NCBI GenBank assembly: GCA_016196065.1
Contig: JACPYL010000010.1
Location: 1,178,001-1,242,000 of the forward strand
Direction: 5' to 3'
Origin: Acidobacteriota bacterium
Lineage (GTDB): Bacteria; Acidobacteriota; Terriglobia; Terriglobales; Acidobacteriaceae
Length of the DNA stretch: 64,000 bases
Numbering within the stretch: position 1 is the first letter of the stretch; each line of letters opens with the position of its first letter. The notes beneath the pieces were generated by a model that searched no databases, was not told where the DNA came from, and saw only the letters and a program-made list of their open reading frames with translations. Shown one piece after another: positions 1 through 64,000 of the stretch. The position numbers and the translations under genes are program-made.

Positions 1-864
1 CAGATTGAAGAAAACGGAATCACGCAGGAGCAGATTGAATTTCCTCCCGAATCGGTGAGCTTCGTGATTCGTCACTACACGCGCGAAGCCGGAGTCCGCA
101 ACCTGGAACGTACGATCGGGACGATCTGCCGCAAGCAGGCGCGCCGGCTGGCGGAAGGGAAGACGGAGAAACTGGTCGTCACCAAGGAAATCATTGTGGA
201 ATTTCTGGGTGGGATCAAGATTCGCAGCGAAGGCGAAATTGCCGAGCGCACGAAACGAGCGGGCGTGGTGGTTGGGCTGGCGTGGACGCCGTCTGGCGGC
301 GACGTGCTGTTTGTCGAAGCGAACCTGATGAAAGGCAAAGGCGGTCTCACGATTACCGGCCAGATTCAGGACGTGATGCGCGAGTCCATGCAGGCTGGCC
401 TGAGTTGGGTACGCTCGAACGCCTCGCAATTGGGAATCGACGAAGAATTTTTCGCCACCCATGACATCCACATTCACGTGCCGGCGGGAGCAATCCCCAA
501 GGACGGTCCGTCGGCGGGCGTGACGATTGTGACAGCACTGGTCTCGTTGTTAACGGGCCGGCAGGTTCGTCCGTTGACCGCAATGACTGGGGAAATCACC
601 TTGAGCGGCAATGTGCTTCCGGTGGGCGGAATCAAAGAAAAGGTTCTCGCCGCCAAGCGCGCAGGGGTGCATGACGTAATTCTGCCCGCAGACAACCAGA
701 CCAACGTCGAGGAAGACCTGACGCCGGAACAATTGCTAGGACTGACTCCGCACTACGTCAAGACCATTGACGAGGTCCTGGAGTTCGCACTCCCGACCTC
801 GGAGAAAGAAGTACGCCAGGACGCAGAAGAGCGCGAGAAAGTCCTGAGTACGCAGAATGCGTAG
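1..864 (+). CDS. lon: ATP-dependent Lon protease, C-terminal part (5' end outside window)
   Basis: The reading frame is open from base 1, so this is the 3' end of a gene that starts upstream; the GTG at 55 is internal. The fragment of 287 codons holds the end of the AAA+ sensor-2/lid region (FVIRHYTREAGVRNLER) and the whole Lon serine-lysine protease domain. The catalytic Ser lies in PKDGPSAGV (codon at 511-513) and the catalytic Lys in GGIKEKVLAAKRAG (codon at 634-636). Lon degrades misfolded and regulatory proteins in the cytoplasm. The stop is followed by a strong palindromic terminator at 913-942. The family call is certain; the N-terminal and ATPase core cannot be judged here. Confidence 0.97.
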   Translation, partial: QIEENGITQEQIEFPPESVSFVIRHYTREAGVRNLERTIGTICRKQARRLAEGKTEKLVVTKEIIVEFLGGIKIRSEGEIAERTKRAGVVVGLAWTPSGGDVLFVEANLMKGKGGLTITGQIQDVMRESMQAGLSWVRSNASQLGIDEEFFATHDIHIHVPAGAIPKDGPSAGVTIVTALVSLLTGRQVRPLTAMTGEITLSGNVLPVGGIKEKVLAAKRAGVHDVILPADNQTNVEEDLTPEQLLGLTPHYVKTIDEVLEFALPTSEKEVRQDAEEREKVLSTQNA

Positions 865-912
865 AGACAGTGCTTAGTGATTCGTTGTTAGTGATTTGAA
901 AGTCCGCGACGC

Positions 913-942
913 AGAGACGAGGCAAGCCTCGTCTCTTTTTTT
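913..942 (+). terminator. Palindromic hairpin with T-tract after lon
   Basis: An 11-bp perfect stem, AGAGACGAGGC (913-923) and GCCTCGTCTCT (926-936), is followed by seven T residues (936-942). A further outer inverted repeat GACGC/GCGTC (907-911, 943-947) extends it. It sits between the convergent lon and cytochrome c genes and fits a rho-independent terminator for lon. Its core is one copy of a palindromic repeat also found near 10230, 15697 and 15751. Confidence 0.8.
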
Positions 943-958
943 GCGTCGACCTGAACCC

Positions 959-1924
959 TTATTCCGTCGCCGCGTGCGGCACGCGGTTCTCCACCGGTTT
1001 GACTGTCTTCAGGTAGGCGAATATCGCTTTCAGATCCTCGTCGGTCATGCGCCGATAGCCATCCCACGGCATGATCGGATTCAAGGGCCGCCCCATCACA
1101 GATCCAGTTCGCAGAGCTTCGACAAACCGGTTTTCGTCGTAGTAGGAAATGCCGGTCTTGTCGGGAGTGATGTTCGCACTCTTCGCGTAGCCCCACGGTC
1201 CTTTGAATTCCATTCCGCCGGCAAACGCCTTATCGCGGTCAGGCTGGCCATTCACCGCGGGAGTGTGGCAGTCCTGGCAACTGGCGAGCGTCACCAGATA
1301 CGCTCCCCTTCGTTCCGGCGTCGATAAATCAGGCGGAGCCACGGGGGCGGTCAGAGGTTCCGGCGCGCTGCGAATCAGGTACTTCACAGGAGATGCAATT
1401 TCCGTCTGCGGCAGCGGATTGCGCACGGCAGGCAAAGAGCGGATGTAAACCACCACCGACGCAAGATCTTCATCCGACATGCGGCGGAAATTCGGATAGG
1501 GCATGAGCGGGAAAAGCGTGCGTCCATCATGGCCGATGCCTTCACGAATCGCGCGCGCTAGTTGATCGTCCGTCCATGAACCGGCGCCGGTCTCTTTATC
1601 GGCGGTCAGGTTCGGAGCGACGATGCGTCCGGGGAAACCTTCGCCGGGGAAGAGTTGTCCTGCCCCTTCGCGCCCTGCCACGAGTGCTCCACCGGGCGAC
1701 TTCCAGTCGTGCTCAGTGTGGCAGTCGAGGCATCCCAGAACAGCACGCGAGAGATATTCTCCACGCGCCAGGCGGGCAGGCGTGGAGTCAAAGTGCCGGT
1801 CGGTCAGAGCACGTGATCGAGGTCCCAGGAAAGGCCGCCAGCCGACCGTAAACGTGATGGCAGACGCCAGAATCAACACTAGAAAGCCGACTACGTAGAG
1901 GAAAATCTTCAGGCCCTTGCTCAT
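959..1924 (-). CDS. Membrane-anchored diheme c-type cytochrome
   Basis: About 321 aa. The start at 1924 (MSKGLKIFLYVVGFLVLI) is preferred to an upstream in-frame start at 2014 because it places a hydrophobic signal/anchor segment at the N-terminus. Two CXXCH heme motifs, CLDCH and CQDCH, sit in two repeated cytochrome c modules, each followed by a probable axial Met region (PLMPYPNFRRMSDEDL and PIMPWDGYRRMTDEDL). It is expected to act as a periplasmic electron carrier or the cytochrome subunit of a dehydrogenase. No partner dehydrogenase is adjacent. It is divergent from the CHAD gene at 2042. Confidence 0.85.
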   Translation of the reverse strand: MSKGLKIFLYVVGFLVLILASAITFTVGWRPFLGPRSRALTDRHFDSTPARLARGEYLSRAVLGCLDCHTEHDWKSPGGALVAGREGAGQLFPGEGFPGRIVAPNLTADKETGAGSWTDDQLARAIREGIGHDGRTLFPLMPYPNFRRMSDEDLASVVVYIRSLPAVRNPLPQTEIASPVKYLIRSAPEPLTAPVAPPDLSTPERRGAYLVTLASCQDCHTPAVNGQPDRDKAFAGGMEFKGPWGYAKSANITPDKTGISYYDENRFVEALRTGSVMGRPLNPIMPWDGYRRMTDEDLKAIFAYLKTVKPVENRVPHAATE

Positions 1925-2041
1925 TGTCGATAGGCTCGTTGGGCAGAAATCCGCATCGGAGGTGAGTAATCCGACGGTGTCTGCTCTGGAAGTATAACGG
2001 CAAACACGCGACAATAGCTTCCTCTGAGAAACGAAGATTCG

Positions 2042-3544
2042 ATGCCCACTGCTCCAGTCCCCGCTCCCGCAAAACCACAGCGCAAGCTAGGGCTGCGCGC
2101 CTGGATGGAGACCGTCCTTGTGGAATGCGAGCACGCCGCCGCGGGCTTCGAAGCAGATCCGGTTCACGATTTGCGCGTTGCCATCCGCCGCTGCCGGTCG
2201 CTCGCGGATGGATTGATGGCGATGGACCCAGACCCATCCTGGAAAGAAATGAAAAAAGCCGGGCGGAAAGTCTTCCAGTCTCTCGGCGGCTTGCGTGATT
2301 TGCAGGTCATGCAGCATTGGATCGAAAAAATCAGCGATGCAGACGATCCGGTCGCGATCAAGCTTCTCGCTCACGTGCGTACCCGGGAAATCGAATGCAA
2401 ACAGGAAGCGTTGAAAGAACTGCAGCAGTTTGATCGTAAACAGTGGCGGCAATGGAGCCGAAATCTGCCGAGTCGGGCCGCGCTTGTGCGTCCGGGCAGC
2501 GTAGTGTTCCAACATCTCGCACTGGAGAAGTGGACTGCCGCCTATGGCCTGCACAAGCGGGCGCTTCGCACGCGCTCCCAGACGGCTTTCCACGAATTAC
2601 GGATCGGCATTAAAAGGTTTCGCTACACGGTTGAGAATTTTCTGCCGTGCGAGCACGCCGCTTGGGGCGCTGACCTCAAAGACCTGCAGGATTTTCTTGG
2701 CGAAGTCCACGACCTCGATGTGCTGTGGAATACGGCGGTGCAGATTAGCGCTTTTCCCGATCTTGAACACCGCACGCGCTGGCGTCAAAAGCTTACGGAA
2801 GAACGCTCCAAGAGGCTGGAACGCTATCGCGAAAAAATGGTGGGCAACCAATCTCTGTGGCGCGTCTGGAGGGCGGCACTACCTTCCGGGCCGGACCTGC
2901 GTGCCGCGGCCATGGCCCGACTCCGGACCTGGGCGAGCTATCTGGATCCCGATTTCATGCACTCGCAGCGCGTCGCTCAACTGTCGCTCTCGCTGTATGA
3001 CGGGCTGACGCAGGCGGGACTGCTGCCACCGAACCCGGAGCATGATTCCCGCGACGTCCTGCACGCAGCTGCATTGCTGCATGACGTGGGGAAGGCCAAG
3101 GGAGACAAGGCGCATCACAAAGATTCGTTCAAGATGATCCGGAACCTCACCCAGCCGCTCGGCTGGACGGCTCGCGAGCTGCAGCTGGCAGCTGTGGTGG
3201 CACGCTATCATCGCGGAGCCCTGCCGCGTCCGCGTAAAAAGAGTGTGCAGTTTCTCGAACTCGGAGATCGCCGAGTGGTTCTGCAACTGGCTGGAGTGTT
3301 GCGCCTCGCCAATGCGCTGGATACCCACAACGGCACCACGCCTCGTCTCAAGATCGCGCTCGATGACAAAACGATTCATTTGCAAGCGGCAGGTTACAAC
3401 CCGCTCGACCGGTCGGCCCAACAGGTCGCGGCCGCACGGCATCTGCTGGAAGTGGTACTGCGGCGCCCGGTACTCGTCAGTTCTCTGCCGGATAAGGCAA
3501 TGACCCCACCGCGAAACGCGAAGCTCGTGGATCGAAGCTCGTAG
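2042..3544 (+). CDS. CHAD domain protein with C-terminal HD domain
   Basis: 500 aa. Residues about 15-280 form a CHAD domain: alpha-helical, with basic and His-rich motifs VHDLRVAIRRCRSL and FHELRIGIKRFRYTVENF, typical of polyphosphate-binding CHAD proteins. From about residue 300 there is an HD metal phosphohydrolase-like domain with LHDVGKAKGDKAHHKDS and a later ARYHRG, resembling the C-terminal HD domain of Ppx/GppA exopolyphosphatases. The ASKHA catalytic domain of Ppx is missing. A role in polyphosphate or phosphate metabolism is inferred from the domains. The last codons overlap a low-complexity AGCTCGTAGCTCGTAGC stretch (about 3519-3552), so the C-terminus may be repeat-derived. Confidence 0.8.
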   Translation: MPTAPVPAPAKPQRKLGLRAWMETVLVECEHAAAGFEADPVHDLRVAIRRCRSLADGLMAMDPDPSWKEMKKAGRKVFQSLGGLRDLQVMQHWIEKISDADDPVAIKLLAHVRTREIECKQEALKELQQFDRKQWRQWSRNLPSRAALVRPGSVVFQHLALEKWTAAYGLHKRALRTRSQTAFHELRIGIKRFRYTVENFLPCEHAAWGADLKDLQDFLGEVHDLDVLWNTAVQISAFPDLEHRTRWRQKLTEERSKRLERYREKMVGNQSLWRVWRAALPSGPDLRAAAMARLRTWASYLDPDFMHSQRVAQLSLSLYDGLTQAGLLPPNPEHDSRDVLHAAALLHDVGKAKGDKAHHKDSFKMIRNLTQPLGWTARELQLAAVVARYHRGALPRPRKKSVQFLELGDRRVVLQLAGVLRLANALDTHNGTTPRLKIALDDKTIHLQAAGYNPLDRSAQQVAAARHLLEVVLRRPVLVSSLPDKAMTPPRNAKLVDRSS

Positions 3545-3598
3545 CTCGTAGCTGCTCCGGCACTTTTCAAAACTCCGATCATCATTCATTCTTAGCAT

Positions 3599-4150
3599 GT
3601 GACTCACGCAAAACTGGTTTCGATGGCCGTGGCTTGGCTGCGGCGGTATCGCTGTGGAGTGGTGTTGTCCGAACAAGCCTGCGCCAGCGGCGAGATGCCC
3701 GACGCGATCGGGTGGAAGAAAGCCTGCCATTCGGTGCTGGTGGAATGCAAAGTGTCGCGCGGAGATTTCCTGGCCGATCGCGCGAAGCCGTTTCGCGCCA
3801 AGCCGGAAATCGGCGTCGGTTGTGAGCGGTTCTATCTGGCGGCGACAGGACTTATCCGAATCGACGAGCTTCCGGCCGGATGGGGACTGCTCGAAGTGGC
3901 AGGACGCGAGATCGAAAAGACGAAAGCCTCGGCGAAGAATCTGCGCACCCCGGTTGGATTTGGTTACGAAATGAATCTCCTGCTCGCGAGTTTGCGTCGC
4001 GTCGAAGTGCGCATCGAACCGCAAAGCATCACTGACTTCCTAAAGTGGAAGAACCGAATGGCGGAATATAACCGGGGCACCCTGCCTGAGGGGATCGTGG
4101 CCGCCGAAGAGGAATCCAACCTGTTTCTTGAACCCATGGCCGGGGATTGA
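3599..4150 (+). CDS. PD-(D/E)XK nuclease-like hypothetical protein
   Basis: 183 aa with a GTG start at 3599; an ATG at 3623 is an alternative. The region around residues 45-65 contains VLVECKVSRGDFLADRAKPF, in which the ECK and downstream basic residues resemble the catalytic E-x-K of PD-(D/E)XK nucleases, followed by a conserved-looking ELPAGWGLLEV segment. Related proteins occur in phages and bacterial chromosomes as presumed nucleases, but I cannot name the family with certainty. No signal peptide or membrane segment. It is a lone gene with an intergenic repeat region behind it. Confidence 0.55.
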   Translation: MTHAKLVSMAVAWLRRYRCGVVLSEQACASGEMPDAIGWKKACHSVLVECKVSRGDFLADRAKPFRAKPEIGVGCERFYLAATGLIRIDELPAGWGLLEVAGREIEKTKASAKNLRTPVGFGYEMNLLLASLRRVEVRIEPQSITDFLKWKNRMAEYNRGTLPEGIVAAEEESNLFLEPMAGD

Positions 4151-4163
4151 CGGTCAGACGCAA

Positions 4164-4251
4164 TTCACCGCAGAGACGCAGAGAACGGCGAAGTCAATCA
4201 AGAGAAGCAGTCATGAGCTGTGCTCGGCGACCTCGGCGTCTCAGCGGTGAA
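4164..4251. repeat. Inverted repeat with GCAGAGACGCAGAG-type arms
   Basis: The left arm TTCACCGCAGAGACGCAGAG (4164-4183) matches the reverse complement of the right arm CTCGGCGTCTCAGCGGTGAA (4232-4251) at 18 of 20 positions, with a 48-nt interior. This is the look of a small non-coding dispersed repeat. Only this copy of the sequence is in the window. Confidence 0.6.
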
Positions 4252-4261
4252 ATCGATATTT

Positions 4262-4298
4262 TGCGCAAAAAGAAACCGGACTGGTTGGTCCGGTTTCT
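4262..4298 (-). terminator. Strong hairpin with T-run on the minus strand
   Basis: A perfect 11-bp stem, AGAAACCGGAC (4271-4281) and GTCCGGTTTCT (4288-4298), has a 6-nt loop. Read on the minus strand the stem is followed by TTTTT, so it fits a rho-independent terminator for leftward transcription, most likely the dnaX-ybaB-recR operon ending at 4609, with about 310 nt of trailer. Confidence 0.55.
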
Positions 4299-4608
4299 GG
4301 AGCGTCGTGTGCGATGCGGTTACATCACGCGCGGCGCGCTGGGTATGGAGTTTGCCGATGTGGTGGCACCGGATATCCCCCTCGCCAGCAAAATCGTTCA
4401 GAGAGAGCGAGGATGCAGACACCCGGATAAGTGCATCTGGTTTGCCAGGGATCCGACTTCGACAAAAAGATCTAGGAATATGGGTAAAATGCTGATTTAT
4501 AGAGGGATAAATGACGTAGTCCGGCGCATCTGCTGGGGTCGCGGCGAGCCAGCTTCCTAAGAAGGGTGTTCAAAACATTGCACACGTTTGTGTGCGGTCC
4601 AGTCGGGC

Positions 4609-5208
4609 CTAGATTTCCCTGCGTCCTTCCATGGCCTTCAGCATGGTGACTTCGTCGGTGTATTCGATGTCGCTGCCGACCGGGATGCCCATGGCGATCC
4701 GGGTCACGCGCAGGCCGTGGCGGCGGAGTTGCTGGGCCAGGTAATTGGCCGTTGCTTCTCCCTCGACCGTGGGGTTCGTGGCGAGGATCACTTCTTCGAT
4801 CTGTCCACCCTGTACGCGGGTCAACAGGTTGCCGATACGGAGCTGTTCCGGCCCTACGCCATGCAGCGGGGAAATTGATCCATGGAGAACGTGGTACACG
4901 CCATTGAAATGCCGTGTCTTTTCCACGGACGCGATGTTGGTCGGTTCCTCCACCACGCAGACCAGTTTCTGATTGCGCGTGGGACTGCTGCAGTAGACGC
5001 AGGGGTCGACGTCGGTAATGTTGTTGCAGATGGAGCACAGGCGCAGGCTGGCCTTGACGTCCCGCACGGCGCCCGCCAGTGCTTCGGCATCGTCGTCGCT
5101 GGAGCGCAGGATATGGAACGCCAAACGCTGCGCCGTCTTGCTGCCGATGCCCGGCAGCTTTTTGAGTTCATCGATCAGCCGGGTCATCGGCTCGGCAAAC
5201 TTGGACAT
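4609..5208 (-). CDS. recR: Recombination mediator RecR
   Basis: 199 aa, the usual RecR length. In order: an N-terminal helix-hairpin-helix ([20 protein letters not shown]), a C4 zinc finger ([16 protein letters not shown]), a Toprim domain starting at [16 protein letters not shown], and a C-terminal Walker-B-like segment. RecR works with RecO and RecF to load RecA on gapped DNA. It is the last gene of the conserved dnaX-ybaB-recR order. No Shine-Dalgarno motif is evident before the ATG at 5208, which starts at the canonical MSKFAEPM position. Confidence 0.97.
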
Positions 5209-5297
5209 AAGTTGATTTTTGTTGGTGATTAGTAATTACTGCTGTTCGATGTCGTGGGAGTCGTGGGCTTTGTGATTTTCAATTGCCAGATTGCAAA

Positions 5298-5597
5298 TTA
5301 CAAGTTGAGTCCCATTCCGCCCATCATTCCGCCTACGCTCGCTTGCATGGCTTCATCGATCTTGCGTCCCGCTTCATTCACGGCGGCCGTAACGAGATCT
5401 TGCAACATCTCGACGTCACCCGACTTCACGGCTTCAGGATCGATCACGATGCTGAGCACCTGTTTGCGGCCGTCCATCTTTACCGTGACCGTGCCACCGC
5501 CTGCGGATGCATCGACGACAGTCTCCTGCATCTTCTTCTGCAGCGTTTCGTACTGCTGCTTGGCCTGCGACATCAGTTCTTGCAAATTGAAAGACAT
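5298..5597 (-). CDS. ybaB: YbaB/EbfC family nucleoid-associated protein
   Basis: 99 aa, the family size. The N-terminal amphipathic helix (LQELMSQAKQQYETLQKKMQ), the central strand region with VTVKMDGRKQVLSIVIDPE and the Met/Gly-rich tail GGMMGGMGLNL are typical. The protein forms dimers that bind DNA. It sits between dnaX (72 nt upstream) and recR (89 nt downstream), the classic operon. Confidence 0.95.
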   Translation of the reverse strand: MSFNLQELMSQAKQQYETLQKKMQETVVDASAGGGTVTVKMDGRKQVLSIVIDPEAVKSGDVEMLQDLVTAAVNEAGRKIDEAMQASVGGMMGGMGLNL

Positions 5598-5669
5598 AAG
5601 AAATTGGTAATTTCAAACCTTCCGCAATCAGCGATGCTGCTGATTTCCACCGCTAATTTACAAATTGAT

Positions 5670-7511
5670 TCATTCCTTCTCTCGATAGTCGATGACGGTT
5701 CTGATTTCCGCTCCAAATTTTTCCTGCATGCTGCGGACGATCGGGTCCAGCTCAGCACGGCTACGGGCGCTTCCATTGGCGGACGGACGCCGCACGGGAG
5801 ACGCAACTTGTGCCGATCCTCCTGGGAGCACTTGCACCTTCATCGGCCGTCCTGCTGCACCGCTGACCGCAGCGGAGGAAAGCCTGCGCGCATCGGCGGT
5901 GAACGACATATCGATCATCGTGCTCGAGAGCGCAACTTTCGCGATCAAGGCGTTTCCTTCCACGCTCCATTGCGCCGTTTCCAGCATGGAAACCAGCATG
6001 GGCTGTCCACCAAGCGCATTCAGGGCAACGTCGCGCAGGGACTCAGCATTCACTTCAGTCTTGGCTTCAGTCTTAACCTCACTCCTGGTCGCGATCTGCG
6101 GTTCGGGCGCTAGTTCCGCAACCGCCGCCATTTCAGCGACTGCCGGTGCCGCCGATCCCATGATGACCACGGCGCCTCCTGAACTGGCGGGACGCGCACT
6201 GCTGGAAGCGATGTCGTTCTGCGTTTCCGCCTTGGGCGCACCCTTGCGCGCGGAGTCGGCGGCAAACGGAGACACATAGTTGGAACGTGCCGGAACGGGT
6301 GGCTCGGTGCGGCGGACCTCACTCGGCGGTGCCAGCATGGGACGTCCCGCTGGTCGCGGAGTTGTCGAAGAAGCAGATGGCGCTACGTCACTCAGTAATT
6401 GTTCGAGCGGCAGCAATCGTTGCGCGTGCGACATTTTCAGGAGGCCCAGTTCCAGGTGGAAACGCTGATCCTGGCGATAGCCGAGTTCTCCGTGAGTCCG
6501 CAGCATGATCTGCAGGTATCGCGCCAGATCTTCTTCGCTGAAAAGATCGGCTATGCGTCCCGCTCGCGATCGTTCATCGTCAGAAATCTGAAGCAAGGGC
6601 GAATCCTTGCCGGCAATTTTTGCAACCGTCACGTTGCGCAGGAACCGTACCAACTGCCGGGCGAAGTGAGCGGGACTGTGTCCTTCGCTGATCAATTCAT
6701 CGACCAGCAGCAATATCTTCTCGCTCGAACTCTCCGACACTCCCTGCATCACCGTTTCGAGAGCTCCCGCTGGGGCCGCACCAATCAGGCGGCGAACGGA
6801 ATCGAGCGTGAGATGGTCGGCGGTCGAGGCGATGGCCTGATCGAGAATCGAGAGCGCATCACGGATCGAGCCATCCCCGGCCTCTGCCAATAGGGCCAGC
6901 GCGTCTTCGTCGGCGGGAATATTTTCGCGGCGGGTCAACTCGCGCAATTGACCGAGGATGTCTGCAAACTTGACCGCCCGAAAACTGAAATGCTGGCAGC
7001 GCGAGCGGATGGTTTGTGGAATATCTTCCGGCTGCGTTGTCGCCAGCATGAACACGACGTGCGACGGCGGCTCCTCGAGCGTCTTCAGAAGGGCATTGAA
7101 GGCGGCATCCGTGATCTGGTGCGCTTCATCGAGGATGTAAATCTTGAAGCGGTCACGTGCCGGGAGATAGCGCGCCGCTTCGCGCAACTCGCGAATTTCG
7201 TCGATGCCGCGATTGGTGGCGGCGTCAATTTCAATGACATCCACTGCGTTGCCGGCTCGAATCTCCGTGCAGGATTCGCAGATGCCGCAAGGCTCAGGGA
7301 CCGGTCTTGCCGACGAACGGCAATTCAGCGCCATCGCCAGAATGCGCGCGACCGTCGTTTTGCCGATCCCGCGATGCCCGCTGAAGATGTAGCCATGAGC
7401 AATGCGTTCCTGCTCGATGGCATTTTTCAGAGTCTGGGTAACATGCTCCTGGCCGATGACGTCGGAGAATTTCTGCGGGCGATACTTACGGGCCAGTACC
7501 TGGTAGCTCAT
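5670..7511 (-). CDS. dnaX: DNA polymerase III subunit gamma/tau
   Basis: 613 aa with the start at 7511 (MSYQVLARKYRPQKFSDVIG); an upstream in-frame extension to 7667 is not conserved-looking and is rejected. The clamp-loader AAA+ core shows Walker A (GHRGIGKTT), a four-Cys zinc module (C-x8/9-CGICESC), Walker B/DEAH-like ILDEAHQ and the SRC sensor (TIRSRCQHFSF). The C-terminal third is Pro/Ala-rich and ends in a tau-like globular domain. It is the first gene of the dnaX-ybaB-recR operon. A TATAAT box lies only 12 nt before the start codon (see 7524-7529), suggesting an almost leaderless transcript. Confidence 0.96.
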   Translation of the reverse strand: MSYQVLARKYRPQKFSDVIGQEHVTQTLKNAIEQERIAHGYIFSGHRGIGKTTVARILAMALNCRSSARPVPEPCGICESCTEIRAGNAVDVIEIDAATNRGIDEIRELREAARYLPARDRFKIYILDEAHQITDAAFNALLKTLEEPPSHVVFMLATTQPEDIPQTIRSRCQHFSFRAVKFADILGQLRELTRRENIPADEDALALLAEAGDGSIRDALSILDQAIASTADHLTLDSVRRLIGAAPAGALETVMQGVSESSSEKILLLVDELISEGHSPAHFARQLVRFLRNVTVAKIAGKDSPLLQISDDERSRAGRIADLFSEEDLARYLQIMLRTHGELGYRQDQRFHLELGLLKMSHAQRLLPLEQLLSDVAPSASSTTPRPAGRPMLAPPSEVRRTEPPVPARSNYVSPFAADSARKGAPKAETQNDIASSSARPASSGGAVVIMGSAAPAVAEMAAVAELAPEPQIATRSEVKTEAKTEVNAESLRDVALNALGGQPMLVSMLETAQWSVEGNALIAKVALSSTMIDMSFTADARRLSSAAVSGAAGRPMKVQVLPGGSAQVASPVRRPSANGSARSRAELDPIVRSMQEKFGAEIRTVIDYREKE

Positions 7512-7523
7512 GAGGAATTTTTG

Positions 7524-7529
7524 ATTATA
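7524..7529 (-). promoter_or_regulatory. -10 box (TATAAT) close to the dnaX start
   Basis: On the minus strand TATAAT, preceded by TG, lies 12 nt upstream of the dnaX ATG (7511). Transcription from it would start about 6 nt before the ATG, and no Shine-Dalgarno sequence is present. The -35 region is weak. Confidence 0.45.
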
Positions 7530-7702
7530 CAGGCTCCGAACGAGTCGCTCGTATGGCGAAAAGGCCGATTTTGCAACGAAAAATGGGGCACGGTGCTTGC
7601 GCGGAAACTCCGGGCGCGGTAGGCTTTTGCACTGGACCGATGCTGGTCGAATGCTGTTGTTCGGCACGTGATCTGGACCGTGGTCCGAACAAGGAGAAAT
7701 GT

Positions 7703-8053
7703 ATGCAATTGCGTCTGAGCACCCGAACCGTGGACGGCGTGTTGGTCGTGGATGGAAGCGGCCGCATTGTGTTTGGCGAGGAGTCCGCGAGCCTGCGGGA
7801 TGCGGTGAAGAAACTGCTGAGCGAGAGTCCGAAAGTTGTCCTCAATTTGCGCGACGTGACGTATATCGACTCCGGCGGCTTGGGCACGCTGGTCTCGCTC
7901 TATACGACTGCCAAGAACGCCGGTGGCGCTTTGAAACTGGCCAGCCTCACGCAGCGCGTCGACGACCTGCTGCAAGTCACGAAGTTGGTGACGATCTTTG
8001 AAGTGTTCGAGAATGAACAGGCCGCAGTGGCGTCGTTCAAGTCGGCTGCGTAG
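7703..8053 (+). CDS. STAS domain protein (anti-sigma factor antagonist family)
   Basis: 116 aa. The start at 7703 is chosen because AAGGAGA (7691-7697) is an excellent ribosome binding site; a longer frame from 7553 lacks one. The STAS fold is clear: beta strand VDGVLVVDGSGRIVFGEE, then LRDVTYIDSGGLGTLVSLYTTA, where the Ser of the D-S-G motif is the residue phosphorylated in SpoIIAA/RsbV proteins. A partner-switching role in sigma-factor control is inferred, but no anti-sigma kinase is encoded next to it. A GC-rich palindrome follows the gene. Confidence 0.88.
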   Translation: MQLRLSTRTVDGVLVVDGSGRIVFGEESASLRDAVKKLLSESPKVVLNLRDVTYIDSGGLGTLVSLYTTAKNAGGALKLASLTQRVDDLLQVTKLVTIFEVFENEQAAVASFKSAA

Positions 8054-8060
8054 ATTTTCC

Positions 8061-8080
8061 GGGGCCTCGTTCGAGGCCCC
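8061..8080. terminator. GC-rich palindrome between STAS gene and permease gene
   Basis: GGGGCCTCG (8061-8069) and CGAGGCCCC (8072-8080) form a perfect 9-bp stem just after the STAS stop codon. There is no T-run, so it may be an mRNA-stabilising or partial terminator structure rather than a full terminator. Confidence 0.4.
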
Positions 8081-8089
8081 AATTCCTTC

Positions 8090-9013
8090 ATGATCCCGAA
8101 AATACTGTTCCTGTTAGCGCTCGTCTTTGCGGCCAGCGGATGGGTTTCTCCGCCCCTCGCGCTCGCGTTGGGGCTGGCGTTCGGACTTATCTTCGCGAAT
8201 CCTTACCCAGAGCCAACCGCGAAACTCTCCAGGATTCTTCTGCAGGCGAGCGTGGTCGGGCTTGGTTTTGGCATGAACCTGCACGATGTCGTGCGTGCTG
8301 GGCGAAGCGGATTCGTCTACACCCTGCTGGGCATCGCGTTCGCAATGACCATCGGGATGGCGCTGGGGCGGTTACTCAACGTCCAGCGCATTCCAGCTTT
8401 TCTGATTTCAACGGGGACAGCAATCTGCGGCGGCAGTGCGATTGCCGCCGTGGGCCCGGTGGCAGGAGCCAGCAGTGAAGAAATGGCCGTGTCGCTAGGC
8501 ACGATATTCGTTCTCAATTCCGTGGCTCTACTGACGTTCCCGTTCATCGGCGGATGGTTTCATCTTAGCCAGTCGCAGTTCGGCTTGTGGGCTGCGCTTG
8601 CGATCCACGACACGAGTTCGGTGGTGGGAGCGGCCGCGAAGTACGGTGCGGTGGCGCTTGCGGTGGGCACAACTGTGAAACTGGCGCGAGCTTTGTGGAT
8701 CGTCCCTTTGACGCTCTCCACCGCGCTGGCTCGTCACGCGAAGGCGAAAATTCAGTGGCCGTGGTTTATCGCGCTCTTTTGCCTCGCGGCAGTCTGCAAT
8801 ACCTATCTGAATGCGGGATCGGCGATCTATCCATGGATCAGCAAGGCGGCGCGGATCGGTATGACGGTTACGCTGTTTCTGATTGGGAGTGGGATCTCGA
8901 TCGGCACGCTGAAACAAGTCGGGCCGCGTCCATTGATTCAAGGAATTTTATTGTGGCTGGTGGTTTCGGTTACATCGCTCTGGCTGATCCGCATGGGCTG
9001 GATCGGGATCTGA
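8090..9013 (+). CDS. YeiH/UPF0324 family putative sulfate exporter-type permease
   Basis: 307 aa, very hydrophobic with roughly nine to ten membrane segments. Family hallmarks are the early SRILLQASVVGLGFGMNL segment, GTAICGGSAIAAVGPV and LAIHDTSSVVGAAAKYG. Members are annotated as putative sulfate exporters, but the substrate is not proven in general. It begins 36 nt after the STAS gene and could be co-transcribed through the palindrome at 8061-8080. Confidence 0.85.
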   Translation: MIPKILFLLALVFAASGWVSPPLALALGLAFGLIFANPYPEPTAKLSRILLQASVVGLGFGMNLHDVVRAGRSGFVYTLLGIAFAMTIGMALGRLLNVQRIPAFLISTGTAICGGSAIAAVGPVAGASSEEMAVSLGTIFVLNSVALLTFPFIGGWFHLSQSQFGLWAALAIHDTSSVVGAAAKYGAVALAVGTTVKLARALWIVPLTLSTALARHAKAKIQWPWFIALFCLAAVCNTYLNAGSAIYPWISKAARIGMTVTLFLIGSGISIGTLKQVGPRPLIQGILLWLVVSVTSLWLIRMGWIGI

Positions 9014-9064
9014 TGTCTAGAATCCCGCCCAAGCGAAGTTTGGACGGGGCACCTCGGTTTCGGA

Positions 9065-9784
9065 CTAGTTCAAGTCCGATAGTTCCAGTAAGGACATATT
9101 GTTTGGAACGGAACTGTGGAGAGTTATAAGGGTGCGAATCTGTCCGGCAGTCAAGGGGTATGTCTGATCCGACCACCGAAATTTTGAGGCGTCCGTGGAA
9201 TCGGTCACGATGACTTCATAGGTTGCTGCGGCCAGGTTTTGATAGTCGCTAGCCTGTTGGTACGCCAGGCTGGAAATTGTGGGCGTGACATTGGTGATGT
9301 CAGTTCCCGGAGTCACGATGTAAACGTCTACCAGCGGAGGATCTCCCGCTGTAGGACCGGACGCAGCGTGAATCAGGCGCAGCTTGATGTTGCCGGATGG
9401 CGGCGCACTGTTGTCGTCCGTCTTGAGCAGCGCGGCGATGGTTGGAGGAACGGAGTTGGCCAGCCCCACGATGAGTAGGGTGTATTTCTTCTGGCTGGCG
9501 AAGGCTATCGTTGAATTGATCAGGTCGGTTGTGGTTCCCGTGTCGCGCACTTCAATTCTTCGCGTGCCGGCGCTCAGAACGACATAGTCGCTTGCCGGCG
9601 ACACATTCCCATAGGCCAGACCGGTTGCGACTGTTTTTCCGTCCGCCGCGACGTCCTGCGGGGCTGCATCCACCGAGGCGTGCACGAACCGCACCTGGGA
9701 GTGGTCTGTTCCACAACTCGTTTCTAGAAAACCAAGAGTCGCCACTGCCAGCAGCAGGACCGCACTTCTTGATGCCCGTGACAT
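9065..9784 (-). CDS. DUF4397 domain lipoprotein
   Basis: 239 aa. An N-terminal signal peptide ends in a lipobox-like LETSC, predicting a lipid-anchored Cys at about residue 24. Two tandem beta-rich repeats follow, each opening with the family signature: VRFVHASVDAAP and LRLIHAASGPTAGDPPLVDVY, with intervening YVVLSAGTRRIEVRD. The function of DUF4397 is unknown; it looks like a cell-surface beta-sandwich protein. GGAG precedes the ATG at 9784. It is divergent from the ATL gene. Confidence 0.83.
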   Translation of the reverse strand: MSRASRSAVLLLAVATLGFLETSCGTDHSQVRFVHASVDAAPQDVAADGKTVATGLAYGNVSPASDYVVLSAGTRRIEVRDTGTTTDLINSTIAFASQKKYTLLIVGLANSVPPTIAALLKTDDNSAPPSGNIKLRLIHAASGPTAGDPPLVDVYIVTPGTDITNVTPTISSLAYQQASDYQNLAAATYEVIVTDSTDASKFRWSDQTYPLTAGQIRTLITLHSSVPNNMSLLELSDLN

Positions 9785-9845
9785 GTTTTTCTCCGGCGCC
9801 TTCCCGACCTGGGATGCAGATTTCGTGTTCCAGTTTTATCGATTC

Positions 9846-9851
9846 TATAAT
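9846..9851 (+). promoter_or_regulatory. -10 box (TATAAT) upstream of the ATL gene
   Basis: A consensus TATAAT lies 20 nt before the GTG start at 9872, predicting a leader of about 14 nt. No good -35 hexamer is visible 17 nt upstream. Confidence 0.4.
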
Positions 9852-9871
9852 CTCTTGTACATTGAGCGCCG

Positions 9872-10231
9872 GTGAAAAAGCCAAGACCATTCCGTTTAAC
9901 TACAAAAGCAAAATCGCCGACGGAAGCGAAACGCCTCCGAATCGTGTTCTGCATTCGCTCGCTTCCGAAAGGCCGGGTGTCGACTTACGGAGCCATCGCT
10001 CGAGCGGCAGGCTGGGTGGGCGCGGCGCGCCAGACGGCACAGGTTCTGCGGAAGGTGCCTGGACTGCCCTGGCATCGCGTGGTCGGAGCAGGGGGAGCCA
10101 TCAAATGTCCAGGAGAAGCGGGCGCTGAGCAGAGGTTCCGCCTGCAGATGGAGGGCGTCAGCTTTCGCGGCGCGCGGGTGAACATGAAAGTGCACGAGCA
10201 CAAATTTCCCAAAGCGCGTGCGCCTAAGTGA
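9872..10231 (+). CDS. Alkyltransferase-like protein (ATL), MGMT DNA-binding domain
   Basis: 119 aa with a GTG start. The sequence matches the DNA-binding domain of O6-methylguanine-DNA methyltransferase (IRSLPKGRVSTYGAIARAAG ... ARQTAQVLRK), but the active-site PCHR(V) reads PWHRVV: Trp replaces the acceptor Cys. That substitution defines ATLs, which bind O6-alkylguanine and hand the lesion to nucleotide excision repair without removing the alkyl group. The N-terminal MGMT domain is absent, as expected for ATLs. A degenerate palindromic repeat follows at 10230. Confidence 0.85.
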   Translation: MKKPRPFRLTTKAKSPTEAKRLRIVFCIRSLPKGRVSTYGAIARAAGWVGAARQTAQVLRKVPGLPWHRVVGAGGAIKCPGEAGAEQRFRLQMEGVSFRGARVNMKVHEHKFPKARAPK

Positions 10232-10254
10232 GAAGCGGCTTGCCGCGTCTCTAC
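10230..10254. repeat. Palindromic repeat copy (GCGGCTTGCCGC type)
   Basis: The sequence differs at one position from a perfect palindrome of the form GAGACGCGGC/TTGCCGCGTCTC, here GAGAAGCGGC. It lies between the convergent ATL and hemQ genes and belongs to the same family as the copies at 913, 15697 and 15751. Confidence 0.6.
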
Positions 10255-10273
10255 TGATAGTTCATCTGTCGTC

Positions 10274-11155
10274 TCAATGACCTGCTTCAGCGTGCTTCGG
10301 GAGTTGTCCTTCCAGGAGCTGGTGCAGACTATCAGCGGGGCAACGCAGCCCCACAAAGAAGCTCCCAAACAGCGCGTACACGGCGCTCACATGATCGAAG
10401 CGCATCTCGTAGATCAATTTCTTGAAGACCAGCGGATCGTCCGCAAATAAATCGACGCCCCACTCCCAGTCGTCGAATCCGATTGATCCAGTGATGATCT
10501 GCTTTACTTCGCCGGCGTACCGGCGGCCTACCATGCCGTGTTCGTTCATCTGGCGCTGGCGTTCTTCCATGGGCAGGCTGTACCAGTTCTTGTCTTCTCC
10601 GCGCTTGCGGTCCATCGGATAAAAGCATGCATACCGATTCGGCGGGATCGAAGGAAACAGGCGCGGTTTCATCGCTTCTTTCTGGCGGGCAATCGTTTCC
10701 CGGATAGATTTGTTCCATTCTTCGGAGTGCGGCTCAACTCCACGTTCGGCCAAGGCACGGTAGGTTTTCAGTGTCGATTCGTAGAGTCCGAGCTCGATAA
10801 TCGATAAATAGGAGGTCGCCGTTTCCATGAACTCACTGAGGCGCAAGCGCCCAAGATCCAGTTCGGCCTGATTGAGATCGTCAAAACTTTCCCGGAAATG
10901 AAGGAACATCAGGTCGCCCTTGTGTCCGATCAGGGAAAACAGGGCCGATTGGCCATTCGTGCGCGATTCCATCTGCGCGAGCAGCTTTGAAGCTTCATCG
11001 GCGATCTGGCGACGCTCGCCTTCGGGTAGAGCGCGCCAGGCGGTCCAGCGAAAGCGCATCATCTGGTGCAGGGTGGAATATCCTTCGAGCGTCAACGGGA
11101 CGGCAGGGAGTTGCCCCGAGGCTGCGGGCGTGCTCACCGGATGGGTGGGATTCAT
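10274..11155 (-). CDS. hemQ: HemQ-like coproheme decarboxylase (chlorite dismutase family)
   Basis: About 293 aa from the ATG at 11155 (MNPTHPVS); a longer in-frame start at 11236 has no support. The chlorite dismutase-fold protein carries the HemQ hallmarks: a moderate-length N-terminal half with LFSLIGHKGDLMFLHFRE, the catalytic Tyr region in KNWYSLPMEER, then VKQIITGSIGFDDWEWGVDLF and FDHVSAVYALFGSFFVGLR. HemQ converts coproheme III to heme b in the last step of the coproporphyrin-dependent pathway. A TACAAT box six nt upstream of the ATG suggests a leaderless mRNA. Confidence 0.88.
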   Translation of the reverse strand: MNPTHPVSTPAASGQLPAVPLTLEGYSTLHQMMRFRWTAWRALPEGERRQIADEASKLLAQMESRTNGQSALFSLIGHKGDLMFLHFRESFDDLNQAELDLGRLRLSEFMETATSYLSIIELGLYESTLKTYRALAERGVEPHSEEWNKSIRETIARQKEAMKPRLFPSIPPNRYACFYPMDRKRGEDKNWYSLPMEERQRQMNEHGMVGRRYAGEVKQIITGSIGFDDWEWGVDLFADDPLVFKKLIYEMRFDHVSAVYALFGSFFVGLRCPADSLHQLLEGQLPKHAEAGH

Positions 11156-11161
11156 AGGCAC

Positions 11162-11167
11162 ATTGTA
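11162..11167 (-). promoter_or_regulatory. -10 box (TACAAT) immediately before hemQ
   Basis: On the minus strand TACAAT is separated from the hemQ ATG by six bases, so transcription would start at or next to the start codon. No Shine-Dalgarno motif is present, consistent with leaderless translation. No good -35 hexamer is visible. Confidence 0.4.
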
Positions 11168-11282
11168 ACTGGCGCTGCGGGGGATGCGTTGACCCGAAAC
11201 GGGCAGTTTGTCCTGGTAAGGTACCCCAGCCGCCACGGTCCAGAGATTGCGGCACGGAGCGTCGGTATGCTACAAGCGCTAT

Positions 11283-12152
11283 ATGCGTAAATGGATGCGC
11301 GAGCGCATAACGCGCCGCAAAAAGGGTGATGCCAGCCCGCCGCAAGATCAGGCGAACGCGCCCGTCCCCTTGCAACCCAAGTATTTTGAGGCTTCCGAAG
11401 CCGCGCCCGAAGAACCGAAGAAGACGTCGAAAGTGGAGCGCGAACCGGAGCCTGCGCCGCACATCGAAGCCGAGCCGCCGGTCGCCGCTGCTGGGACAGA
11501 AGACCGAGCAGATGGCCGAGCCGAAGCTCGCCCCTCGCGCCGCCGCCGGGGCCGCGGAGGCCGCGGACGTGGCGCCCGCCCCAAACCCGCCGAAAGTGCT
11601 GTACAGCCAGCAGGAGTATCCGCAGTTGCGGCGGAGCCAGCTGCGGGACGCGCGTCAGCGGTTCCCGCTACGCCTGCGCCGAGCAAGGGAACAGTCGTGC
11701 TCGCGATCGGGCTACCGGGGTCGGGCAAGAGTTCCTGGTTCAAGCGTCACAATATTCGTCCGCTATCCAGCGATCTGCTGCGCGAACTATTGTTCGACGA
11801 TGCTCAGGAGCAGCGCTTCCAGGATCTGGTTTTTTCAAACCTGCGATCGATGTTGAAGGCACGCCTGGTGGCTCGGCGTCCAGTGAACTATGTGGACGCA
11901 ACCAACCTGACGCCTCACGACCGGCATAGCTGGATCAAGCTGGCAAAAGACTACGGTTACGAGGTGCACGGACTGTACTTCGACGTCCCGGTGGAACTCT
12001 GCCTGGAACGCAACCAGAAGCGGGACCGCGTGGTCGCAGAAGACATCATGCGTAAGATGGCCGGGAAGTTGAAGGCTCCAACATTCGAGGAAGGCTTCTC
12101 GAAGATTATTGTGGTCAGGGTGAAGCAGAAAGAAGCAGAGACAGGCTCCTAG
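11283..12152 (+). CDS. P-loop polynucleotide kinase-like ATPase with RG-rich N-terminal tail
   Basis: 289 aa from the ATG at 11283 (an upstream start at 11247 is possible). Residues 1-130 are low-complexity, Pro/Ala/Glu-rich with a basic RGRGGRGRGARPKP patch that looks like an RGG nucleic-acid-binding region. Residues about 136-285 form an AAA_33/T4-PNK-like kinase domain: Walker A GLPGSGKSSW (residues 143-152), then PLSSDLLRELLFDD, NYVDATNLTPHDR and the lid CLERNQKRDRVVAEDIMRKM. A kinase acting on RNA or DNA ends is a reasonable inference; the substrate is unknown. Divergent from hemQ. Confidence 0.75.
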   Translation: MRKWMRERITRRKKGDASPPQDQANAPVPLQPKYFEASEAAPEEPKKTSKVEREPEPAPHIEAEPPVAAAGTEDRADGRAEARPSRRRRGRGGRGRGARPKPAESAVQPAGVSAVAAEPAAGRASAVPATPAPSKGTVVLAIGLPGSGKSSWFKRHNIRPLSSDLLRELLFDDAQEQRFQDLVFSNLRSMLKARLVARRPVNYVDATNLTPHDRHSWIKLAKDYGYEVHGLYFDVPVELCLERNQKRDRVVAEDIMRKMAGKLKAPTFEEGFSKIIVVRVKQKEAETGS

Positions 12153-12208
12153 CTTCTGGCTGCTAGCTTCTGGCAAACTGAGCCTGCTAGTAGCTAGTAG
12201 CCAGAAGC
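12149..12208. repeat. Direct and inverted CTAGCTTCTGGC repeats between convergent genes
   Basis: CTAGCTTCTGGC occurs at 12149-12160 and 12163-12174, and the inverse GCCAGAAGC at 12200-12208, able to pair with GCTTCTGGC. The first copy contains the stop codon of the kinase gene. The structure may end transcription of both convergent genes. Confidence 0.5.
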
Positions 12209-12213
12209 AGCCT

Positions 12214-12819
12214 CTAACCCTTCAAGTACGGCAATAATTCCTTGAACGCCGGCGATCCGGATGATCGCAGCAATTCATACATCATCATCTCAGTAGAAGA
12301 AATGACGGCGCCTGCCGCGCGCATGCGGTCGAGGCCTATGCGCCAATTCCATTCCACTCGCGAGCTGACTGCGTCGGACGCGACGTGAACCATGTAGCCC
12401 TCGCGCAGGGCCGCCAGTGCAGTTTGCATCACGCAAATATGCGTCTCCATACCGCAGAGCAGCACGGTCGTGCGTTGTCCGGGTAGGCGTTTCAGCGCAG
12501 AGCAGAAGACGTCGCTGCCGAAGCAAGAGAACATCACCTTGTCGATGGCGGTCACGTCGGGGAGCAGGGAAGCGATCTCCGGCGTCGTGTTGCCGAGACC
12601 CTTCGCGTATTGCGTGCTGACGATCGCCGGAATTTTCAGAATGCCCGCCAGCCGGATCAGGAGCTGCGAATTCCGCAGTAGCCGTTCGCGCTCCCAGATG
12701 GGCGGCAGAAGTTTCTCCTGGATGTCGACCACGATCAATGCGCACTGTTCCGCCTCAAGCGGTCGGCGCGCAATTTCTGCGTAGTCCGTGTCGAACTGAA
12801 TGGTTCCACTCGTTGCCAT
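12214..12819 (-). CDS. Isochorismatase-family (cysteine) hydrolase
   Basis: 201 aa from the ATG at 12819, which follows a GAGG ribosome binding site; a TTG two codons upstream is less likely. The catalytic triad of the family is visible: Asp in ALIVVDIQEKLLP, Lys in AIDKVMFSCF, and Cys in GMETHICVMQTA. The family includes isochorismatases, nicotinamidases and other amidohydrolases; the lid region here does not identify the substrate. Gene stands alone, convergent with the P-loop kinase. Confidence 0.85.
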   Translation of the reverse strand: MATSGTIQFDTDYAEIARRPLEAEQCALIVVDIQEKLLPPIWERERLLRNSQLLIRLAGILKIPAIVSTQYAKGLGNTTPEIASLLPDVTAIDKVMFSCFGSDVFCSALKRLPGQRTTVLLCGMETHICVMQTALAALREGYMVHVASDAVSSRVEWNWRIGLDRMRAAGAVISSTEMMMYELLRSSGSPAFKELLPYLKG

Positions 12820-12887
12820 GGGCAAATCCTCGTCTCAAAGGCGATTGTAACTCTGCAGACGCAGTGGGAAACGACTGCCAGCGAGTA

Positions 12888-12916
12888 TTGACCCGATCCG
12901 GCGTGTTCCATAGAAT
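12888..12916 (+). promoter_or_regulatory. Promoter of tRNA-Gln (TTGACC-N17-TAGAAT)
   Basis: A -35 hexamer TTGACC (12888-12893) and a -10 hexamer TAGAAT (12911-12916) are spaced exactly 17 nt apart. Transcription would start near 12923, about 39 nt before the mature tRNA. Confidence 0.7.
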
Positions 12917-12961
12917 CAAAGTACCCGGTAGCGATGTCCTGTCGACGCCGGGCAAGATTGC

Positions 12962-13036
12962 TGCCCCCTCGTTCAACGGCTAGGACACCTGCCTCTGGAG
13001 CAGGTTATCGGGGTTCGAATCCCTGGGGGGCAGCCA
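12962..13036 (+). tRNA. tRNA-Gln (anticodon CTG)
   Basis: Folds by eye into a full cloverleaf with encoded CCA. The acceptor stem TGCCCCC (12962-12968) pairs with GGGGGCA (13026-13032), the discriminator is G, and CCA is 13034-13036. The anticodon stem CCTGC/GCAGG holds the loop CTCTGGA, giving anticodon CTG for CAG codons. The T-arm is CGGGG-TTCGAAT-CCCTG. G73 and a weak U1-A72 pair agree with glutamine identity. The promoter is at 12888-12916. Confidence 0.93.
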
Positions 13037-13260
13037 AAACCTTTCAAAGTTTACCGATCCCCGGTTTTCGATAGCCGTTGATTGTGCATCGTCTTCATCT
13101 GCGCTGCTCGAGTCCTGCCAGTATTTGCAGTTGAATCTGACCAGATCCCAAGACTTGCGACCTGGATGATATTCCACACAAACGGCGAATAGGTGGGTAG
13201 GAGTTAATTGCTGTTACCTGGGGAACACTTCGTGCGGGTCGTGACTGGTGTGTGGAAGAA

Positions 13261-14130
13261 TCATCCAGCAAGACGATGACCCAGTCGCGCGGCCGGCCAA
13301 TAAATGAACATCGGGCGGCCGATAATGTTTTCTCGCGGAATAAATCCCCAATAGCGGCTATCGTAGCTGACGTCGCGGTTGTCGCCCAAAGCAAAATAGC
13401 TTCCGGGCGGTACCACGATGTCATCGCCCTCCACATGGGAGCGGAATTCCTGCTGCCACCTTTCGTTAACTCCATACATCGCTAAAGGCGGCACGGCAGG
13501 AAAGTTATCCCCGTAAGAGGGGTAAGGGTTGTGGGCGAGCAACTGGTGTAAAGCGTACGGCTCGTCGAGTTTTTGGCCGTTGCGGTATACGACGCCGTCT
13601 CGCAGGTGGATGCGGTCGCCGGGAACGCCTATGATGCGCTTCACGGCGAAGAGACGGGGAGTATCGGGCGAGAGATAGACCACAATATCACCCTGCTGTG
13701 GTGAGCTGTTTTTGCGGTAGGAGTCGACGAAAATTCGGTCGCCCTGCATGATCGCCGGCTGCATTGATGTTGACGGTATAGAAAAAGCCCGAGCTCCTTT
13801 GGACAGCATGAGGCCGCCCATCATCGCATCGCCAAGGAAAAGCGCGGCCAAACTTGGTACAAGAATCAAGTACCGGGGCTTACTCGCCGCGCCTATCAGA
13901 AATGCATCCAGACTTGCAACGAGCGCGAGGCCCGTGGTTCCAATTTTGAGGACCACCAAGCCAACTAACGTGTCGTACAACGTCGTAGTCCACGTAAGGA
14001 ATAACAAGAAAGCAAACACTGTGAGGTAGAGAATTGCCTTCTTCATTTCCTTCTTGATAAGTTGCCCCGAGCCAGGGACGATTGCTGAAAGCAACCCCGC
14101 CACGACTCGCTTCCCACTTTTCATTTCCAT
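13261..14130 (-). CDS. lepB: Signal peptidase I
   Basis: 289 aa. The N-terminal 110 residues carry three to four membrane segments, more than the usual one or two. The periplasmic domain has the catalytic Ser in IPSTSMQPAIMQGD, the catalytic Lys in LFAVKRIIGVPGD, and box E in FALGDNRDVSYDSRYWG. It removes signal peptides from exported preproteins. The start at 14130 (MEMKSGKR) gives a short cytoplasmic tail; Met3 is an alternative. The ~220 nt between tRNA-Gln and this gene shows nothing else. Confidence 0.93.
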   Translation of the reverse strand: MEMKSGKRVVAGLLSAIVPGSGQLIKKEMKKAILYLTVFAFLLFLTWTTTLYDTLVGLVVLKIGTTGLALVASLDAFLIGAASKPRYLILVPSLAALFLGDAMMGGLMLSKGARAFSIPSTSMQPAIMQGDRIFVDSYRKNSSPQQGDIVVYLSPDTPRLFAVKRIIGVPGDRIHLRDGVVYRNGQKLDEPYALHQLLAHNPYPSYGDNFPAVPPLAMYGVNERWQQEFRSHVEGDDIVVPPGSYFALGDNRDVSYDSRYWGFIPRENIIGRPMFIYWPAARLGHRLAG

Positions 14131-14322
14131 GGGGAGAAATGGTATCGGAAAAGCTAAAATCCAGCGCGGGTAGTCAGTTTACCTGTTGTGCGATCCTTCA
14201 ACTGAAAAAGGCTCGGTTGACTGCGGCTGCCGGCTGGGTTGTATCGTTGCCTGATTGCCGTCGCGCCGGTGCTTTGGGCGCATTAGAATAAGTCCCAGAA
14301 AGATTCAAGGGAAACCCCGACC

Positions 14323-15687
14323 ATGGCCATCGCGACCACCAATCCTGCAACCGGTGAAGTGCTGAAAACTTTCGACCCCCTCACTCCAGCTCAGATCGAA
14401 CAGAAGATCCTGTTGGCAGCAACTGCATTCCAGACACACCGGCGAACGTCGTTCGCGGACCGCGCGCAGAAGATGTTACGTGCAGCCGATATTCTCGACG
14501 CGGAAAAAGAGGAATGCGGTCGCCTGATGACGCTCGAGATGGGGAAGACTCTGCGTTCCGCGGTCGCGGAGGCTGCCAAGTGCGCGAGTGGTTGCCGTTA
14601 CTATGCTGAAAATGCGGAGCGCTTTCTCGCGGACGAGGTGGTCGAAACCGGAGCGAAGAGAAGTTTTATCCGCTATCAACCGCTGGGTCCGATATTAGCG
14701 ATCATGCCGTGGAATTTTCCGTTCTGGCAGGTGTTTCGCTTTGTCGCTCCGGCTCTCATGGCCGGGAACGTGGGGCTTTTGAAACACGCTTCCAACGTTC
14801 CGCAGTGCGCACTCAAAATCGAAGACATTGTTCGCCGCGCCGGATTTCCAGAGGGAGTGTTTCAAACCTTACTGATCGGATCCGGCCCCGTGGACGGCAT
14901 CCTGAACGACTCGCGCGTGGCAGCGGCGACTCTGACGGGGAGCGAACAGGCCGGGATCCAGGTGGGGATTTCGGCGGCCAAGCGGATCAAGAAAGTCGTG
15001 CTCGAACTGGGTGGGAGCGATCCGTTCATCGTGATGCCTAGCGCGGATCTCGACACCGCCGTGGCCACTGCGGTTGAGGCGCGCGTGCAAAACAATGGGC
15101 AGTCCTGTATTGCAGCCAAGCGTTTTATCGTCGCGGAATCGATTGCGGACGAATTTGAAAAAAAGTTTGTGAGCCGCATGCAGGCGTTGCAGGTGGGCGA
15201 TCCATTCGAAGAAAAGACGCAGCTCGGACCGTTGGCGAATGCGGACGCGGTCACGTCGCTTGATGCCGATGTGAAAAAAAGTATGGCGGCGGGAGCGCGA
15301 CTGCTCACCGGCGGGCATCCTCTGCAGCGGCCGGGGAATTTCTATGCACCGACGGTATTGACCGATATTCCCAAAGACTCGCCTGCGTATAGCGAAGAAT
15401 TTTTTGGGCCTGTGGCATCACTCTTTCGTGTGAAGTCGGTGGATCAGGCGATTGCTCTCGCCAATGACAGCCGCTTTGGCCTCGGGGCGAGCGCCTGGAC
15501 GAACGATCCTTCGGAGACCGAACGTTTCAGCAATGAACTGGAAGCGGGAATGGTGTTCCTGAACAAGATGGTCGCGTCCGATCCGAGAATGCCATTCGGA
15601 GGCGTGAAGTATTCCGGCCATGGCCGGGAACTTTCCGAGCACGGGATCCGGGAATTTGTGAATATCAAGACAGTGTGGCAGCAGTAG
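14323..15687 (+). CDS. NAD(P)-dependent aldehyde dehydrogenase, succinate-semialdehyde type
   Basis: 454 aa, the short form typical of Sad/YneI-like succinate-semialdehyde dehydrogenases. It shows the cofactor region MPWNFPFWQVFRFVAPAL, the catalytic Glu in KVVLELGGSDPF, the catalytic Cys in NNGQSCIAAKRFIV and the C-terminal MPFGGVKYSGHGREL. It oxidises succinate semialdehyde or a related aldehyde to the acid in the cytoplasm. The start at 14323 (MAIATTNPATGE) is canonical for the subgroup. Two palindromic repeats follow the gene. Confidence 0.88.
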   Translation: MAIATTNPATGEVLKTFDPLTPAQIEQKILLAATAFQTHRRTSFADRAQKMLRAADILDAEKEECGRLMTLEMGKTLRSAVAEAAKCASGCRYYAENAERFLADEVVETGAKRSFIRYQPLGPILAIMPWNFPFWQVFRFVAPALMAGNVGLLKHASNVPQCALKIEDIVRRAGFPEGVFQTLLIGSGPVDGILNDSRVAAATLTGSEQAGIQVGISAAKRIKKVVLELGGSDPFIVMPSADLDTAVATAVEARVQNNGQSCIAAKRFIVAESIADEFEKKFVSRMQALQVGDPFEEKTQLGPLANADAVTSLDADVKKSMAAGARLLTGGHPLQRPGNFYAPTVLTDIPKDSPAYSEEFFGPVASLFRVKSVDQAIALANDSRFGLGASAWTNDPSETERFSNELEAGMVFLNKMVASDPRMPFGGVKYSGHGRELSEHGIREFVNIKTVWQQ

Positions 15688-15696
15688 AAACCTCGA

Positions 15697-15776
15697 GTAG
15701 AGACGCGGCTTGCCGCGTCTCCGATCGCAGCGGGCGCGAATGGTGCAGGGGGAGACGAGGCAAGCCTCGTCTCTAC
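15697..15776. repeat. Two palindromic repeat units, GAGACG-core
   Basis: Unit one (15697-15722) has arms GTAGAGACGCGGC/TTGCCGCGTCTCC; unit two (15751-15776) has arms GGAGACGAGGC/AAGCCTCGTCTCTAC. They are separated by 28 nt and are outward-ended by GTAG and CTAC, so the pair itself forms a larger inverted structure. They lie between the convergent aldehyde dehydrogenase and amidohydrolase genes and may act as a bidirectional terminator. Confidence 0.7.
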
Positions 15777-15801
15777 ACCAATGTGAGGGGGTAGTCGGCC
15801 A

Positions 15802-16644
15802 TCATTCCGGCCAGATGCTCAGCGCGGTCTTCGACAAAATCTGCTGTTTGGTCTTCTCTGATAGGGGCAGTGCACGGAAATCATCGAGGTTCTTCTTGAT
15901 CTCAGGAACGCCCGGCCCGGGCCAGTCCGTGCCGAACAACGTCTTGCCGGCAATTTCTTCCAGTCGTGGAAAATAATTGAGCAAAGCCTGCGGCGGGATG
16001 CCGCTGATATCGAGATAGACGTTGGGATGGCGGCGCAAAAGGAAAAACGCCGTATCCATCCACAGTGGTCGCCCGCCGTGCGCCAGCAAGATCTTCATCT
16101 TTGGAAAATCTACCGCGACATCGTCGACGTAGATGGGATCCCCATACCGGTTGCGAGCGCCTTCAAAAATTGATGTACCAGTGTGAAACATGACCGGAAT
16201 CCCGTTCGCTTCCGCTGCCCGATAGATGATTTCGAGTTCCTTGACGCCTTTCAAGTAGTCGTTGGAATACAGCAGTTGATGCGGCGGATGAATCTTGATC
16301 ATGCGAATACCGAGCCGAAGAATCTGTTCAACGTCCGCCATGATGTTCGTGCTGGTTTTCGGATTCAGGCCGCCGCAGGAAAGCAGGCGCCGTGGATTCT
16401 CTTTCGTGTAGTCGGCGATGAATTGATTGACTGCAGGCGTGAAGCCGATCACTTCCGGGGCTACGTAGTTGATCAAGACCGCACGATCAATACCCGCCTG
16501 ATCGAGATATTTGAGAAAAGATTTTGCAGAAGCGCAGTATTCGACGATCTGGTCGTAGTTCGGCCGCTTGTTCTTCATGAGTGCAAGCGCAGACGGCTTG
16601 AACAACTCCAGCGGTTGAATGTGGATGTGGCAGTCGGTGATCAC
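15802..16644 (-). CDS. Amidohydrolase family protein (amidohydrolase_2)
   Basis: 280 aa TIM-barrel metal-dependent hydrolase. Metal and catalytic motifs: N-terminal TDCHIHI (HxH), IKIHPPHQLL, MFHTGTS, ILLAHGG and the terminal Asp in LFGTDWPGPGV. The family contains decarboxylases and hydrolases of ring acids; nothing in the context picks one. Starts at 16644 with MITDCHIHI directly at the first strand, no signal peptide, so cytoplasmic. Confidence 0.82.
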   Translation of the reverse strand: MITDCHIHIQPLELFKPSALALMKNKRPNYDQIVEYCASAKSFLKYLDQAGIDRAVLINYVAPEVIGFTPAVNQFIADYTKENPRRLLSCGGLNPKTSTNIMADVEQILRLGIRMIKIHPPHQLLYSNDYLKGVKELEIIYRAAEANGIPVMFHTGTSIFEGARNRYGDPIYVDDVAVDFPKMKILLAHGGRPLWMDTAFFLLRRHPNVYLDISGIPPQALLNYFPRLEEIAGKTLFGTDWPGPGVPEIKKNLDDFRALPLSEKTKQQILSKTALSIWPE

Positions 16645-16723
16645 GGTGTGGGACGCGTTCTCTCCTGACGACAGGATTCGCGCCGCCCATTGTAATCGAT
16701 GGAATAAAGCGAGGGAGAGGTCG

Positions 16724-17449
16724 CTACCGTGGCGCCTCGAAGCGATAGCCTACACCCCGCAGGGTCTTCAAATAGCGCGGGTGGCGGGCGTCTTTCTCGA
16801 TTTTTTCGCGCAAGCGGCGGACGAACACATCAATCGAGCGCGGCGTCACAAAGGAACTTTCCTTCCAAACGGCATCAAGCAATTGATCGCGCGTGAATAC
16901 GCGTCCGCGATGACGCGCCAAGTACTCGAGCAGCCTGAATTCGCGGACCGTGGTGAGCACGGTTCGTCCTTCGACACGGACGGTCATGGAACTGACATCA
17001 ATTTCCAGTTCGCCCATCTGGATGACTTCAGTCGCTGGCGCTTCGGGTTGTCCGCGCAGGATGTTGCGTACGCGCGCGATCAGTTCGCGGGGGCTGAATG
17101 GCTTGGTGATGTAGCCATCACCGCCGACTTCGAAGGCTTGCACGCGATCGGGTTCCTGGGCGCGCGCCGAAAGAAAAATCACTGGTATTCGGGACAGGTG
17201 TTCGTGCTGGCGAATCTGCCGGCAGAGATCGAATCCGTTCATCCCGGGCAACATGATGTCGAGAAGAAAAAGCGCGGGCCGGTTCATCGCCGCCGAAGGA
17301 ACCACGGGCGACCCTGAGAAGAAAGTCGAAACCTCATAGCCGGCGTTTCGGAGGTTGTGTTCGATCAGGCGGGAAACATCCAAGTCGTCTTCCACGACAA
17401 AGATGAGATCGAGGTAGCGAGGATTTTCCGCCGCCTCCGAATGTTCCAA
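16724..17449 (-). CDS. OmpR/PhoB-family response regulator
   Basis: 241 aa with a probable TTG start at 17449; no ATG is available and no clear ribosome binding site is seen. The receiver domain has acidic DD at the N-terminus (VVEDDLDV), the phospho-acceptor Asp in LLDIMLPGMNG and Lys in ITKPFSPREL. The C-terminal winged helix ends in DVFVRRLREKIE and YLKTLRGVGYRF. No histidine kinase is encoded nearby, so it is an orphan here. It controls transcription of unknown targets. Confidence 0.92.
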   Translation of the reverse strand: MEHSEAAENPRYLDLIFVVEDDLDVSRLIEHNLRNAGYEVSTFFSGSPVVPSAAMNRPALFLLDIMLPGMNGFDLCRQIRQHEHLSRIPVIFLSARAQEPDRVQAFEVGGDGYITKPFSPRELIARVRNILRGQPEAPATEVIQMGELEIDVSSMTVRVEGRTVLTTVREFRLLEYLARHRGRVFTRDQLLDAVWKESSFVTPRSIDVFVRRLREKIEKDARHPRYLKTLRGVGYRFEAPR

Positions 17450-17602
17450 GGGGGAAATCAGAGCTGTCGCCTCGTTGTCTGCTGAATTGGAAACTGCTCA
17501 ACAAGCGTAGGCGGAACGTGTTGCGGCAGTATTGCGATTGTGTTACAGCCGGGTTAATTTCGGCCCTTTTGGATTGTTTCCGTAAACGCGAGTACGTGGG
17601 AG

Positions 17603-18691
17603 CTAGGAGCGTCCCGGTTTGCGCGTGGAAGCGGCAGAGGTTGACTGCCGCACGACCAGTTCGGGTTCGACCATAATGCGGCGAGAACCGTTGGTTGAGG
17701 CGGGCGCCGTAATGTTGCGGAGTACCGTCTCCGCCGCCAGGCGCCCCATTCGCCGCAACGGTTGGCGGACGGTGGTCAACCCGGGGTTTTGGAAAGCTGC
17801 GCTCTGAATATCGTCAAAGCCAACCACCGAGACATCCTCGGGGACGCGGAAGCCGTTCTCGCGAAGAGCGCTGACCGCACCAATGGCAGAAATATCGTTG
17901 AATGCGAACAGGGCAGTGAAGGGCGCCCGCGAGGCGAGCAATTTGTGAGTCACGCCGTATCCAAGTTCAGGAGAAGGCAAATCGCCTTCCAGTTGCACGA
18001 CCAGCTCTGGACGAATCTCCAGGTTCAAATTCCGGGCTGCCTTGGTAATGGCGTTCCAGCGAACTTCTGTGTCGGAACTGAAGGACTGTCCCTTGATGAA
18101 AGCGATTCGCCGATGGCCGAGATGATACAGGTGTTCGAGTGCGAGTCCGGCAGCGCGGTCATGGTCAAGGACGATCTGCGTGATCCCCTTAGTCTGGCCG
18201 CGGCCGGAGACCGCGACAACTGGGATCGGAACTTGCTGGCTCCACGGCGTATCGACCGCGATCAGGCCTTCCACGGACCTCCGGTGCAGCAGGAGAGGGT
18301 ATTCTTCGATCAGATCCGGTTTGTGGCGATGACTGGCGACCAGATAGAAGTAGCCTTCCTGCAGTAACTCGTCTTCGATTCCACCCATCACCGCGGATGC
18401 ATAGCCTTCACTTACTTCGGGCACCAGTACGCCGATCATGAAACTGCGCTGCGTGCGCAAGGATCGCGCGACAAAATTCGGTCTGTAGTTGAAAGCGCGC
18501 GCGGCGGCAAAAACCCGGTCTTTGGTTTTCTGAGGGATGGAATCTGCTACGGGGGAGCCGTTAAGGACCAGCGAAATGGTCGCCGATGAGAGTCCCAGGT
18601 GTTCGGCCAGCATGCGCTGACTTATCGGTCCGTTGGTGTTGGCAAGAGACTGCTGTTTGCGTTTTCCAGACGGCACTGGCGAAGTATACAC
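17603..18691 (-). CDS. LacI-family transcriptional regulator
   Basis: 362 aa with a GTG start at 18691; the first about 20 residues are poorly defined and the true start may be a few codons later. The LacI helix-turn-helix ([19 protein letters not shown]) is followed by the hinge region ([19 protein letters not shown]) and a periplasmic-binding-protein-like sugar-binding domain. Expected to bind DNA and respond to a sugar or glycoside. It is divergent from the GH3 gene, which it most likely controls, together with the glycan locus to its right. Confidence 0.9.
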
Positions 18692-18757
18692 TGGCAGCGG
18701 CCAAAACCCCGATTTGCCGGATACGGCGAGATCCTTGAGTTGGTTCGTTTTTGCCTA

Positions 18758-18819
18758 TTGACAAGGCTCGAATTTACCTATTTCATACTAGGGCGAACGA
18801 TTCACTAATTCGGTTTAGT
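18758..18819 (+). promoter_or_regulatory. Candidate GH3 promoter and operator region
   Basis: A perfect -35 hexamer TTGACA (18758-18763) points toward the GH3 gene, but the -10 is not clear (CATACT is 20 nt away). About 40 nt downstream is an imperfect palindrome, ACTAA-N6-TTAGT (18804-18819), a possible operator for the divergent LacI regulator. Nothing else is evident between 18692 and 18927. Confidence 0.35.
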
Positions 18820-18927
18820 AGAGGCTGCAGGATGTTTGGAGATGCCTGGCTCCGATGCGACCTCAAGACTATGCCTTGCGTTCGGCCAAGACCTGTCGGG
18901 ACACTTTAAACTCGGAGTAAGTCAATC

Positions 18928-21243
18928 GTGAAAGTTCCGCGCCTCTTTTCGCTTTGCCTACTGTTAGTTTGTGTTGTATCGGCTGTCAACCCTTCGAACG
19001 CCCAAACCAGCGGCACGGCAACGGCCCGGTACGCCGGCATTTCCGACACCAGCCTTGACTCCAAAGTCGAGACCCTGCTCCGTACCATGACACTGGACGA
19101 GAAGATTGGGCAGCTGGTTCAGTACTCGGCTGGTCAACCCACGGGACCGGGTACCGGACGGACCGACTACGATGACATGATCGCGAAGGGGCAGATCGGG
19201 GCTCTTTTCAACATCACAGGCGCATCCGCGGTGAACAAGTATCAGAAGATCGCGGTGGAGAAATCCCGGCTGCATATTCCGATCATTTTTGGGCTCGACG
19301 TCATCCATGGCTTCCGGACCGAGTTTCCTGTTCCGCTGGCATTAGCGTCGACGTGGGATCCGCCGATCGTGGAGAAGGCTGCTCGTGTGGCCGCTCAGGA
19401 AGCGTCAGCCGGTGGAGTTCGTTGGACATTTTCCCCAATGGTGGATATTGCGCGCGATGCGCGCTGGGGGCGCATGACTGAAGGCGCGGGTGAGGATCCT
19501 TTCCTCGGATCCGCCATGGCCGCTGCCTACGTCAGGGGCTACCAGGGCTCCCGTCTGGATGCCGCCGATAGTATTGCGGCTTGCGCCAAACACTACGTCG
19601 GTTATGGAGCCGCCGAAGGTGGTCGTGACTACAACACCACCGAAATTTCTGAGCACACCCTGCGACAGTTCTATCTTCCCCCCTTTCATTCGGCTGTCCA
19701 GGCGGGGACGGCATCCCTGATGAGCGCGTTCAATTCGCTCAACGGGATTCCGTCCTCGGCAAATCCGTTTACGTTGAAACAGGTGTTGCGCAAAGAATGG
19801 GGTTTCCGCGGGATCGTCGATAGCGACTGGACTTCGGTCGCGGAGTTGATCCCACACGGCATCGCCAATGACGGCGCCACGGCCGCGCGAAAAGCGTTCC
19901 TCGGCGGCGTGGACATCGACATGGCGAGCAGCCTGTACCACGATCATCTTGCCCACCTGGTGCAGAGCGGACAAGTCCCCGAAGCGGAGATTGACGAGTC
20001 GGTCCGACACGTCTTGCGCGTGAAGTTTGCGCTTGGCCTGTTTGAAAATCCCTACACGGATGAGAGCAAAGAAGCGGCTGCGATGCTTCGTCCTGAATCG
20101 ATTCAGCTCGCCCGCGAGGTTGCGGAGCGTTCGTTTGTGCTGCTGAAAAACTCGGCAGGGCCGGGTGGTTCGCCGTTGCTCCCACTGTCAAAGAGTGCCG
20201 GCAAGGTCGCGCTGATCGGGCCGCTGGCAAACGACTCCGCGAGCATGCTCGGATCCTGGGGAGGAATGAGCCGTGGCGAAGATGTGACGTCGCTACAGGC
20301 GGGTCTGATTGCCCACCTTGGGAAAGACAATCTCCTGCAGGCGAAGGGAACGGGCATCAGCGAAGGTTCGGATCGTGAGATTGAGCAAGCCGTTGAGACA
20401 GCCCGCAAAGCTAGCCTCGTGATTCTCACGCTTGGCGAAAATGCCGGCGAAATGACCGGCGAAGCTGCCTCACGCTCGAAACTGGGGCTCCCCGGACGGC
20501 AGCAGGAGTTACTGGAGAAAGTTGTTGCTACCGGCAAACCAGTAGTTTTGATCATCTTCAGCGGTCGCCCGCTCACACTACCGTGGGCATTCGAGCACGT
20601 TCCGGCGGTGGTGGCAGCATGGTTCCCAGGTATCCAGGCCGGCCCGGCCCTGGTGCGTACATTGTTTGGAGAATCGAATCCCAGCGGGCGGCTGGTCGTG
20701 AGCTGGCCACGAAGTGTCGGACAGGAACCTCTCTACTACAACGCTCTCAGTACTGGAAGACCGGCGAACCTGAAAGATAGTGACCCGAAATACACTTCCC
20801 GATATCTGGATGAGCAGAACTCGCCGCAGTTTCCCTTTGGATATGGCTTGTCCTACACGACGTTTCAGTATGGAGCAACCGAGATCAGCAGCAAGCAGTT
20901 GAAGGCTTCTGATCTCAATGCCGGCCTGCAAAATGCTGGTACAGCTTTGACTGTCACAGCTCCGGTGAAGAACTCGGGTGCGCGTGCGGGTGAAGAGGTT
21001 GTCCAGCTTTATGTCCGGCTCCAGGGGACGAGTGTGGCGCAGCCGATACGCGCTCTGAAGGGCTTCCAGCGAGTCACGCTCGCGCCCGGCGAATCGAAGA
21101 ATGTCACTTTCCAGGTTCCCGCCGATGCCTTCGCAATGTGGAACGACCAGAACCAGTTTGCTGCTGAGACGGCTCACTTGACCGTTTGGGTGAGTCCGGA
21201 CTCGGCGCAGGGAACACCCGCCGAACTCGAAATTGTGCCGTAG
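18928..21243 (+). CDS. bglX: GH3 beta-glucosidase, BglX-like, exported
   Basis: 771 aa with a GTG start at 18928 and GGAG upstream. A signal peptide (FSLCLLLVCVVSAVNPSNA) is followed by the GH3 N-terminal TIM barrel with FSPMVDIARDARWGRMTEG and the nucleophile Asp in GIVDSDWTSV, the GH3 C-terminal sandwich domain (AGEMTGEAASRSKLGLPG), and a fibronectin-like C-terminal domain (NSGARAGEEVVQLYV). It releases glucose from the non-reducing ends of beta-glucans or beta-glucosides in the periplasm. It is 11 nt upstream of a glycoamylase-like gene, so they form an operon. Confidence 0.93.
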   Translation: MKVPRLFSLCLLLVCVVSAVNPSNAQTSGTATARYAGISDTSLDSKVETLLRTMTLDEKIGQLVQYSAGQPTGPGTGRTDYDDMIAKGQIGALFNITGASAVNKYQKIAVEKSRLHIPIIFGLDVIHGFRTEFPVPLALASTWDPPIVEKAARVAAQEASAGGVRWTFSPMVDIARDARWGRMTEGAGEDPFLGSAMAAAYVRGYQGSRLDAADSIAACAKHYVGYGAAEGGRDYNTTEISEHTLRQFYLPPFHSAVQAGTASLMSAFNSLNGIPSSANPFTLKQVLRKEWGFRGIVDSDWTSVAELIPHGIANDGATAARKAFLGGVDIDMASSLYHDHLAHLVQSGQVPEAEIDESVRHVLRVKFALGLFENPYTDESKEAAAMLRPESIQLAREVAERSFVLLKNSAGPGGSPLLPLSKSAGKVALIGPLANDSASMLGSWGGMSRGEDVTSLQAGLIAHLGKDNLLQAKGTGISEGSDREIEQAVETARKASLVILTLGENAGEMTGEAASRSKLGLPGRQQELLEKVVATGKPVVLIIFSGRPLTLPWAFEHVPAVVAAWFPGIQAGPALVRTLFGESNPSGRLVVSWPRSVGQEPLYYNALSTGRPANLKDSDPKYTSRYLDEQNSPQFPFGYGLSYTTFQYGATEISSKQLKASDLNAGLQNAGTALTVTAPVKNSGARAGEEVVQLYVRLQGTSVAQPIRALKGFQRVTLAPGESKNVTFQVPADAFAMWNDQNQFAAETAHLTVWVSPDSAQGTPAELEIVP

Positions 21244-21254
21244 TCAGGTGACCC

Positions 21255-24200
21255 ATGAACGAAGGAAAGCGGATCACCCGAAGAGACTTGCTCCGCGCCG
21301 GGGGTATGGCAGGGGCGGCAGTCTGGTTGGGGACGCAAGCAGCCAGACTCAGCTTCGGAAGCGCAGCAACGTCCAGCAACACAAGCGACGACCGATTTCT
21401 CGATGAGATCGAGCGAGCCAGTTTCGAATTCTTCTGGAACGAAGCCAGCCCATCCACCGGGCAGGTAAAGGACCGATCCTTACTCAACGGCAAGGACTCG
21501 CGTCTGATGGCGAGCATCGCCGCCACTGGCTTCGGACTCACCGCTTTGTGTATTGCCGATCATCGTGGCTATCGCAAGCATGACGAGATCGTGGAGCGGG
21601 TCCGCAAGACGCTCCGCTTTCTCTGGGCCACAATGCCGCACGAGCACGGTTTCTTCTATCACTTCACTGACATGAACAGCGGCAAGCGGTGGGATCAATG
21701 CGAACTCTCGTCCATTGATTCGTCACTGCTCCTGTGCGGCATCCTGACAGCGCGCCAACATTTTCAGGATTCGGAAATCCAAAGCCTCGCCACGAAGATT
21801 TACGAACGCGTCGATTGGCCGTGGATGCTGAATGGCGGACAAGCCTTTTCCATGGGCTGGCATCCGGAATCCGGTTTCCTCTCCTCCCGCTGGGAGCACT
21901 ATTGCGAGCTGATGATGATTTACCTACTGGCCATCGGCTCGCCGACGCATCCCGTATCGCCGGAGACATGGAAGGCTTGGACGCGCCCGACCATTAAATA
22001 TCAGGGCATTGAATATATCTCCGGGAAAGACCCGATCTTTACCCACCAGTATTCCCAGGCATGGTTCGACTTTCGCGGCAAGCAGGATGCCTACGCCGAC
22101 TTCTTCGAGAATTCGGTCAAAGCCACGAAGGCGCACAAGCTATTTTGTCTCTCGCTCCACAATCGGTTCAACGACTACGCAGACGATCTATGGGGCATCA
22201 GCGCATCCGACAGTGCAGAGGGTTACACGGGATGGGGTGGACCGCCTGAACTCGGTCGAATCGACGGCAGCATCGTGCCGTGCGCGGCGGGAGGCTCGCT
22301 GCCTTTTCTCTACGAGGATTGCATGAAGGTGCTGCGCAATATCCGCGGCCGCTATGGAAGCAAGGGGGCCTGGGGACGATACGGTTTTGTCGACGCTTTC
22401 AATCCGCTCACCAATTGGTACAACCCGGACGTGATCGGCATCGACGTGGGAATTACAATGGTGATGGCGGAAAATAAGCGCACCGGCTTCGTTTGGAAAA
22501 CCTTCATGCAAAACAAAGAAGCGCAGCGCGCGATGGAGAAGGTTGGATTCAAGGCGGCGGTGGCGCACGCCTTGACATCCAGCCGGCATCGCATGATTCG
22601 GACTTTGTTTCTTCTGTTACTCGCCACGTTGTCTCGCGGTCAGGCGCCTTCTTCGGACACGCCGATGGTTCCGGCGATCTCCGCGGCAATTCGGTTTGAG
22701 GAGATTGCCGCCAAAGCAGGTGTCCAGTTCATCACACGGAATTCTCCCAGCGCCAACAAGAATCAGATCGAAACCATGGTCGCAGGCGTAGCGCTGGTCG
22801 ACTACGACGGTGACGGTTACCTCGACATCTATCTTGTGAACGGCGCAGCGATTCCATCGCTGAAAAAAGAAACGCCGGCATACTGGAATCGCCTTTTCCG
22901 CAACAACCATGATGGAACGTTCACCGACGTTACGGCAAAAGCCGGCGTCGCTGGAGCCGGTTACGGCATGGGAGTCGCGGTCGGCGACTACGACAATGAC
23001 GGGCGTCCGGATCTATTTCTAGCCAACGTCACCGCCAACCAACTCTTCCATAACAACGGCGATGGCACGTTCACCGATGTGACCGAAAAGGCAGGCCTGG
23101 CGGGCGCTCAGGCGGATGGCAAGAAGATGTGGTCCACGGCCGCCGGGTGGTTCGACTACAACAACGATGGGCGCCTGGATTTGTTTGTCGTGAATTACTG
23201 TAAGTGGGACGTCGACAAGGATCCTTATTGTCCGCTCAAGAGCGGCGTGCGCACGTACTGCCATCCCAAGCTCTACACTTCACTGCACAACAATCTCTTC
23301 CGCAATAACGGCGACGGTACCTTCACGGACGTCTCTCAGGAAACGGGAATTGCCACCCACGCCGGCAAAGGGATGAGTGTTTCCTTTGCGGACTATGACG
23401 GCGATGGATTTCTGGATGCCTTCGTCGCCAATGACACCACCCCCGCTTTTCTGTTTCACAATCTAGGCGGCAAGAAATTTGAAGAGGTCGGAGTGGCAGC
23501 CGGTGTCGCGTACGCGCCGGACGGTTCGACGCTGTCAGGGATGGGATCTGATTTTCGCGACGTCAACAACGATGGCGCGCCCGACATCTGGTACACGGCG
23601 GTGGAACACCAAAGCTTTCCACTCTTGATCAACAGCAAGAGCGGAGACTTTGACGACCGAACAGTAGCCAGCGGACTGCAATCAACTTCGGAGATGTCCG
23701 GTTGGGGCAACGGGATCTACGATTTCGATAATGACGGCTGGAAAGACCTGTTTGTCGCGCGTTCCAACGTCCTCGACAATATCAACGAACTGATCCCGAC
23801 CCGGCGCTACGGCGAACCGAATTCGCTCTTCCGGAATTTAGGAACTGGAAAGTTCGAAGAAGTCAGCGCTGCTGCCGGGCCAGACCTGAAGATGGAAGCG
23901 CCGAACCGTGGAGTTGCATTTGGCGACTTCGACAACGATGGACGCCTCGACATGGTCGTCACCCTGCTCGGTGGCCAAGTCAAAGTACTGCACAACGTCT
24001 CGGAGACCAGTAATCATTGGATTTCGTTGCGATTGATCGGGACAAAGAGCAACCGAATGGGGCTGGGCGCGCAGATCCACATCACGACAGAAGACGGCAA
24101 ATCGCAATGGAATGAGGCGACGACATCGGTGGGGTACGCGTCATCCAGCGACAGCCGTGTGCACTTTGGCTTGGGCGCAAATCGATCCGTCAAAGAATTG

Positions 24201-24287
24201 GAAATACGTTGGCCGAGCGGGATCAGGCAAACACTACAGAATGTTGCCGCGGATCAGGTGCTGACCGTGGAAGAACCGCGCAAGTAG
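21255..24287 (+). CDS. Fusion: glycoamylase-like (GH144-type) protein plus FG-GAP/ASPIC-UnbV protein
   Basis: 1010 aa in one frame. Residues 1-446: a Tat-like signal (RRDLLRAGG) and a glycoamylase-like domain (PF10091 type) with MGWHPESGFLSSRWEHYCEL, YLLAIGSPTHPV and CAAGGSLPFLYEDC. From Met447 (22593-22595) a second complete protein begins, with its own signal peptide (MIRTLFLLLLATLSRGQA), at least eight FG-GAP/VCBS motifs of the type DYDGDGYLDIYL, and a C-terminal ASPIC/UnbV domain (GLGANRSVKELEIRWPSG). A TGA in another frame lies at 22573-22575, as expected if the two were once separate genes. Operonic with GH3. Confidence 0.82.
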   Translation: MNEGKRITRRDLLRAGGMAGAAVWLGTQAARLSFGSAATSSNTSDDRFLDEIERASFEFFWNEASPSTGQVKDRSLLNGKDSRLMASIAATGFGLTALCIADHRGYRKHDEIVERVRKTLRFLWATMPHEHGFFYHFTDMNSGKRWDQCELSSIDSSLLLCGILTARQHFQDSEIQSLATKIYERVDWPWMLNGGQAFSMGWHPESGFLSSRWEHYCELMMIYLLAIGSPTHPVSPETWKAWTRPTIKYQGIEYISGKDPIFTHQYSQAWFDFRGKQDAYADFFENSVKATKAHKLFCLSLHNRFNDYADDLWGISASDSAEGYTGWGGPPELGRIDGSIVPCAAGGSLPFLYEDCMKVLRNIRGRYGSKGAWGRYGFVDAFNPLTNWYNPDVIGIDVGITMVMAENKRTGFVWKTFMQNKEAQRAMEKVGFKAAVAHALTSSRHRMIRTLFLLLLATLSRGQAPSSDTPMVPAISAAIRFEEIAAKAGVQFITRNSPSANKNQIETMVAGVALVDYDGDGYLDIYLVNGAAIPSLKKETPAYWNRLFRNNHDGTFTDVTAKAGVAGAGYGMGVAVGDYDNDGRPDLFLANVTANQLFHNNGDGTFTDVTEKAGLAGAQADGKKMWSTAAGWFDYNNDGRLDLFVVNYCKWDVDKDPYCPLKSGVRTYCHPKLYTSLHNNLFRNNGDGTFTDVSQETGIATHAGKGMSVSFADYDGDGFLDAFVANDTTPAFLFHNLGGKKFEEVGVAAGVAYAPDGSTLSGMGSDFRDVNNDGAPDIWYTAVEHQSFPLLINSKSGDFDDRTVASGLQSTSEMSGWGNGIYDFDNDGWKDLFVARSNVLDNINELIPTRRYGEPNSLFRNLGTGKFEEVSAAAGPDLKMEAPNRGVAFGDFDNDGRLDMVVTLLGGQVKVLHNVSETSNHWISLRLIGTKSNRMGLGAQIHITTEDGKSQWNEATTSVGYASSSDSRVHFGLGANRSVKELEIRWPSGIRQTLQNVAADQVLTVEEPRK

Positions 24288-24290
24288 TTT

Positions 24291-25475
24291 TCAATGTCGC
24301 GGGGAAGTACCGAGTGGAATTCCCATCAAGTCTCCTGCCTGTGGGCCGGACTTCTTCGAATCTTCCGCTTCCTTGTTCAGTCGATCGAAAGTGACGCGAG
24401 CTTGTGCGGCGGCTTGTTTACGTCCAGTACGGGAATACGCTGAACCGAGCGCAGCGTAGATTCGGGGATCGCGAGCAAATGTCTTCTGGGCAATCTCCAA
24501 TTCTGGGATGGCGCGTGCCGACTGATCGGCATCGAGCAGCAACAATCCGAGGAGATAGTGAGCAAATCCCAGGCCCGGAGAGAGTTTGACGGCTTCTTCC
24601 GCGTAGGGAATCGCTGCTGCGGAATCTTCCTTGTACAAGCAGGCCGCAATCCGCAAACGTGAGAGGACGTGATCGGGATGGTTCGCGATTTCCTGTTTGA
24701 ACTGTTCCACTCCGTTTACCACATCGCGAATTTCCATGAGAAATAATCCAAAAGCGTAATGAATGTTGGGATAGGTCGGATTGTCTTTTACGACCTCCTC
24801 GAACGCAGGGCGCGCTTCGTCGTATTTTTTTTGGCCGGCCAGGCACTCCGCACGGCCGACGCGCAACACGACGTTCGCATCGGTGGAGCCTTGCGCAGGC
24901 GCAGCCTTGCCAGTCATACGCAACAGCGTCATCCCCAAAGCATTGGCGACCTCATCTCCATTGCCGCCACGCAAGCACAACTCTTCCAGTGTCTCCTGCG
25001 CAGCCTGGAAGCTACCTTTTCGTTGCAGCAGGACGCCTTCGTGATAGAGCAACACGCGCCCAAGTGCCTCGTCCTTGTGAATGCCGATGTGTTTTCCCTT
25101 CTCGATGTGTTGAAGGGAAAGTTCTTCCCGCCCCAATTCGAATTCGCACAGTCCGAGCATTGCGTAGGCATTTCCGTTATCCGGAACCAGCACGGTGACT
25201 TTCTGCAAGGCGCGGGCCGCATCTGCGTAGGCGTTGCGGTCGTACTGGATGGTTCCCAGCGACCACCATCCTTCGGCCCAGGAAGGCCGGAGTGCGAGAG
25301 CCTTCCGATAAAGGACTACCGCTTCGTCCAGTCGATCGGCATCGCGCGCGGCGTCAGCCTTGGCCGCTAGCGAGGCAAAGCTGATTCGAGAGGAAGGTTT
25401 GGTTTGTGCAGGCGCAGCAGGACAAATTGTGAAGGCAAGGATGAAGAGAAAGAGTGACGTTCGAGCCTTTTGCAC
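24291..25475 (-). CDS. Exported TPR-repeat protein
   Basis: 394 aa from the GTG at 25475, which opens a good signal peptide (TSLFLFILAFTICPAAPAQ); a longer frame to 25670 would overlap the receptor gene and the terminator and is rejected. About eight tetratricopeptide repeats follow (for example AVVLYRKALALRPSWAEGWWSLG and AIPYAEEAVKLSPGLGFAHYLLG). It likely mediates protein-protein contacts in the periplasm. It ends 3 nt from the end of the convergent fusion gene, and lies downstream of the receptor gene beyond its terminator. Confidence 0.82.
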   Translation of the reverse strand: MQKARTSLFLFILAFTICPAAPAQTKPSSRISFASLAAKADAARDADRLDEAVVLYRKALALRPSWAEGWWSLGTIQYDRNAYADAARALQKVTVLVPDNGNAYAMLGLCEFELGREELSLQHIEKGKHIGIHKDEALGRVLLYHEGVLLQRKGSFQAAQETLEELCLRGGNGDEVANALGMTLLRMTGKAAPAQGSTDANVVLRVGRAECLAGQKKYDEARPAFEEVVKDNPTYPNIHYAFGLFLMEIRDVVNGVEQFKQEIANHPDHVLSRLRIAACLYKEDSAAAIPYAEEAVKLSPGLGFAHYLLGLLLLDADQSARAIPELEIAQKTFARDPRIYAALGSAYSRTGRKQAAAQARVTFDRLNKEAEDSKKSGPQAGDLMGIPLGTSPRH

Positions 25476-25527
25476 GAATCTCAGTCTAGAGCAAAATGGA
25501 AGCGAATTGGATTCCTTTGCAGGCACA

Positions 25528-25560
25528 ATAAAAAAAGGCGCGCTCCTTGCGGAGCGCGCC
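25528..25560 (-). terminator. Rho-independent terminator of the TonB-dependent receptor gene
   Basis: GGCGCGCTCC-TTGC-GGAGCGCGCC (25537-25560) is a perfect 10-bp stem with a tetraloop; read on the minus strand it is followed by seven T residues. It lies 16 nt past the stop codon of the receptor gene. Confidence 0.9.
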
Positions 25561-25575
25561 TGAGTGGCGTGTTGA

Positions 25576-28500
25576 TTAGAAGTTAAACCGTGCCTGCATT
25601 TCGATGACGCGGGAGCCGAGTGCGTTTTGTGCCTCTCCGAAATGGTCGTCGAGAACGTTGGTCTGGACACTCGTGAGATTCACCTTGTTGAACAGGTTAA
25701 AGAAGCTCGCGCGAATTTCCAGCTTCGCGTTCTCTCCCAGGATGGGCAGTTTCGGCAAGCCGAACGACTTGCTGAGAGTTGCGTCTATGTCAAAGTATCC
25801 AGGTCCGGTAAACGCATTACGTCTGACGCCGGGCGCGCCAGGAATCGGGCCAGGTGCCAGCTGACCGTCTGGGCAGCGTACGGGATCCGGATTGGCAAAG
25901 AGACAGTCAAACAAGACGCCGGGCACAATCGCAGGCGGGGTAAAGAATTGTGAACCCAAACCTGCATGCGCTTTGTCGTCTCTGTAATTCGGATTAAAGC
26001 CGCCGACGCTCGATCCTGGCAGAACCTGTCCAGATCCTGCGGAACTTGACGATCCACCGCCAAATCCGTTCGGATCCAAGAAGAAGACCGGGTCAAATCC
26101 TCCCGTAAGATCGTTGCTGTTGTAGAACGGTGTCCAGGGGAATCCGGTGTGAGCATTGAGAATTCCGGAAATGCTCCAGCCGCCAACCACTTTCTCCAAC
26201 AAATTGTTTTGGCCTTTGAAGATCGTGGGGGACCAGACTCCGAATATCTTGAATGCGTGACGGCTATCGAAATCAGATCTGGCATAGTTCGTCGCCATGT
26301 TCCATTGGTAAAATCCGCCGGCATAAGCATTGCTGCCCGAGTCCTTGTTTTCGCTCAGCCGGTATTGGGTATCCAGCATGAAGGAGTTGCCAATGGAATG
26401 TTTTAGTTCCAGCAACAAAGCATTGAAGCGGCCCGATCCGTCATTCCCGTAGTAGGTGATGCCGTGCACTTTGGGATTCAACTCCAACCCCAAAGCTGAG
26501 CCGATGTTGTAGAGGTTGTAGTGCTGGGTTAGGTGGCGAGTGAGGCTTCCTTGATACCCCACAGAAGCGACCCAGCGGTGGCCGAGATCGTACTCGCCCC
26601 CCATCGTGTAGTGATAGCTATAGGTCGTGGGTTGTGTTGCGGCCAGTGCGGTCAAGTCACCAACCGTGCCGGTAACTGGCAGATTGTCGGTCCCAAACGT
26701 CAGGATCGTAGCCGGATTCGAAGCGTAGCCATTCGGATCGTGAATGTTTGTGGGGAAGCTTCCGATGTATTGGATGTCAGATCCCGTCAACGTTGGTTGA
26801 TTTGAAACGAACGGCGGGTTAAAGCGCACATCGAGCGTGTTGGACTGCGCGACTCCGTTGAAAGCGATTCCAATTCCGCCACGGATAACCAGGCGGTTGC
26901 TGAAATCGTGCCCCATCACTCCATTCGGACTCCACGCAAAGCCAAGTTGCGGCCCGAAGTTCGTTTTCTGGGCATTAAACTGGCCCCCACCGGTGCGAAG
27001 TCTCAGATCCGTAAATCTATTCGCTCCCTGACCGAACACGACGGAAGCAAGCTTGTCCTGCTTTTCCGTGATCGGACCAAAATATTCCCAACGCAATCCC
27101 GCAGTCACGGTAAGGTTGGACCGCAGCTTGTAGTTGTCCTGGAAGAACAAACCGATCACGTTGGAACGTAGATCCTTGCGCAGCGCAGAGGGAACTCCAG
27201 TTTGCGGATCCGATTGAACGTTTTCGGAAATTGGCGCGTCATTGAGGAAGTCCCACACATTATTAAACTGGTATCCAGGACGATCCGCCCAGAAAGGAGC
27301 GTCCACCGAAAGCAAACGTGTGAACTCTCCGCCCATCTTCATAGTGTGTGCGCCATGGACTTTGGTCAAAACATCCTTGCCTGCATAGGTCCACTGATCA
27401 AAGCCATTGAAAGACCCGATCCCGTAGCCATTCGGCGTGACACCCCGGGCCGCGTTGAAGCCGACCGAAGGAAGTCCCCACGGAGCGCTGGGATTGTCCG
27501 CCAAGTCCTTGTTCTGCCACCCCGCGGCGTTGATACGGGCTTCGTTGGCCATAGTTGCACCGAACGTATGGTTCCACAACAACGTCATGGCGCGGTTCTT
27601 ATAGTTGCTGTTGAAGGTGTTCATCTGTCGCAAGCCGTTGCCATTCAGACTTGTGCTGGTGTTGGGCACGTAATAGATGCTGAACGCAATCAGGTCCTTG
27701 TTCGTGGCGTTGAAGTCCAGTCGACCGTTGTATTGTCGATGGTTACTGTCGCTGATGGTCCTGATGCCATTGAAAAAAGCGATCGTCGGGACATCTGTCA
27801 GGTTCGCGCCCAGGTTATTCGGATTACCATTGCCTCCGGTGCCCGGTGTGTTGTAGACGCAGTTGCCCTCTCCGTCCGTTTCCAGACAGAAGTTGTACGC
27901 CAAATCGCGCGATCCAAGTTCGCCCGTCAACGGCGAACCCAGGTTTAATCCGCCACCTGGGATGTAGTGGCAATCGGTTCCTTCCCTGAGGCCGACAAAT
28001 GCGCAGTCCAGGGTATTCCCCGCGTTGGTATCGGTTTGTTGGCCGCCGAAGGGCCCGACACCAGGAAAACCGTAAAACGCTGAGGCGTTCGTTCCCGATG
28101 TGGCCAAGGCACGAAATGCATCGGTCTCATACCAGCCGCTGCCGTCGGTCCCGTGCGATTTATTGCTCAACGTTTCGTACGAGAAAAAACCGAAAATCTT
28201 GTTTTTCCAAATAGGGCCACCCACCGTGCCGCCCCAGTCATTAAAACGGGCCGCATCCCGGGTAACGCCGCTGAGCCCGTTGTATTTCTGAAACGCATTC
28301 AAGCCGGGCCGATGCCCCTTAAAGAAGAGGCTGCCATGAATGTCGTTGGTTCCGTTCTGAGAAATGATTTGGACCTGCGCGCCGCGGTAGCGTCCGTTCT
28401 CCGCGTCATAGTTGTCGGTGATCACTCTTACTTCCTTGATCGAATCTTCGTTCGGCGTGATGACTGATGTGCCGCCCCACGTCACGCTGGTCGTTCCGAC

Positions 28501-29160
28501 ACCGTCAATCTGATAATTGTTCTCACCGGTACGCGCCCCATTAGCGGTAATTTGCCCGCCGTTTTCGATTTTGAACACGCCATCGGTAGAACCGGTACCA
28601 CCAATTGTCGTCCCAGGAAGATTTGCGGTTCCGCCGCCCGCGCTCTGGGCACCGTCACCGAACGCTCCCGGTGCCAGTTGTAGAAGTTGAAACGCGTCGC
28701 GGCCGATGGACGGCAGCTTCTGAATGTCTGCGGCGCGGATCGAGCCGCCGAGGTTCGCCGATTCCGTGTTGAGGAGTGGCGCGTCGTCGGCATTGACAGT
28801 CACCGATTCGGTGACTTGACCCAAGTCAAGTTCCACGTTGGCCGAGTTGGATTGCTCCGAAATGACCACTACGTTGTCGAGAACTTTTTTCTTGAAGCCC
28901 GTTTTCTCGACGGTGAGCGAGAACTTGCTGGGAGGCAGGCCGTTGAAGTTGTAGATGCCGCTGCCATCACTGGTCGTGGTGGAGCTCTGATTCGTTTCCT
29001 TGTTGGTGAGCGTGACCGTCGCGCCGGAAACGATCGCTCCCTGCGGGTCCGTGACGGTTCCCCGAATCGAAGCACGATATTGTGCGAAGGCTGCGCTGCC
29101 CGCGAGACACATTAGAACTAAGAGAAGAACTCGGGAATACCGAGCCACACTGGATTTCAT
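25576..29160 (-). CDS. Oar-type TonB-dependent receptor
   Basis: 1194 aa from the ATG at 29160 with GGGAG nine nt upstream; an upstream GTG at 29175 is less likely. After a signal peptide (VLLLVLMCLAGSAAFA) comes a carboxypeptidase-regulatory-like/Ig-like domain (IRGTVTDPQGAIVSGATVTL), a plug domain (LNTESANLGGSIRAADIQKL) and a large outer-membrane beta-barrel ending in an aromatic residue (MQARFNF). Such Acidobacteriota receptors import or bind oligosaccharides with TonB energy. Its position beside GH3 and glycoamylase-like genes suggests glycan uptake. Confidence 0.9.
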   Translation of the reverse strand: MKSSVARYSRVLLLVLMCLAGSAAFAQYRASIRGTVTDPQGAIVSGATVTLTNKETNQSSTTTSDGSGIYNFNGLPPSKFSLTVEKTGFKKKVLDNVVVISEQSNSANVELDLGQVTESVTVNADDAPLLNTESANLGGSIRAADIQKLPSIGRDAFQLLQLAPGAFGDGAQSAGGGTANLPGTTIGGTGSTDGVFKIENGGQITANGARTGENNYQIDGVGTTSVTWGGTSVITPNEDSIKEVRVITDNYDAENGRYRGAQVQIISQNGTNDIHGSLFFKGHRPGLNAFQKYNGLSGVTRDAARFNDWGGTVGGPIWKNKIFGFFSYETLSNKSHGTDGSGWYETDAFRALATSGTNASAFYGFPGVGPFGGQQTDTNAGNTLDCAFVGLREGTDCHYIPGGGLNLGSPLTGELGSRDLAYNFCLETDGEGNCVYNTPGTGGNGNPNNLGANLTDVPTIAFFNGIRTISDSNHRQYNGRLDFNATNKDLIAFSIYYVPNTSTSLNGNGLRQMNTFNSNYKNRAMTLLWNHTFGATMANEARINAAGWQNKDLADNPSAPWGLPSVGFNAARGVTPNGYGIGSFNGFDQWTYAGKDVLTKVHGAHTMKMGGEFTRLLSVDAPFWADRPGYQFNNVWDFLNDAPISENVQSDPQTGVPSALRKDLRSNVIGLFFQDNYKLRSNLTVTAGLRWEYFGPITEKQDKLASVVFGQGANRFTDLRLRTGGGQFNAQKTNFGPQLGFAWSPNGVMGHDFSNRLVIRGGIGIAFNGVAQSNTLDVRFNPPFVSNQPTLTGSDIQYIGSFPTNIHDPNGYASNPATILTFGTDNLPVTGTVGDLTALAATQPTTYSYHYTMGGEYDLGHRWVASVGYQGSLTRHLTQHYNLYNIGSALGLELNPKVHGITYYGNDGSGRFNALLLELKHSIGNSFMLDTQYRLSENKDSGSNAYAGGFYQWNMATNYARSDFDSRHAFKIFGVWSPTIFKGQNNLLEKVVGGWSISGILNAHTGFPWTPFYNSNDLTGGFDPVFFLDPNGFGGGSSSSAGSGQVLPGSSVGGFNPNYRDDKAHAGLGSQFFTPPAIVPGVLFDCLFANPDPVRCPDGQLAPGPIPGAPGVRRNAFTGPGYFDIDATLSKSFGLPKLPILGENAKLEIRASFFNLFNKVNLTSVQTNVLDDHFGEAQNALGSRVIEMQARFNF

Positions 29161-29200
29161 TAGATTCGCTCCCACACCGCAACTAAATCGAGTTACTAAT

Positions 29201-29212
29201 CCGCTGCAGCGG
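29201..29212. promoter_or_regulatory. Perfect 12-bp palindrome over the receptor transcription start
   Basis: CCGCTGCAGCGG lies directly downstream of the -10 box of the receptor promoter, at the expected +1. A binding protein here would block transcription, so it is a candidate operator. Confidence 0.45.
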
Positions 29213-29213
29213 G

Positions 29214-29242
29214 AGTATAGTAAGCCAGTTTCCCCTTGTCAA
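29214..29242 (-). promoter_or_regulatory. Consensus promoter of the receptor gene (TTGACA-N17-TATACT)
   Basis: On the minus strand a perfect -35 TTGACA (29237-29242) and a -10 TATACT (29214-29219) are 17 nt apart. The leader would be about 48 nt. This is the strongest protein-gene promoter in the window. Confidence 0.8.
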
Positions 29243-29309
29243 GCACAGTCCATGCGGGTTTTCGTGCGTGTGCATGGCAAGATAACGCCCTAATGGAAGG
29301 CTTCATAAT

Positions 29310-31580
29310 ATGAAATTCTGGACGCATTCTATGTCGCAACGGATGAATTCGGCGTGGAGTCGGATTGTCCTCGCAACGACATTGACCCTATCGCTCGCTT
29401 CGGTCTCATACGGCAACACAGATTATTATCAGCACAGTTTCTTCGACAATAGTCTGACGGCTGATGTGTATTTCTACAGCGCTGGGAATTTTACAGGCGG
29501 AAGTTTTCTTGAACTGAAAAACAGAAAATTACCCGTTGAGAAAAACGATTTTGTAACTGCGCCGAATGCGCTTCGACTCACGTGGCAGTCAAACCCAGGA
29601 GGAAGCTGGGAAGCGGAAATCCATCTGAACAATTTTCGCAATCGACTTCCGGCTCTCGGTGGCACAAATCTCTCGCTCTGGCTCTATGCGCCGGAAGAGA
29701 TTTTGGCAGCCGACCTTCCCGACGTCATTTTCTCCAATAATCGGGAGGGACTCCAGATTGCCGAGTTTCCGGGGAGCTTTACGGGACCGGTTGCACTCGG
29801 AAAATTTGCAAAAAATATTCCTGCCCGAAAGTGGTTTCAGGTCAAAATTCCTCTTTCCCAACTCCAAACAGCCTCGATCTACCCTTTCCAGCCGCAACAC
29901 CTGCAGAATGTCATTTTTCTTCAGGGACGAGCCGATGGTGTCCGCCGGACTCTGCTGATTGACGAAATCCGCGTTGACGATGAATCCACCGCCGAGAAGA
30001 AAACTGCGTCAACCGGATTGCCCGCTCCACAAAACGTCCACGCGATCGGCTATGACCGGCACGTCGAAGTGCGGTGGAACCGTGTCGAGAATCCGAAACT
30101 GGCGCGCTACCTAATTTACCGCTCGCTGGACGGAAAAGAGTTCAAGCCGATCGGAATCCAACTACCCGGCACAAATCGCTACTCAGATTTTCTCGGCAAG
30201 GCTGGAGTCGCTGCTCAATATAAGGTGGCGACGTCCGACCGCAATTACAGGCAATCGCCTTTGTCGGCTGCGGCGTCCGCCAGCACTCGCGAAATGAGTG
30301 ACGATGAATTGCTGACGATGTTGCAGGAAGCGTGCTTCCACTATTACTGGGAGGGAGCGGATCCGCACTCGGGTATGGCTCGCGAAAATATTCCCGGCGA
30401 CGATCGAATCGTTGCGACCGGAGCCAGCGGATTCGCAATCATGGCGTTGATGGTCGGCGTCGATCGTGGATTCATCACACGCGAGCAGGGCGTCGAGCGG
30501 CTCACAAAGATCGTGAGTTTTCTGGAGAGCGCGCAACGCTACCACGGTGTGTGGTCGCATTACATGGATGGAAGCACCGGAAAGACAATGCCCGTGTTCG
30601 GCATGTTCGACGACGGCGGTGATCTGGTGGAGACTTCATTCCTGATGCAAGGTCTGCTGGCTTCGCGCCAGTATTTCCGTGGCTCCAAGGAAACTGAGCA
30701 ATCGCTCTATCGCCGCATTTCGCGACTCTGGGAATCCGTGGAGTGGGATTGGTATCGCGAGACTCCCGAGAGCGGAAATCTCTACTGGCATTGGTCTCCG
30801 CGCTGGGCTTGGCAGATTCATCATCCGCTCATTGGCTTCAACGAAACGATGATTACCTACCTTCTCGGAATTGCATCGCCCACGCATGCCGTCCCCGCCA
30901 GCTTTTACTACACAGGCTGGGCAGGTCAGGATGAACGCGCTCTTCGTTACCGAAGCGGTTGGTCTAGCAGCGCGGACGGTGACCACTACGGAAATGGCCA
31001 CACTTACTACGGGATTAAACTCGATGTCGGAGTCGGCAACGGAGGACCGCTGTTCTTCACGCACTATTCTTTTATGGGATTCGATCCGCATTCCTTCCGT
31101 GACCGTTTTACCGCTTCGACTTATTTTGAAAATAATCGCAACATCGCACTCATCAATCGAGCGTATTGCATTGAGAACCCGCGCCACTTTGAGGGGTATG
31201 GCACGAATGCCTGGGGGCTGACTGCGAGTGATGGTCCATGGGGATATGTAGCGCACGCTCCCGACGAAAATAACAGCACCGGGACGCTGACTCCGACCGG
31301 TGCTCTCGCATCCTTCCCGTACACGCCGCAGGAATCCATGGAAGCGTTCAAACATTACTATCGCGATCTGGGCAGCACGATGTGGGACATCTACGGCCCG
31401 CGCGATGCATTCAATCCTTCGCAGGACTGGATCTCTCCCATCTACATGGGATTGAATCAGGCGCCGATCGTCGTGATGATCGAAAATTATCGGACGGGAT
31501 TGGTGTGGAAACAGTTTCAGTCCAACCCGGAGATTCAGTCGATGCTGAATCGAATCGCGGCTGAAACGGAAAAGAAGTAG
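29310..31580 (+). CDS. Exported glycoamylase-like (GH144-type) glycosidase with Fn3 domain
   Basis: 756 aa. An N-terminal signal region ([19 protein letters not shown]), a beta-sandwich carbohydrate-binding-like domain (about 40-230), a fibronectin type III domain (about 230-330, [20 protein letters not shown]), then the C-terminal glycoamylase-like alpha/alpha barrel with [38 protein letters not shown] and [18 protein letters not shown]. The PF10091 group includes GH144 endo-beta-1,2-glucanases, so beta-1,2-glucan is the leading substrate guess. GGAAGG precedes the ATG. Divergent from the receptor. Confidence 0.82.
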
Positions 31581-31618
31581 ATCGCTCCACTACATATGAA
31601 AGAAGAGGGAAGTAAAAA

Positions 31619-31643
31619 GAAGGCCGCGTAATCCGCGGCCTTC
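31619..31643 (-). terminator. Hairpin terminator of the Sel1 gene
   Basis: GAAGGCCGCG (31619-31628) pairs with CGCGGCCTTC (31634-31643). On the minus strand it is followed by TTTTTA, fitting a rho-independent terminator for the leftward Sel1-repeat gene ending at 31668. Confidence 0.75.
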
Positions 31644-31667
31644 AAGTTTGGTGGGGGGTCCGAGAAC

Positions 31668-32672
31668 TTACGGAAGCAAAGCCTTGGCGGAGAGCTGTGC
31701 TTCCGATTCCGCGTTCAACTTTTTTGCTTGCGCTCGGGCATTCGCGAGTTGAGTAGCGGAAAGCTGACCTTCGAGAGAGTGCAGCAGATCGCGGCCACGT
31801 TCGTCTCCGGCCAGCGTCGCGGCGGTAATCCATGCGCACGCCGTTTCGATGTTCTTCTGAGTGCCGCGTCCCACGGAGTACATGTAGCCGAGCTTGATTC
31901 GTGCGCCGGTTTGTCCTTTGGACGCCGCTTGCTGAAAGAGGCGGAACGCCTCGGTGTCACTCTGCGCAACTCCTTCGCCGCGAAGATAGAGGTCGGCAAG
32001 ATCATTCTGGCCCATAGCATCGCCGCTCTCGGCGGCTTTGCCATACCAGATCGCGGCCGTCTTCGGATCGCGAGCCACGCCCAGTCCTTCGCTGTATAAG
32101 TAGCCGAGGTTCGTCTGGGCGCTGGAGTCTCCGGCTTCGGCTCCTTTACGCAGGTAGCGCATGGCCTCGGCATAGTCTTTCTTTACTCCTCGACCTTGCA
32201 TGTAGAGGATGCCGAGGTTGTAGTCGGCGCGGGCATATCCCTCGTCGGACGCTTCCCGAAACCAATGCAGCGCCGCACCGAGATTCGGCGCCGTTCCCCA
32301 GCCATTGGCATACATCACGCCGAGGTTCACCTGGGCAGGAGCGTAGCCCTTGTGGGCGGAACGCTCGAACCATTGCAGGGCCTGCTGAGGGTTGTAGTCG
32401 GGACCGATCGCCAGCATGGAGACGATCCCCAGTTGATTCTGTTCAAAGACGTGTCCGTTTTTCGCGAGACCCCGGACCGTCTTCGGATCGCAGATTTTCG
32501 CCGATCCAACTGCCTGTTTCGTGACAATGGCCAGGCTGCACTGTTCGGACATCTTGTCCTGAGCGGCGCCGGACTGAGCGGTCACCGCCAGAGTCGACAG
32601 ACTCAAGGCCAGACCCATGGCCTGCACCGCAATTTTTCGTGCAATTCGATTGGCTGAAGTGTTCTTTCTCAT
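31668..32672 (-). CDS. Exported Sel1-repeat protein
   Basis: 334 aa from the ATG at 32672, with GGAGGGTG just upstream; a longer frame to 32792 is rejected. A signal peptide (MGLALSLSTLAVTAQSGAAQ) precedes about six Sel1-like repeats with the pattern AxxxLGxxYxxGxGVxxDxxxAxxW, for example AQTNLGYLYSEGLGVARDPK. Such solenoids mediate protein-protein contacts. It is divergent from the winged-helix/PD40 gene at 32885. Confidence 0.88.
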   Translation of the reverse strand: MRKNTSANRIARKIAVQAMGLALSLSTLAVTAQSGAAQDKMSEQCSLAIVTKQAVGSAKICDPKTVRGLAKNGHVFEQNQLGIVSMLAIGPDYNPQQALQWFERSAHKGYAPAQVNLGVMYANGWGTAPNLGAALHWFREASDEGYARADYNLGILYMQGRGVKKDYAEAMRYLRKGAEAGDSSAQTNLGYLYSEGLGVARDPKTAAIWYGKAAESGDAMGQNDLADLYLRGEGVAQSDTEAFRLFQQAASKGQTGARIKLGYMYSVGRGTQKNIETACAWITAATLAGDERGRDLLHSLEGQLSATQLANARAQAKKLNAESEAQLSAKALLP

Positions 32673-32884
32673 ATTCACCCTCCGGCCCGGCCGGAAATTC
32701 TTTAGCGGTCCGGGCTCACTGCATGCACGGTGCGTTTTTTGGCTGATTACCTCAATGGAAGGAGGCTCATTTCTGCGCACATCCGAGATCATCCGCTAAA
32801 ATATTCATTCCAAGCACCTTCCAGCCGGGGAGCGGAACTGACGGACGGGAGGAAACGTAGTCTAATGAGTGGTACCGAGCGCAA

Positions 32885-35122
32885 ATGACAGAGATCAATG
32901 GTTCAGGTCGGCTGAAGTTCGGGGCTTATGAAGCGGATTTGCACACCCATGAACTCTGGAAGCACGGTACCCGGATCAAATTGGTCGGTCAGCCTTTTGA
33001 CATCCTCGCCGTCCTGATCTCCCGCCCCGGACAGCTGGTTACCCGCGAAGAACTGCGCGAAGAATTGTGGCCTGGGGATACCTTTGTTGATTTCAATCAT
33101 GGTTTGAACGCCGCCGTGAACAAGCTTCGGGACGCGCTGTGCGATTCTGCCGAGGATCCCAAGTACATCGAAACCTTGCCCCGCAGGGGATACCGGTTTA
33201 TCGCAACGGTAGAGCGCGCTGTCTCCGAAGAGTCACCGGCAAAGAACTCGCCCGTTGCCGAAGTGGAAGGGACGAAGGTTTCCATTGTCGACCTGCCGTC
33301 CGTGTCGGCCCCCGTCCAGCCACAGGCAGTTGCGGAGTCCGCAACACTCGAAAGATCTGGCCGCTATCCGAAGAAGAGACTGCTGCGCTACCTGGTTCCG
33401 GCGGTGGTTGTTCTCGCCGGGATTGCTTGGCTGGTGGGAAGCAGCCTTCACCCGAGCGGCGAGCAGCAAGAAAAATTGCTGGCGGAAAAGAATAGGGCGA
33501 GGGCGCCGATGTTGCTCACAGGCTTATCGGACCCGACCAGCGATCCGGCATTCTCTCCGGACGGAAACCGCATCGCATTCCGCCGCAATGGATTTGTTCC
33601 CGGCACCTCTGGGATTTGGGTCAAGCAAATCGGGACCGAGGAACTCACCCAGATTACGTCGAGTGACACGGGTGATTGCTGTCCAGTCTGGTCGCCTGAC
33701 GGACATACTCTGGCATTTTCACGATTCTCAAATTCGGAGAGGACCATCTACAGGGTGTCTGAAAAAGGTGGTCCGCCCGAACGGCTCTACTCGGCGCCCC
33801 TGACTTCGAAGCACGGTGAATTGGACTGGTCGCCCGACGGAAACATTGCGCTTGTCGGGGACATTGCCGGCGGAGGGTCCGCCATCTTTCTGCTATCGAC
33901 GGAAGACGGCACGACTCGACAGTTGACCTCGCCGATGCCGCCGGATAGTGATTGGGGTCCAGCGTTTTCTCCTGACGGAACGCAAATCGCGTTTCTTCGC
34001 GCGAGCGGAGCACGTTTTCCTGCCAGCATCATGCTGATGTCGGCTGCGGGGGGAGAAGTCCGGCGATTGACTACAGATCCGCAACCGGTCGACGGCTTGC
34101 CAGCCTGGACGGCAGACGGGTCCGCGCTCGTCTTCGCTGCGCGCGAATCGGATTCTTACCGGTTGTGGCGGGTTCCCGTTACGCGCGGGATTCCCACTCA
34201 GATTGCAGAGGTCGGCTCGCCGGCATGGAGTCCGGCAATCTCGAAACGGGGATTTCGCCTTGCCTACCTGCGATTGAGTAACGCCCGGAGTATCCAACAG
34301 ATTGATTTGCATACCGCTCGGCAGAATGCGCGGGGACTGATTACATCGGTCGGCGGTCAGAATGCCGGGCCACAAATTTCTCCCAATGGAAAACGCCTTG
34401 CGTTTATGTCCGACCGATCCGGTGCCATGGATATCTGGGTCAGTGATCGCAACGGTGAGAATCCCGTTCAACTGACCGCGGTAGGAACTGCGGGAACTCC
34501 GCGTTGGTCTCCCGATGGCAAGACGATCGCCTTCGATGTTGGCCTCGGTCCGGACTGGCGGCAGCCTCGGGCCATATTCCTGGTGAATGCGGTCGGTGGC
34601 GTACCCAGAGCATTAGTGCAGGATGCTTTCAACAACCCAGTTCCGAGTTGGTCGCGCGATGGCGCATGGATTTACTTTGCCTCCGACCGATCCGGAGCCT
34701 GGCAGGTGTGGAAGATTCCGTCGAATGGCGGCACCGCAACGCAGGTCACAACTCAAGGCGGGTTCGCGGCCTGGGAGGCATCAGACCACTACCTCTACTA
34801 TTCAAAACATCGCGACGAAAATCCAGAACTCTGGAGAGTGCCGGTCGGCGGCGGTACCGAAGCCCCCGTGTTTCCCCGGGTTCAGCCCGTGGACTGGGGC
34901 GCTTGGACCACGATTGACAAAGGAATCTTTTTCGTCGGGACCGGGCCGCAGCCGGTTCCTACCTTGAGTTTTTTCGATTTCACCAGCTTGACCATTCGGC
35001 CGATCACTATCTTTCCGGAACCTCCTTTCTGGTTGGGCGCGCCGGCCGATGGAACTTCGGTGCTCTTCGATTTACCGGGCAGTGAAGCAAGCCACGTGAT
35101 GGTGCTGGACAATTTTCACTGA
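32885..35122 (+). CDS. Winged-helix (ToxR/CadC-like) membrane protein with PD40 beta-propeller
   Basis: 745 aa. Residues 1-105 are an OmpR-type winged-helix DNA-binding domain (LKFGAYEADLHTHELWKHG ... YIETLPRRGYRFIATVE). One membrane segment follows at about 160-185 (YLVPAVVVLAGIAWLVG). The rest is a TolB-like propeller of PD40 repeats (DPAFSPDGNRIAFRR, PVWSPDGHTLAFSR, RWSPDGKTIAFD). The layout is a one-component membrane regulator sensing an extracytoplasmic signal, common in Acidobacteriota. Targets unknown; it is divergent from the Sel1 gene. Confidence 0.88.
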   Translation: MTEINGSGRLKFGAYEADLHTHELWKHGTRIKLVGQPFDILAVLISRPGQLVTREELREELWPGDTFVDFNHGLNAAVNKLRDALCDSAEDPKYIETLPRRGYRFIATVERAVSEESPAKNSPVAEVEGTKVSIVDLPSVSAPVQPQAVAESATLERSGRYPKKRLLRYLVPAVVVLAGIAWLVGSSLHPSGEQQEKLLAEKNRARAPMLLTGLSDPTSDPAFSPDGNRIAFRRNGFVPGTSGIWVKQIGTEELTQITSSDTGDCCPVWSPDGHTLAFSRFSNSERTIYRVSEKGGPPERLYSAPLTSKHGELDWSPDGNIALVGDIAGGGSAIFLLSTEDGTTRQLTSPMPPDSDWGPAFSPDGTQIAFLRASGARFPASIMLMSAAGGEVRRLTTDPQPVDGLPAWTADGSALVFAARESDSYRLWRVPVTRGIPTQIAEVGSPAWSPAISKRGFRLAYLRLSNARSIQQIDLHTARQNARGLITSVGGQNAGPQISPNGKRLAFMSDRSGAMDIWVSDRNGENPVQLTAVGTAGTPRWSPDGKTIAFDVGLGPDWRQPRAIFLVNAVGGVPRALVQDAFNNPVPSWSRDGAWIYFASDRSGAWQVWKIPSNGGTATQVTTQGGFAAWEASDHYLYYSKHRDENPELWRVPVGGGTEAPVFPRVQPVDWGAWTTIDKGIFFVGTGPQPVPTLSFFDFTSLTIRPITIFPEPPFWLGAPADGTSVLFDLPGSEASHVMVLDNFH

Positions 35123-35162
35123 GCTCGCCTTTCAGCGAGATCATCGCGTGACACGAGGACCG

Positions 35163-36254
35163 TCAGCCCTTGCCGACCGGTTCCAGTTTGATGGGATAGG
35201 TTTGATTCGACCACCACTGCGGCACATACAGCGCGCCGGAGGAGTCGACGTATACGTCGTGCGGATGATTGAAGGTGTAATTGAATACCTGCAGCGGCTG
35301 CAACTTTCCATCGATGTAAACAGGCGGCTCGCCACCGACTGCCGACACAACACGATCCGACCCGTCGAGAATCAGGATCATTCCGTTCAAACTGGCGATG
35401 GCGATGTGGTTGTCAGCCTGGCCCGAAGACGATCGGTGAAATTGCGCGACGTTGCTGGGACGAGCGCCGGGCACAGGCACAACGCGTTGCAGTTCGCCCG
35501 AGAGCGAGAACCACTTCAGCGTTTCGTTTCCACGATCACACACCAGGACTGACGGCTTGCCGGAGCGGTTGTCGATCCAGACCGCGTGCGGTTCACTCAG
35601 GTTTGAAGGAGTGTTGCCGGCCCCACCAAAACTGGAGATGTATTTTCCTTCCGGATCGAAATGGTGAACGAAGCTCGATCCATAACCGTCGCTGATGAAG
35701 AAGTCTCCGTCCGGAGTGAAGGCGGAGTTCGTCGGATGGTAGTTGCTCAGGCTCGGATATTTGGAAGCTACTGCGTCAGGCCCGATGCGACGCAGTTCTC
35801 GTCCATCGGCAGTGTTGATCGAAAGACATTGCACGTCGTGATCGGTGATCCAGTAGCGGTCTTCGCCGTGGTGATCCTCGATCTCTAAGCCATGCGCAGT
35901 TGGAAAACGCGATTCCCACGCGGCTGAGAATTTCCCGTTCTTTTCATAGCTGATCAGGTTGTTGTGCGTGTCGTTGGTGAGGAGCACGATGCGGCCGTGC
36001 CGGTCTTCGGTGATGCCGTGGCAGTCTTTTACCGGGTAGTGAGCGCGATCAAGTTGCCCCCAGTGGCGGTGTGCGCGGTAGCGGAACTCTCCCTGGCCTA
36101 GAATTTCACCGTCGCAGTCATCGTTGCTTCTTGATGGAGTGGTGGTGGCGAATAGCTCGCCAGTTCCGGCGATCGTCAACATTCCTGCAGCAGCCATCGG
36201 GCCAACTGCGTTCTTCAAGAGGGAACGGCGCGATAGAACAGTGCGATTGGTCAT
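35163..36254 (-). CDS. Tat-exported NHL/beta-propeller protein
   Basis: 363 aa. A twin-arginine-type leader (SRRSLLKNAVGPMAAAGMLTI) is followed by NHL-like six-bladed propeller repeats (HGITEDRHGRIVLLTNDTH, NSAFTPDGDFFISDGYGSSF, PHDVYVDSSGALYVPQWWS). It resembles proteins of the 6-bladed propeller class found with planctomycete-type cytochromes. No catalytic residues can be assigned. It is the last gene of the leftward operon 42535-35163, 30 nt after the PSCyt-LRR gene. Confidence 0.8.
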   Translation of the reverse strand: MTNRTVLSRRSLLKNAVGPMAAAGMLTIAGTGELFATTTPSRSNDDCDGEILGQGEFRYRAHRHWGQLDRAHYPVKDCHGITEDRHGRIVLLTNDTHNNLISYEKNGKFSAAWESRFPTAHGLEIEDHHGEDRYWITDHDVQCLSINTADGRELRRIGPDAVASKYPSLSNYHPTNSAFTPDGDFFISDGYGSSFVHHFDPEGKYISSFGGAGNTPSNLSEPHAVWIDNRSGKPSVLVCDRGNETLKWFSLSGELQRVVPVPGARPSNVAQFHRSSSGQADNHIAIASLNGMILILDGSDRVVSAVGGEPPVYIDGKLQPLQVFNYTFNHPHDVYVDSSGALYVPQWWSNQTYPIKLEPVGKG

Positions 36255-36284
36255 AAGCGCTCCAGGGCACGAGTCGAGGCCAAA

Positions 36285-37751
36285 TCAAAACACGAGCTTC
36301 TGTTTGATCTCGTCAGGTATCGACGTTGCCGCCGAAATTTTCGTGTTGCCGGCGTAGACGTGCTGCAGTTTCGACAGGTGGACTAACGCGGGCAGGGAAG
36401 AGGGAGTCACTGATGTATCGAATAGACTCAGCGACTCCAGTTGATCCAACGATCCGAGGCTCAGCACAGTCGGATCGCCGATTCTGGTATGCATCAAGCG
36501 CAACACTCGCAAATGCTTCATGGCAGCGATCGTCGCTGACGACTTGTCGGTGATCGCAGTATTTGAAAAATCTGCAGACACAATACGGTCGCCCAGTGGG
36601 GAGAGCGCTGCTAACTCCGTGTCGCCGAACTTGGCGCCCATCCATGCCGCATTAATAACGATGTCGCCGGACACCCGCGACTGGTAGTCCACCACATTGG
36701 GCAATCGCTGCTGTGCTTGCGCAACGGCCGGCGCGAGATTCGCACGCTGCTTCGCCACCGCTGCAGGATCAACTTCTTCGAACGTTACATCGACTGGAGC
36801 GGAACTGGTCGACGTCAGCGCCACGTTCTTGATGGCATCGGTCGCTATCGTTCCCGAGGCTCCGGATGCGATCCATTGTTCGATGAGTTCTACATCGGCC
36901 GCTGGCACGGAGCGCCGATTGTCGGGAGGCATGGCGTCATCGTCCGATGAAGGCAGCTTGATGCGGCGCAAGAGTTCGCTCTTGAATTCGCCACCTTTAA
37001 TGACTGCGCCATGCTTGCCGCCGCGCATGAGGGAATCGAAACTGTCGAGCCGCAGGTTCGACTTGTGTTTGCTCCTTCCATGACAGGTGACACACTGTCT
37101 GGAGAAGACCTGCTGAATTCGTGCACCGTAAAAAGTATTTGGCCCCCCGTTGAGCGAGTTGGATGCCGGTTCTTCGTCTGCAACTCCGAGCAGTCTGCCC
37201 AACGGCGCCGGCATGAATTCCGTCAGGTGGTTCTCTCCTTGCGACAGTTGGCCACCGCGGTATCCAGTAAAGGAGACCAGGCCCACCGTACCTGCCAGAA
37301 CCACTAGGTAAATGCGCTCCCGTGCGAGAGCGTTCTCACTCCCGCGCAAAATCCAGCACAGCCATGCCGCTCCCGCGACGCAAACGCCAGACCACATGTG
37401 CTGCGTGACGAGTGGACCGGTGTATCCGCCACTACGAGCAAGGCACCAACCGAGACTGGCGGCTCCAATTGCGCCCAATGTCGCGACTCCGAGCACAAAA
37501 TCGGCAGCCGGAAGAAGATATGGAAAACGCCGATTCCGTCCTGCCAGTTCGAGCAGGGGCACCAATAACAAAAGTGCGATCGGAATGTGTACCGAGGGCG
37601 GGTGAAAGCGCCCGAGGAATTGCATGAACTGGGCACGTTCGTTGCCATCAGGCGGCGCGAACGCCAAGAGACTCAGCAGCACCACGATCGGCGCAAGCGT
37701 CACTAGTCCGAACAAGACTCGGGCCGAGGCACCACGAATCCACTGGATCAT
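36285..37751 (-). CDS. Membrane protein with planctomycete-type cytochrome c (PSCyt1) and LRR-like repeats
   Basis: 488 aa. Residues 1-180 hold about five membrane segments, similar to the DUF2231 module (FHPPSVHIPIALLLLVPLLE). A PSCyt1-type heme motif follows: FSRQCVTCHGRSKHKSNLRL, with MPPDNRRSVPAADVELIEQW as the distal part. Residues 330-488 contain leucine-rich-like repeats (ATIAAMKHLRVLRLMHTRI, SLGSLDQLESLSLFDTSV). It probably links membrane electron transfer to a periplasmic binding surface. Operon with the DUF1501 gene, 46 nt upstream. Confidence 0.82.
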   Translation of the reverse strand: MIQWIRGASARVLFGLVTLAPIVVLLSLLAFAPPDGNERAQFMQFLGRFHPPSVHIPIALLLLVPLLELAGRNRRFPYLLPAADFVLGVATLGAIGAASLGWCLARSGGYTGPLVTQHMWSGVCVAGAAWLCWILRGSENALARERIYLVVLAGTVGLVSFTGYRGGQLSQGENHLTEFMPAPLGRLLGVADEEPASNSLNGGPNTFYGARIQQVFSRQCVTCHGRSKHKSNLRLDSFDSLMRGGKHGAVIKGGEFKSELLRRIKLPSSDDDAMPPDNRRSVPAADVELIEQWIASGASGTIATDAIKNVALTSTSSAPVDVTFEEVDPAAVAKQRANLAPAVAQAQQRLPNVVDYQSRVSGDIVINAAWMGAKFGDTELAALSPLGDRIVSADFSNTAITDKSSATIAAMKHLRVLRLMHTRIGDPTVLSLGSLDQLESLSLFDTSVTPSSLPALVHLSKLQHVYAGNTKISAATSIPDEIKQKLVF

Positions 37752-37797
37752 GAAGTTTGGGAACCCCGCCGGCGAAGAAAGCTTGCTCGCACAATGT

Positions 37798-39360
37798 TCA
37801 TGCCAGTACCTCGCCGACCACGTGGGCCGGTTTTACGCTGGTCAATTTCTGGTCCAAGCCCTGGAACGAATAATTGAGCTTGTGGTGATCGAATCCCAGG
37901 AGATAGAGAATCGTCGCGTGTAGATCGCGGACCTCAACGGGATCCTTGACGATCTCGTATCCCAGATCGTCCGTCTGGCCATAAGTGATGCCGGGTTTCA
38001 CGCCGCCTCCCGCCATCCAAATTGTGAAGGCTCCCGGATGATGGTCGCGGCCGGTAAATTTCGTGACCTGCCCACTGCGATTTTCACGCATGGATGTGCG
38101 GCCAAATTCACCGCCCCAAACGATCAGCGTATCTTCCAGCATGCCGCGATCTTTCAGGTCGGATAGCAAAGCGGCAATCGGCTGATCCACTTCTGCGCAG
38201 CGTTTTACGAAACCATAATTCAGGGAATCGCCGGCGCTCGATCCGTGGCTATCCCATCCCCAATGGTAGAGCTGGATAAAGCGAACACCGCGTTCCGCCA
38301 GGCGTCGAGCCACCAGGCAATTATTGGCGAAACTCGATTCGCCGATCTTCGATCCGTACTTTGTTCGGACAGTTTCCGGTTCTTTGTGAATGTCCATGGC
38401 ATCAGTCGCGTCCATCTGCATGCGGAAGGACATTTCATATTGCGCGATCCGCGTCACCGTTTCTGGATTTCCGAATGCCGCGTAGTTCTGCTGATTGAGT
38501 TCGTCGATCGCGTCCAGCATGTTTCTACGTGCCGGGACACTCACGTGGCCGGGACTCTGGAGATACAGAACAGGCTCACCATGCGAACGGCATTGCACAC
38601 CCTGATAGACGCTCGGAAGAAATCCTGTGCCCCAGAGTTGCTTGCCGCCGTCAGGCGTATTTCCACCGGAGATAAGCACGATGAAACCAGGCAAATTCTG
38701 ATTCTCGGTTCCGAGGCCGTACACAACCCACGACCCGAGCGAAGGATACCCAAGGCGCGCATTGCCGGTCTGTACCAGTAATTGCGCCGGCGCGTGGTTG
38801 AATTGATCGGTGCGCATCGACTTGATGAAGCACATTTCATCGAGATGTTTTTCGAGATGCGGCAGGCGATCGGAAATCCAATGACCACTTTGTCCGACTT
38901 GATGAAATGGATATTGCGGACCCATCAACTTCGGTACGCCCGTGATGAATGCGAAGCGCTTGCCTGCCAGCAACGACGCGGGACAATCCTGACCGTCGAG
39001 CCTGACGAGTTCGGGCTTGTATTCGAAAAGCTCCAATTGACTGGGCGCACCTGCCATGTGGAGGTAGATGACGCGTTTCGCACGGGCAGCAAACTGAGGT
39101 GGCAATGCGGACAATGGACTGCGTGGATCACGCTTCAAATCGAGACGAGGTGTGCCATCCGTCGAAAGTTGAAGTCCACTTGCCCATGCCGAGCGGGAAG
39201 CCATCGTGCCCAGGAATATTGAGCCCAGGCCGCCCGTCATCGATCGCAGGAAATGACGGCGCGTCTGTGCCTGTATGTTCGCGAGCTGCGCTTCACGTTG
39301 CAGCTCACTGGAGAGCCCGAGATCGCGTCGCCGTGACTTTTGTTTCTTGCCGTCGGTCAT
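37798..39360 (-). CDS. DUF1501 domain protein, Tat-exported
   Basis: 520 aa. A Tat-like motif (TRRHFLRSMTGGLGSIFLG) begins near residue 33. The DUF1501 (alkaline-phosphatase superfamily-like) domain is recognised by HMAGAPSQLELFEYKP, IKSMRTDQFNHAPAQLL, RFIQLYHWGWDSHG and the C-terminal WGGEFGRTSM and DHHPGAFTIWMAGGGVKPG. Function is not established. It always travels with DUF1549/DUF1553 proteins, as here, where only 4 nt separate it from the upstream gene. Confidence 0.93.
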   Translation of the reverse strand: MTDGKKQKSRRRDLGLSSELQREAQLANIQAQTRRHFLRSMTGGLGSIFLGTMASRSAWASGLQLSTDGTPRLDLKRDPRSPLSALPPQFAARAKRVIYLHMAGAPSQLELFEYKPELVRLDGQDCPASLLAGKRFAFITGVPKLMGPQYPFHQVGQSGHWISDRLPHLEKHLDEMCFIKSMRTDQFNHAPAQLLVQTGNARLGYPSLGSWVVYGLGTENQNLPGFIVLISGGNTPDGGKQLWGTGFLPSVYQGVQCRSHGEPVLYLQSPGHVSVPARRNMLDAIDELNQQNYAAFGNPETVTRIAQYEMSFRMQMDATDAMDIHKEPETVRTKYGSKIGESSFANNCLVARRLAERGVRFIQLYHWGWDSHGSSAGDSLNYGFVKRCAEVDQPIAALLSDLKDRGMLEDTLIVWGGEFGRTSMRENRSGQVTKFTGRDHHPGAFTIWMAGGGVKPGITYGQTDDLGYEIVKDPVEVRDLHATILYLLGFDHHKLNYSFQGLDQKLTSVKPAHVVGEVLA

Positions 39361-39364
39361 AAAG

Positions 39365-42300
39365 TTATCTGGTCATTGCCGCATCCAGATTCAGCAATAC
39401 ACTACCGATCGCCTGCAAAGCCTCAAACTCCTTCGGAGAGATGTTCGTAGCGCGCGGGGAGTTCTCCACGGTTTTCAGGCTCGCTTGCTTAAGAACCGGC
39501 TTGCCCGGAGTCTTCATCAATTGTTCGAATAGCGTTCGTAATGCCGCGAGTTCTTGCGGCGTAGGATCGCGAGACAAGACAAGTCGAGCCTCGTGTCGAA
39601 GTCGTTCCGCAAGCGTGTCTTCTCCGGCCGATCCGTGCGCTCCCTTCGCAGCGACCTCTTTCACCGTCCGTGCCGCAAGCGCCGCGGCCGCTTCGTCGTA
39701 GACAGGATCATTCAGAGTCACGAGTGCCTGCAGTGGCGTGTTGGTGGGGATGCGGCGCGGCAGGCTGGTCGCGCGGTCGGATCCATCGAAAATCTGAAAG
39801 CTCGGATACCCGCTCGTCCTCTTCACGAATGTATAGATGGCACGGCGATAGCGATTCGGACCAACCGCATCTTTCCACTTGTCGCCGTTGTAGACCGAAT
39901 TCCAAATGCCGGGCGGTTGTGGCGGCATGACTGGAGGTCCACCGATCGTGCGACTCAGCAGGCCGCTGGCTACAAGTGCCTGGTCGCGAACCATTTCGGC
40001 CGTTAGTCTCTGCTGGGGGCCACGCGCCAGGAGTCGATTGCGCGGATCCTTTTCTGTAAGGGCGGGAGTGCTTGTCGCTCGCTGACGATAGGTCGCACTG
40101 GTCACGAGTTCGCGAAGCAGAGCCTTCATGTCCCAGTGCAGGTCATTCTGAAAGTGGAGCGCCATCCAATCCAGAAGTTCAGGATGGCTCGGCCCTTCGC
40201 CGACGCTTCCGAAATTCTCGAGAGTCTCGACAATTCCCGTCCCGAATAGTTGCTCCCAGTATCGATTGACAGCGACTCGTGCTGTCAGAGGCTGCCCTGG
40301 CATGAAGAACCACTGCGCAAGCGTGAGACGGTTGCGGGGAACACCGTCCGGAAATTTCGGAAAGATTGCCGGCACATCAGGCGCGAGATCCGGCCCGATC
40401 TTGTTCAGAAAGTTTCCACGCTCGAATTCAAGCGTCGTCCTTCGTTCGTAAGGTTCCTGCTCCGACATGACCGGAACATTGACACTGGGAATCTTGGCGA
40501 GGCGCTTTTCAAGATCAGTGAGCCGGGCGATCGCTTGCACGCGCTCAGGTTCCTGGCTTCGAGAAGTGAGGCGCGCATCGCCGCTCAGCGACAGTCGAAC
40601 GCGCTTAATCGGCACCGGCTTGTAGTCGATTTCGCGGACTTGTTTGAGAGCAACTTCAATACGGGTGTTGGGTGTGGATCGCAAGGGTTCCGCAAGAATG
40701 CCGACAATCCAGCGCGTGCCAAAAAGTTTCGGACTGGACGCAAAACCATCCGCAGGTGCCGCGAGCTTGGGATGCTTCTTCGCGTCAAACGGCGGCGTGA
40801 CGGCCGCTTCGAGATTCTCCTCCGAGTCCTGGATGAAGCAGCGGAATGCAAGCCTCTGCTTTTGCCCGTCTGCGTGTACGACAAATGCTTCAACCCGATC
40901 TACCGCAAAGCCATCCTCTGGAGTGTGACGCGACTTGTCCGCGTCGACGGGAGGCACTTCGACTCGAATCGCCGTGACTATCGGGGACGTACTCGGAGCA
41001 ACCAGTTCGTAATACGACTGTGGCGGAGTCTCCGGATCAGCGAAGGCCTCTCCGTTCACCAGTCGAAATGTTTTGGCAGGAACGCCAAGTGCGCGTGCCT
41101 TGGCGAGGCGATTCTGCACAGATTTGATTCGTTCGAGTTGATCGTTGATGGACTCGGCCTTGGCGGCGGCTGGACCTTTATCTTTTCGCAATTGCGCGAG
41201 GTACTCAAGGTCTGCGGGCAAACGTTCGATCAGGGCCGGGATCTCGTTCGCCCCGGCAGACTGGATCGGCGCGGGTTTCCATTCAATTCTGTCGACCAGA
41301 TCGCGGTCAGACGACACGACCAAATGAAGCAGGGGAGTAATCTCCTGCTGCATCTGTGAGGCTTCCGCATAGCGAGCCTTGTCTTTCGGAACTCGCAGAT
41401 TTGGGAAATCGTCATCGCGGTCGGCGTCGCGCTGCGTGTTGAAAAATGCCAGCGACTTGTAATAGTCCGGGTGGCGGATCGGATCGTAAGGATGCGAGTG
41501 GCACTGCACGCAATTCATGGTCACGCTATTTAGCACGGACCACGTGGTGGCGACCCGGTCCATGACCGCGACCATGCGGAATTCTTCGTCATCGGTTCCG
41601 CCCTCCTGGTTGTTGGGAGTTTGCCGATGAAAGGAAGTTGCGATTCTATCTTCGAAGGTGGTGTTGGGTAGAAGGTCTCCCGCCAATTGCGTGGTCACGA
41701 ACTGGTCGTAGGGCACGTTGCGATTGAAAGCATCGATAACCCAATCACGATAGGCCCACACGCCGAGGCGAAGATTGTCGGCTTCATATCCGAAGGAGTC
41801 CGCGTAGCGCGCGAGATCGAGCCACATGGACGCCCATCGCTCTCCGTAGGCAGACGATGCGAGCAGCCGGTCGACTTGCTTCTCGTAAGCGTCCGGAGCA
41901 TGGTCGGCTAAAAATGCCGATTGCTCTTCCGCGGTGGGAGGCAGTCCGGTGAGGTCCAACGACACCCGGCGTAGCAAGGCGGCTCTATCCGCTTCCGGGG
42001 ATGGAGTGAGTGATTCCTTTTCCAGGCGCGCCAGGATGAACCGGTCCAGTGGTTGACGAACCCAATCGCTACGCTTGACCACCGGCAACGGCTGCGATCG
42101 AGGAGGAACGAACGCCCAGTGGTCGGACCATTTCGCTCCCTCCTTTATCCACTGCCGCAGCAGCGATATCTGCTCAGGCGCGAGCGGGGGCCCATGATAG
42201 GGCATGCGAATCTCTGGATCTTTCGAACTGACGCGCGCGATCAGCTCAGAGCCATCGGGATCACCAGGAACGATTGTCCGTCGTCCAGATTTGCCCGTGC

Positions 42301-42535
42301 CCAGCGCCTCTTCGCGAAAGATAAATGAGATGCCGCTTTTCTGCCGGACTCCGCCATGACAGGACGTGCAATTTTGATTCAGGATCGGCCGGATGTCGCG
42401 ACTGAAATCTACCGGCTGGTGTGAAGAGAAGAGGGAAACGAAACGGGCCCGGTTCGCCCATCCAGCCACGACCACGATCGCAACGACAACTGCCAGTCCA
42501 AGGCCGCGGATACGGGATGCGGTGTTCGTGACCAT
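39365..42535 (-). CDS. PSCyt1-DUF1549-DUF1553 (PSD1) protein
   Basis: 1056 aa. A single N-terminal signal/anchor (GLGLAVVVAIVVVAGWANR) is followed by a PSCyt1 heme motif (NQNCTSCHGGVRQKSGISF), the PSCyt2/DUF1549 domain (PLDRFILARLEKESL, LARYADSFGYEADNLRLG, plus a second heme-type NCVQCHSHPYDP), and the C-terminal PSD1/DUF1553 domain (RVAVNRYWEQLFGTGIVET, LPRRIPTNTPLQALVTLNDP). Such proteins abound in Planctomycetes and some Acidobacteriota and are suspected of oxidative glycan or sulfated-sugar metabolism, but no activity is proven. First gene of a four-gene leftward operon. Confidence 0.93.
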   Translation of the reverse strand: MVTNTASRIRGLGLAVVVAIVVVAGWANRARFVSLFSSHQPVDFSRDIRPILNQNCTSCHGGVRQKSGISFIFREEALGTGKSGRRTIVPGDPDGSELIARVSSKDPEIRMPYHGPPLAPEQISLLRQWIKEGAKWSDHWAFVPPRSQPLPVVKRSDWVRQPLDRFILARLEKESLTPSPEADRAALLRRVSLDLTGLPPTAEEQSAFLADHAPDAYEKQVDRLLASSAYGERWASMWLDLARYADSFGYEADNLRLGVWAYRDWVIDAFNRNVPYDQFVTTQLAGDLLPNTTFEDRIATSFHRQTPNNQEGGTDDEEFRMVAVMDRVATTWSVLNSVTMNCVQCHSHPYDPIRHPDYYKSLAFFNTQRDADRDDDFPNLRVPKDKARYAEASQMQQEITPLLHLVVSSDRDLVDRIEWKPAPIQSAGANEIPALIERLPADLEYLAQLRKDKGPAAAKAESINDQLERIKSVQNRLAKARALGVPAKTFRLVNGEAFADPETPPQSYYELVAPSTSPIVTAIRVEVPPVDADKSRHTPEDGFAVDRVEAFVVHADGQKQRLAFRCFIQDSEENLEAAVTPPFDAKKHPKLAAPADGFASSPKLFGTRWIVGILAEPLRSTPNTRIEVALKQVREIDYKPVPIKRVRLSLSGDARLTSRSQEPERVQAIARLTDLEKRLAKIPSVNVPVMSEQEPYERRTTLEFERGNFLNKIGPDLAPDVPAIFPKFPDGVPRNRLTLAQWFFMPGQPLTARVAVNRYWEQLFGTGIVETLENFGSVGEGPSHPELLDWMALHFQNDLHWDMKALLRELVTSATYRQRATSTPALTEKDPRNRLLARGPQQRLTAEMVRDQALVASGLLSRTIGGPPVMPPQPPGIWNSVYNGDKWKDAVGPNRYRRAIYTFVKRTSGYPSFQIFDGSDRATSLPRRIPTNTPLQALVTLNDPVYDEAAAALAARTVKEVAAKGAHGSAGEDTLAERLRHEARLVLSRDPTPQELAALRTLFEQLMKTPGKPVLKQASLKTVENSPRATNISPKEFEALQAIGSVLLNLDAAMTR

Positions 42536-42877
42536 GGAAAACGACTACGTCGGCCTCATGAAACGTTGCGAAGGTCAGCTGGCAAAAACTGCTATGGTTA
42601 AGGAATTCATTGGGAGAATTCCATCCCGCTTTGGCCTCGATGGTAACGACCTGGCAGATTCGGTGTCAAGATGTTCTCAGTCGCTAGAAATCAACATGGG
42701 AACGATCCCACAACGGTCTGATTTTACTTGTGCAGGCATAGCCAACGATCCTTGCGCGGCCGCGCGCAGTGCCAACGTGGAATCGTCTCGAGATCAGTTT
42801 CCGGGCACAATCTCAATTTCCGTCACTTTTTCGGGAGTGCCGGAATCTAACCGCTGACAGTAGATCGGAGTTAAACG
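42536..42877. other. 342-bp divergent intergenic region with a palindrome
   Basis: Separates the PSD1 operon from the SDR gene. It holds the perfect inverted repeat GGAATTC-N7-GAATTCC (42602-42622), a possible operator about 65-85 nt upstream of the PSD1 start. The long frame 42393-42857 overlaps the PSD1 start antisense and has no family character, so it is not called. No clear promoter hexamers. Confidence 0.5.
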
Positions 42878-43567
42878 ATGAAAGGCAAGATTGTTCTTGT
42901 GACCGGGGCCAATGGAGGCCTTGGCAAACACGTGACCGAAGCGCTGCTGAACACGGGCGCTACGGTGGTAGGGGTCTCGCGCAAAATCCAACAAACGGAT
43001 TTCAGCAGTCCCGCGTTTACGGCGTTGCCCGGAGAGATTTCGACAGCTTCTGGTGCGAAGAGTGTAGTCGACAACATCGTCAGCCAGTTTGGCAGGCTTG
43101 ATGTGGTTGCGCACACGGTCGGCGGTTTTGCAGGCGGGCAGTCCGTTGCCGAAACCGATGATGACACATTCCAAAACATGCTGGACTTGAATTTGAACGC
43201 CACCTTTTTTCTCTTACGAGCGGCGATTCCGGTCCTGCGGAAAGCCGGCGGCGGGCGAATCATTGCAATCGGCAGTCGGGCATCCCTGGAACCGGGCGCG
43301 GGAGTGGGCGCTTACAGTGCGTCGAAGGCGGCCATGGTCTCCTTGATTAAGACGATTGCCCTCGAAAACAAGGACGCGGGTATCACGGCGAATGCAATTT
43401 TGCCGGGCACCATCGACACTCCGGCGAATCGCAAGGCCATGCCGACTGCGGATTTTTCCAAATGGGTTCAGCCCGCAACGATTGCCGCACTGCTCGCCTG
43501 GCTGGCGAGCAATGACGGCAAAGACGTTAATGGGGCGGTAATCCCGGTGTATGGCAAAGATGCTTGA
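42878..43567 (+). CDS. SDR-family oxidoreductase
   Basis: 229 aa classical short-chain dehydrogenase/reductase. The Rossmann motif TGANGGLG (residues 9-16), the NAG-like substitute LDLNLNATFFLL, the catalytic Ser in IIAIGSRASLEPGAG and the catalytic YxxxK in AYSASKAAM are all present. It is shorter than most SDRs and lacks an extended substrate loop. Substrate unknown, cytoplasmic. Single gene; a possible island boundary follows downstream. Confidence 0.88.
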   Translation: MKGKIVLVTGANGGLGKHVTEALLNTGATVVGVSRKIQQTDFSSPAFTALPGEISTASGAKSVVDNIVSQFGRLDVVAHTVGGFAGGQSVAETDDDTFQNMLDLNLNATFFLLRAAIPVLRKAGGGRIIAIGSRASLEPGAGVGAYSASKAAMVSLIKTIALENKDAGITANAILPGTIDTPANRKAMPTADFSKWVQPATIAALLAWLASNDGKDVNGAVIPVYGKDA

Positions 43568-43780
43568 GAAGACGGTGCCGGGATTTCCTCTCTATTCACC
43601 GCGACCTGCCAGCCTCAGCGCACATTTGAGCTGCCCCTCCCAGCGACGGTATCTGTTCTCCGAAACTAGGCAGGGGCGCCACGGTCAGGCAGAGCGACTC
43701 CTGGCGGGATGCGATAGGGGCCGAAACAGCAGAGTTTTGCGACGAAATGAAGAGGCACTGCTTGAACTGTAAAGGAAGAG

Positions 43781-43804
43781 TGGTGGAGGCGGCGGGAGTC
43801 GAAC
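43781..43804 (-). other. tmRNA/tRNA-Ala 3'-end fragment, probable att site remnant
   Basis: On the minus strand the 24 nt run from GTTCGACT (T-loop) through CCCGCCGCCTCC to ACCA, the 3' half of a T-arm, acceptor strand and CCA of a tmRNA or a tRNA-Ala with the G3:U70 type acceptor. The bases 5' of it (CTGAAAA) cannot form the other T-stem strand and no RNA body fits in the 200 nt before the next gene. A lone 3' end is what integration of an island into an RNA gene leaves at its far side. Confidence 0.6.
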
Positions 43805-43883
43805 TTTTCAGCGTGTTGATGCGACAGAAGTTATTGATCCTGTGAAGTGCCACAACGGCTACAAAGGCCCCAATGCCGGATCC

Positions 43884-43902
43884 ATTGTACGTTTATTGTA
43901 CG
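43884..43902 (+). repeat. Pair of 8-bp direct repeats, possible integrase arm sites
   Basis: ATTGTACG occurs at 43884-43891 and again at 43895-43902, 11 bp apart start to start, about one helical turn. They lie about 80 bp from the RNA-end fragment. Short phased direct repeats flanking a core are typical of tyrosine-recombinase arm sites; this is inference. Confidence 0.4.
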
Positions 43903-44008
43903 AAAATCTGTCCGCGCCGCGATCGACATCAGACCTCGTCGGAAGCTGAGTATCCCATAGTTTGCGGTTCTTTATAAAAATTGAGCCGCCCAATACCATC
44001 TAATCTGG

Positions 44009-45184
44009 CTAGAGACGACTCCTCGTGCTCAGGTAAAAAGTTCGACCTCTTGTCTTCTCTTGCAATTTCAGGGAACCACGGTCGACCTCAATGGCAGCGA
44101 CTCCTTGGAAATCTTGTGGGACCTCAAACATGCAAATCCGATACTGAGATTTTGCTTTAGCTCGTGCAGGCAACCACTTGTATGTAGACTCACCGAATAG
44201 CGGTCCGTTTGTGACCGTCTCGCGTCGAGGGAAGGGAAAGGGAGTAGTGCTGAACTCAAATCCGCGGCAGAATTCGTGTCCTTTCCACGGCGCATGAACA
44301 CGATTGTAAGATTCCTCCCAATTGCCGACCCACGGATAGTCATTTCGATTGAACAGATATACGACCAGCAGCCCCATCTTTGGGTTGCACACGGCGATAA
44401 AACCGGTCTTGTGCGCTGGGTCCAGCAAATGCGCAGTGTAATGTCCGTATCGGCCCTCTTCACTGGTACGAAGGTTCAGGAAGCCTCCACCCTTCTTGGG
44501 AGCTTTAGGCCAGCGGAATTCAGCGTCTGGCTGCAGCGACATCTTGGTGCTGAATGTGGCGGGACAGACCTTGCTGCGTGTCGCGGGCATATCAAACAGA
44601 GTGATTTCCGGCTCCAGAAATGGCGGGCCGAAGGTCACGTGATGGTTCCAGGAGATGGGCCGGTCAAAGGTGCCAAGGTTGAAGGCGGTCTCTTCAACAT
44701 CGATAGTCGGTGATTCGCGATCAAGAGCAATTACACGCTGCAGACGCATTTGGGCCTTCGGAAGATCGGCCACGTAAAGTAGGCTCCCGGCAGGCGATCC
44801 GCGAGTAAGTTTTCGATGCCATGTCACTACGGGAGCTTCACCATGCGTGGTATGTCCGGCTGCGATTTCGTCCGGGGACGGCGGTCCGAAATAATCGAAG
44901 CTGATGCTGTGACCCGCGATCCCGGCGAGCAGTTTGCCTTCAGGCGGGGGGCCGTAAGTGCGGAGGTGCTTGCGCGGCTTGTAACACTCCGGATCGATTG
45001 TTTTCCAGGTAGGCCGCCACATTGGATTGACATCACCAGCACTGTGCAAGATCAATTCGCAGATGTGGCCCCCACCTTCAAGAACTGAGACATAGCCCCA
45101 CTTGCCGTGAATACGGAAGCCAGGCCGGCCATCCAGGATGTTCGAATGATGAACAACGGACTGTGTGCGCTTGTGACTAGGCAA
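44009..45184 (-). CDS. Aldose 1-epimerase-like (galactose mutarotase fold) protein
   Basis: 391 aa with a TTG start at 45184 and GAGGAAG upstream. No signal peptide. The beta-sandwich character and motifs FRIHGKWGYVSVLEGGGHI, GEAPVVTWHRK, ISWNHHVTFGPPFLEPEI and GLLVVYLFNRNDYPW resemble the galactose-mutarotase-like superfamily (DUF4432/aldose epimerase-like). It may interconvert sugar anomers or bind a sugar. It lies 124 nt downstream of the MFS gene on the same strand, so it is probably the last gene of the sucrose phosphorylase operon. Family-level call only. Confidence 0.6.
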   Translation of the reverse strand: MPSHKRTQSVVHHSNILDGRPGFRIHGKWGYVSVLEGGGHICELILHSAGDVNPMWRPTWKTIDPECYKPRKHLRTYGPPPEGKLLAGIAGHSISFDYFGPPSPDEIAAGHTTHGEAPVVTWHRKLTRGSPAGSLLYVADLPKAQMRLQRVIALDRESPTIDVEETAFNLGTFDRPISWNHHVTFGPPFLEPEITLFDMPATRSKVCPATFSTKMSLQPDAEFRWPKAPKKGGGFLNLRTSEEGRYGHYTAHLLDPAHKTGFIAVCNPKMGLLVVYLFNRNDYPWVGNWEESYNRVHAPWKGHEFCRGFEFSTTPFPFPRRETVTNGPLFGESTYKWLPARAKAKSQYRICMFEVPQDFQGVAAIEVDRGSLKLQEKTRGRTFYLSTRSRL

Positions 45185-45308
45185 TTCGGCACTTCCTCAG
45201 AAGTGGTGTGACGGCTTTATAGCAGGCCAATGCCACTTCTGAAAAGGCCGCCGAGCTTCAAGGAGGGGTTCGAGTCGGGCGACTATCACTGAGACTGCGC
45301 GTTATGTC

Positions 45309-46544
45309 CTAAGCGCGAACTGCCTGGTATTCCGTGGCATCGAGTTTCTGTAGAAGTGACCGCGCGGGATTGAAAATCCAATTGAGCAACAGTCCAACGA
45401 AGAGGACAGCCGCAAAAGCAGTGGCGAGTATAAATCCGTATTTCGGATCGCCAAAGGTGTCGCTGATCGCACCCATTGCAAGTGGTCCCAACACTGCCGA
45501 CAGACAAGTGAAGAACAGAATCACGCCCGCCACCGCGCCGTGTTCTGACTTGCGGAAACAGCTTATGCCTTTGGAGTTGATGGTGGGATAAAGAACAGAC
45601 ATGAACAAACCGGACAAGGGCAATAGGAATACGGCGATGCCAATTCCGCCAACTGTGCTCACCACGAAACAGACAAATATGGCCAGGCTGAACACGGTTA
45701 CAACCGCAGCCCAGTTCAACCTCGCGAGCATCCATGAGCCAATAAATCTTCCCGCTGCGCGAAGAACAAAGAAGATTGAGATCGCGTAAGCCGCCATCCA
45801 GGCCGCCGGGCCGTGGTAACCGCCGAGTAGTGTCGGCATCCATACATAAATTGCGCTTTCCACCGCCACATACAGGAATATCGCTGCCGAAAATCCGAGA
45901 GCGTACGGGTTCTTCATCATCAGCACGGTCCGCCGCAGGTCAACGCCTTCTGTGCTTGTTGTGGTTTGCGGGTAGCGGACCAACGAACTGATCACAATCA
46001 GGAGCACGCAAATGCTGCCCGCGATCACGTACAGCCACTTCCACGAAATACCAACCGCGAGAAAGTGGGTCACAATCGCGGGGCCGATGATAGCCCCAAC
46101 GGCAAAGAAGCCCTCCACCGCATTCATGGTTGCGGTGTGCTGTGTCGTGGATGTGCTGATATCGCCAATAAGGGCAAGTGCCCCGGTCTTGAAAATGCCG
46201 ATTGCCGCGCCCGAAATCGTGAGCAGGACGATGAAGAAAACGAAAGACCTGCCAATGGCGAACAGGTAAGAGTTCAGCGCAAAAAGAACCAAACCTAAAA
46301 TAATTGTTCTCTTTCGTCCCAGCTTGTCAGCCAAATAACCAAGGAAGAAAGCCGCGACCGCGATCCCTGACATCGCAGCATAGTGGAACGCGCCTGCAAC
46401 GGTCATGCTCAGGTGAAACTCTTTAATGACCTCAGGAATAATGACGCCGACGGAATCCGTCGTCATTGCAAACATCATAAACATCAGGAATGTGAGCCAT
46501 TTGATTGCGGACAAATTCTGTACTGTACTGGGGTTATCCTTCAT
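45309..46544 (-). CDS. MFS transporter
   Basis: 411 aa from the ATG at 46544, with AAGGTGAT upstream; a longer frame to 46586 is rejected. Twelve membrane segments are visible, and the loop 2-3 motif LGYLADKLGRKRTI is the MFS signature A. The start codon overlaps the stop of the sucrose phosphorylase gene (ATGA at 46541-46544), which means translational coupling and a shared job: most likely import of sucrose or a sucrose derivative across the inner membrane. The exact substrate is inferred from context. Confidence 0.85.
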   Translation of the reverse strand: MKDNPSTVQNLSAIKWLTFLMFMMFAMTTDSVGVIIPEVIKEFHLSMTVAGAFHYAAMSGIAVAAFFLGYLADKLGRKRTIILGLVLFALNSYLFAIGRSFVFFIVLLTISGAAIGIFKTGALALIGDISTSTTQHTATMNAVEGFFAVGAIIGPAIVTHFLAVGISWKWLYVIAGSICVLLIVISSLVRYPQTTTSTEGVDLRRTVLMMKNPYALGFSAAIFLYVAVESAIYVWMPTLLGGYHGPAAWMAAYAISIFFVLRAAGRFIGSWMLARLNWAAVVTVFSLAIFVCFVVSTVGGIGIAVFLLPLSGLFMSVLYPTINSKGISCFRKSEHGAVAGVILFFTCLSAVLGPLAMGAISDTFGDPKYGFILATAFAAVLFVGLLLNWIFNPARSLLQKLDATEYQAVRA

Positions 46545-48046
46545 TGCATCACCTTCGTAGGGCTGACGTTTTCCCGTGATTCCCAATGTCCGCTCTGCTG
46601 GTCACCTTCACGGCTCTCTCGAGAGTAGGTCACCACCGCGTGCGCCTTTGCGAAATCCACGTCCAGCTTTGTCCAGTGTCGATCGTTCGTCCATGTGATT
46701 ATCAGGTCTTGATCGGATGGAGTCTCAATGTTTGCTGCTCCGGCAAAAGAAGGATGGCTGTTGCGCAAGCGAATGAGCTCAATCAGCTTTCGCACCGTAG
46801 GCGATTGCAGCGATTCTTCGAGTTCTGTCGAGTTGTAATAGTGGCGATTGATGTCGCGGCCGACTTGAGTTCGGGCAAGGAGTTCCATGTCGTTAGTGCC
46901 GGCGAGAAGTCCGACGTAATAGACCTGCGGAATCCCGGGGACAAAAAATTGCACGGCTCGGGCGATGAGATACTCGTTCCCGCTCTGCCCTAACGCGTCG
47001 TAGAAAGTGCAATTCACTTGATACAGGTCGAGGTTATTTGCCGCCGCACCGGTGGCTTTCCGACTCTGGTCTTTGCTCCGGGAATGGATGGTCTCAACGA
47101 GGCTGTCGATCTCTGCCGGTTCGAGGAGGCCCGGCTCGCCGGATGCGCCGGCGCCGACGTCGATGACTCCAATGCCGTCGTGAGTGTCGAGCACGGTAAT
47201 GCAGTTTTTCGGGCGGACGCTGAGCCAATGTCCCAGCGCCTTGCACTCGCGCGCGAACAGCGAATGCAGGATGAGCGGAGGAAGTGCGAAGTCATAAATC
47301 CAATCCACTTGTCGTGCGATTTCAAGTTGTTGAGAATAGTGACTATGGATTTCCACCAGGACTTCCATCCCAAGGTCGTGAGCCTGAGAGGCAAGCGTTG
47401 CAATGAAGCCAAACGTCTCCGGGATCATGAAACAACTTGTTCCCGCCTTCTTGATTGCATAGCCTACAGCGTCCAGCCGAATCATGCGTATGCCAGCAGC
47501 CTGAAAGGTGCGGAGGATCGTCTGCAGATATACTTCGCCCTGCGGGTGTTGCACATCGATGTCGACCTGTTGAGGAGTAAATGTAGTCCACAAGAGTCGG
47601 CGCTCTCCTGAGTCCAGCAGGGCATTGGTGAAGGGAAGCCCGGGGCGCGGGCGATAAATGCGCAGCAATTCTTCTTCGCGGGCACCCGTCGGGAACACCC
47701 GATCGTAGGTAAGAAACATGCCTGCAAACGGAGAACTCAAGCCTTTACGCGAGAAGTCTTGGAATTGCGGCGAGGCCGTCGACACGTGATTGACGATGAG
47801 GTCCGCCATCACCTCGGCCTCTTCGCTCAATGTGCGCACATCCTTCCAATCGCCTAGCCGTGCATCCACTTGGGTGTGATCCACGGGGTCGAATCCAGCG
47901 TCTGTACCGTCGATCGGGTGAAAAAAAGGAAGAAGATGCACTCCACCGAAAAGTCCGCGGAATCGACCTTGCAACAGGGATTGCAACCGTTTCAGGTCGC
48001 CACAGAGTCGATCAACGTACGTGATAAGTTGAACTTGATTCTTCAC
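46541..48046 (-). CDS. Sucrose phosphorylase-like GH13 enzyme (GH13_18)
   Basis: 501 aa from the GTG at 48046 (KNQVQLITYVDRL, the canonical family N-terminus); a longer frame to 48109 is rejected. The catalytic residues fall at D192 (RLDAVGYAIKKAG), E232 (VLVEIHSHY) and D290 (LDTHDGIGVID), the same numbers as in the Bifidobacterium enzyme. No signal peptide, so cytoplasmic. It converts sucrose and phosphate to glucose 1-phosphate and fructose; related GH13_18 members use sucrose 6'-phosphate or glucosylglycerate, which cannot be excluded. Overlaps the MFS gene by four bases. Confidence 0.88.
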   Translation of the reverse strand: MKNQVQLITYVDRLCGDLKRLQSLLQGRFRGLFGGVHLLPFFHPIDGTDAGFDPVDHTQVDARLGDWKDVRTLSEEAEVMADLIVNHVSTASPQFQDFSRKGLSSPFAGMFLTYDRVFPTGAREEELLRIYRPRPGLPFTNALLDSGERRLLWTTFTPQQVDIDVQHPQGEVYLQTILRTFQAAGIRMIRLDAVGYAIKKAGTSCFMIPETFGFIATLASQAHDLGMEVLVEIHSHYSQQLEIARQVDWIYDFALPPLILHSLFARECKALGHWLSVRPKNCITVLDTHDGIGVIDVGAGASGEPGLLEPAEIDSLVETIHSRSKDQSRKATGAAANNLDLYQVNCTFYDALGQSGNEYLIARAVQFFVPGIPQVYYVGLLAGTNDMELLARTQVGRDINRHYYNSTELEESLQSPTVRKLIELIRLRNSHPSFAGAANIETPSDQDLIITWTNDRHWTKLDVDFAKAHAVVTYSRESREGDQQSGHWESRENVSPTKVMQ

Positions 48047-48165
48047 GATCGCGCCATTCTGGCCTTCGAGACGCACGGGGCAAGGAGAACCGAGCTTCGC
48101 GCAACCCACAATAGTTAAGGCGCCGCGACTTCACCGTCAAGCATTTTGCCGGTCTATAGCGTCAA

Positions 48166-48182
48166 AGTTGTATATGGTAACT
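48166..48182. promoter_or_regulatory. Imperfect palindrome in the regulator/phosphorylase divergent region
   Basis: AGTTGTATATGGTAACT reads AGTT-N9-AACT and resembles AraR/GntR operators. It lies between the divergent sucrose phosphorylase and regulator genes and shares AGTTGT with the sites before the receptor gene. Nothing else is evident in 48047-48265. Confidence 0.4.
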
Positions 48183-48265
48183 CAGCTTGTCGCAGGAGTA
48201 AGATGTCGTGTTCAGGAGCCGGTCGTTCGGGTCGCAGACAGCTCGCTGAACACCGGGAGACCACG

Positions 48266-49372
48266 ATGGCGCATCACAAATACCGCCAGATCCTCGAAAA
48301 ACTTCAGGAAGATATTGCGGCAGGCCGGTACAAGTCGGGCAAACGTTTGCCAAGCGAAGCGGAATTGGTGAGGCGTTTCGGTGCTTCCCGCATGACTGTT
48401 TTTCGTGCCATGCACGAATTGCAGCTGTTGGGACTGGTCACTCGGCGTGTGGGGTCCGGTACGTTCGTCTCTTCCAATGCAAAGGGAGGTAGCCACGTCT
48501 TTGGCCTGCTGATTCCCGAACTTGGGCAGACCGAAATCTTTGAGGCAATCTGCAAAGGCATGATGGAAGCGCAAGAGGCCATGCATCACGCTTTGCTGTG
48601 GGGTAATGCATCGCCTCAGGAACACGAAAAAGAGCAGGCCGCAGAGCAACTCTGCGAACACTACATTTCGCGCAAGGTTTCCGGAGTATTCTTCGCTCCG
48701 GTGGAGTTCAGTACAAACAGGTTTCAGGCAAACCACAGGATCGTTGCGGCTTTTGATCGAGCTCGGATTCCGGTTGTACTCCTTGATCGCTGTCTGGAGC
48801 CATATCCGCAACGCAGCAAGTACGACCTCGTGGGGATTGATAACCGGCGCACAGCCTTCCTGGCCACGGACCACCTGCTCAAGGCCGGGGCGAAACGCAT
48901 CATGTTTTTCGCCCGCCCGAATTCGGCGCCGACCGTGGATGCTCGCATTGCGGGCTATCGGGAGGCTCTGCTGTTGCAGGGGGGGAAGCCCGCTCGCGAT
49001 CTGGTCCGGACCGGAGATGCTTCTGATCCGAAGTTCATTAAGTCCCTGCTGAAAAAAGATCGGCCGGATGCCTTCGTGTGCGCCAATGACCTTACAGCCG
49101 GAAATCTCATGCATACGTTGCTATCTCTCGGCCAGCGCATTCCTGACGACATTCGCATCGTCGGGATTGACGATGTGAAATATGCGCGGCTGCTTCCGGT
49201 GCCGCTCACAACCATGCACCAGCCTTGCCGTGACATCGGAAGGATCGCGGTAGCGGTCATGCTCGACAGAATTGCGAATCCTGATCTGCCGCCGCGAGAT
49301 GTGCTCCTCCGCTGCGAACTGATCGTGCGCAAATCGTGCGGCATGCAGGTACAGAAAAGTAGTCGGCACTAG
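48266..49372 (+). CDS. GntR/AraR-type regulator with sugar-binding domain
   Basis: 368 aa from the ATG at 48266 with GGGAG upstream; a longer frame from 48146 is rejected. The N-terminus is a GntR winged helix (LQEDIAAGRYKSGKRLPSEA ... LVTRRVGSGTFV), the rest a LacI-type periplasmic-binding-protein-like domain (VFGLLIPELGQTEIFEAICK, FVCANDLTAGNLMHTLLSLG, IRIVGIDDVKYARL), the architecture of AraR. It probably senses a sugar and controls both the divergent phosphorylase operon and the receptor-esterase operon to its right. Confidence 0.9.
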   Translation: MAHHKYRQILEKLQEDIAAGRYKSGKRLPSEAELVRRFGASRMTVFRAMHELQLLGLVTRRVGSGTFVSSNAKGGSHVFGLLIPELGQTEIFEAICKGMMEAQEAMHHALLWGNASPQEHEKEQAAEQLCEHYISRKVSGVFFAPVEFSTNRFQANHRIVAAFDRARIPVVLLDRCLEPYPQRSKYDLVGIDNRRTAFLATDHLLKAGAKRIMFFARPNSAPTVDARIAGYREALLLQGGKPARDLVRTGDASDPKFIKSLLKKDRPDAFVCANDLTAGNLMHTLLSLGQRIPDDIRIVGIDDVKYARLLPVPLTTMHQPCRDIGRIAVAVMLDRIANPDLPPRDVLLRCELIVRKSCGMQVQKSSRH

Positions 49373-49497
49373 CGGATATTAGTTAGTTGTACGGCGCGAC
49401 GCGAAGCCCACCCAAACTTCCGCCAGTTACCCCGTCAGTCTCTCTCCATGGATACGTGGAATACCATTTCTGGAAGTGTGTTCTCTCGCGATGGTAT

Positions 49498-49520
49498 AGA
49501 CAACTTCTTTATAGTTGTCT
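49498..49520. promoter_or_regulatory. Operator-like inverted repeat AGACAACT-N7-AGTTGTCT
   Basis: A perfect 8-bp inverted repeat (49498-49505 and 49513-49520). A third half-site GACAACT (49533-49539) follows in the same array and overlaps the TTGACA box. The adjacent GntR/AraR-type regulator is the likely binder. Confidence 0.55.
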
Positions 49521-49530
49521 GCAATTTGCC

Positions 49531-49559
49531 TTGACAACTCAAGACGCCAAAGCTTCTAG
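49531..49559 (+). promoter_or_regulatory. Candidate promoter of the receptor-esterase operon
   Basis: TTGACA (49531-49536) is followed after exactly 17 nt by TTCTAG (49554-49559), a weak -10. The -35 box overlaps the third GACAACT half-site, as expected for repression by steric blocking. Confidence 0.4.
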
Positions 49560-49697
49560 TTAGTTCGTCCTAACTGCTCGCCGATTGTCGCCAGTCGAGT
49601 TGAGGCGACGTTCGTGTTCGGGCGTGGCGAAGCTTCACTTTAGCGCCCGGCAGCGAGCTCAAAACAATTTTGCCTTTCCAAGTCGAGGGGTAACAAG

Positions 49698-52600
49698 ATG
49701 CGTAAGACTCTGACCGCTGTCCCTGCCGCTTTCTCGAAGTTTTCCAACTGCTCCTTTCATTTCGCAAAGACCTTCATGTCCAGAGTCGCAGGTTTCTCGA
49801 CTCCGCGATCCGTTGCTGTGCGGCTGATGAGTGTTCTGGTTCTCGCTGGAGTCGTGGGATCATGTCTGCCGGCCAATGCCCAGGTCAGGTTCGGCGGCGT
49901 AGTCGGAAGTGTTTCCGACCCCACCGGTGCAACCATCTCAGGCGCGAAGGTGACCCTCACCAATGTCGGCACGAACGAGAATCGATCGATGCCGACCAGT
50001 AGTGCCGGCACCTACGCCTTTGCCAACGTCAGTGCGGGTTTGTACCGGGTCGAGGTTGAGCAAGCTGGCTTCAAGCGTTTTGCCCAGCAAAACGTCGAGG
50101 TTCAGGTGGACGTCACTACGCGTGTGGACGCCACCTTGCAGGTCGGCAATGTGACCGAGAGTGTGGTCGTGACCACCGAGGCGCCGCCGTTGCAGACGGA
50201 CAGCGCGTCCTTGGGTACAACCGTCGGACTGCGAGAAGTGGAGAGCATTCCTCTCAGTGGACGAAACGTAAACAACATGCTGACGCTGGTGCCAGGTGTC
50301 GTCGCCCAAGGTGGCACGTACGGCAACGCAGTCTCCAATCAGGCAGGTGGCGCTAGAACCAATGCCATCGGTTTCGGAAACTACGCGATCGGTGGCGGCT
50401 TCGGTAACCAGAGCTCGTTCTACATCGATGGCGTCGCGTCCAACGCGCCAGCCGGCAATTTGAATTCCCTGATTCCCAGCCAGGATGTCGTGCAAGAGTT
50501 CCGCGTCGTGACGAACAATGTTGCGGCCGAGTATGGCAGCTACGCGGGAGGAATCATTAACCTCACGACGAAGTCGGGAACCAACAAGTTCCATGGGACG
50601 GCATACGAGTACCTGCGGAACAAAGTCTTGAACGCGAACGACTACTTCAACAACCACAATGGTCCGGGTGGAACCGCGCTTGCTCGTCCTCCACTCAGGC
50701 AGAATCAGTTTGGTGGTACGATCGGCGGGCCGATACTGAAGGACAAGACATTCTTCTTCTTCGGGTTCGAGCGTCAAGTGCTGAAGACCGGAACGCCCGT
50801 TACCAATACAGTGCCTACAACCGACATGTTGGCGGGTGACTTCTCGGACCCCGCTCTCCCTGCTATTTATGACCACAGCCAGGATGGAAGCCCGCAATTC
50901 GAATGTGATGGAGTATTAAACGTAATCTGCCCAGACAGGCTGGATTCGTCCGCTCTGGCTCTGTTTGCGAAATCTTACCCTGCTCCCAACCGGCCCGGTG
51001 TATCGAACAACTTCATTACGAATATGGCCACTGGAGGAATCAACGCTCAATACAACGCCCGTGTTGACCATCATTTCTCCGACAAGAACACTCTGTTTGC
51101 GCGTTACACCTATTGGAAGGCAGATAGTGACGCCTATGATGCTTGGGGAACCCACACGTCGGGCCAGGGTCACACGGGTGTCTACACTCATTCGGCTGTC
51201 CTCGGGGACACTCACGCCATCAACTCCTCGACGATTCTGGATTTGCGGCTTTCTTTTCTGCGGGTTTTCCAACATGAGTTCCCCGACAGTGAGGGCGTTG
51301 ACCTCTCCCAATTCGGTCCCGGCTGGGCAAGTCTGACCAGCCAGCTGCTGGCACCAGCGAACTATCCCGCAATGGCCTTCAACGATAACTCTGGAACCAC
51401 GGGCAGCAATGGCATTGGTTCGCAGCTGTTTTGGACCCAGAACGTAATCGGATTGTCGGGGACTCTCACTAAGATTATCGGCCGCCATCAGCTCAAGTTT
51501 GGCGGTGCCGGTCGCCATGTGCAGTGGATTTCTGCCCCGCAAAACGGGGTACTTTCGCTGAACTTTGATCAGAACGCTACTGCGGACTCCGAGGGCGCGG
51601 GTGGCTCCGCTGTGGCCTCCTCACTGCTTGGCATTCTTGGGGGACAAGGCTCACAGGTAGCGTCTGGAATGGTGGGCGGCTCCCGAGCCTACTTCACGTC
51701 TTACGGTTTCTTCATCGACGATACCTTCCAGGCGACCAGAAAACTCACCATCACAGCCGGTCTGCGCTGGGATCAGCCCAGCGTCTTCTCGGAAGCCAGT
51801 AATAATGACACCGTGTTCCTGCCCAACCAAGCCAGTCCGATCGGAACTATCGATAATCCGGTCACCGGCCAGACGCAACAAGTGATGGGGAATGTGGCTC
51901 TGGTGAACAGTCCGGCCTGGAAATCACAACGAGAAGACAATCTGCACTGGAAGCTGTTTTCGCCGCGCCTCGGATTCGCTTACCGGCTCACCGACAAAAC
52001 GGTATTGCGCGGGGCGTATGGGATCTCCTATCCGCCCGCTACGCTTAGCCAGGATGGACCCAATCTCTCGCCCATCAATGCAGCCCAGGGTGCCGGCAAT
52101 GCGTTCTCCACAGTAGCCAACCCGTTTCCCGATGGTCTCCCGCAGCCAAAGCGGCGGAACGCGACGCCGGACGACTTCTATGGACTGCCCGTCTTTGCCA
52201 TGCGCGTGCCGGGCGACCCCATGCCATATGTGCAGCAGTGGAACGCAGCATTCGAACGGCAGGTCGGCAAGGATTCCTCCATTACGGTGGCCTACGCTGG
52301 TTCGAAGGGTACCCACCTCCTTCTGCAGGGGTGGGCAACCGTATCGAATATCAATCTTAACCAGCTACCCGATCAGTATTTTTCTATGGGGCCGACGGCT
52401 TTAGAGGCACAGGTGCCAAATCCGTTCGCTGGCATCATTACGAGTGGCCCGTTCTCGGGACCCACGATTGCCACAGGCCAGTTGTTGCTGCCGTTCCCAC
52501 AATACCGGCGAGTTCTATTCCTGGATCCTCACCGCGGTAGATCCAACTACAATTCGCTACAGACCTCCTACAAGAAGCGCTTTGGCGACAAGGGCATTCT

Positions 52601-53345
52601 CAGCGTGGCCTATACCTGGTCACGACTGAAGTCCAACACGGATAGCTCCAGTGCATTCCTGGACGAAGGCTTCATCTTCGGAGGCTCGACTCAGGACAAT
52701 AACCACCTGGAAAAAGAGTATTCGATCAGTTCTTACGACGTTCCTCACAACCTGTCCATTGGGTACGGGGTTGACTTACCTTTCGGCCGCAACAAGCGCT
52801 TTATGGGGGATGCAACCGGCGTGCTGAACGGCATCATTGGTGGATGGCGGGTCAACGGCATTACCACTTTCCGGAGTGGTGTCCCCATGAGCGTGTACCA
52901 GTTCTTCCCCGGTACGGCCCTTAGCAACTTTGGCGGGGGGCAGGGATACTTCGGCGCCCAAGGTCTATGGATGCGTCCTGATCTGGACCCAAGCTGTAGC
53001 CTGAAAGTGTCGGGCTCTCGTCAGCACAGGGCGGCAACTGGCTGGTTTAACACGGATTGCTTTGTGGCTGTGGATGCGGGCGCCGAAGTAAGGTTCGGCA
53101 ACGAACCCCGCAACCTTGACGCGGTCCGCATGGACCACATCAACAACTGGGATTTTTCCATCTCAAAACGTAACAACATCACCGAGAATGTCTACCTGCA
53201 ATTTACGGCGGAGTTCTTCAATGCGTTCAACCATGTGCGATTCGGCACACCAAACGAGCAGATAGGTAATCCGAACTTCGGTGTTGTGCTTTCGCAGGTG
53301 AACCCGCCGCGTGCGATTCAGTTCGGTCTGCTGCTCGGCTTCTGA
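49698..53345 (+). CDS. Oar-type TonB-dependent receptor (sucrose/ester locus)
   Basis: 1215 aa. GAGGGG lies before the ATG at 49698; Met27 (49776) is an alternative. A signal region ends near VGSCLPANAQ. The carboxypeptidase-regulatory-like domain (VGSVSDPTGATISGAKVTLT), plug (SIPLSGRNVNNMLTLVPGV) and beta-barrel ending in FGLLLGF follow. It should import or capture a substrate too large or scarce for porins. It is only distantly similar to the receptor at 25576. First gene of an operon that continues with the hydrolases at 53435 and beyond. Confidence 0.9.
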   Translation: MRKTLTAVPAAFSKFSNCSFHFAKTFMSRVAGFSTPRSVAVRLMSVLVLAGVVGSCLPANAQVRFGGVVGSVSDPTGATISGAKVTLTNVGTNENRSMPTSSAGTYAFANVSAGLYRVEVEQAGFKRFAQQNVEVQVDVTTRVDATLQVGNVTESVVVTTEAPPLQTDSASLGTTVGLREVESIPLSGRNVNNMLTLVPGVVAQGGTYGNAVSNQAGGARTNAIGFGNYAIGGGFGNQSSFYIDGVASNAPAGNLNSLIPSQDVVQEFRVVTNNVAAEYGSYAGGIINLTTKSGTNKFHGTAYEYLRNKVLNANDYFNNHNGPGGTALARPPLRQNQFGGTIGGPILKDKTFFFFGFERQVLKTGTPVTNTVPTTDMLAGDFSDPALPAIYDHSQDGSPQFECDGVLNVICPDRLDSSALALFAKSYPAPNRPGVSNNFITNMATGGINAQYNARVDHHFSDKNTLFARYTYWKADSDAYDAWGTHTSGQGHTGVYTHSAVLGDTHAINSSTILDLRLSFLRVFQHEFPDSEGVDLSQFGPGWASLTSQLLAPANYPAMAFNDNSGTTGSNGIGSQLFWTQNVIGLSGTLTKIIGRHQLKFGGAGRHVQWISAPQNGVLSLNFDQNATADSEGAGGSAVASSLLGILGGQGSQVASGMVGGSRAYFTSYGFFIDDTFQATRKLTITAGLRWDQPSVFSEASNNDTVFLPNQASPIGTIDNPVTGQTQQVMGNVALVNSPAWKSQREDNLHWKLFSPRLGFAYRLTDKTVLRGAYGISYPPATLSQDGPNLSPINAAQGAGNAFSTVANPFPDGLPQPKRRNATPDDFYGLPVFAMRVPGDPMPYVQQWNAAFERQVGKDSSITVAYAGSKGTHLLLQGWATVSNINLNQLPDQYFSMGPTALEAQVPNPFAGIITSGPFSGPTIATGQLLLPFPQYRRVLFLDPHRGRSNYNSLQTSYKKRFGDKGILSVAYTWSRLKSNTDSSSAFLDEGFIFGGSTQDNNHLEKEYSISSYDVPHNLSIGYGVDLPFGRNKRFMGDATGVLNGIIGGWRVNGITTFRSGVPMSVYQFFPGTALSNFGGGQGYFGAQGLWMRPDLDPSCSLKVSGSRQHRAATGWFNTDCFVAVDAGAEVRFGNEPRNLDAVRMDHINNWDFSISKRNNITENVYLQFTAEFFNAFNHVRFGTPNEQIGNPNFGVVLSQVNPPRAIQFGLLLGF

Positions 53346-53434
53346 TCATCTCTATGGCACCGGCCAGCAATGGCCGGTGCCCACATTCTAATCAGCGCGA
53401 GCATACTCAAGCTTATGGTAAGGGGATCGCGATT

Positions 53435-54532
53435 ATGTCGAACCAGCGTCTCATCCTGCTCTTGCTGTGTTCAACACTTCTAGGCATCTTCTCCCCCAAT
53501 CCAGTCATTGGTCAGGATCGTCCCGCCTCGGAACCATCCAAAGTCGTGGTGCACGCCGATGGCACCGTGGAAGTTCCTGCTCAGACCGTGCCCATGTCCC
53601 CATTTCTCAGTGCGGAGGCAAAGGCATACGTCACGCAGCATTTGAAAGACATGCAGGATCCGGAAATCCTGAAACAGGATGCTGGAGTACCTCGCTTCAT
53701 GAAGGGATATCTGGCCCGCGACTACGAATTATTTGCAGTCGAGAAGAAAGACCAGAGAGTCGGCGGCGTGCATGTGTATGTGTACACGCCCAAGTCTGGA
53801 GTCTCAGCAAGGAACAAGAATAGGGTCCTGGTCAATCTGCACGGCGGCGGCTTTTCAGGCTGCTGGCCTGGTTGCGCAGAACTCGAATCGATTCCCATTT
53901 CGGCCTTGGGACAGATTGAAGTAGTCAGTGTCGATTATCGTCAAGGCCCGGACAATAAATTTCCCGCTGCGAGCGAAGACGTTGCCGCCGTATATCAAGA
54001 ACTTCTGAAGACGCACAAGCCGCAAAACATCGGTATATACGGCTGCTCGGCTGGGGGAATGCAGACCGCGATGTCCGTCGCCTGGTTTCAGGCCCACAAC
54101 CTTCCGGCGCCGGGGGCAATTGGAATCTTCTGTGCTGGTGCGGGGGGCGCTTTCGGCGGAGACGCGCTGTACACCGCCTGGCCGCTCGGCGAAGCGCGAC
54201 TCGCGCCGCCCATGCCACCGCGTCCCTCCGACGGGCCGCCGCTGGGGTATTTCAGCGGGACCAATCCCAAGGACCCTCTGGTTTCCCCCGTCAGTTCACT
54301 GGAAGTTCTCGCCAAGTTTCCGCCAACGCTGATGATCACCGGCACGCGCGGGTTTGAACTGAGTGGCGCGATTTACTCCCATGAGCAACTGGTGAAGGCG
54401 GGAGTGGAAACCGAGCTCCACGTCTGGGAAGGCTTGTTCCACGGATTTTTCTACAACGTGGATGTGCCCGAGTCGAAAGATGCATTGAATGTGATCATCA
54501 AGTTCTTTGATCGTCATTTGGACGGAAAGTAA
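53435..54532 (+). CDS. Exported alpha/beta-hydrolase (acetyl esterase/HSL-like)
   Basis: 365 aa from the ATG at 53435 with a signal peptide (LILLLLCSTLLGIFSPNPVIG); a longer frame from 53354 is rejected. The oxyanion motif HGGGFSGC (from residue 136) and nucleophile motif GCSAGG (Ser about 205) mark the hormone-sensitive-lipase/carboxylesterase subclass; the acid and His lie in the C-terminus (HVWEGLFHGFF). It hydrolyses short acyl esters in the periplasm. Starts 89 nt after the receptor gene, in the same operon. Confidence 0.85.
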   Translation: MSNQRLILLLLCSTLLGIFSPNPVIGQDRPASEPSKVVVHADGTVEVPAQTVPMSPFLSAEAKAYVTQHLKDMQDPEILKQDAGVPRFMKGYLARDYELFAVEKKDQRVGGVHVYVYTPKSGVSARNKNRVLVNLHGGGFSGCWPGCAELESIPISALGQIEVVSVDYRQGPDNKFPAASEDVAAVYQELLKTHKPQNIGIYGCSAGGMQTAMSVAWFQAHNLPAPGAIGIFCAGAGGAFGGDALYTAWPLGEARLAPPMPPRPSDGPPLGYFSGTNPKDPLVSPVSSLEVLAKFPPTLMITGTRGFELSGAIYSHEQLVKAGVETELHVWEGLFHGFFYNVDVPESKDALNVIIKFFDRHLDGK

Positions 54533-54598
54533 AGTTGGTGCTTCGTAGGCTGTATGCAGCGACGCATTCATATCTGATGGAAGTTTGCGGCTTTACCC

Positions 54599-55462
54599 AT
54601 GCTTACTGGTCAGGTCTTACTCGAGCGAATTCAGAAGAACGTAGGAGTTCCCTGGCAGAGCCAGCGATCGGATGGCTTTTCAGACGGCATTCTGCATGGA
54701 AGCGCCGACACCTCTGTTACCGGGATTGTGACCACATTTACCCCGACCCTGGAAGTTCTCCGGCGCGCGGTCGCTTCCCATAAGAACACCGTCATCTGCC
54801 GCGAGGCTCCTTTCTATAGCCGCGGCGAGCGGGCCCCTTTGTTTTGGCGCAATAGTCCTGCTCCTCCCAAGGAGATGACCGACAACGATCCGGTTTGTCG
54901 CGCCAAGCAGGATTTCATCACCCAGAACAACCTGGTCATCATGCGTCTCGTCGAGAACTGGGATGCGCGTCGCTCCGACGGCCAGCTTCGCGGATTGGTT
55001 CGCGCCCTGAGTTGGGAAAAGTTCCACTTTCCAGCCAAGAGCCTCGATGAGTACGACCCACGAAACGTTCGTTTTCAGCTTCCAAAGCGTTCGCTCGGGC
55101 GCCTGGCTCAGGAACTCCAGATAAAGCTGAAGATTCACGGGGTTCGTGTCATCGGTGACGCAGCGTCCAGCGTCAGCAACATCGCACTCACCCACGGCTT
55201 GCTTTTGGTGGCGGATAGCGAACGAATGCTGCGCGAGCAAGGTTTGGATGTCGTAATCGCAGGCGATGCGGTCGAATGGGAGGCCGTGCCATGTTTTGCG
55301 GACCTAGTCACGGCGGGGAAGGTCAAAGGACTGATTCTCATTGGGCAGCAAGCTTCTGAGGAGCCGGGCAGTGGCGAGATGGCCGAGTGGCTGAAGAGCT
55401 TTATCAGTGAAGTTCCAATCGAGTGGATCCCCGCCGGGGAACCATTTTGGGTGCTGTCTTAG
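54599..55462 (+). CDS. NIF3-like protein with altered metal-site motif (no signal peptide)
   Basis: 287 aa, start MLTGQVLLERIQKNVGVPW, with only a weak ribosome binding site. It is a clear paralogue of the next gene (RIxKNVGVPW, GIVTTFTPTLEVL, SFISEVPIEWIPAGEPFW). The NIF3 metal motif, HH in most members and HE in the neighbour, reads TVICREAPFYS, so the first His is lost. No export signal is seen. It may be a regulatory or non-metal partner of the second copy. The NIF3 family's reaction is not generally known. Confidence 0.7.
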   Translation: MLTGQVLLERIQKNVGVPWQSQRSDGFSDGILHGSADTSVTGIVTTFTPTLEVLRRAVASHKNTVICREAPFYSRGERAPLFWRNSPAPPKEMTDNDPVCRAKQDFITQNNLVIMRLVENWDARRSDGQLRGLVRALSWEKFHFPAKSLDEYDPRNVRFQLPKRSLGRLAQELQIKLKIHGVRVIGDAASSVSNIALTHGLLLVADSERMLREQGLDVVIAGDAVEWEAVPCFADLVTAGKVKGLILIGQQASEEPGSGEMAEWLKSFISEVPIEWIPAGEPFWVLS

Positions 55463-55472
55463 AAGGGAAGTC

Positions 55473-56363
55473 GTGAACCAGACAACTTTGTCGCGTCGGC
55501 GTTTCTGTCAGCTGGCTAGCAGCAGCCTACTCCTCGGGCCATCACTGATGCGCGGCCAAGCGTCCCCGATGCCACTGACAGCTCGTGAGGTCGTCGACCG
55601 AATCCGAAAGAATGTCGGAGTGCCGTGGAGGACTCCCACCGCGGACGAATTCAAAATCGGCGACCCGGATGCGCCGATCACAGGAATTACCACAACCTTC
55701 ATGTCAACGCTGGATCTGCTGGAGCGGTCGGCAGCGGCGGGAAACAATTTCGTGATCACGCACGAACCCACATTCTGGAGCGCCGCCGATGTGGTCTCCG
55801 ATCTGAGGGACGATTCACTTTATCGGCAAAAGGTGAATTTCATCGAGAAGCACAAGATGGTGGTATGGCGGTTCCACGATCACTGGCACGCCCGGCGACC
55901 GAGCGATGGCATCTTTGCCGGATGGAATCGATCGATGGGGTGGGAAGACTACCACGTCAAAAGCGACAACCCATTCTCGATTCAGTATTTGATCCCGGAG
56001 ACCAGTTTTGAAGAGTTAGCGCGGGACATGCAAAAAAAGTTGAAGCTCCGCAGTATGCGCCTGGTCGGTGATCCAAAGCTGCGCGTCACTCGTGTTGGCA
56101 ACGGAGGTCATTACATTCTCCAGTGCATGCCCCAGTTGCCAAAGGTCGATGTTCTTCTCGTGTTCGAAGGGAGGGAATGGGAAGCCCCGGAATACATCCG
56201 CGATGCGATCGCCGCCGGCGAGAAGAAAGCGCTCATCCAGCTCCCGCATGAGGGAGGAGAGGAAGCGGGCATGGACGAGTGCGCTCGCTGGCTGCAGGCT
56301 TTTGTCAGTGAGGTGCCAATCAAGTTCATTCCATCCGGTGATCCGTTCTGGATACCGGTATAG
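55473..56363 (+). CDS. NIF3-like protein with Tat-type signal
   Basis: 296 aa from the GTG at 55473, which follows AGAAGGGA; a longer frame from 55407 overlaps the previous gene. The leader (TTLSRRRFCQLASSSLLLG) has the twin-arginine motif, unusual for a NIF3 homologue, which are normally cytosolic. The domain shows GITTTFMSTLDLLERSAAAG and FVITHEPTFW, a His-Glu pair where NIF3 proteins usually have His-His. C-terminal GREWEAPEYIRDA gives further possible ligands. Starts 11 nt after its paralogue, within the operon. Confidence 0.75.
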   Translation: MNQTTLSRRRFCQLASSSLLLGPSLMRGQASPMPLTAREVVDRIRKNVGVPWRTPTADEFKIGDPDAPITGITTTFMSTLDLLERSAAAGNNFVITHEPTFWSAADVVSDLRDDSLYRQKVNFIEKHKMVVWRFHDHWHARRPSDGIFAGWNRSMGWEDYHVKSDNPFSIQYLIPETSFEELARDMQKKLKLRSMRLVGDPKLRVTRVGNGGHYILQCMPQLPKVDVLLVFEGREWEAPEYIRDAIAAGEKKALIQLPHEGGEEAGMDECARWLQAFVSEVPIKFIPSGDPFWIPV

Positions 56364-56400
56364 AGAGGATCGAACGACTGTGAAACGTGGAGAAAACGTG

Positions 56401-57696
56401 GTGAAAGCACGACTCATGATGATTGTCCTCATGCTGGCTGGGCTGCTGGTTAGCTCAGTTGCTGGCGCGCAAACGCCTCCCTCTCATGATGGATACTGGG
56501 TCAGCGCCTGGAGCACTGCGATTCACGCGCCACTCGCATTCCCAGGATTACCGCCAACGCCGGTGTTCGAGAATCAAACACTCCGGATGGTGGTGAAACC
56601 CACAATCGGCGGGGGGCGCCTGCGGGTTCGATTGTCGAATGCATTCGGAAATGCGGCGCTAACGATTGGCGCTGCGCACGTGGCTCTTGTGCAACAGGGG
56701 GCGAAAATCGTGCCCGAGTCTGATCGGGCGCTGACCTTCGGGGGCAGGGCCTCTGTCACCATTCCTCCGGGAGCACCGGTGTTGAGTGACCCGGTTGATC
56801 TGAAGGTTGCTGCCTTGACAGAGATCGCGGTAAGCATCTATCTGCCCGCCAGCGCTACTGGTTCCAGCACCCACTTTTGGGCACAACATGAAACCTATGT
56901 ATCTGGTCCCGGTGACTTAACGGCGCAAGCCGAAATGCCGAACCGGGTGACACAGATGGCGTGGTACTGGCTCGCCGACGTCGAAGTCTGGACCTCCGAT
57001 CAAGCCACTGCTGTTGTGACCTTGGGAGATTCGATCACAGACGGAGTCGGAGCCAAGCAAGGGGAGTACGAGGATTGGCCAGATAGATTGGCTCTGCGGC
57101 TGCAATTTGAAAAAAAATCCGCCAAGCTGTCTGTCGTCAACGTTGGCATCGGGGGAAACCGAATTCTGCATGAGGGCGCTGGAATCAGCGCCCTCGCACG
57201 TTTCGATCGCGACGTTCTGGCGCAACCTGGAGTTTCGGCCGTGATCGTGCTCGAGGGAATCAACGACATCGGCTGGCCACATATGAAACCACGGCTGCCG
57301 AATGGCGAGACGCTGAAGGACCCGCCATTCGTCCACGAACTGGTGAGCGCCGAAGACCTGATCGTCGGACTCAAGCAGATTATCGACCGCGCTCATCAGC
57401 ATGGAATCCGTGTCTTTGGCGCGACGCTTACGCCCTACGAGGGCGCCGACTACTACAGCGAAGACGGAGAGGCCACGCGTCAAGCGGTCAATCATTGGAT
57501 TCTCACCAGTCGCGCATTTGATGGTGTCTTCGACTTCGACGCAGCCGTTCGTGATCCGAACCATCCATCGCAATTTCGCGAAGGCTATCACTCGGGAGAC
57601 CACCTTCATCCCAGCGCGATTGGCTACAAGGCGATGGCCGACGCTGTGGACCTCGCCCGGTTGAGAGGGGCCGAAAAGTCGAAAGCGAAGAAGTGA
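56401..57696 (+). CDS. Exported SGNH/GDSL hydrolase
   Basis: 431 aa from the GTG at 56401 with GGAG eight nt upstream; a GTG at 56380 is an alternative and the long frame from 56068 is rejected. Signal peptide (MMIVLMLAGLLVSSVAGAQ). After an N-terminal beta-rich domain, the SGNH blocks are VVTLGDSITDG (Ser about 211), NVGIGGNRIL, VLEGINDIG and the C-terminal DHLHPSAIGY with catalytic Asp and His. Likely a carbohydrate esterase acting on acyl or acetyl sugar esters in the periplasm. Confidence 0.88.
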   Translation: MKARLMMIVLMLAGLLVSSVAGAQTPPSHDGYWVSAWSTAIHAPLAFPGLPPTPVFENQTLRMVVKPTIGGGRLRVRLSNAFGNAALTIGAAHVALVQQGAKIVPESDRALTFGGRASVTIPPGAPVLSDPVDLKVAALTEIAVSIYLPASATGSSTHFWAQHETYVSGPGDLTAQAEMPNRVTQMAWYWLADVEVWTSDQATAVVTLGDSITDGVGAKQGEYEDWPDRLALRLQFEKKSAKLSVVNVGIGGNRILHEGAGISALARFDRDVLAQPGVSAVIVLEGINDIGWPHMKPRLPNGETLKDPPFVHELVSAEDLIVGLKQIIDRAHQHGIRVFGATLTPYEGADYYSEDGEATRQAVNHWILTSRAFDGVFDFDAAVRDPNHPSQFREGYHSGDHLHPSAIGYKAMADAVDLARLRGAEKSKAKK

Positions 57697-57717
57697 CGGT
57701 TGGGCTGGACTTGCACT

Positions 57718-58896
57718 ATGACAACATTCGGAAAGATCATCGTCGTACTGGCTCTCACGGTTGCGGCATGCTGGGGACAAACCGCCCCATCCCATCCCGC
57801 CTCAACCAATATCCCCGGTGCGGACTTTCCGCGGATCAACGCCGATTCCAGCGTTACCTTCCGAGTTCAAGGGGAACAGGCGCAGAAACTTCAGGTGTCA
57901 TTGGGTTTCGGCCAGTCCGTGTATGACATGGTGAAGGGACCGGACGGGGTTTGGGAGGCGACCACCAAGCCGCTGGCGCCTGGCTTTTACTACTATGGGA
58001 TTTCGATCGATGGTTTCATCGCCAACGATCCCGGGAGTCGGACGTTTTTTGCCGCACGCAAGGAAGTAAGCGGGCTTGAGGTCCCGGGCGATGAATCAGA
58101 GTTCTTTGCGGTGAAAGATGTTCCGCATGGCAACGTACGAATCGAATGGTACTTCTCTAAAACGACAGGCGAAACCAGAAGAATTTTCGTCTACACGCCG
58201 CCGGGATACGACGGGAGCGCCGCGCGCTATCCAGTGTTATACCTCCAACACGGTTACGGGGAAGACGAAGCCGGTTGGAGCGACCAGGGTCATGAGAATT
58301 TCATTCTTGACAACCTGATCGCGGCCGGCAAAGCCAGGCCGATGATCATTGTCAACGAGGACGGACTGACAGGCGTGAATTTTCAACCGCCCCCTCCGCC
58401 TCGACCGGGGACAAATCCTCCTCCGCCACCGCGTGGCGTGGTGCGTTTCTTCATGGAGGAACGATACGCAACCCTGGACCAGATCATTTCCCGAGACCTG
58501 ATCCCGTTCATCGATTCACGCTTCCGCACCATTCCCGACCGCGATCACCGGGCGCTTGCGGGACTTTCCATGGGGGGTGCGCAGGCATTGCGCATCGGGT
58601 TCAACCATCTCGACCAGTTTGCATTTCTCGGCGCCTTTAGTCCCGCCATCGCCATCACCGACACGGACAAAGACTATGACGGAATTATGGCGGATCCCGC
58701 AAAGCTAAACCGGCAATTGCGTCTCTTGTGGCTCGGAATCGGCAACGAGGATTTTCTACACGCGCCGGTCAAGGAATCTCACGAGGCTCTGGAGAAGGCT
58801 GGGATTAAACACGTCTGGGTCGCGAGTTCCGGTGCGCATGTCTGGACAGTATGGCGCAAGTATCTCGCCGATTTTGCGCCCCGGCTCTTTCAATAA
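57718..58896 (+). CDS. Exported CE1-type esterase with N-terminal CBM48-like domain
   Basis: 392 aa from the ATG at 57718; a TTG at 57700 is an alternative. A signal peptide (IIVVLALTVAACWGQ) precedes an E-set/CBM48-like domain (about 40-135) and the esterase D/feruloyl-esterase-like domain: YPVLYLQHGYGEDEAGW, catalytic Ser about 284 in LAGLSMGGAQA and His about 374 in SSGAHVWTVW. An unusual Pro-rich loop (QPPPPPRPGTNPPPPPRG) is inserted near the active site. The closest functions are hydroxycinnamoyl/feruloyl and acetyl-xylan esterases, fitting removal of acyl groups from sugars. Confidence 0.85.
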   Translation: MTTFGKIIVVLALTVAACWGQTAPSHPASTNIPGADFPRINADSSVTFRVQGEQAQKLQVSLGFGQSVYDMVKGPDGVWEATTKPLAPGFYYYGISIDGFIANDPGSRTFFAARKEVSGLEVPGDESEFFAVKDVPHGNVRIEWYFSKTTGETRRIFVYTPPGYDGSAARYPVLYLQHGYGEDEAGWSDQGHENFILDNLIAAGKARPMIIVNEDGLTGVNFQPPPPPRPGTNPPPPPRGVVRFFMEERYATLDQIISRDLIPFIDSRFRTIPDRDHRALAGLSMGGAQALRIGFNHLDQFAFLGAFSPAIAITDTDKDYDGIMADPAKLNRQLRLLWLGIGNEDFLHAPVKESHEALEKAGIKHVWVASSGAHVWTVWRKYLADFAPRLFQ

Positions 58897-58908
58897 GCAG
58901 CAGGCGCG

Positions 58909-59835
58909 ATGTTGGATAAGGCCATGAATAAACCGGCAGTGATGATTGGGGTGGGCGAAGTTTTGTGGGACATTTTACCGACAGGAAGAGTGTTGGGTGG
59001 CGCACCCGCGAATTTTGCTTACATGACCAACGTACTTGGAGACCAGGGAATCGTGGCCAGCCGAGTGGGCAGCGACGATCTGGGCCGTGAAGCCTGCACG
59101 GTCATGCAACAACTGGGCCTGACCATAGACTACGTTCAGCAGGATGAAAGTAACGCAACCGGGACCGCGGTGGTAAGTATCGGTCCGGGTGGCCAGCCCA
59201 CGTTCCTGATCAAGGAGTGTGTCGCTTGGGACTCGCTGCAATGGTCACCGGACTGGGAAGAATTATCCGCCCGGGCCGACGTGGTCTGTTTTGGTTCGCT
59301 CGCTCAGCGTTTTCCGATGTCGGCTTCTACCATCGAGCGCTTTCTCAAAAACGTCCCCAAGACCGGTCTGCGCATATGCGACGCAAATCTCCGCCAGTCC
59401 TACTACAGTACCGAAGTTCTCCGCCGGTCGTTCCAGCATGCCGACATCGTGAAACTCAACGAAGAAGAAGTGGGAAGGGTCGCGTCTTTGTTAGGGCTGG
59501 GCAATGGAGGCGAGCAGGCACTTGCCGAACGGCTTCTGGCGGAATTCGACCTGCGGTTGGTTTGCATTACGCGAGCAGACCGCGGAAGCGTGCTGGTTTC
59601 GGACGCCGAGACCGTTGAGCATGCGGGTTTCCGCGTGAAAGTGGAGGATGCTATTGGCGCGGGAGACGCCTTCACTGCCTGCCTGGCGCACCATTACTGG
59701 AGAGGGCGTTCCCTGAAGGAGACGAGTGAGGCCGCGAACCGTTTTGCGGCATGGGTGGCAACCCAGCGGGGCGCGACTCCGCCCATCAGTCCAGAGCAAT
59801 TGCAGAACATTCTTGCCGGGCCTGCCCTCCACTAG
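58909..59835 (+). CDS. PfkB-family carbohydrate kinase, likely fructokinase
   Basis: 308 aa; the ATG at 58909 or 58924 could be the start. PfkB signatures: GGAPANFAYMTNVLGDQG near the N-terminus, NEEEVGRVASLLG and the C-terminal anion hole with catalytic Asp in EDAIGAGDAFTACL (Asp about 253). Similar to bacterial fructokinases. In this locus it would phosphorylate the fructose released by sucrose phosphorylase. It is the only clearly cytoplasmic enzyme among the exported hydrolases around it. Confidence 0.88.
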   Translation: MLDKAMNKPAVMIGVGEVLWDILPTGRVLGGAPANFAYMTNVLGDQGIVASRVGSDDLGREACTVMQQLGLTIDYVQQDESNATGTAVVSIGPGGQPTFLIKECVAWDSLQWSPDWEELSARADVVCFGSLAQRFPMSASTIERFLKNVPKTGLRICDANLRQSYYSTEVLRRSFQHADIVKLNEEEVGRVASLLGLGNGGEQALAERLLAEFDLRLVCITRADRGSVLVSDAETVEHAGFRVKVEDAIGAGDAFTACLAHHYWRGRSLKETSEAANRFAAWVATQRGATPPISPEQLQNILAGPALH

Positions 59836-59889
59836 AGATTGCAGGGGGGATCGCAGACATGCCCGCGCCAACAGATGATAGGGGGCGTC

Positions 59890-61407
59890 GTGAAGACTTT
59901 CTGGGCAGTTTTGTCGACTGTTCTGATGATGGCAACCTGCTATTCGCAGATCAAGCAGTCGCTTCGCACAGAGAGCGGTCTGGTCAGCGGCGTACCGGGC
60001 AGAGATCCCAGTATCACAGCTTTCAAAGGTATTCCATATGCGGAGCCTCCGGTGAGGAACTTGCGCTGGGTTGAGCCACGCCCTCCTCGCCAGTGGGAGG
60101 GAGTCCGCAAAGCCGATCATTTCAGCGACGGTTGCATCCAGAACTTTCCCAAAGGCGATTTTCCGAAGAGTGAAGACTGCCTCTATCTGAACGTGTGGAC
60201 TCCGGCGAAGGACAAGGCCGCGCTGCCCGTGATGGTTTATATCCACGGAGGCGGTCTGCGCGTAGGCTCCGCGCGCGAGGCCCTGTACGACGGCGAAGAA
60301 CTGGCCAAAAAGGGGATTGTCGTCGTCACTCTGAACTACCGTCTGGGCATTCTCGGGTTCTTCGCTCATCCGGAATTGACCAAGGAATCTCCCTACCACA
60401 CCTCCGGAAACTATGGGCTGCTCGATCAAAATGCCGCGCTGCAGTGGGTGCATCGCAATATCGCTGCGTTTGGCGGTGATCCCAACAAGGTCACGATCTT
60501 CGGACAGTCCGGAGGCGCGTTCTCGGTGACTTCTCAGGTGGTGAGTCCGCTGTCGAAGGGCCTGTTCCGCGCAGCGATCGTCGAAAGCGGCGGAGTTGGG
60601 GCAGGATTCGCTAGGACTGAACTGCTGTCTTTGGAGGATGGAGAAAAAGCCGGAGTCAAGTTTGCGGACTCTGTCGGCGCCCACTCCCTGGCAGACTTGC
60701 GGGCAATGCCGGCCGAAAAGATGTTGTCCGACGGCTCGGCGGAATCGAACGTGGATGGGCGGTTTTTTCCGGCCAGCCCGGTCACCTTGTTGAACGAGGG
60801 CAAGCAGAACAAAGTCGCCATGATCGTGGGCTCGAACTCCGATGAGGGGCAGCACCTTTTCCGTTCGCCAGTGCCGGCCGGCGAATATGCCGAGCAGGCA
60901 CGCAAGATGTACGGCGCAGACGCGGACAAATTCCTGAGCTTGTATCCCAACGATTCCGAGGAGGCTTCCAAGGCCTCTCAGCAACGCATGTTTGCGGATC
61001 GCATGGCTCTAGGGGAGCAAAACCTCGCAGCATCGATGACCAGCATCGGGTCAAATGTCTATCTTTACTATTTCGACTATCTGGACGAGGGAGGCTACAA
61101 CAGCGAGCCCCCCACTCTCGGCCTGCGCCTCGGAGCGGACCACGGTGCGGAACTTCCTTATGTGTTCGGCCTGATGAGCCACTGGAGAGCTTCCGTCCCC
61201 GATCAGGATCTCAAACTGCAAAACATTGTCATGCAGTATTGGACGAATTTCGCTAAGGACGTGGATCCGAATGGCAAAGGCCTGCCCGCCTGGGAAGTGT
61301 TCAAGGGACTTCATAGTCCCATCATGATTGTGGACAAGAATCCCAGCATGAGGCCGCATCCCCGCGCGGGGCAGGTGGAGTTCCTTCGCACGCACGGAGT
61401 GAAATAG
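59890..61407 (+). CDS. Exported type-B carboxylesterase
   Basis: 505 aa from a GTG at 59890, a choice based on GGGGG and the GTGAAG pattern seen in neighbours; ATG 59875 and TTG 59839 are alternatives. Signal peptide (FWAVLSTVLMMATCYSQ). Type-B fold: GIPYAEPPVRNLRWVEP, YIHGGGLRVGSAREAL, the nucleophile in FGQSGGAFSV (Ser about 207; the usual GESAGG is GQSGG here), Glu in GSNSDEGQHLF and His in DHGAELPYVFG. Hydrolyses carboxyl esters in the periplasm. Confidence 0.88.
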   Translation: MKTFWAVLSTVLMMATCYSQIKQSLRTESGLVSGVPGRDPSITAFKGIPYAEPPVRNLRWVEPRPPRQWEGVRKADHFSDGCIQNFPKGDFPKSEDCLYLNVWTPAKDKAALPVMVYIHGGGLRVGSAREALYDGEELAKKGIVVVTLNYRLGILGFFAHPELTKESPYHTSGNYGLLDQNAALQWVHRNIAAFGGDPNKVTIFGQSGGAFSVTSQVVSPLSKGLFRAAIVESGGVGAGFARTELLSLEDGEKAGVKFADSVGAHSLADLRAMPAEKMLSDGSAESNVDGRFFPASPVTLLNEGKQNKVAMIVGSNSDEGQHLFRSPVPAGEYAEQARKMYGADADKFLSLYPNDSEEASKASQQRMFADRMALGEQNLAASMTSIGSNVYLYYFDYLDEGGYNSEPPTLGLRLGADHGAELPYVFGLMSHWRASVPDQDLKLQNIVMQYWTNFAKDVDPNGKGLPAWEVFKGLHSPIMIVDKNPSMRPHPRAGQVEFLRTHGVK

Positions 61408-61446
61408 TCCAGCACATCAACCTTTTGGAAACGATGGAGGCTTTGC

Positions 61447-62382
61447 ATGCGCCGAATCATGATTCTGGTGATCGCCCTGTTGTTCAGCTCCACGCTCTTG
61501 GGCCAAGCTCCCCCCAAAATGCGGACGCGCATTCTGACTCACATGACCAACACGGAGATCGAGCAGTATCTCAAACGCAACGACGTGATCTTCGTAACCG
61601 TGGGAACGGTTGAGCCACACGCGGAGATGCCGATCGATGCCGAGTATGTTGGCCCGCTCGCGTACTCCATGAAACTTGCGGAGGAGGGAGACGGCCTGGT
61701 CCTGCCAGGGCTGGCCTATTTCTTTCCCGATGCAACGGTGGTTGGAAGAGGTGCTGTGCACGTGACCCCGTCGGAAGGCACTGCTTATCTGCTGACGATT
61801 GCGCGTTCACTTCTGCGGCAGGGGTTTCACAGACAGGTTTATATCACCGGCCATGCGCCATCCTGGCAGACCGTGAGCCCGCTGGTGAGGCAGTTTTATG
61901 ACGAGACTCACGTCCCCATTCTTTATCTGGAGTCGGCGATGTTTCACCGCCCAAGGAGCGATACCAAACCGCCGGATTTTGCAGATTTCGCCAAGATGAC
62001 TTATGGCGCTTACGCCATTGCCGGCAGGCTGGAGGACATTCCGGTCAATTTGTCTGAGCCGGTGCCGGAACATCCCGCCGATCCGGGCATTAACAATCTA
62101 TTTCCCGTCGGGCCGCAAAGCGGGGCCATCGGCTTCTATATGAGCCACTACACCGACCATATCGGCCCTGCCAAGGCCGTTACGGCCGAACAACGCGCCC
62201 AGTGGGGCAAGGAAGGCGCGGAGATGATCGATGAATCCGTGAAGAGTATCGACATCAAGAGCATCCTCGGGGCTTTGCGAGATCATGACAAATTTACCCA
62301 GGAGCACATCCTTCCCCAATATGGCTGGATGTTTCCGAATCAAGCGGGAGGGGAGAAATCCAATGACATTCATCAACACTAG
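61447..62382 (+). CDS. Exported creatininase-family protein, copy 1
   Basis: 311 aa. Signal peptide (MILVIALLFSSTLLGQ), unusual for this mostly cytosolic family. The metal motif GTVEPHAEMPIDAEY keeps Glu, His and a following Asp (spacing three residues shorter than in creatininase), and YITGHAPSW keeps the His of the NGHGGN-type motif but not the rest. Creatininase-fold amidohydrolases open cyclic or formyl amides; what this one cleaves is unknown. Overlaps the next gene by 20 nt. Confidence 0.75.
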   Translation: MRRIMILVIALLFSSTLLGQAPPKMRTRILTHMTNTEIEQYLKRNDVIFVTVGTVEPHAEMPIDAEYVGPLAYSMKLAEEGDGLVLPGLAYFFPDATVVGRGAVHVTPSEGTAYLLTIARSLLRQGFHRQVYITGHAPSWQTVSPLVRQFYDETHVPILYLESAMFHRPRSDTKPPDFADFAKMTYGAYAIAGRLEDIPVNLSEPVPEHPADPGINNLFPVGPQSGAIGFYMSHYTDHIGPAKAVTAEQRAQWGKEGAEMIDESVKSIDIKSILGALRDHDKFTQEHILPQYGWMFPNQAGGEKSNDIHQH

Positions 62383-63325
62383 GGCGTGGATTGTATCGGG
62401 GCTTCTCTGGCTAAGTCTTGCTGGAGCAGTGAACGCACAGACGGCTGCGCCTCTGGCCCCACCGCCAATTACACCTCCCTTCCTGGCCCCGGAGCCGGTG
62501 CCTCCACCGCCGGTGCGGACCCATTACTTTACGAGCTTGAGCAACGTCGAAGTGGAGAAATACCTCCAGTACAACGATCTCATTTTCGTTCCGATTGGAA
62601 ATATCCAGGCGCATGGCGTGTTGCCGGTTGACTGTGAGTACGTCGCCGCCGAGGCACTCGCCCTGAAACTGGCCGAAGAAACTAATGCCCTGGTGTTTCC
62701 CAATCTGCAATTCACCTATCCCGGAGATGGAATGATTGGGCGCGGAACGGTGCAGGTCAGCTCCACCCAGGCCATCGCCTATCTGAAGCCCATTGCGCGT
62801 TCTCTACTGAGGCAAGGCTTCAAGCGCCAGATATACATCACAGTCGGGAATGCGGCGGGACCGGAAACCGTCAGCCCCTTGGCACTCGAGTTCTTCTACG
62901 AGACGCGAACACCCGCGCTTTACCTCGAAGGAGACATTTTGCTTCAGAAGGTGAAGGCGGACATGAACAAAGTTTTCTTTGGGGCGTACTCCATCGTGGG
63001 CCGGCTCGATGATATTCCGTTGAATCTAAGGCCCGAGATTCCGAACCACGCCATCGATCAGGGACTCCGCACGCTTCAAGCGCTCAGGGTGAGTGGCGGC
63101 GCCCGAAATGGCACCGTGGGGTTCTTCGGGTTTGAGGACGAATCCGGCGCGCCCGTGCAAGCGGTCACGGCCGAGCAAAGAGCCGCCTGGGCAAAAGAAG
63201 GCTCGGACACGATCGACGCCGCGGTCAAGATGGCAGACATAAATAGGATCGCGCAATCCCTGCGGGACCACGACCGGTTTACGCGTGAGTACCTGATCCC
63301 GAAGTTCAACGATCTGCTGCCTTGA
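62363..63325 (+). CDS. Exported creatininase-family protein, copy 2, with changed ligands
   Basis: 320 aa from the ATG at 62363 after GGGAGGGGAG; the longer frame from 62285 is rejected. Signal peptide ([16 protein letters not shown]) then a Pro-rich linker and a creatininase-family domain clearly paralogous to copy 1 ([33 protein letters not shown]). The first metal motif reads [12 protein letters not shown], Gln replacing the metal Glu, and the second [12 protein letters not shown] lacks His. It may be inactive or use another chemistry, perhaps as partner of copy 1. Confidence 0.75.
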
Positions 63326-63387
63326 TCCGCGGCGGCCCGATATACGGCGGTAGCGTACCTGGCAACAAGGAGAAGGAGAGCGAGAAG

Positions 63388-64000
63388 ATGATTTCTTCGC
63401 AGTGTAGGGTTGCAGTCGGGCTATTGGGTCTGACTCTATTGGGCTTGGTCGGGAGTGCCGCTTTTGCTGAAACCGTCAAGGTGGAAGGCGGCCTGCTCCA
63501 GGGAACTGTCGAGGACGGGCTCCGCGTTTATCGCGGAATTCCTTTCGCTGCTCCACCGATCGGCAACCTTCGCTGGCGGCCGCCTCAACCTGCCTCGAAG
63601 TGGAATGGAGTTCGCGCCGCGGACGAGTTCGGCCGCGCGTGTATTCAGACAAATGCGGCAATCGCAGATCTGCCCGCCCCCAGCGAGGATTGTCTGTACC
63701 TGAACGTCTGGACGCCCGCCAAGAGCGCAGGGGAGAAGTTGCCAGTTCTGGTCTGGATTCATGGTGGAGGTTTCGTTGCAGGCGCGCCCGCAGAGAAGCT
63801 TTACCACGGCGAATGGTTGGCTCACAAGGGTGTCGTCGTAGTTTCCCTTGGGTATCGCCTGGGCGTGTTTGGTTTTTTGGCACACCCCGAACTGAGCGCC
63901 GAAAGTCCCCACCATGTATCGGGCAACTACGGCCTCCTCGACATGATCGCCGGATTGCAGTGGGTCGAAAGGAACATTTCCGCGTTCGGCGGCGATCCAA
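63388..64000 (+). CDS. Second exported type-B carboxylesterase (3' end outside window)
   Basis: The ATG at 63388 follows AAGGAGAAGGAG and opens a frame that runs off the right edge (204 codons seen). Signal peptide ([20 protein letters not shown]). Type-B carboxylesterase features: [60 protein letters not shown] and the start of the nucleophile elbow region (ISAFGGDP). It is a paralogue of the gene at 59890 and the tenth hydrolase-operon gene after the receptor. Confidence 0.88.

Follow-up and report, generated by a model that had tools for sequence, protein, structure and literature searches.

We describe a gene cluster of a soil or wetland acidobacterium that probably strips acids from plant sucrose esters, imports the sugar and splits it. 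The gene content, synteny, shared operator-like sites and sucrose phosphorylase motif behind this reading are established from sequence. We consider it fairly likely that the cluster is a regulon for the use of acylated sucrose, possibly hydroxycinnamoyl sucrose, with deacylation ahead of import or phosphorolysis. Sucrose esters of the acyl and phenylpropanoid types occur widely in plants. The phenylpropanoid sucrose esters are termed a large, important group in the available part of one source (PMC11397724). Among the literature matches listed, none described a bacterial gene system for consuming plant sucrose esters. An esterase set with different specificities would serve sugar-ester chemistry.

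The window, that is the whole stretch of DNA analysed, spans 64,000 nt of a 5.5 Mb genome, and the features of the locus are listed by window position in Table 1. All genes named in an earlier note (MFS transporter, sucrose phosphorylase (SP), regulator, receptor, five esterases and PfkB kinase) were recovered by profile matches, and the ATGA coupling it claimed is present as an overlap of the SP stop and the MFS start. The five ester hydrolases it called secreted are present with signal-like starts, from which export is predicted. Absent from that note were a NIF3/DUF34 pair, a creatininase-family pair and a tannase-family esterase, the sixth esterase of the cluster, encoded 1.1 kb past the window end. 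Intergenic gaps from the receptor to the last carboxylesterase range from -20 to 89 bp, with 138 bp ahead of the tannase gene. The receptor also matches PF13620 (65 bits) and PF00593 (29.1 bits, cut-off 27). No SusD-family match, and thus no SusC/SusD pair of the Bacteroidota PUL type, was found among the scanned locus proteins. No xylan- or pectin-backbone hydrolase family exceeded its cut-off among the scanned genes of this locus and its relatives (for the relatives, a subset of ORFs).

Table 1. Features of the locus, in window coordinates.
Feature	Position	Strand	Evidence
DUF4432-like protein	44009..45184	-	PF14486 27.4 bits, under cut-off 32.5
MFS transporter	45309..46544	-	PF07690 142.8 bits
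Sucrose phosphorylase (SP, GH13_18)	46541..48046	-	TIGR03852 446.2 bits, cut-off 334.4
Operator-like site AAGTTGTATATGGTAA in the SP-regulator interval	48165..48180	+	genome-wide pattern match
GntR/LacI-type regulator, AraR-like architecture	48266..49372	+	PF00392 68 bits, PF13377 112 bits
Inverted operator-like pair GTATAGACAACTT-N6-AGTTGTCTGC upstream of receptor gene	49494..49522	+	
TonB-dependent-receptor-like outer-membrane protein, CarboxypepD_reg and barrel	49698..53345	+	PF25183 653 bits
Abhydrolase_3/HSL-like esterase (ABH3), signal-like start	53435..54532	+	PF07859 105 bits
NIF3/DUF34 protein a (NIF3a), no signal sequence	54599..55462	+	PF01784 41.6 bits, cut-off 23.4
NIF3/DUF34 protein b (NIF3b), GTG start	55473..56363	+	PF01784 39.3 bits, cut-off 23.4
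SGNH/GDSL esterase, signal-like start, start position uncertain	56398..57696	+	PF13472 98 bits
CE1 esterase, CBM48-like N-domain, signal-like start	57718..58896	+	PF00756 79 bits
PfkB sugar kinase, proposed fructokinase	58924..59835	+	PF00294 125 bits, cut-off 25.8
Type-B carboxylesterase 1 (COe1), signal-like start	59890..61407	+	PF00135 384 bits
Creatininase-family protein 1, signal-like start	61447..62382	+	PF02633 54 bits, over cut-off
Creatininase-family protein 2, signal-like start	62363..63325	+	PF02633 56 bits, over cut-off
Type-B carboxylesterase 2 (COe2)	63388..64980 (window ends at 64000)	+	PF00135 394 bits
PF07519 tannase/feruloyl-esterase-family gene	G000:C10:1243119-1244660 (window-equivalent 65119-66660)		357.7 bits, cut-off 29.8

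By its curated model and loop motif, the enzyme at 46541..48046 is classed as a sucrose phosphorylase. Solved sucrose phosphorylase chains score highest (7znp 570 bits, 1r7a 547 bits), with structures of sucrose 6F-phosphate phosphorylase (SPP) and glucosylglycerol phosphorylase at no more than 370 bits. The available part of PMC7178133 gives the loop-A rule for sucrose phosphorylase as N(L/V)D(I/L/V)YQ, that for SPP as GFDVHQ or KXXYYQ, that for glucosylglycerol phosphorylase as VGAIYQ, and the glucosylglycerate phosphorylase signature as (T/S)ETN plus a loop-A Glu. Our enzyme has Gln in its loop, NLDLYQ, and an acid/base stretch reading VEIHS; on loop motif and scores, we reject all three other phosphorylases. 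Specificity for glucosylglycerate or sucrose 6'-phosphate had been named beforehand as evidence against the sucrose reading, and neither fits, because the loop reads NLDLYQ in all 15 SP genes (own and 14 relatives). The MFS protein is proposed to be the inner-membrane sucrose importer; its closest solved chain is an L-fucose symporter at only 53 bits, and drug exporters rank close behind. The PfkB kinase is likewise proposed to work like a fructokinase: its nearest solved chain, 2qhp (197 bits), is named 'fructokinase', but the kinase lies far under the cut-off of the fructokinase equivalog PRK09434 (84.6 bits, cut-off 450) and below all equivalog cut-offs among the matches listed.

The esterases belong to several folds. 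ABH3 is nearest among solved proteins to PMGL2 (230 bits) and scores 356 bits with NF058650, under its cut-off of 410. The SGNH esterase matches 7tog at 275 bits and, weakly, 7tok (40 bits), which is named acetylxylan esterase. The CE1 esterase has the CE1 and CBM48 domains of its family and matches 7b5v over residues 33-397 (323 bits), 6mot (273 bits) and the ferulic acid esterase 6rzo (258 bits). The tannase-family protein belongs to PF07519 and matches MHETase (300 bits), 8s6d (292 bits) and feruloyl esterase B-1 (131 bits). According to the available part of PMC8040265, 7b5v, the nearest solved CE1 relative, is the C-terminal module of DmCE1B and is without feruloyl-esterase activity. Overall, the tannase and CE1/CBM48 families would tip the balance somewhat from aliphatic towards aromatic acyl groups. 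The genome encodes PcaHG-like, PcaB, PcaD and PobA proteins; these genes sit elsewhere, with no link to the esterase locus.

The SP arm and the receptor-esterase arm are apparently regulated jointly. The regulator combines a GntR DNA-binding domain with a LacI-type sugar-binding domain, as in AraR, and is 76-85% identical to orthologues in five relatives from an order sample of 298 genomes (drawn from a larger group; draws were taken as identical since counts and handles agree). An operator-like element stands ahead of both arms, and we infer that the regulator binds its AAGTTGTMTATRSY sites. With patterns composed when the sites were already known, AAGTTGTMTATRSY had two matches in the entire genome, both within the locus, and AAGTTGTMTAKRSY had 16 in nine regulator-holding relatives, 13 of them within the locus. 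The inverted pair, also sought with an expression composed from known sites, recurs in 5/6 order-sample loci and in L070, a further genome, and in none of 100 shuffled windows. A matrix trained only on the SP-side sites of other loci ranked the receptor-side site second or third in all six loci; the score of that site is modest alone (0.02-0.36 equal matches per shuffled sequence), and an intragenic site at 28946 outscores it within the window. In G096, genes for a divergent receptor (28% identity) and the tannase flank the second-best match of the matrix (26.9 bits, a score absent from 100 shuffles).

SP was found in 15 of the 298 genomes, own included, and in none of 11 other same-genus genomes. 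The syntenic block occurs in six (own included; protein identity ∼58-90%), is conserved in L070, where SP aligns as two pieces in different frames as though interrupted, and is rearranged in G096, the seventh SP-positive genome to have it. The co-occurrence that the earlier note proposed to check is borne out in part: esterase-bearing loci accompany SP in 7/15 SP-positive genomes, contrary to the possibility that homologous loci always lack them, and the fetched stretches of the other 8 hold no esterase block, with SP within ∼2 kb of a contig end in three (G031, G271, G279). One of the eight, G197, pairs SP with GH32 and has none of this esterase set. Tannase relatives occur in 11/15 SP-positive and 28/283 SP-negative genomes. 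Fisher values for comparisons of this kind ignore relatedness, and the identity thresholds of one test were chosen with the tables known. In G255 the tannase gene follows SP-MFS inside the SP operon; G164 carries it on the strand of SP, likewise downstream. The DUF4432-like protein, which we take to be galactose-mutarotase-like, is encoded close to the MFS gene in 4/6 order-sample loci, with orthologues of 66-68% identity in L018, L019 and L021. Two relatives without detected SP retain esterases and kinase, one of them alongside a GH32 beta-fructosidase of the Tat type. In G050, regulator, receptor, ABH3, SGNH, CE1 and PfkB are all present next to a D-psicose-epimerase-like gene, and 30 kb of sequence matches neither SP nor GH32; in some genomes the sugar may therefore be one other than sucrose. 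Recent wholesale transfer is unlikely as the sole cause of synteny: the six loci span five genera (g1, g6 with two loci, g29, g56 and g59), their proteins share ∼58-90% identity, and tail order varies.

In the proposed scheme, acylated sucrose would cross the outer membrane via the receptor or lose its acyl groups at the cell surface. These groups may be aromatic (p-coumaroyl, feruloyl or galloyl), perhaps with acetyl or aliphatic ones, and would be removed by six exported hydrolases (HSL-like, SGNH, CE1/CBM48, two type-B and tannase-family) with differing acyl and positional preferences. The MFS carrier would take up bare sucrose, from which SP would form glucose 1-phosphate and fructose by phosphorolysis; the fructose would then be a substrate for phosphorylation by PfkB. 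Released phenolic acids could enter the protocatechuate pathway of the genome. The GntR/LacI-type regulator would govern both arms, with a sugar as the likely inducer. Substrate, export, transport direction, inducer and kinase specificity enter this scheme as inferences.

The SP-MFS operon might merely adjoin an unrelated receptor-esterase operon, as could be argued from the eight SP genomes without adjacent esterases and from G050 and G293, which hold esterase genes of the set without detected SP. We regard this as very improbable, given the operator-like sites common to both sides, the G096 set that is rearranged yet still linked, and the G255 tannase behind SP-MFS. Moreover, none of 74 background loci (1.17 Mb, mostly Acidobacteriota, fetched around distant NIF3 relatives) matched ABH3, SGNH, CE1, COe1, COe2, tannase or PfkB (tblastn, E<=1e-10). 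The earlier view of esterases and sucrose cleavage as one system also gains from the persistence of esterases and PfkB with a Tat-type GH32 in a genome where SP was not detected.

An unlikely alternative is an acylated fructan or larger sucrose-based oligosaccharide, its chain exposed by the esterases and dismantled by GH32 or SP. GH32 does lie within the loci of G255, G117, G096 and G060, beside SP in G197, beside the kinase/esterase cluster of G184 and elsewhere in our genome, and the G164 locus holds GH31; but neither the window nor the following 18 kb has a GH32 match, and SP requires a sucrose unit at the chain end. For three GH32 proteins of these loci and for our own, the only matches are to scrB/BfrA models, under cut-off, and since these models are general, invertase and fructanase are left undistinguished. 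Similarly improbable is a general plant-litter esterase battery under a sucrose-responsive regulator, with sucrose signalling fresh plant material and the esters not on sucrose. The nearest solved CE1/CBM48 relative does come from a xylan PUL, as described in the available part of its source, and 7tok points the same way, but backbone-cleaving xylanase or pectinase families are missing among the scanned locus genes, PfkB and esterases remain linked where SP was not found, and the tannase gene lies within an SP operon in one genome.

The favoured acylated-sucrose reading combines traits of known systems. Bifidobacterial and lactic SP operons comprise SP, a transporter and a LacI/GntR regulator. 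Our locus shares with them the NLDLYQ-type SP, neighbouring transporter and sugar-type regulator, but adds an outer-membrane receptor, six esterases and PfkB, and its carrier is of the MFS type. Plant acylsugar acylhydrolases are carboxylesterases that remove acyl groups from acyl sugars, and ABH3 presumably shares their Pfam family; the proposed chemistry is alike, but the locus is bacterial and tied to uptake and phosphorolysis. The tannase-family protein resembles MHETase, fungal feruloyl esterase B and tannases (PF07519) by sequence score; unlike known members, its gene is placed in a candidate sucrose regulon. Dysgonomonas mossii PUL 17, a Bacteroidota xylan PUL with CE1/CE6 esterases in the available part of PMC8040265, likewise has receptor-linked esterases, among them CBM48-CE1 enzymes, and an MFS gene; unlike it, our locus has no SusD or xylanase match, and its sugar step is sucrose phosphorolysis.

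More tentatively, and with rather less than even confidence, the locus may be a regulon dedicated to breaking down plant phenylpropanoid/acyl sucrose esters, the first of its kind in bacteria, with the NIF3 and creatininase pairs adding a metal-dependent step. Exported esterases of varied fold would remove the esters, and either SP within the cell or Tat-exported GH32 beyond it would cut the sucrose bond. In each pair one member looks inactive, and signal-less NIF3a would perhaps be exported together with its Tat partner NIF3b. NIF3b carries a twin-arginine motif in 6/6 order-sample proteins and matches structure 9g9u (158 bits), retaining the aligned His/Asp/Glu positions, which we take to be the dinuclear metal ligands. 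In an alignment of six, NIF3a reads CREAP/CRQAP and Q/D there, and its metal-ligand positions are apparently lost. Creatininase structures score just 24 bits with creatininase-family protein 1. NIF3 is unlikely to be essential to the system; fetched stretches of G096, G050 and G293 hold set esterases without it. Inspection of gene maps of the 74 other NIF3 loci and 12 further stretches gave no lead on NIF3 function, and nothing specific on exported NIF3 was found in the literature, including the available part of PMC8469502. A phylum-wide NIF3b search (E<=1e-90, 396 genomes) matched only our genome and one distant genome; it misses five order-sample orthologues because the genome draw differs. 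The locus offers exported NIF3/DUF34 proteins a metabolic setting in which to examine their role. A Tat-motif NIF3 copy is also paired with a signal-less copy in L153, L154, L157 and L162, and probably in L116.

The best of several explanations for the gene content of this locus is the one proposed in the earlier note, a candidate system for the use of acylated sucrose by deacylation, import and phosphorolysis. The genome that holds the window (G000:C10:1178001-1242000) is 5.5 Mb. Leftward from a central regulator gene (GntR/LacI type) lie sucrose phosphorylase (SP), an ATGA-coupled MFS transporter and a DUF4432-like gene. Rightward follow a TonB-receptor-like gene, an Abhydrolase_3 esterase (ABH3), two NIF3/DUF34 genes (NIF3a, NIF3b), SGNH, a CE1 esterase, PfkB, type-B carboxylesterase 1 (COe1), two creatininase-family genes (CRN1, CRN2) and carboxylesterase 2 (COe2), with a PF07519 tannase/feruloyl-esterase-family gene outside the window end. 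Intergenic gaps from the receptor onward are -20 to 138 bp. Judged by a rough hydropathy count rather than a dedicated signal-peptide program, hydrophobic signal-like starts are present in ABH3, SGNH, CE1, both carboxylesterases, both creatininase-like proteins and the tannase, and were not found in SP and NIF3a. Flanking genes outside this set are included in the table.

Positions of features in the window, or in fetched stretches (L plus number)
Feature	Position	Remark
Operator-like 16-mer	28946-28961	Inside a minus-strand ORF
Planctomycete-type cytochrome (PSCyt1/PSCyt2/PSD1), DUF1501 and NHL-like gene cluster	35163-42535	Upstream
Tandem NIF3/DUF34 genes	54599-56363	One Tat-motif copy, one signal-less copy
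Creatininase-family pair	61447-63325	Signal-like starts; ITGHAP in first copy, VGNAAG at the same place in second
Large melibiase/GH31-like protein	L002:6720-9332	Beyond the window, past tannase and an SDR gene
SP alignment, Acidobacteriaceae fen_335	L070:1179-2583	Two pieces in different frames
D-psicose 3-epimerase-like TIM-barrel gene	L172:15629-16513	Below model cut-off
D-psicose 3-epimerase-like TIM-barrel gene	L174:17141-17998	Below model cut-off
D-psicose 3-epimerase-like TIM-barrel gene	L028:13669-14586	Below model cut-off
Neutral-ceramidase-family protein	L067:9273-10679	Variant locus
Neutral-ceramidase-family protein	L174:13856-15253	Variant locus

The phosphorylase scores 446 bits against TIGR03852 (cut-off 334) and 541-570 bits against seven solved sequences named sucrose phosphorylase (7znp, 1r7a and others), compared to at most 370 bits for sucrose 6'-phosphate phosphorylase (SPP) and glucosylglycerol enzymes; 7qqj (388 bits) and 9j1u (358 bits) are also low, though named sucrose phosphorylase. 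According to a review (PMC7178133), SP is marked by the loop A motif N(L/V)D(I/L/V)YQ, SPP by GFDVHQ or KXXYYQ, glucosylglycerol phosphorylase by VGAIYQ, and glucosylglycerate phosphorylase by a Glu plus (T/S)ETN. The window protein and all 14 of its relatives carry NLDLYQ.

The locus is real and conserved. SP relatives (E<=1e-60) were detected in 15 of the 298 genomes of the order sample, own genome included, and in none of its 11 other same-genus genomes. Stretches of 5 to 20 kb around SP were compared for all 14 others. Five (G252, G164, G236, G117 and G255) keep the order MFS-SP / regulator / receptor-ABH3-NIF3a-NIF3b-SGNH-CE1-PfkB at ~58-90% identity. The tail of the block differs, being COe2 only in G252, G164 and G117, COe1-tannase in G236, and COe1-CRN1-CRN2-COe2-GH32 in G255. 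A scan of named genomes recovered four of these five (L071-L074) and added the close relative fen_335 (L070), with NIF3b at 94% and the window order kept through the tannase; its split SP alignment reflects a frameshift or an assembly error. A short contig (L075) carries NIF3b-SGNH-CE1-PfkB. In G096 the set lacks NIF3 and is rearranged: alongside SP-MFS-GH32, regulator, SGNH and tannase it includes a divergent receptor, behind which come a ceramidase-like gene, PfkB, COe2, CE1, SGNH, a BNR-repeat gene and CE1. The esterase block was not seen in the fetched stretches of eight SP genomes (G020, G031, G114, G184, G197, G219, G271 and G279). MFS is near SP in seven of these, G271 additionally having a distant PfkB and regulator, and a contig end lies within about 2 kb of SP in G031, G271 and G279. 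GH32 adjoins SP in G197, whereas in G184 a GH32, esterase-like genes, PfkB and a tannase lie about 36-51 kb away from SP. Neutral-ceramidase-family proteins are encoded in two variant loci.

Related gene sets also occur in genomes without detected SP. In G050 the operator, regulator, receptor, ABH3, SGNH, CE1 and PfkB are accompanied by a D-psicose-epimerase-like gene, with no match to SP or GH32 within 30 kb. The G060 set comprises receptor, ABH3, an epimerase-like gene of the same type, SGNH genes, a ceramidase-like gene, a second ABH3 and PfkB, the last overlapped by a GH32 that has a twin-arginine start. Neither genome is among the 15 SP matches of the 298-genome sample. Two unrelated families that cut the sucrose bond stand beside the same esterases and kinase, the strongest reason to suggest a fructosyl-containing acylated substrate. 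The same-genus G293 carries receptor-ABH3-SGNH-CE1 on a 5.3 kb contig. In both G050 and G060 the epimerase-like gene adjoins the esterase/PfkB set; another such gene adjoins MFS in G219.

Tannase relatives (E<=1e-100) occur in 39 of the 298 genomes, 11/15 with SP against 28/283 without (Fisher 4.6e-8, a value that ignores relatedness). At >=74% identity there are 14, comprising all seven SP-plus-esterase-set genomes and seven without detected SP; for G252 and G117 this close relative is found on a different contig, with a second CE1 nearby. CE1 at >=66% is found in nine genomes (seven with SP, G050 and G293). PfkB matches number 94, spread over 89 genomes; the top eleven (57-100%) fall in nine SP-bearing genomes, G050 and G060.

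Judging by shared operator-like sites, the locus is probably co-regulated. AAGTTGTATATGGYAA-like sites lie in intergenic stretches upstream of the regulator/SP pair. The receptor gene is preceded by an inverted pair, GTATAGACAACTT-N6-[AG]GTTGTCTGC. When a matrix is built from SP-side sites of the other loci, the receptor-side site ranks third in the 64 kb window and second or third in the five other loci. Second in the window, above the receptor-side site, is the 16-mer inside an ORF, which does not match the genome-wide pattern. Taken singly, the sites score modestly, a shuffled sequence giving 0.02-0.36 hits that do equally well. The best hit in G050, upstream of the regulator, and the second-best in G096, between the divergent receptor and tannase, have scores unreached in 100 shuffles. 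The inverted pair occurs in 5/6 order-sample loci and L070, is absent from G255, and was found in 0/100 shuffled windows with an expression composed after the sites were seen. AAGTTGTMTATRSY has exactly two matches in the own genome, both in the locus; the pattern was built to fit both, so the informative part is the absence of a third. For AAGTTGTMTAKRSY, 13/16 matches in nine regulator-bearing relatives fall within the locus, taken as the SP-regulator interval for G184 and G219. Four further same-genus genomes total one match and G060 has none, and a reversed control pattern gave 9 matches in these 14 genomes together.

Among the esterases, CE1 is closest to CBM48-CE1 enzymes (7b5v, 323 bits; 6mot, 273; 6ne9, 260; the ferulic acid esterase 6rzo, 258), and its 237 bits against the NCBIfam xylanase/feruloyl esterase model are far under the cut-off of 1200. 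The C-terminal module of DmCE1B, the protein of 7b5v, is reported to lack feruloyl-esterase activity and to have minimal activity as an acetyl esterase (PMC8040265). Nearest to the tannase-family protein are MHETase (300 bits) and a fungal-type feruloyl esterase B (131 bits); COe2 is nearest fumonisin B1 esterase (292 bits), SGNH 7tog (275 bits) and ABH3 PMGL2 (230 bits). From these relatives, the targets may be bulky or aromatic acids, which does not settle the substrate. Elsewhere the genome encodes a PcaHG-like pair, PcaB (667 bits, cut-off 595), PcaD (329, cut-off 256) and PobA (556, cut-off 539), so it could use 4-hydroxybenzoate-type products. The enzyme families are known, and we found their combination nowhere described; among the papers listed in full-text literature searches, mostly the top 12 to 20 of many matches and with few subscription journals covered, there was none on a bacterial locus for acyl-sucrose or phenylpropanoid-sucrose utilisation.

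Of the compared loci, three have the creatininase-like pair: those of the window, L070 and G255. The second copy may be inactive, because it has VGNAAG instead of ITGHAP. The twin-arginine motif of NIF3b is present in 6/6 orthologues, and the signal-less NIF3a has apparently altered metal positions. For DUF34, a role as metal chaperone or insertase has been proposed (PMC8469502). Tandems of a Tat-type and a signal-less NIF3 recur in other gene contexts (L153, L154, L157, L162 and probably L116).
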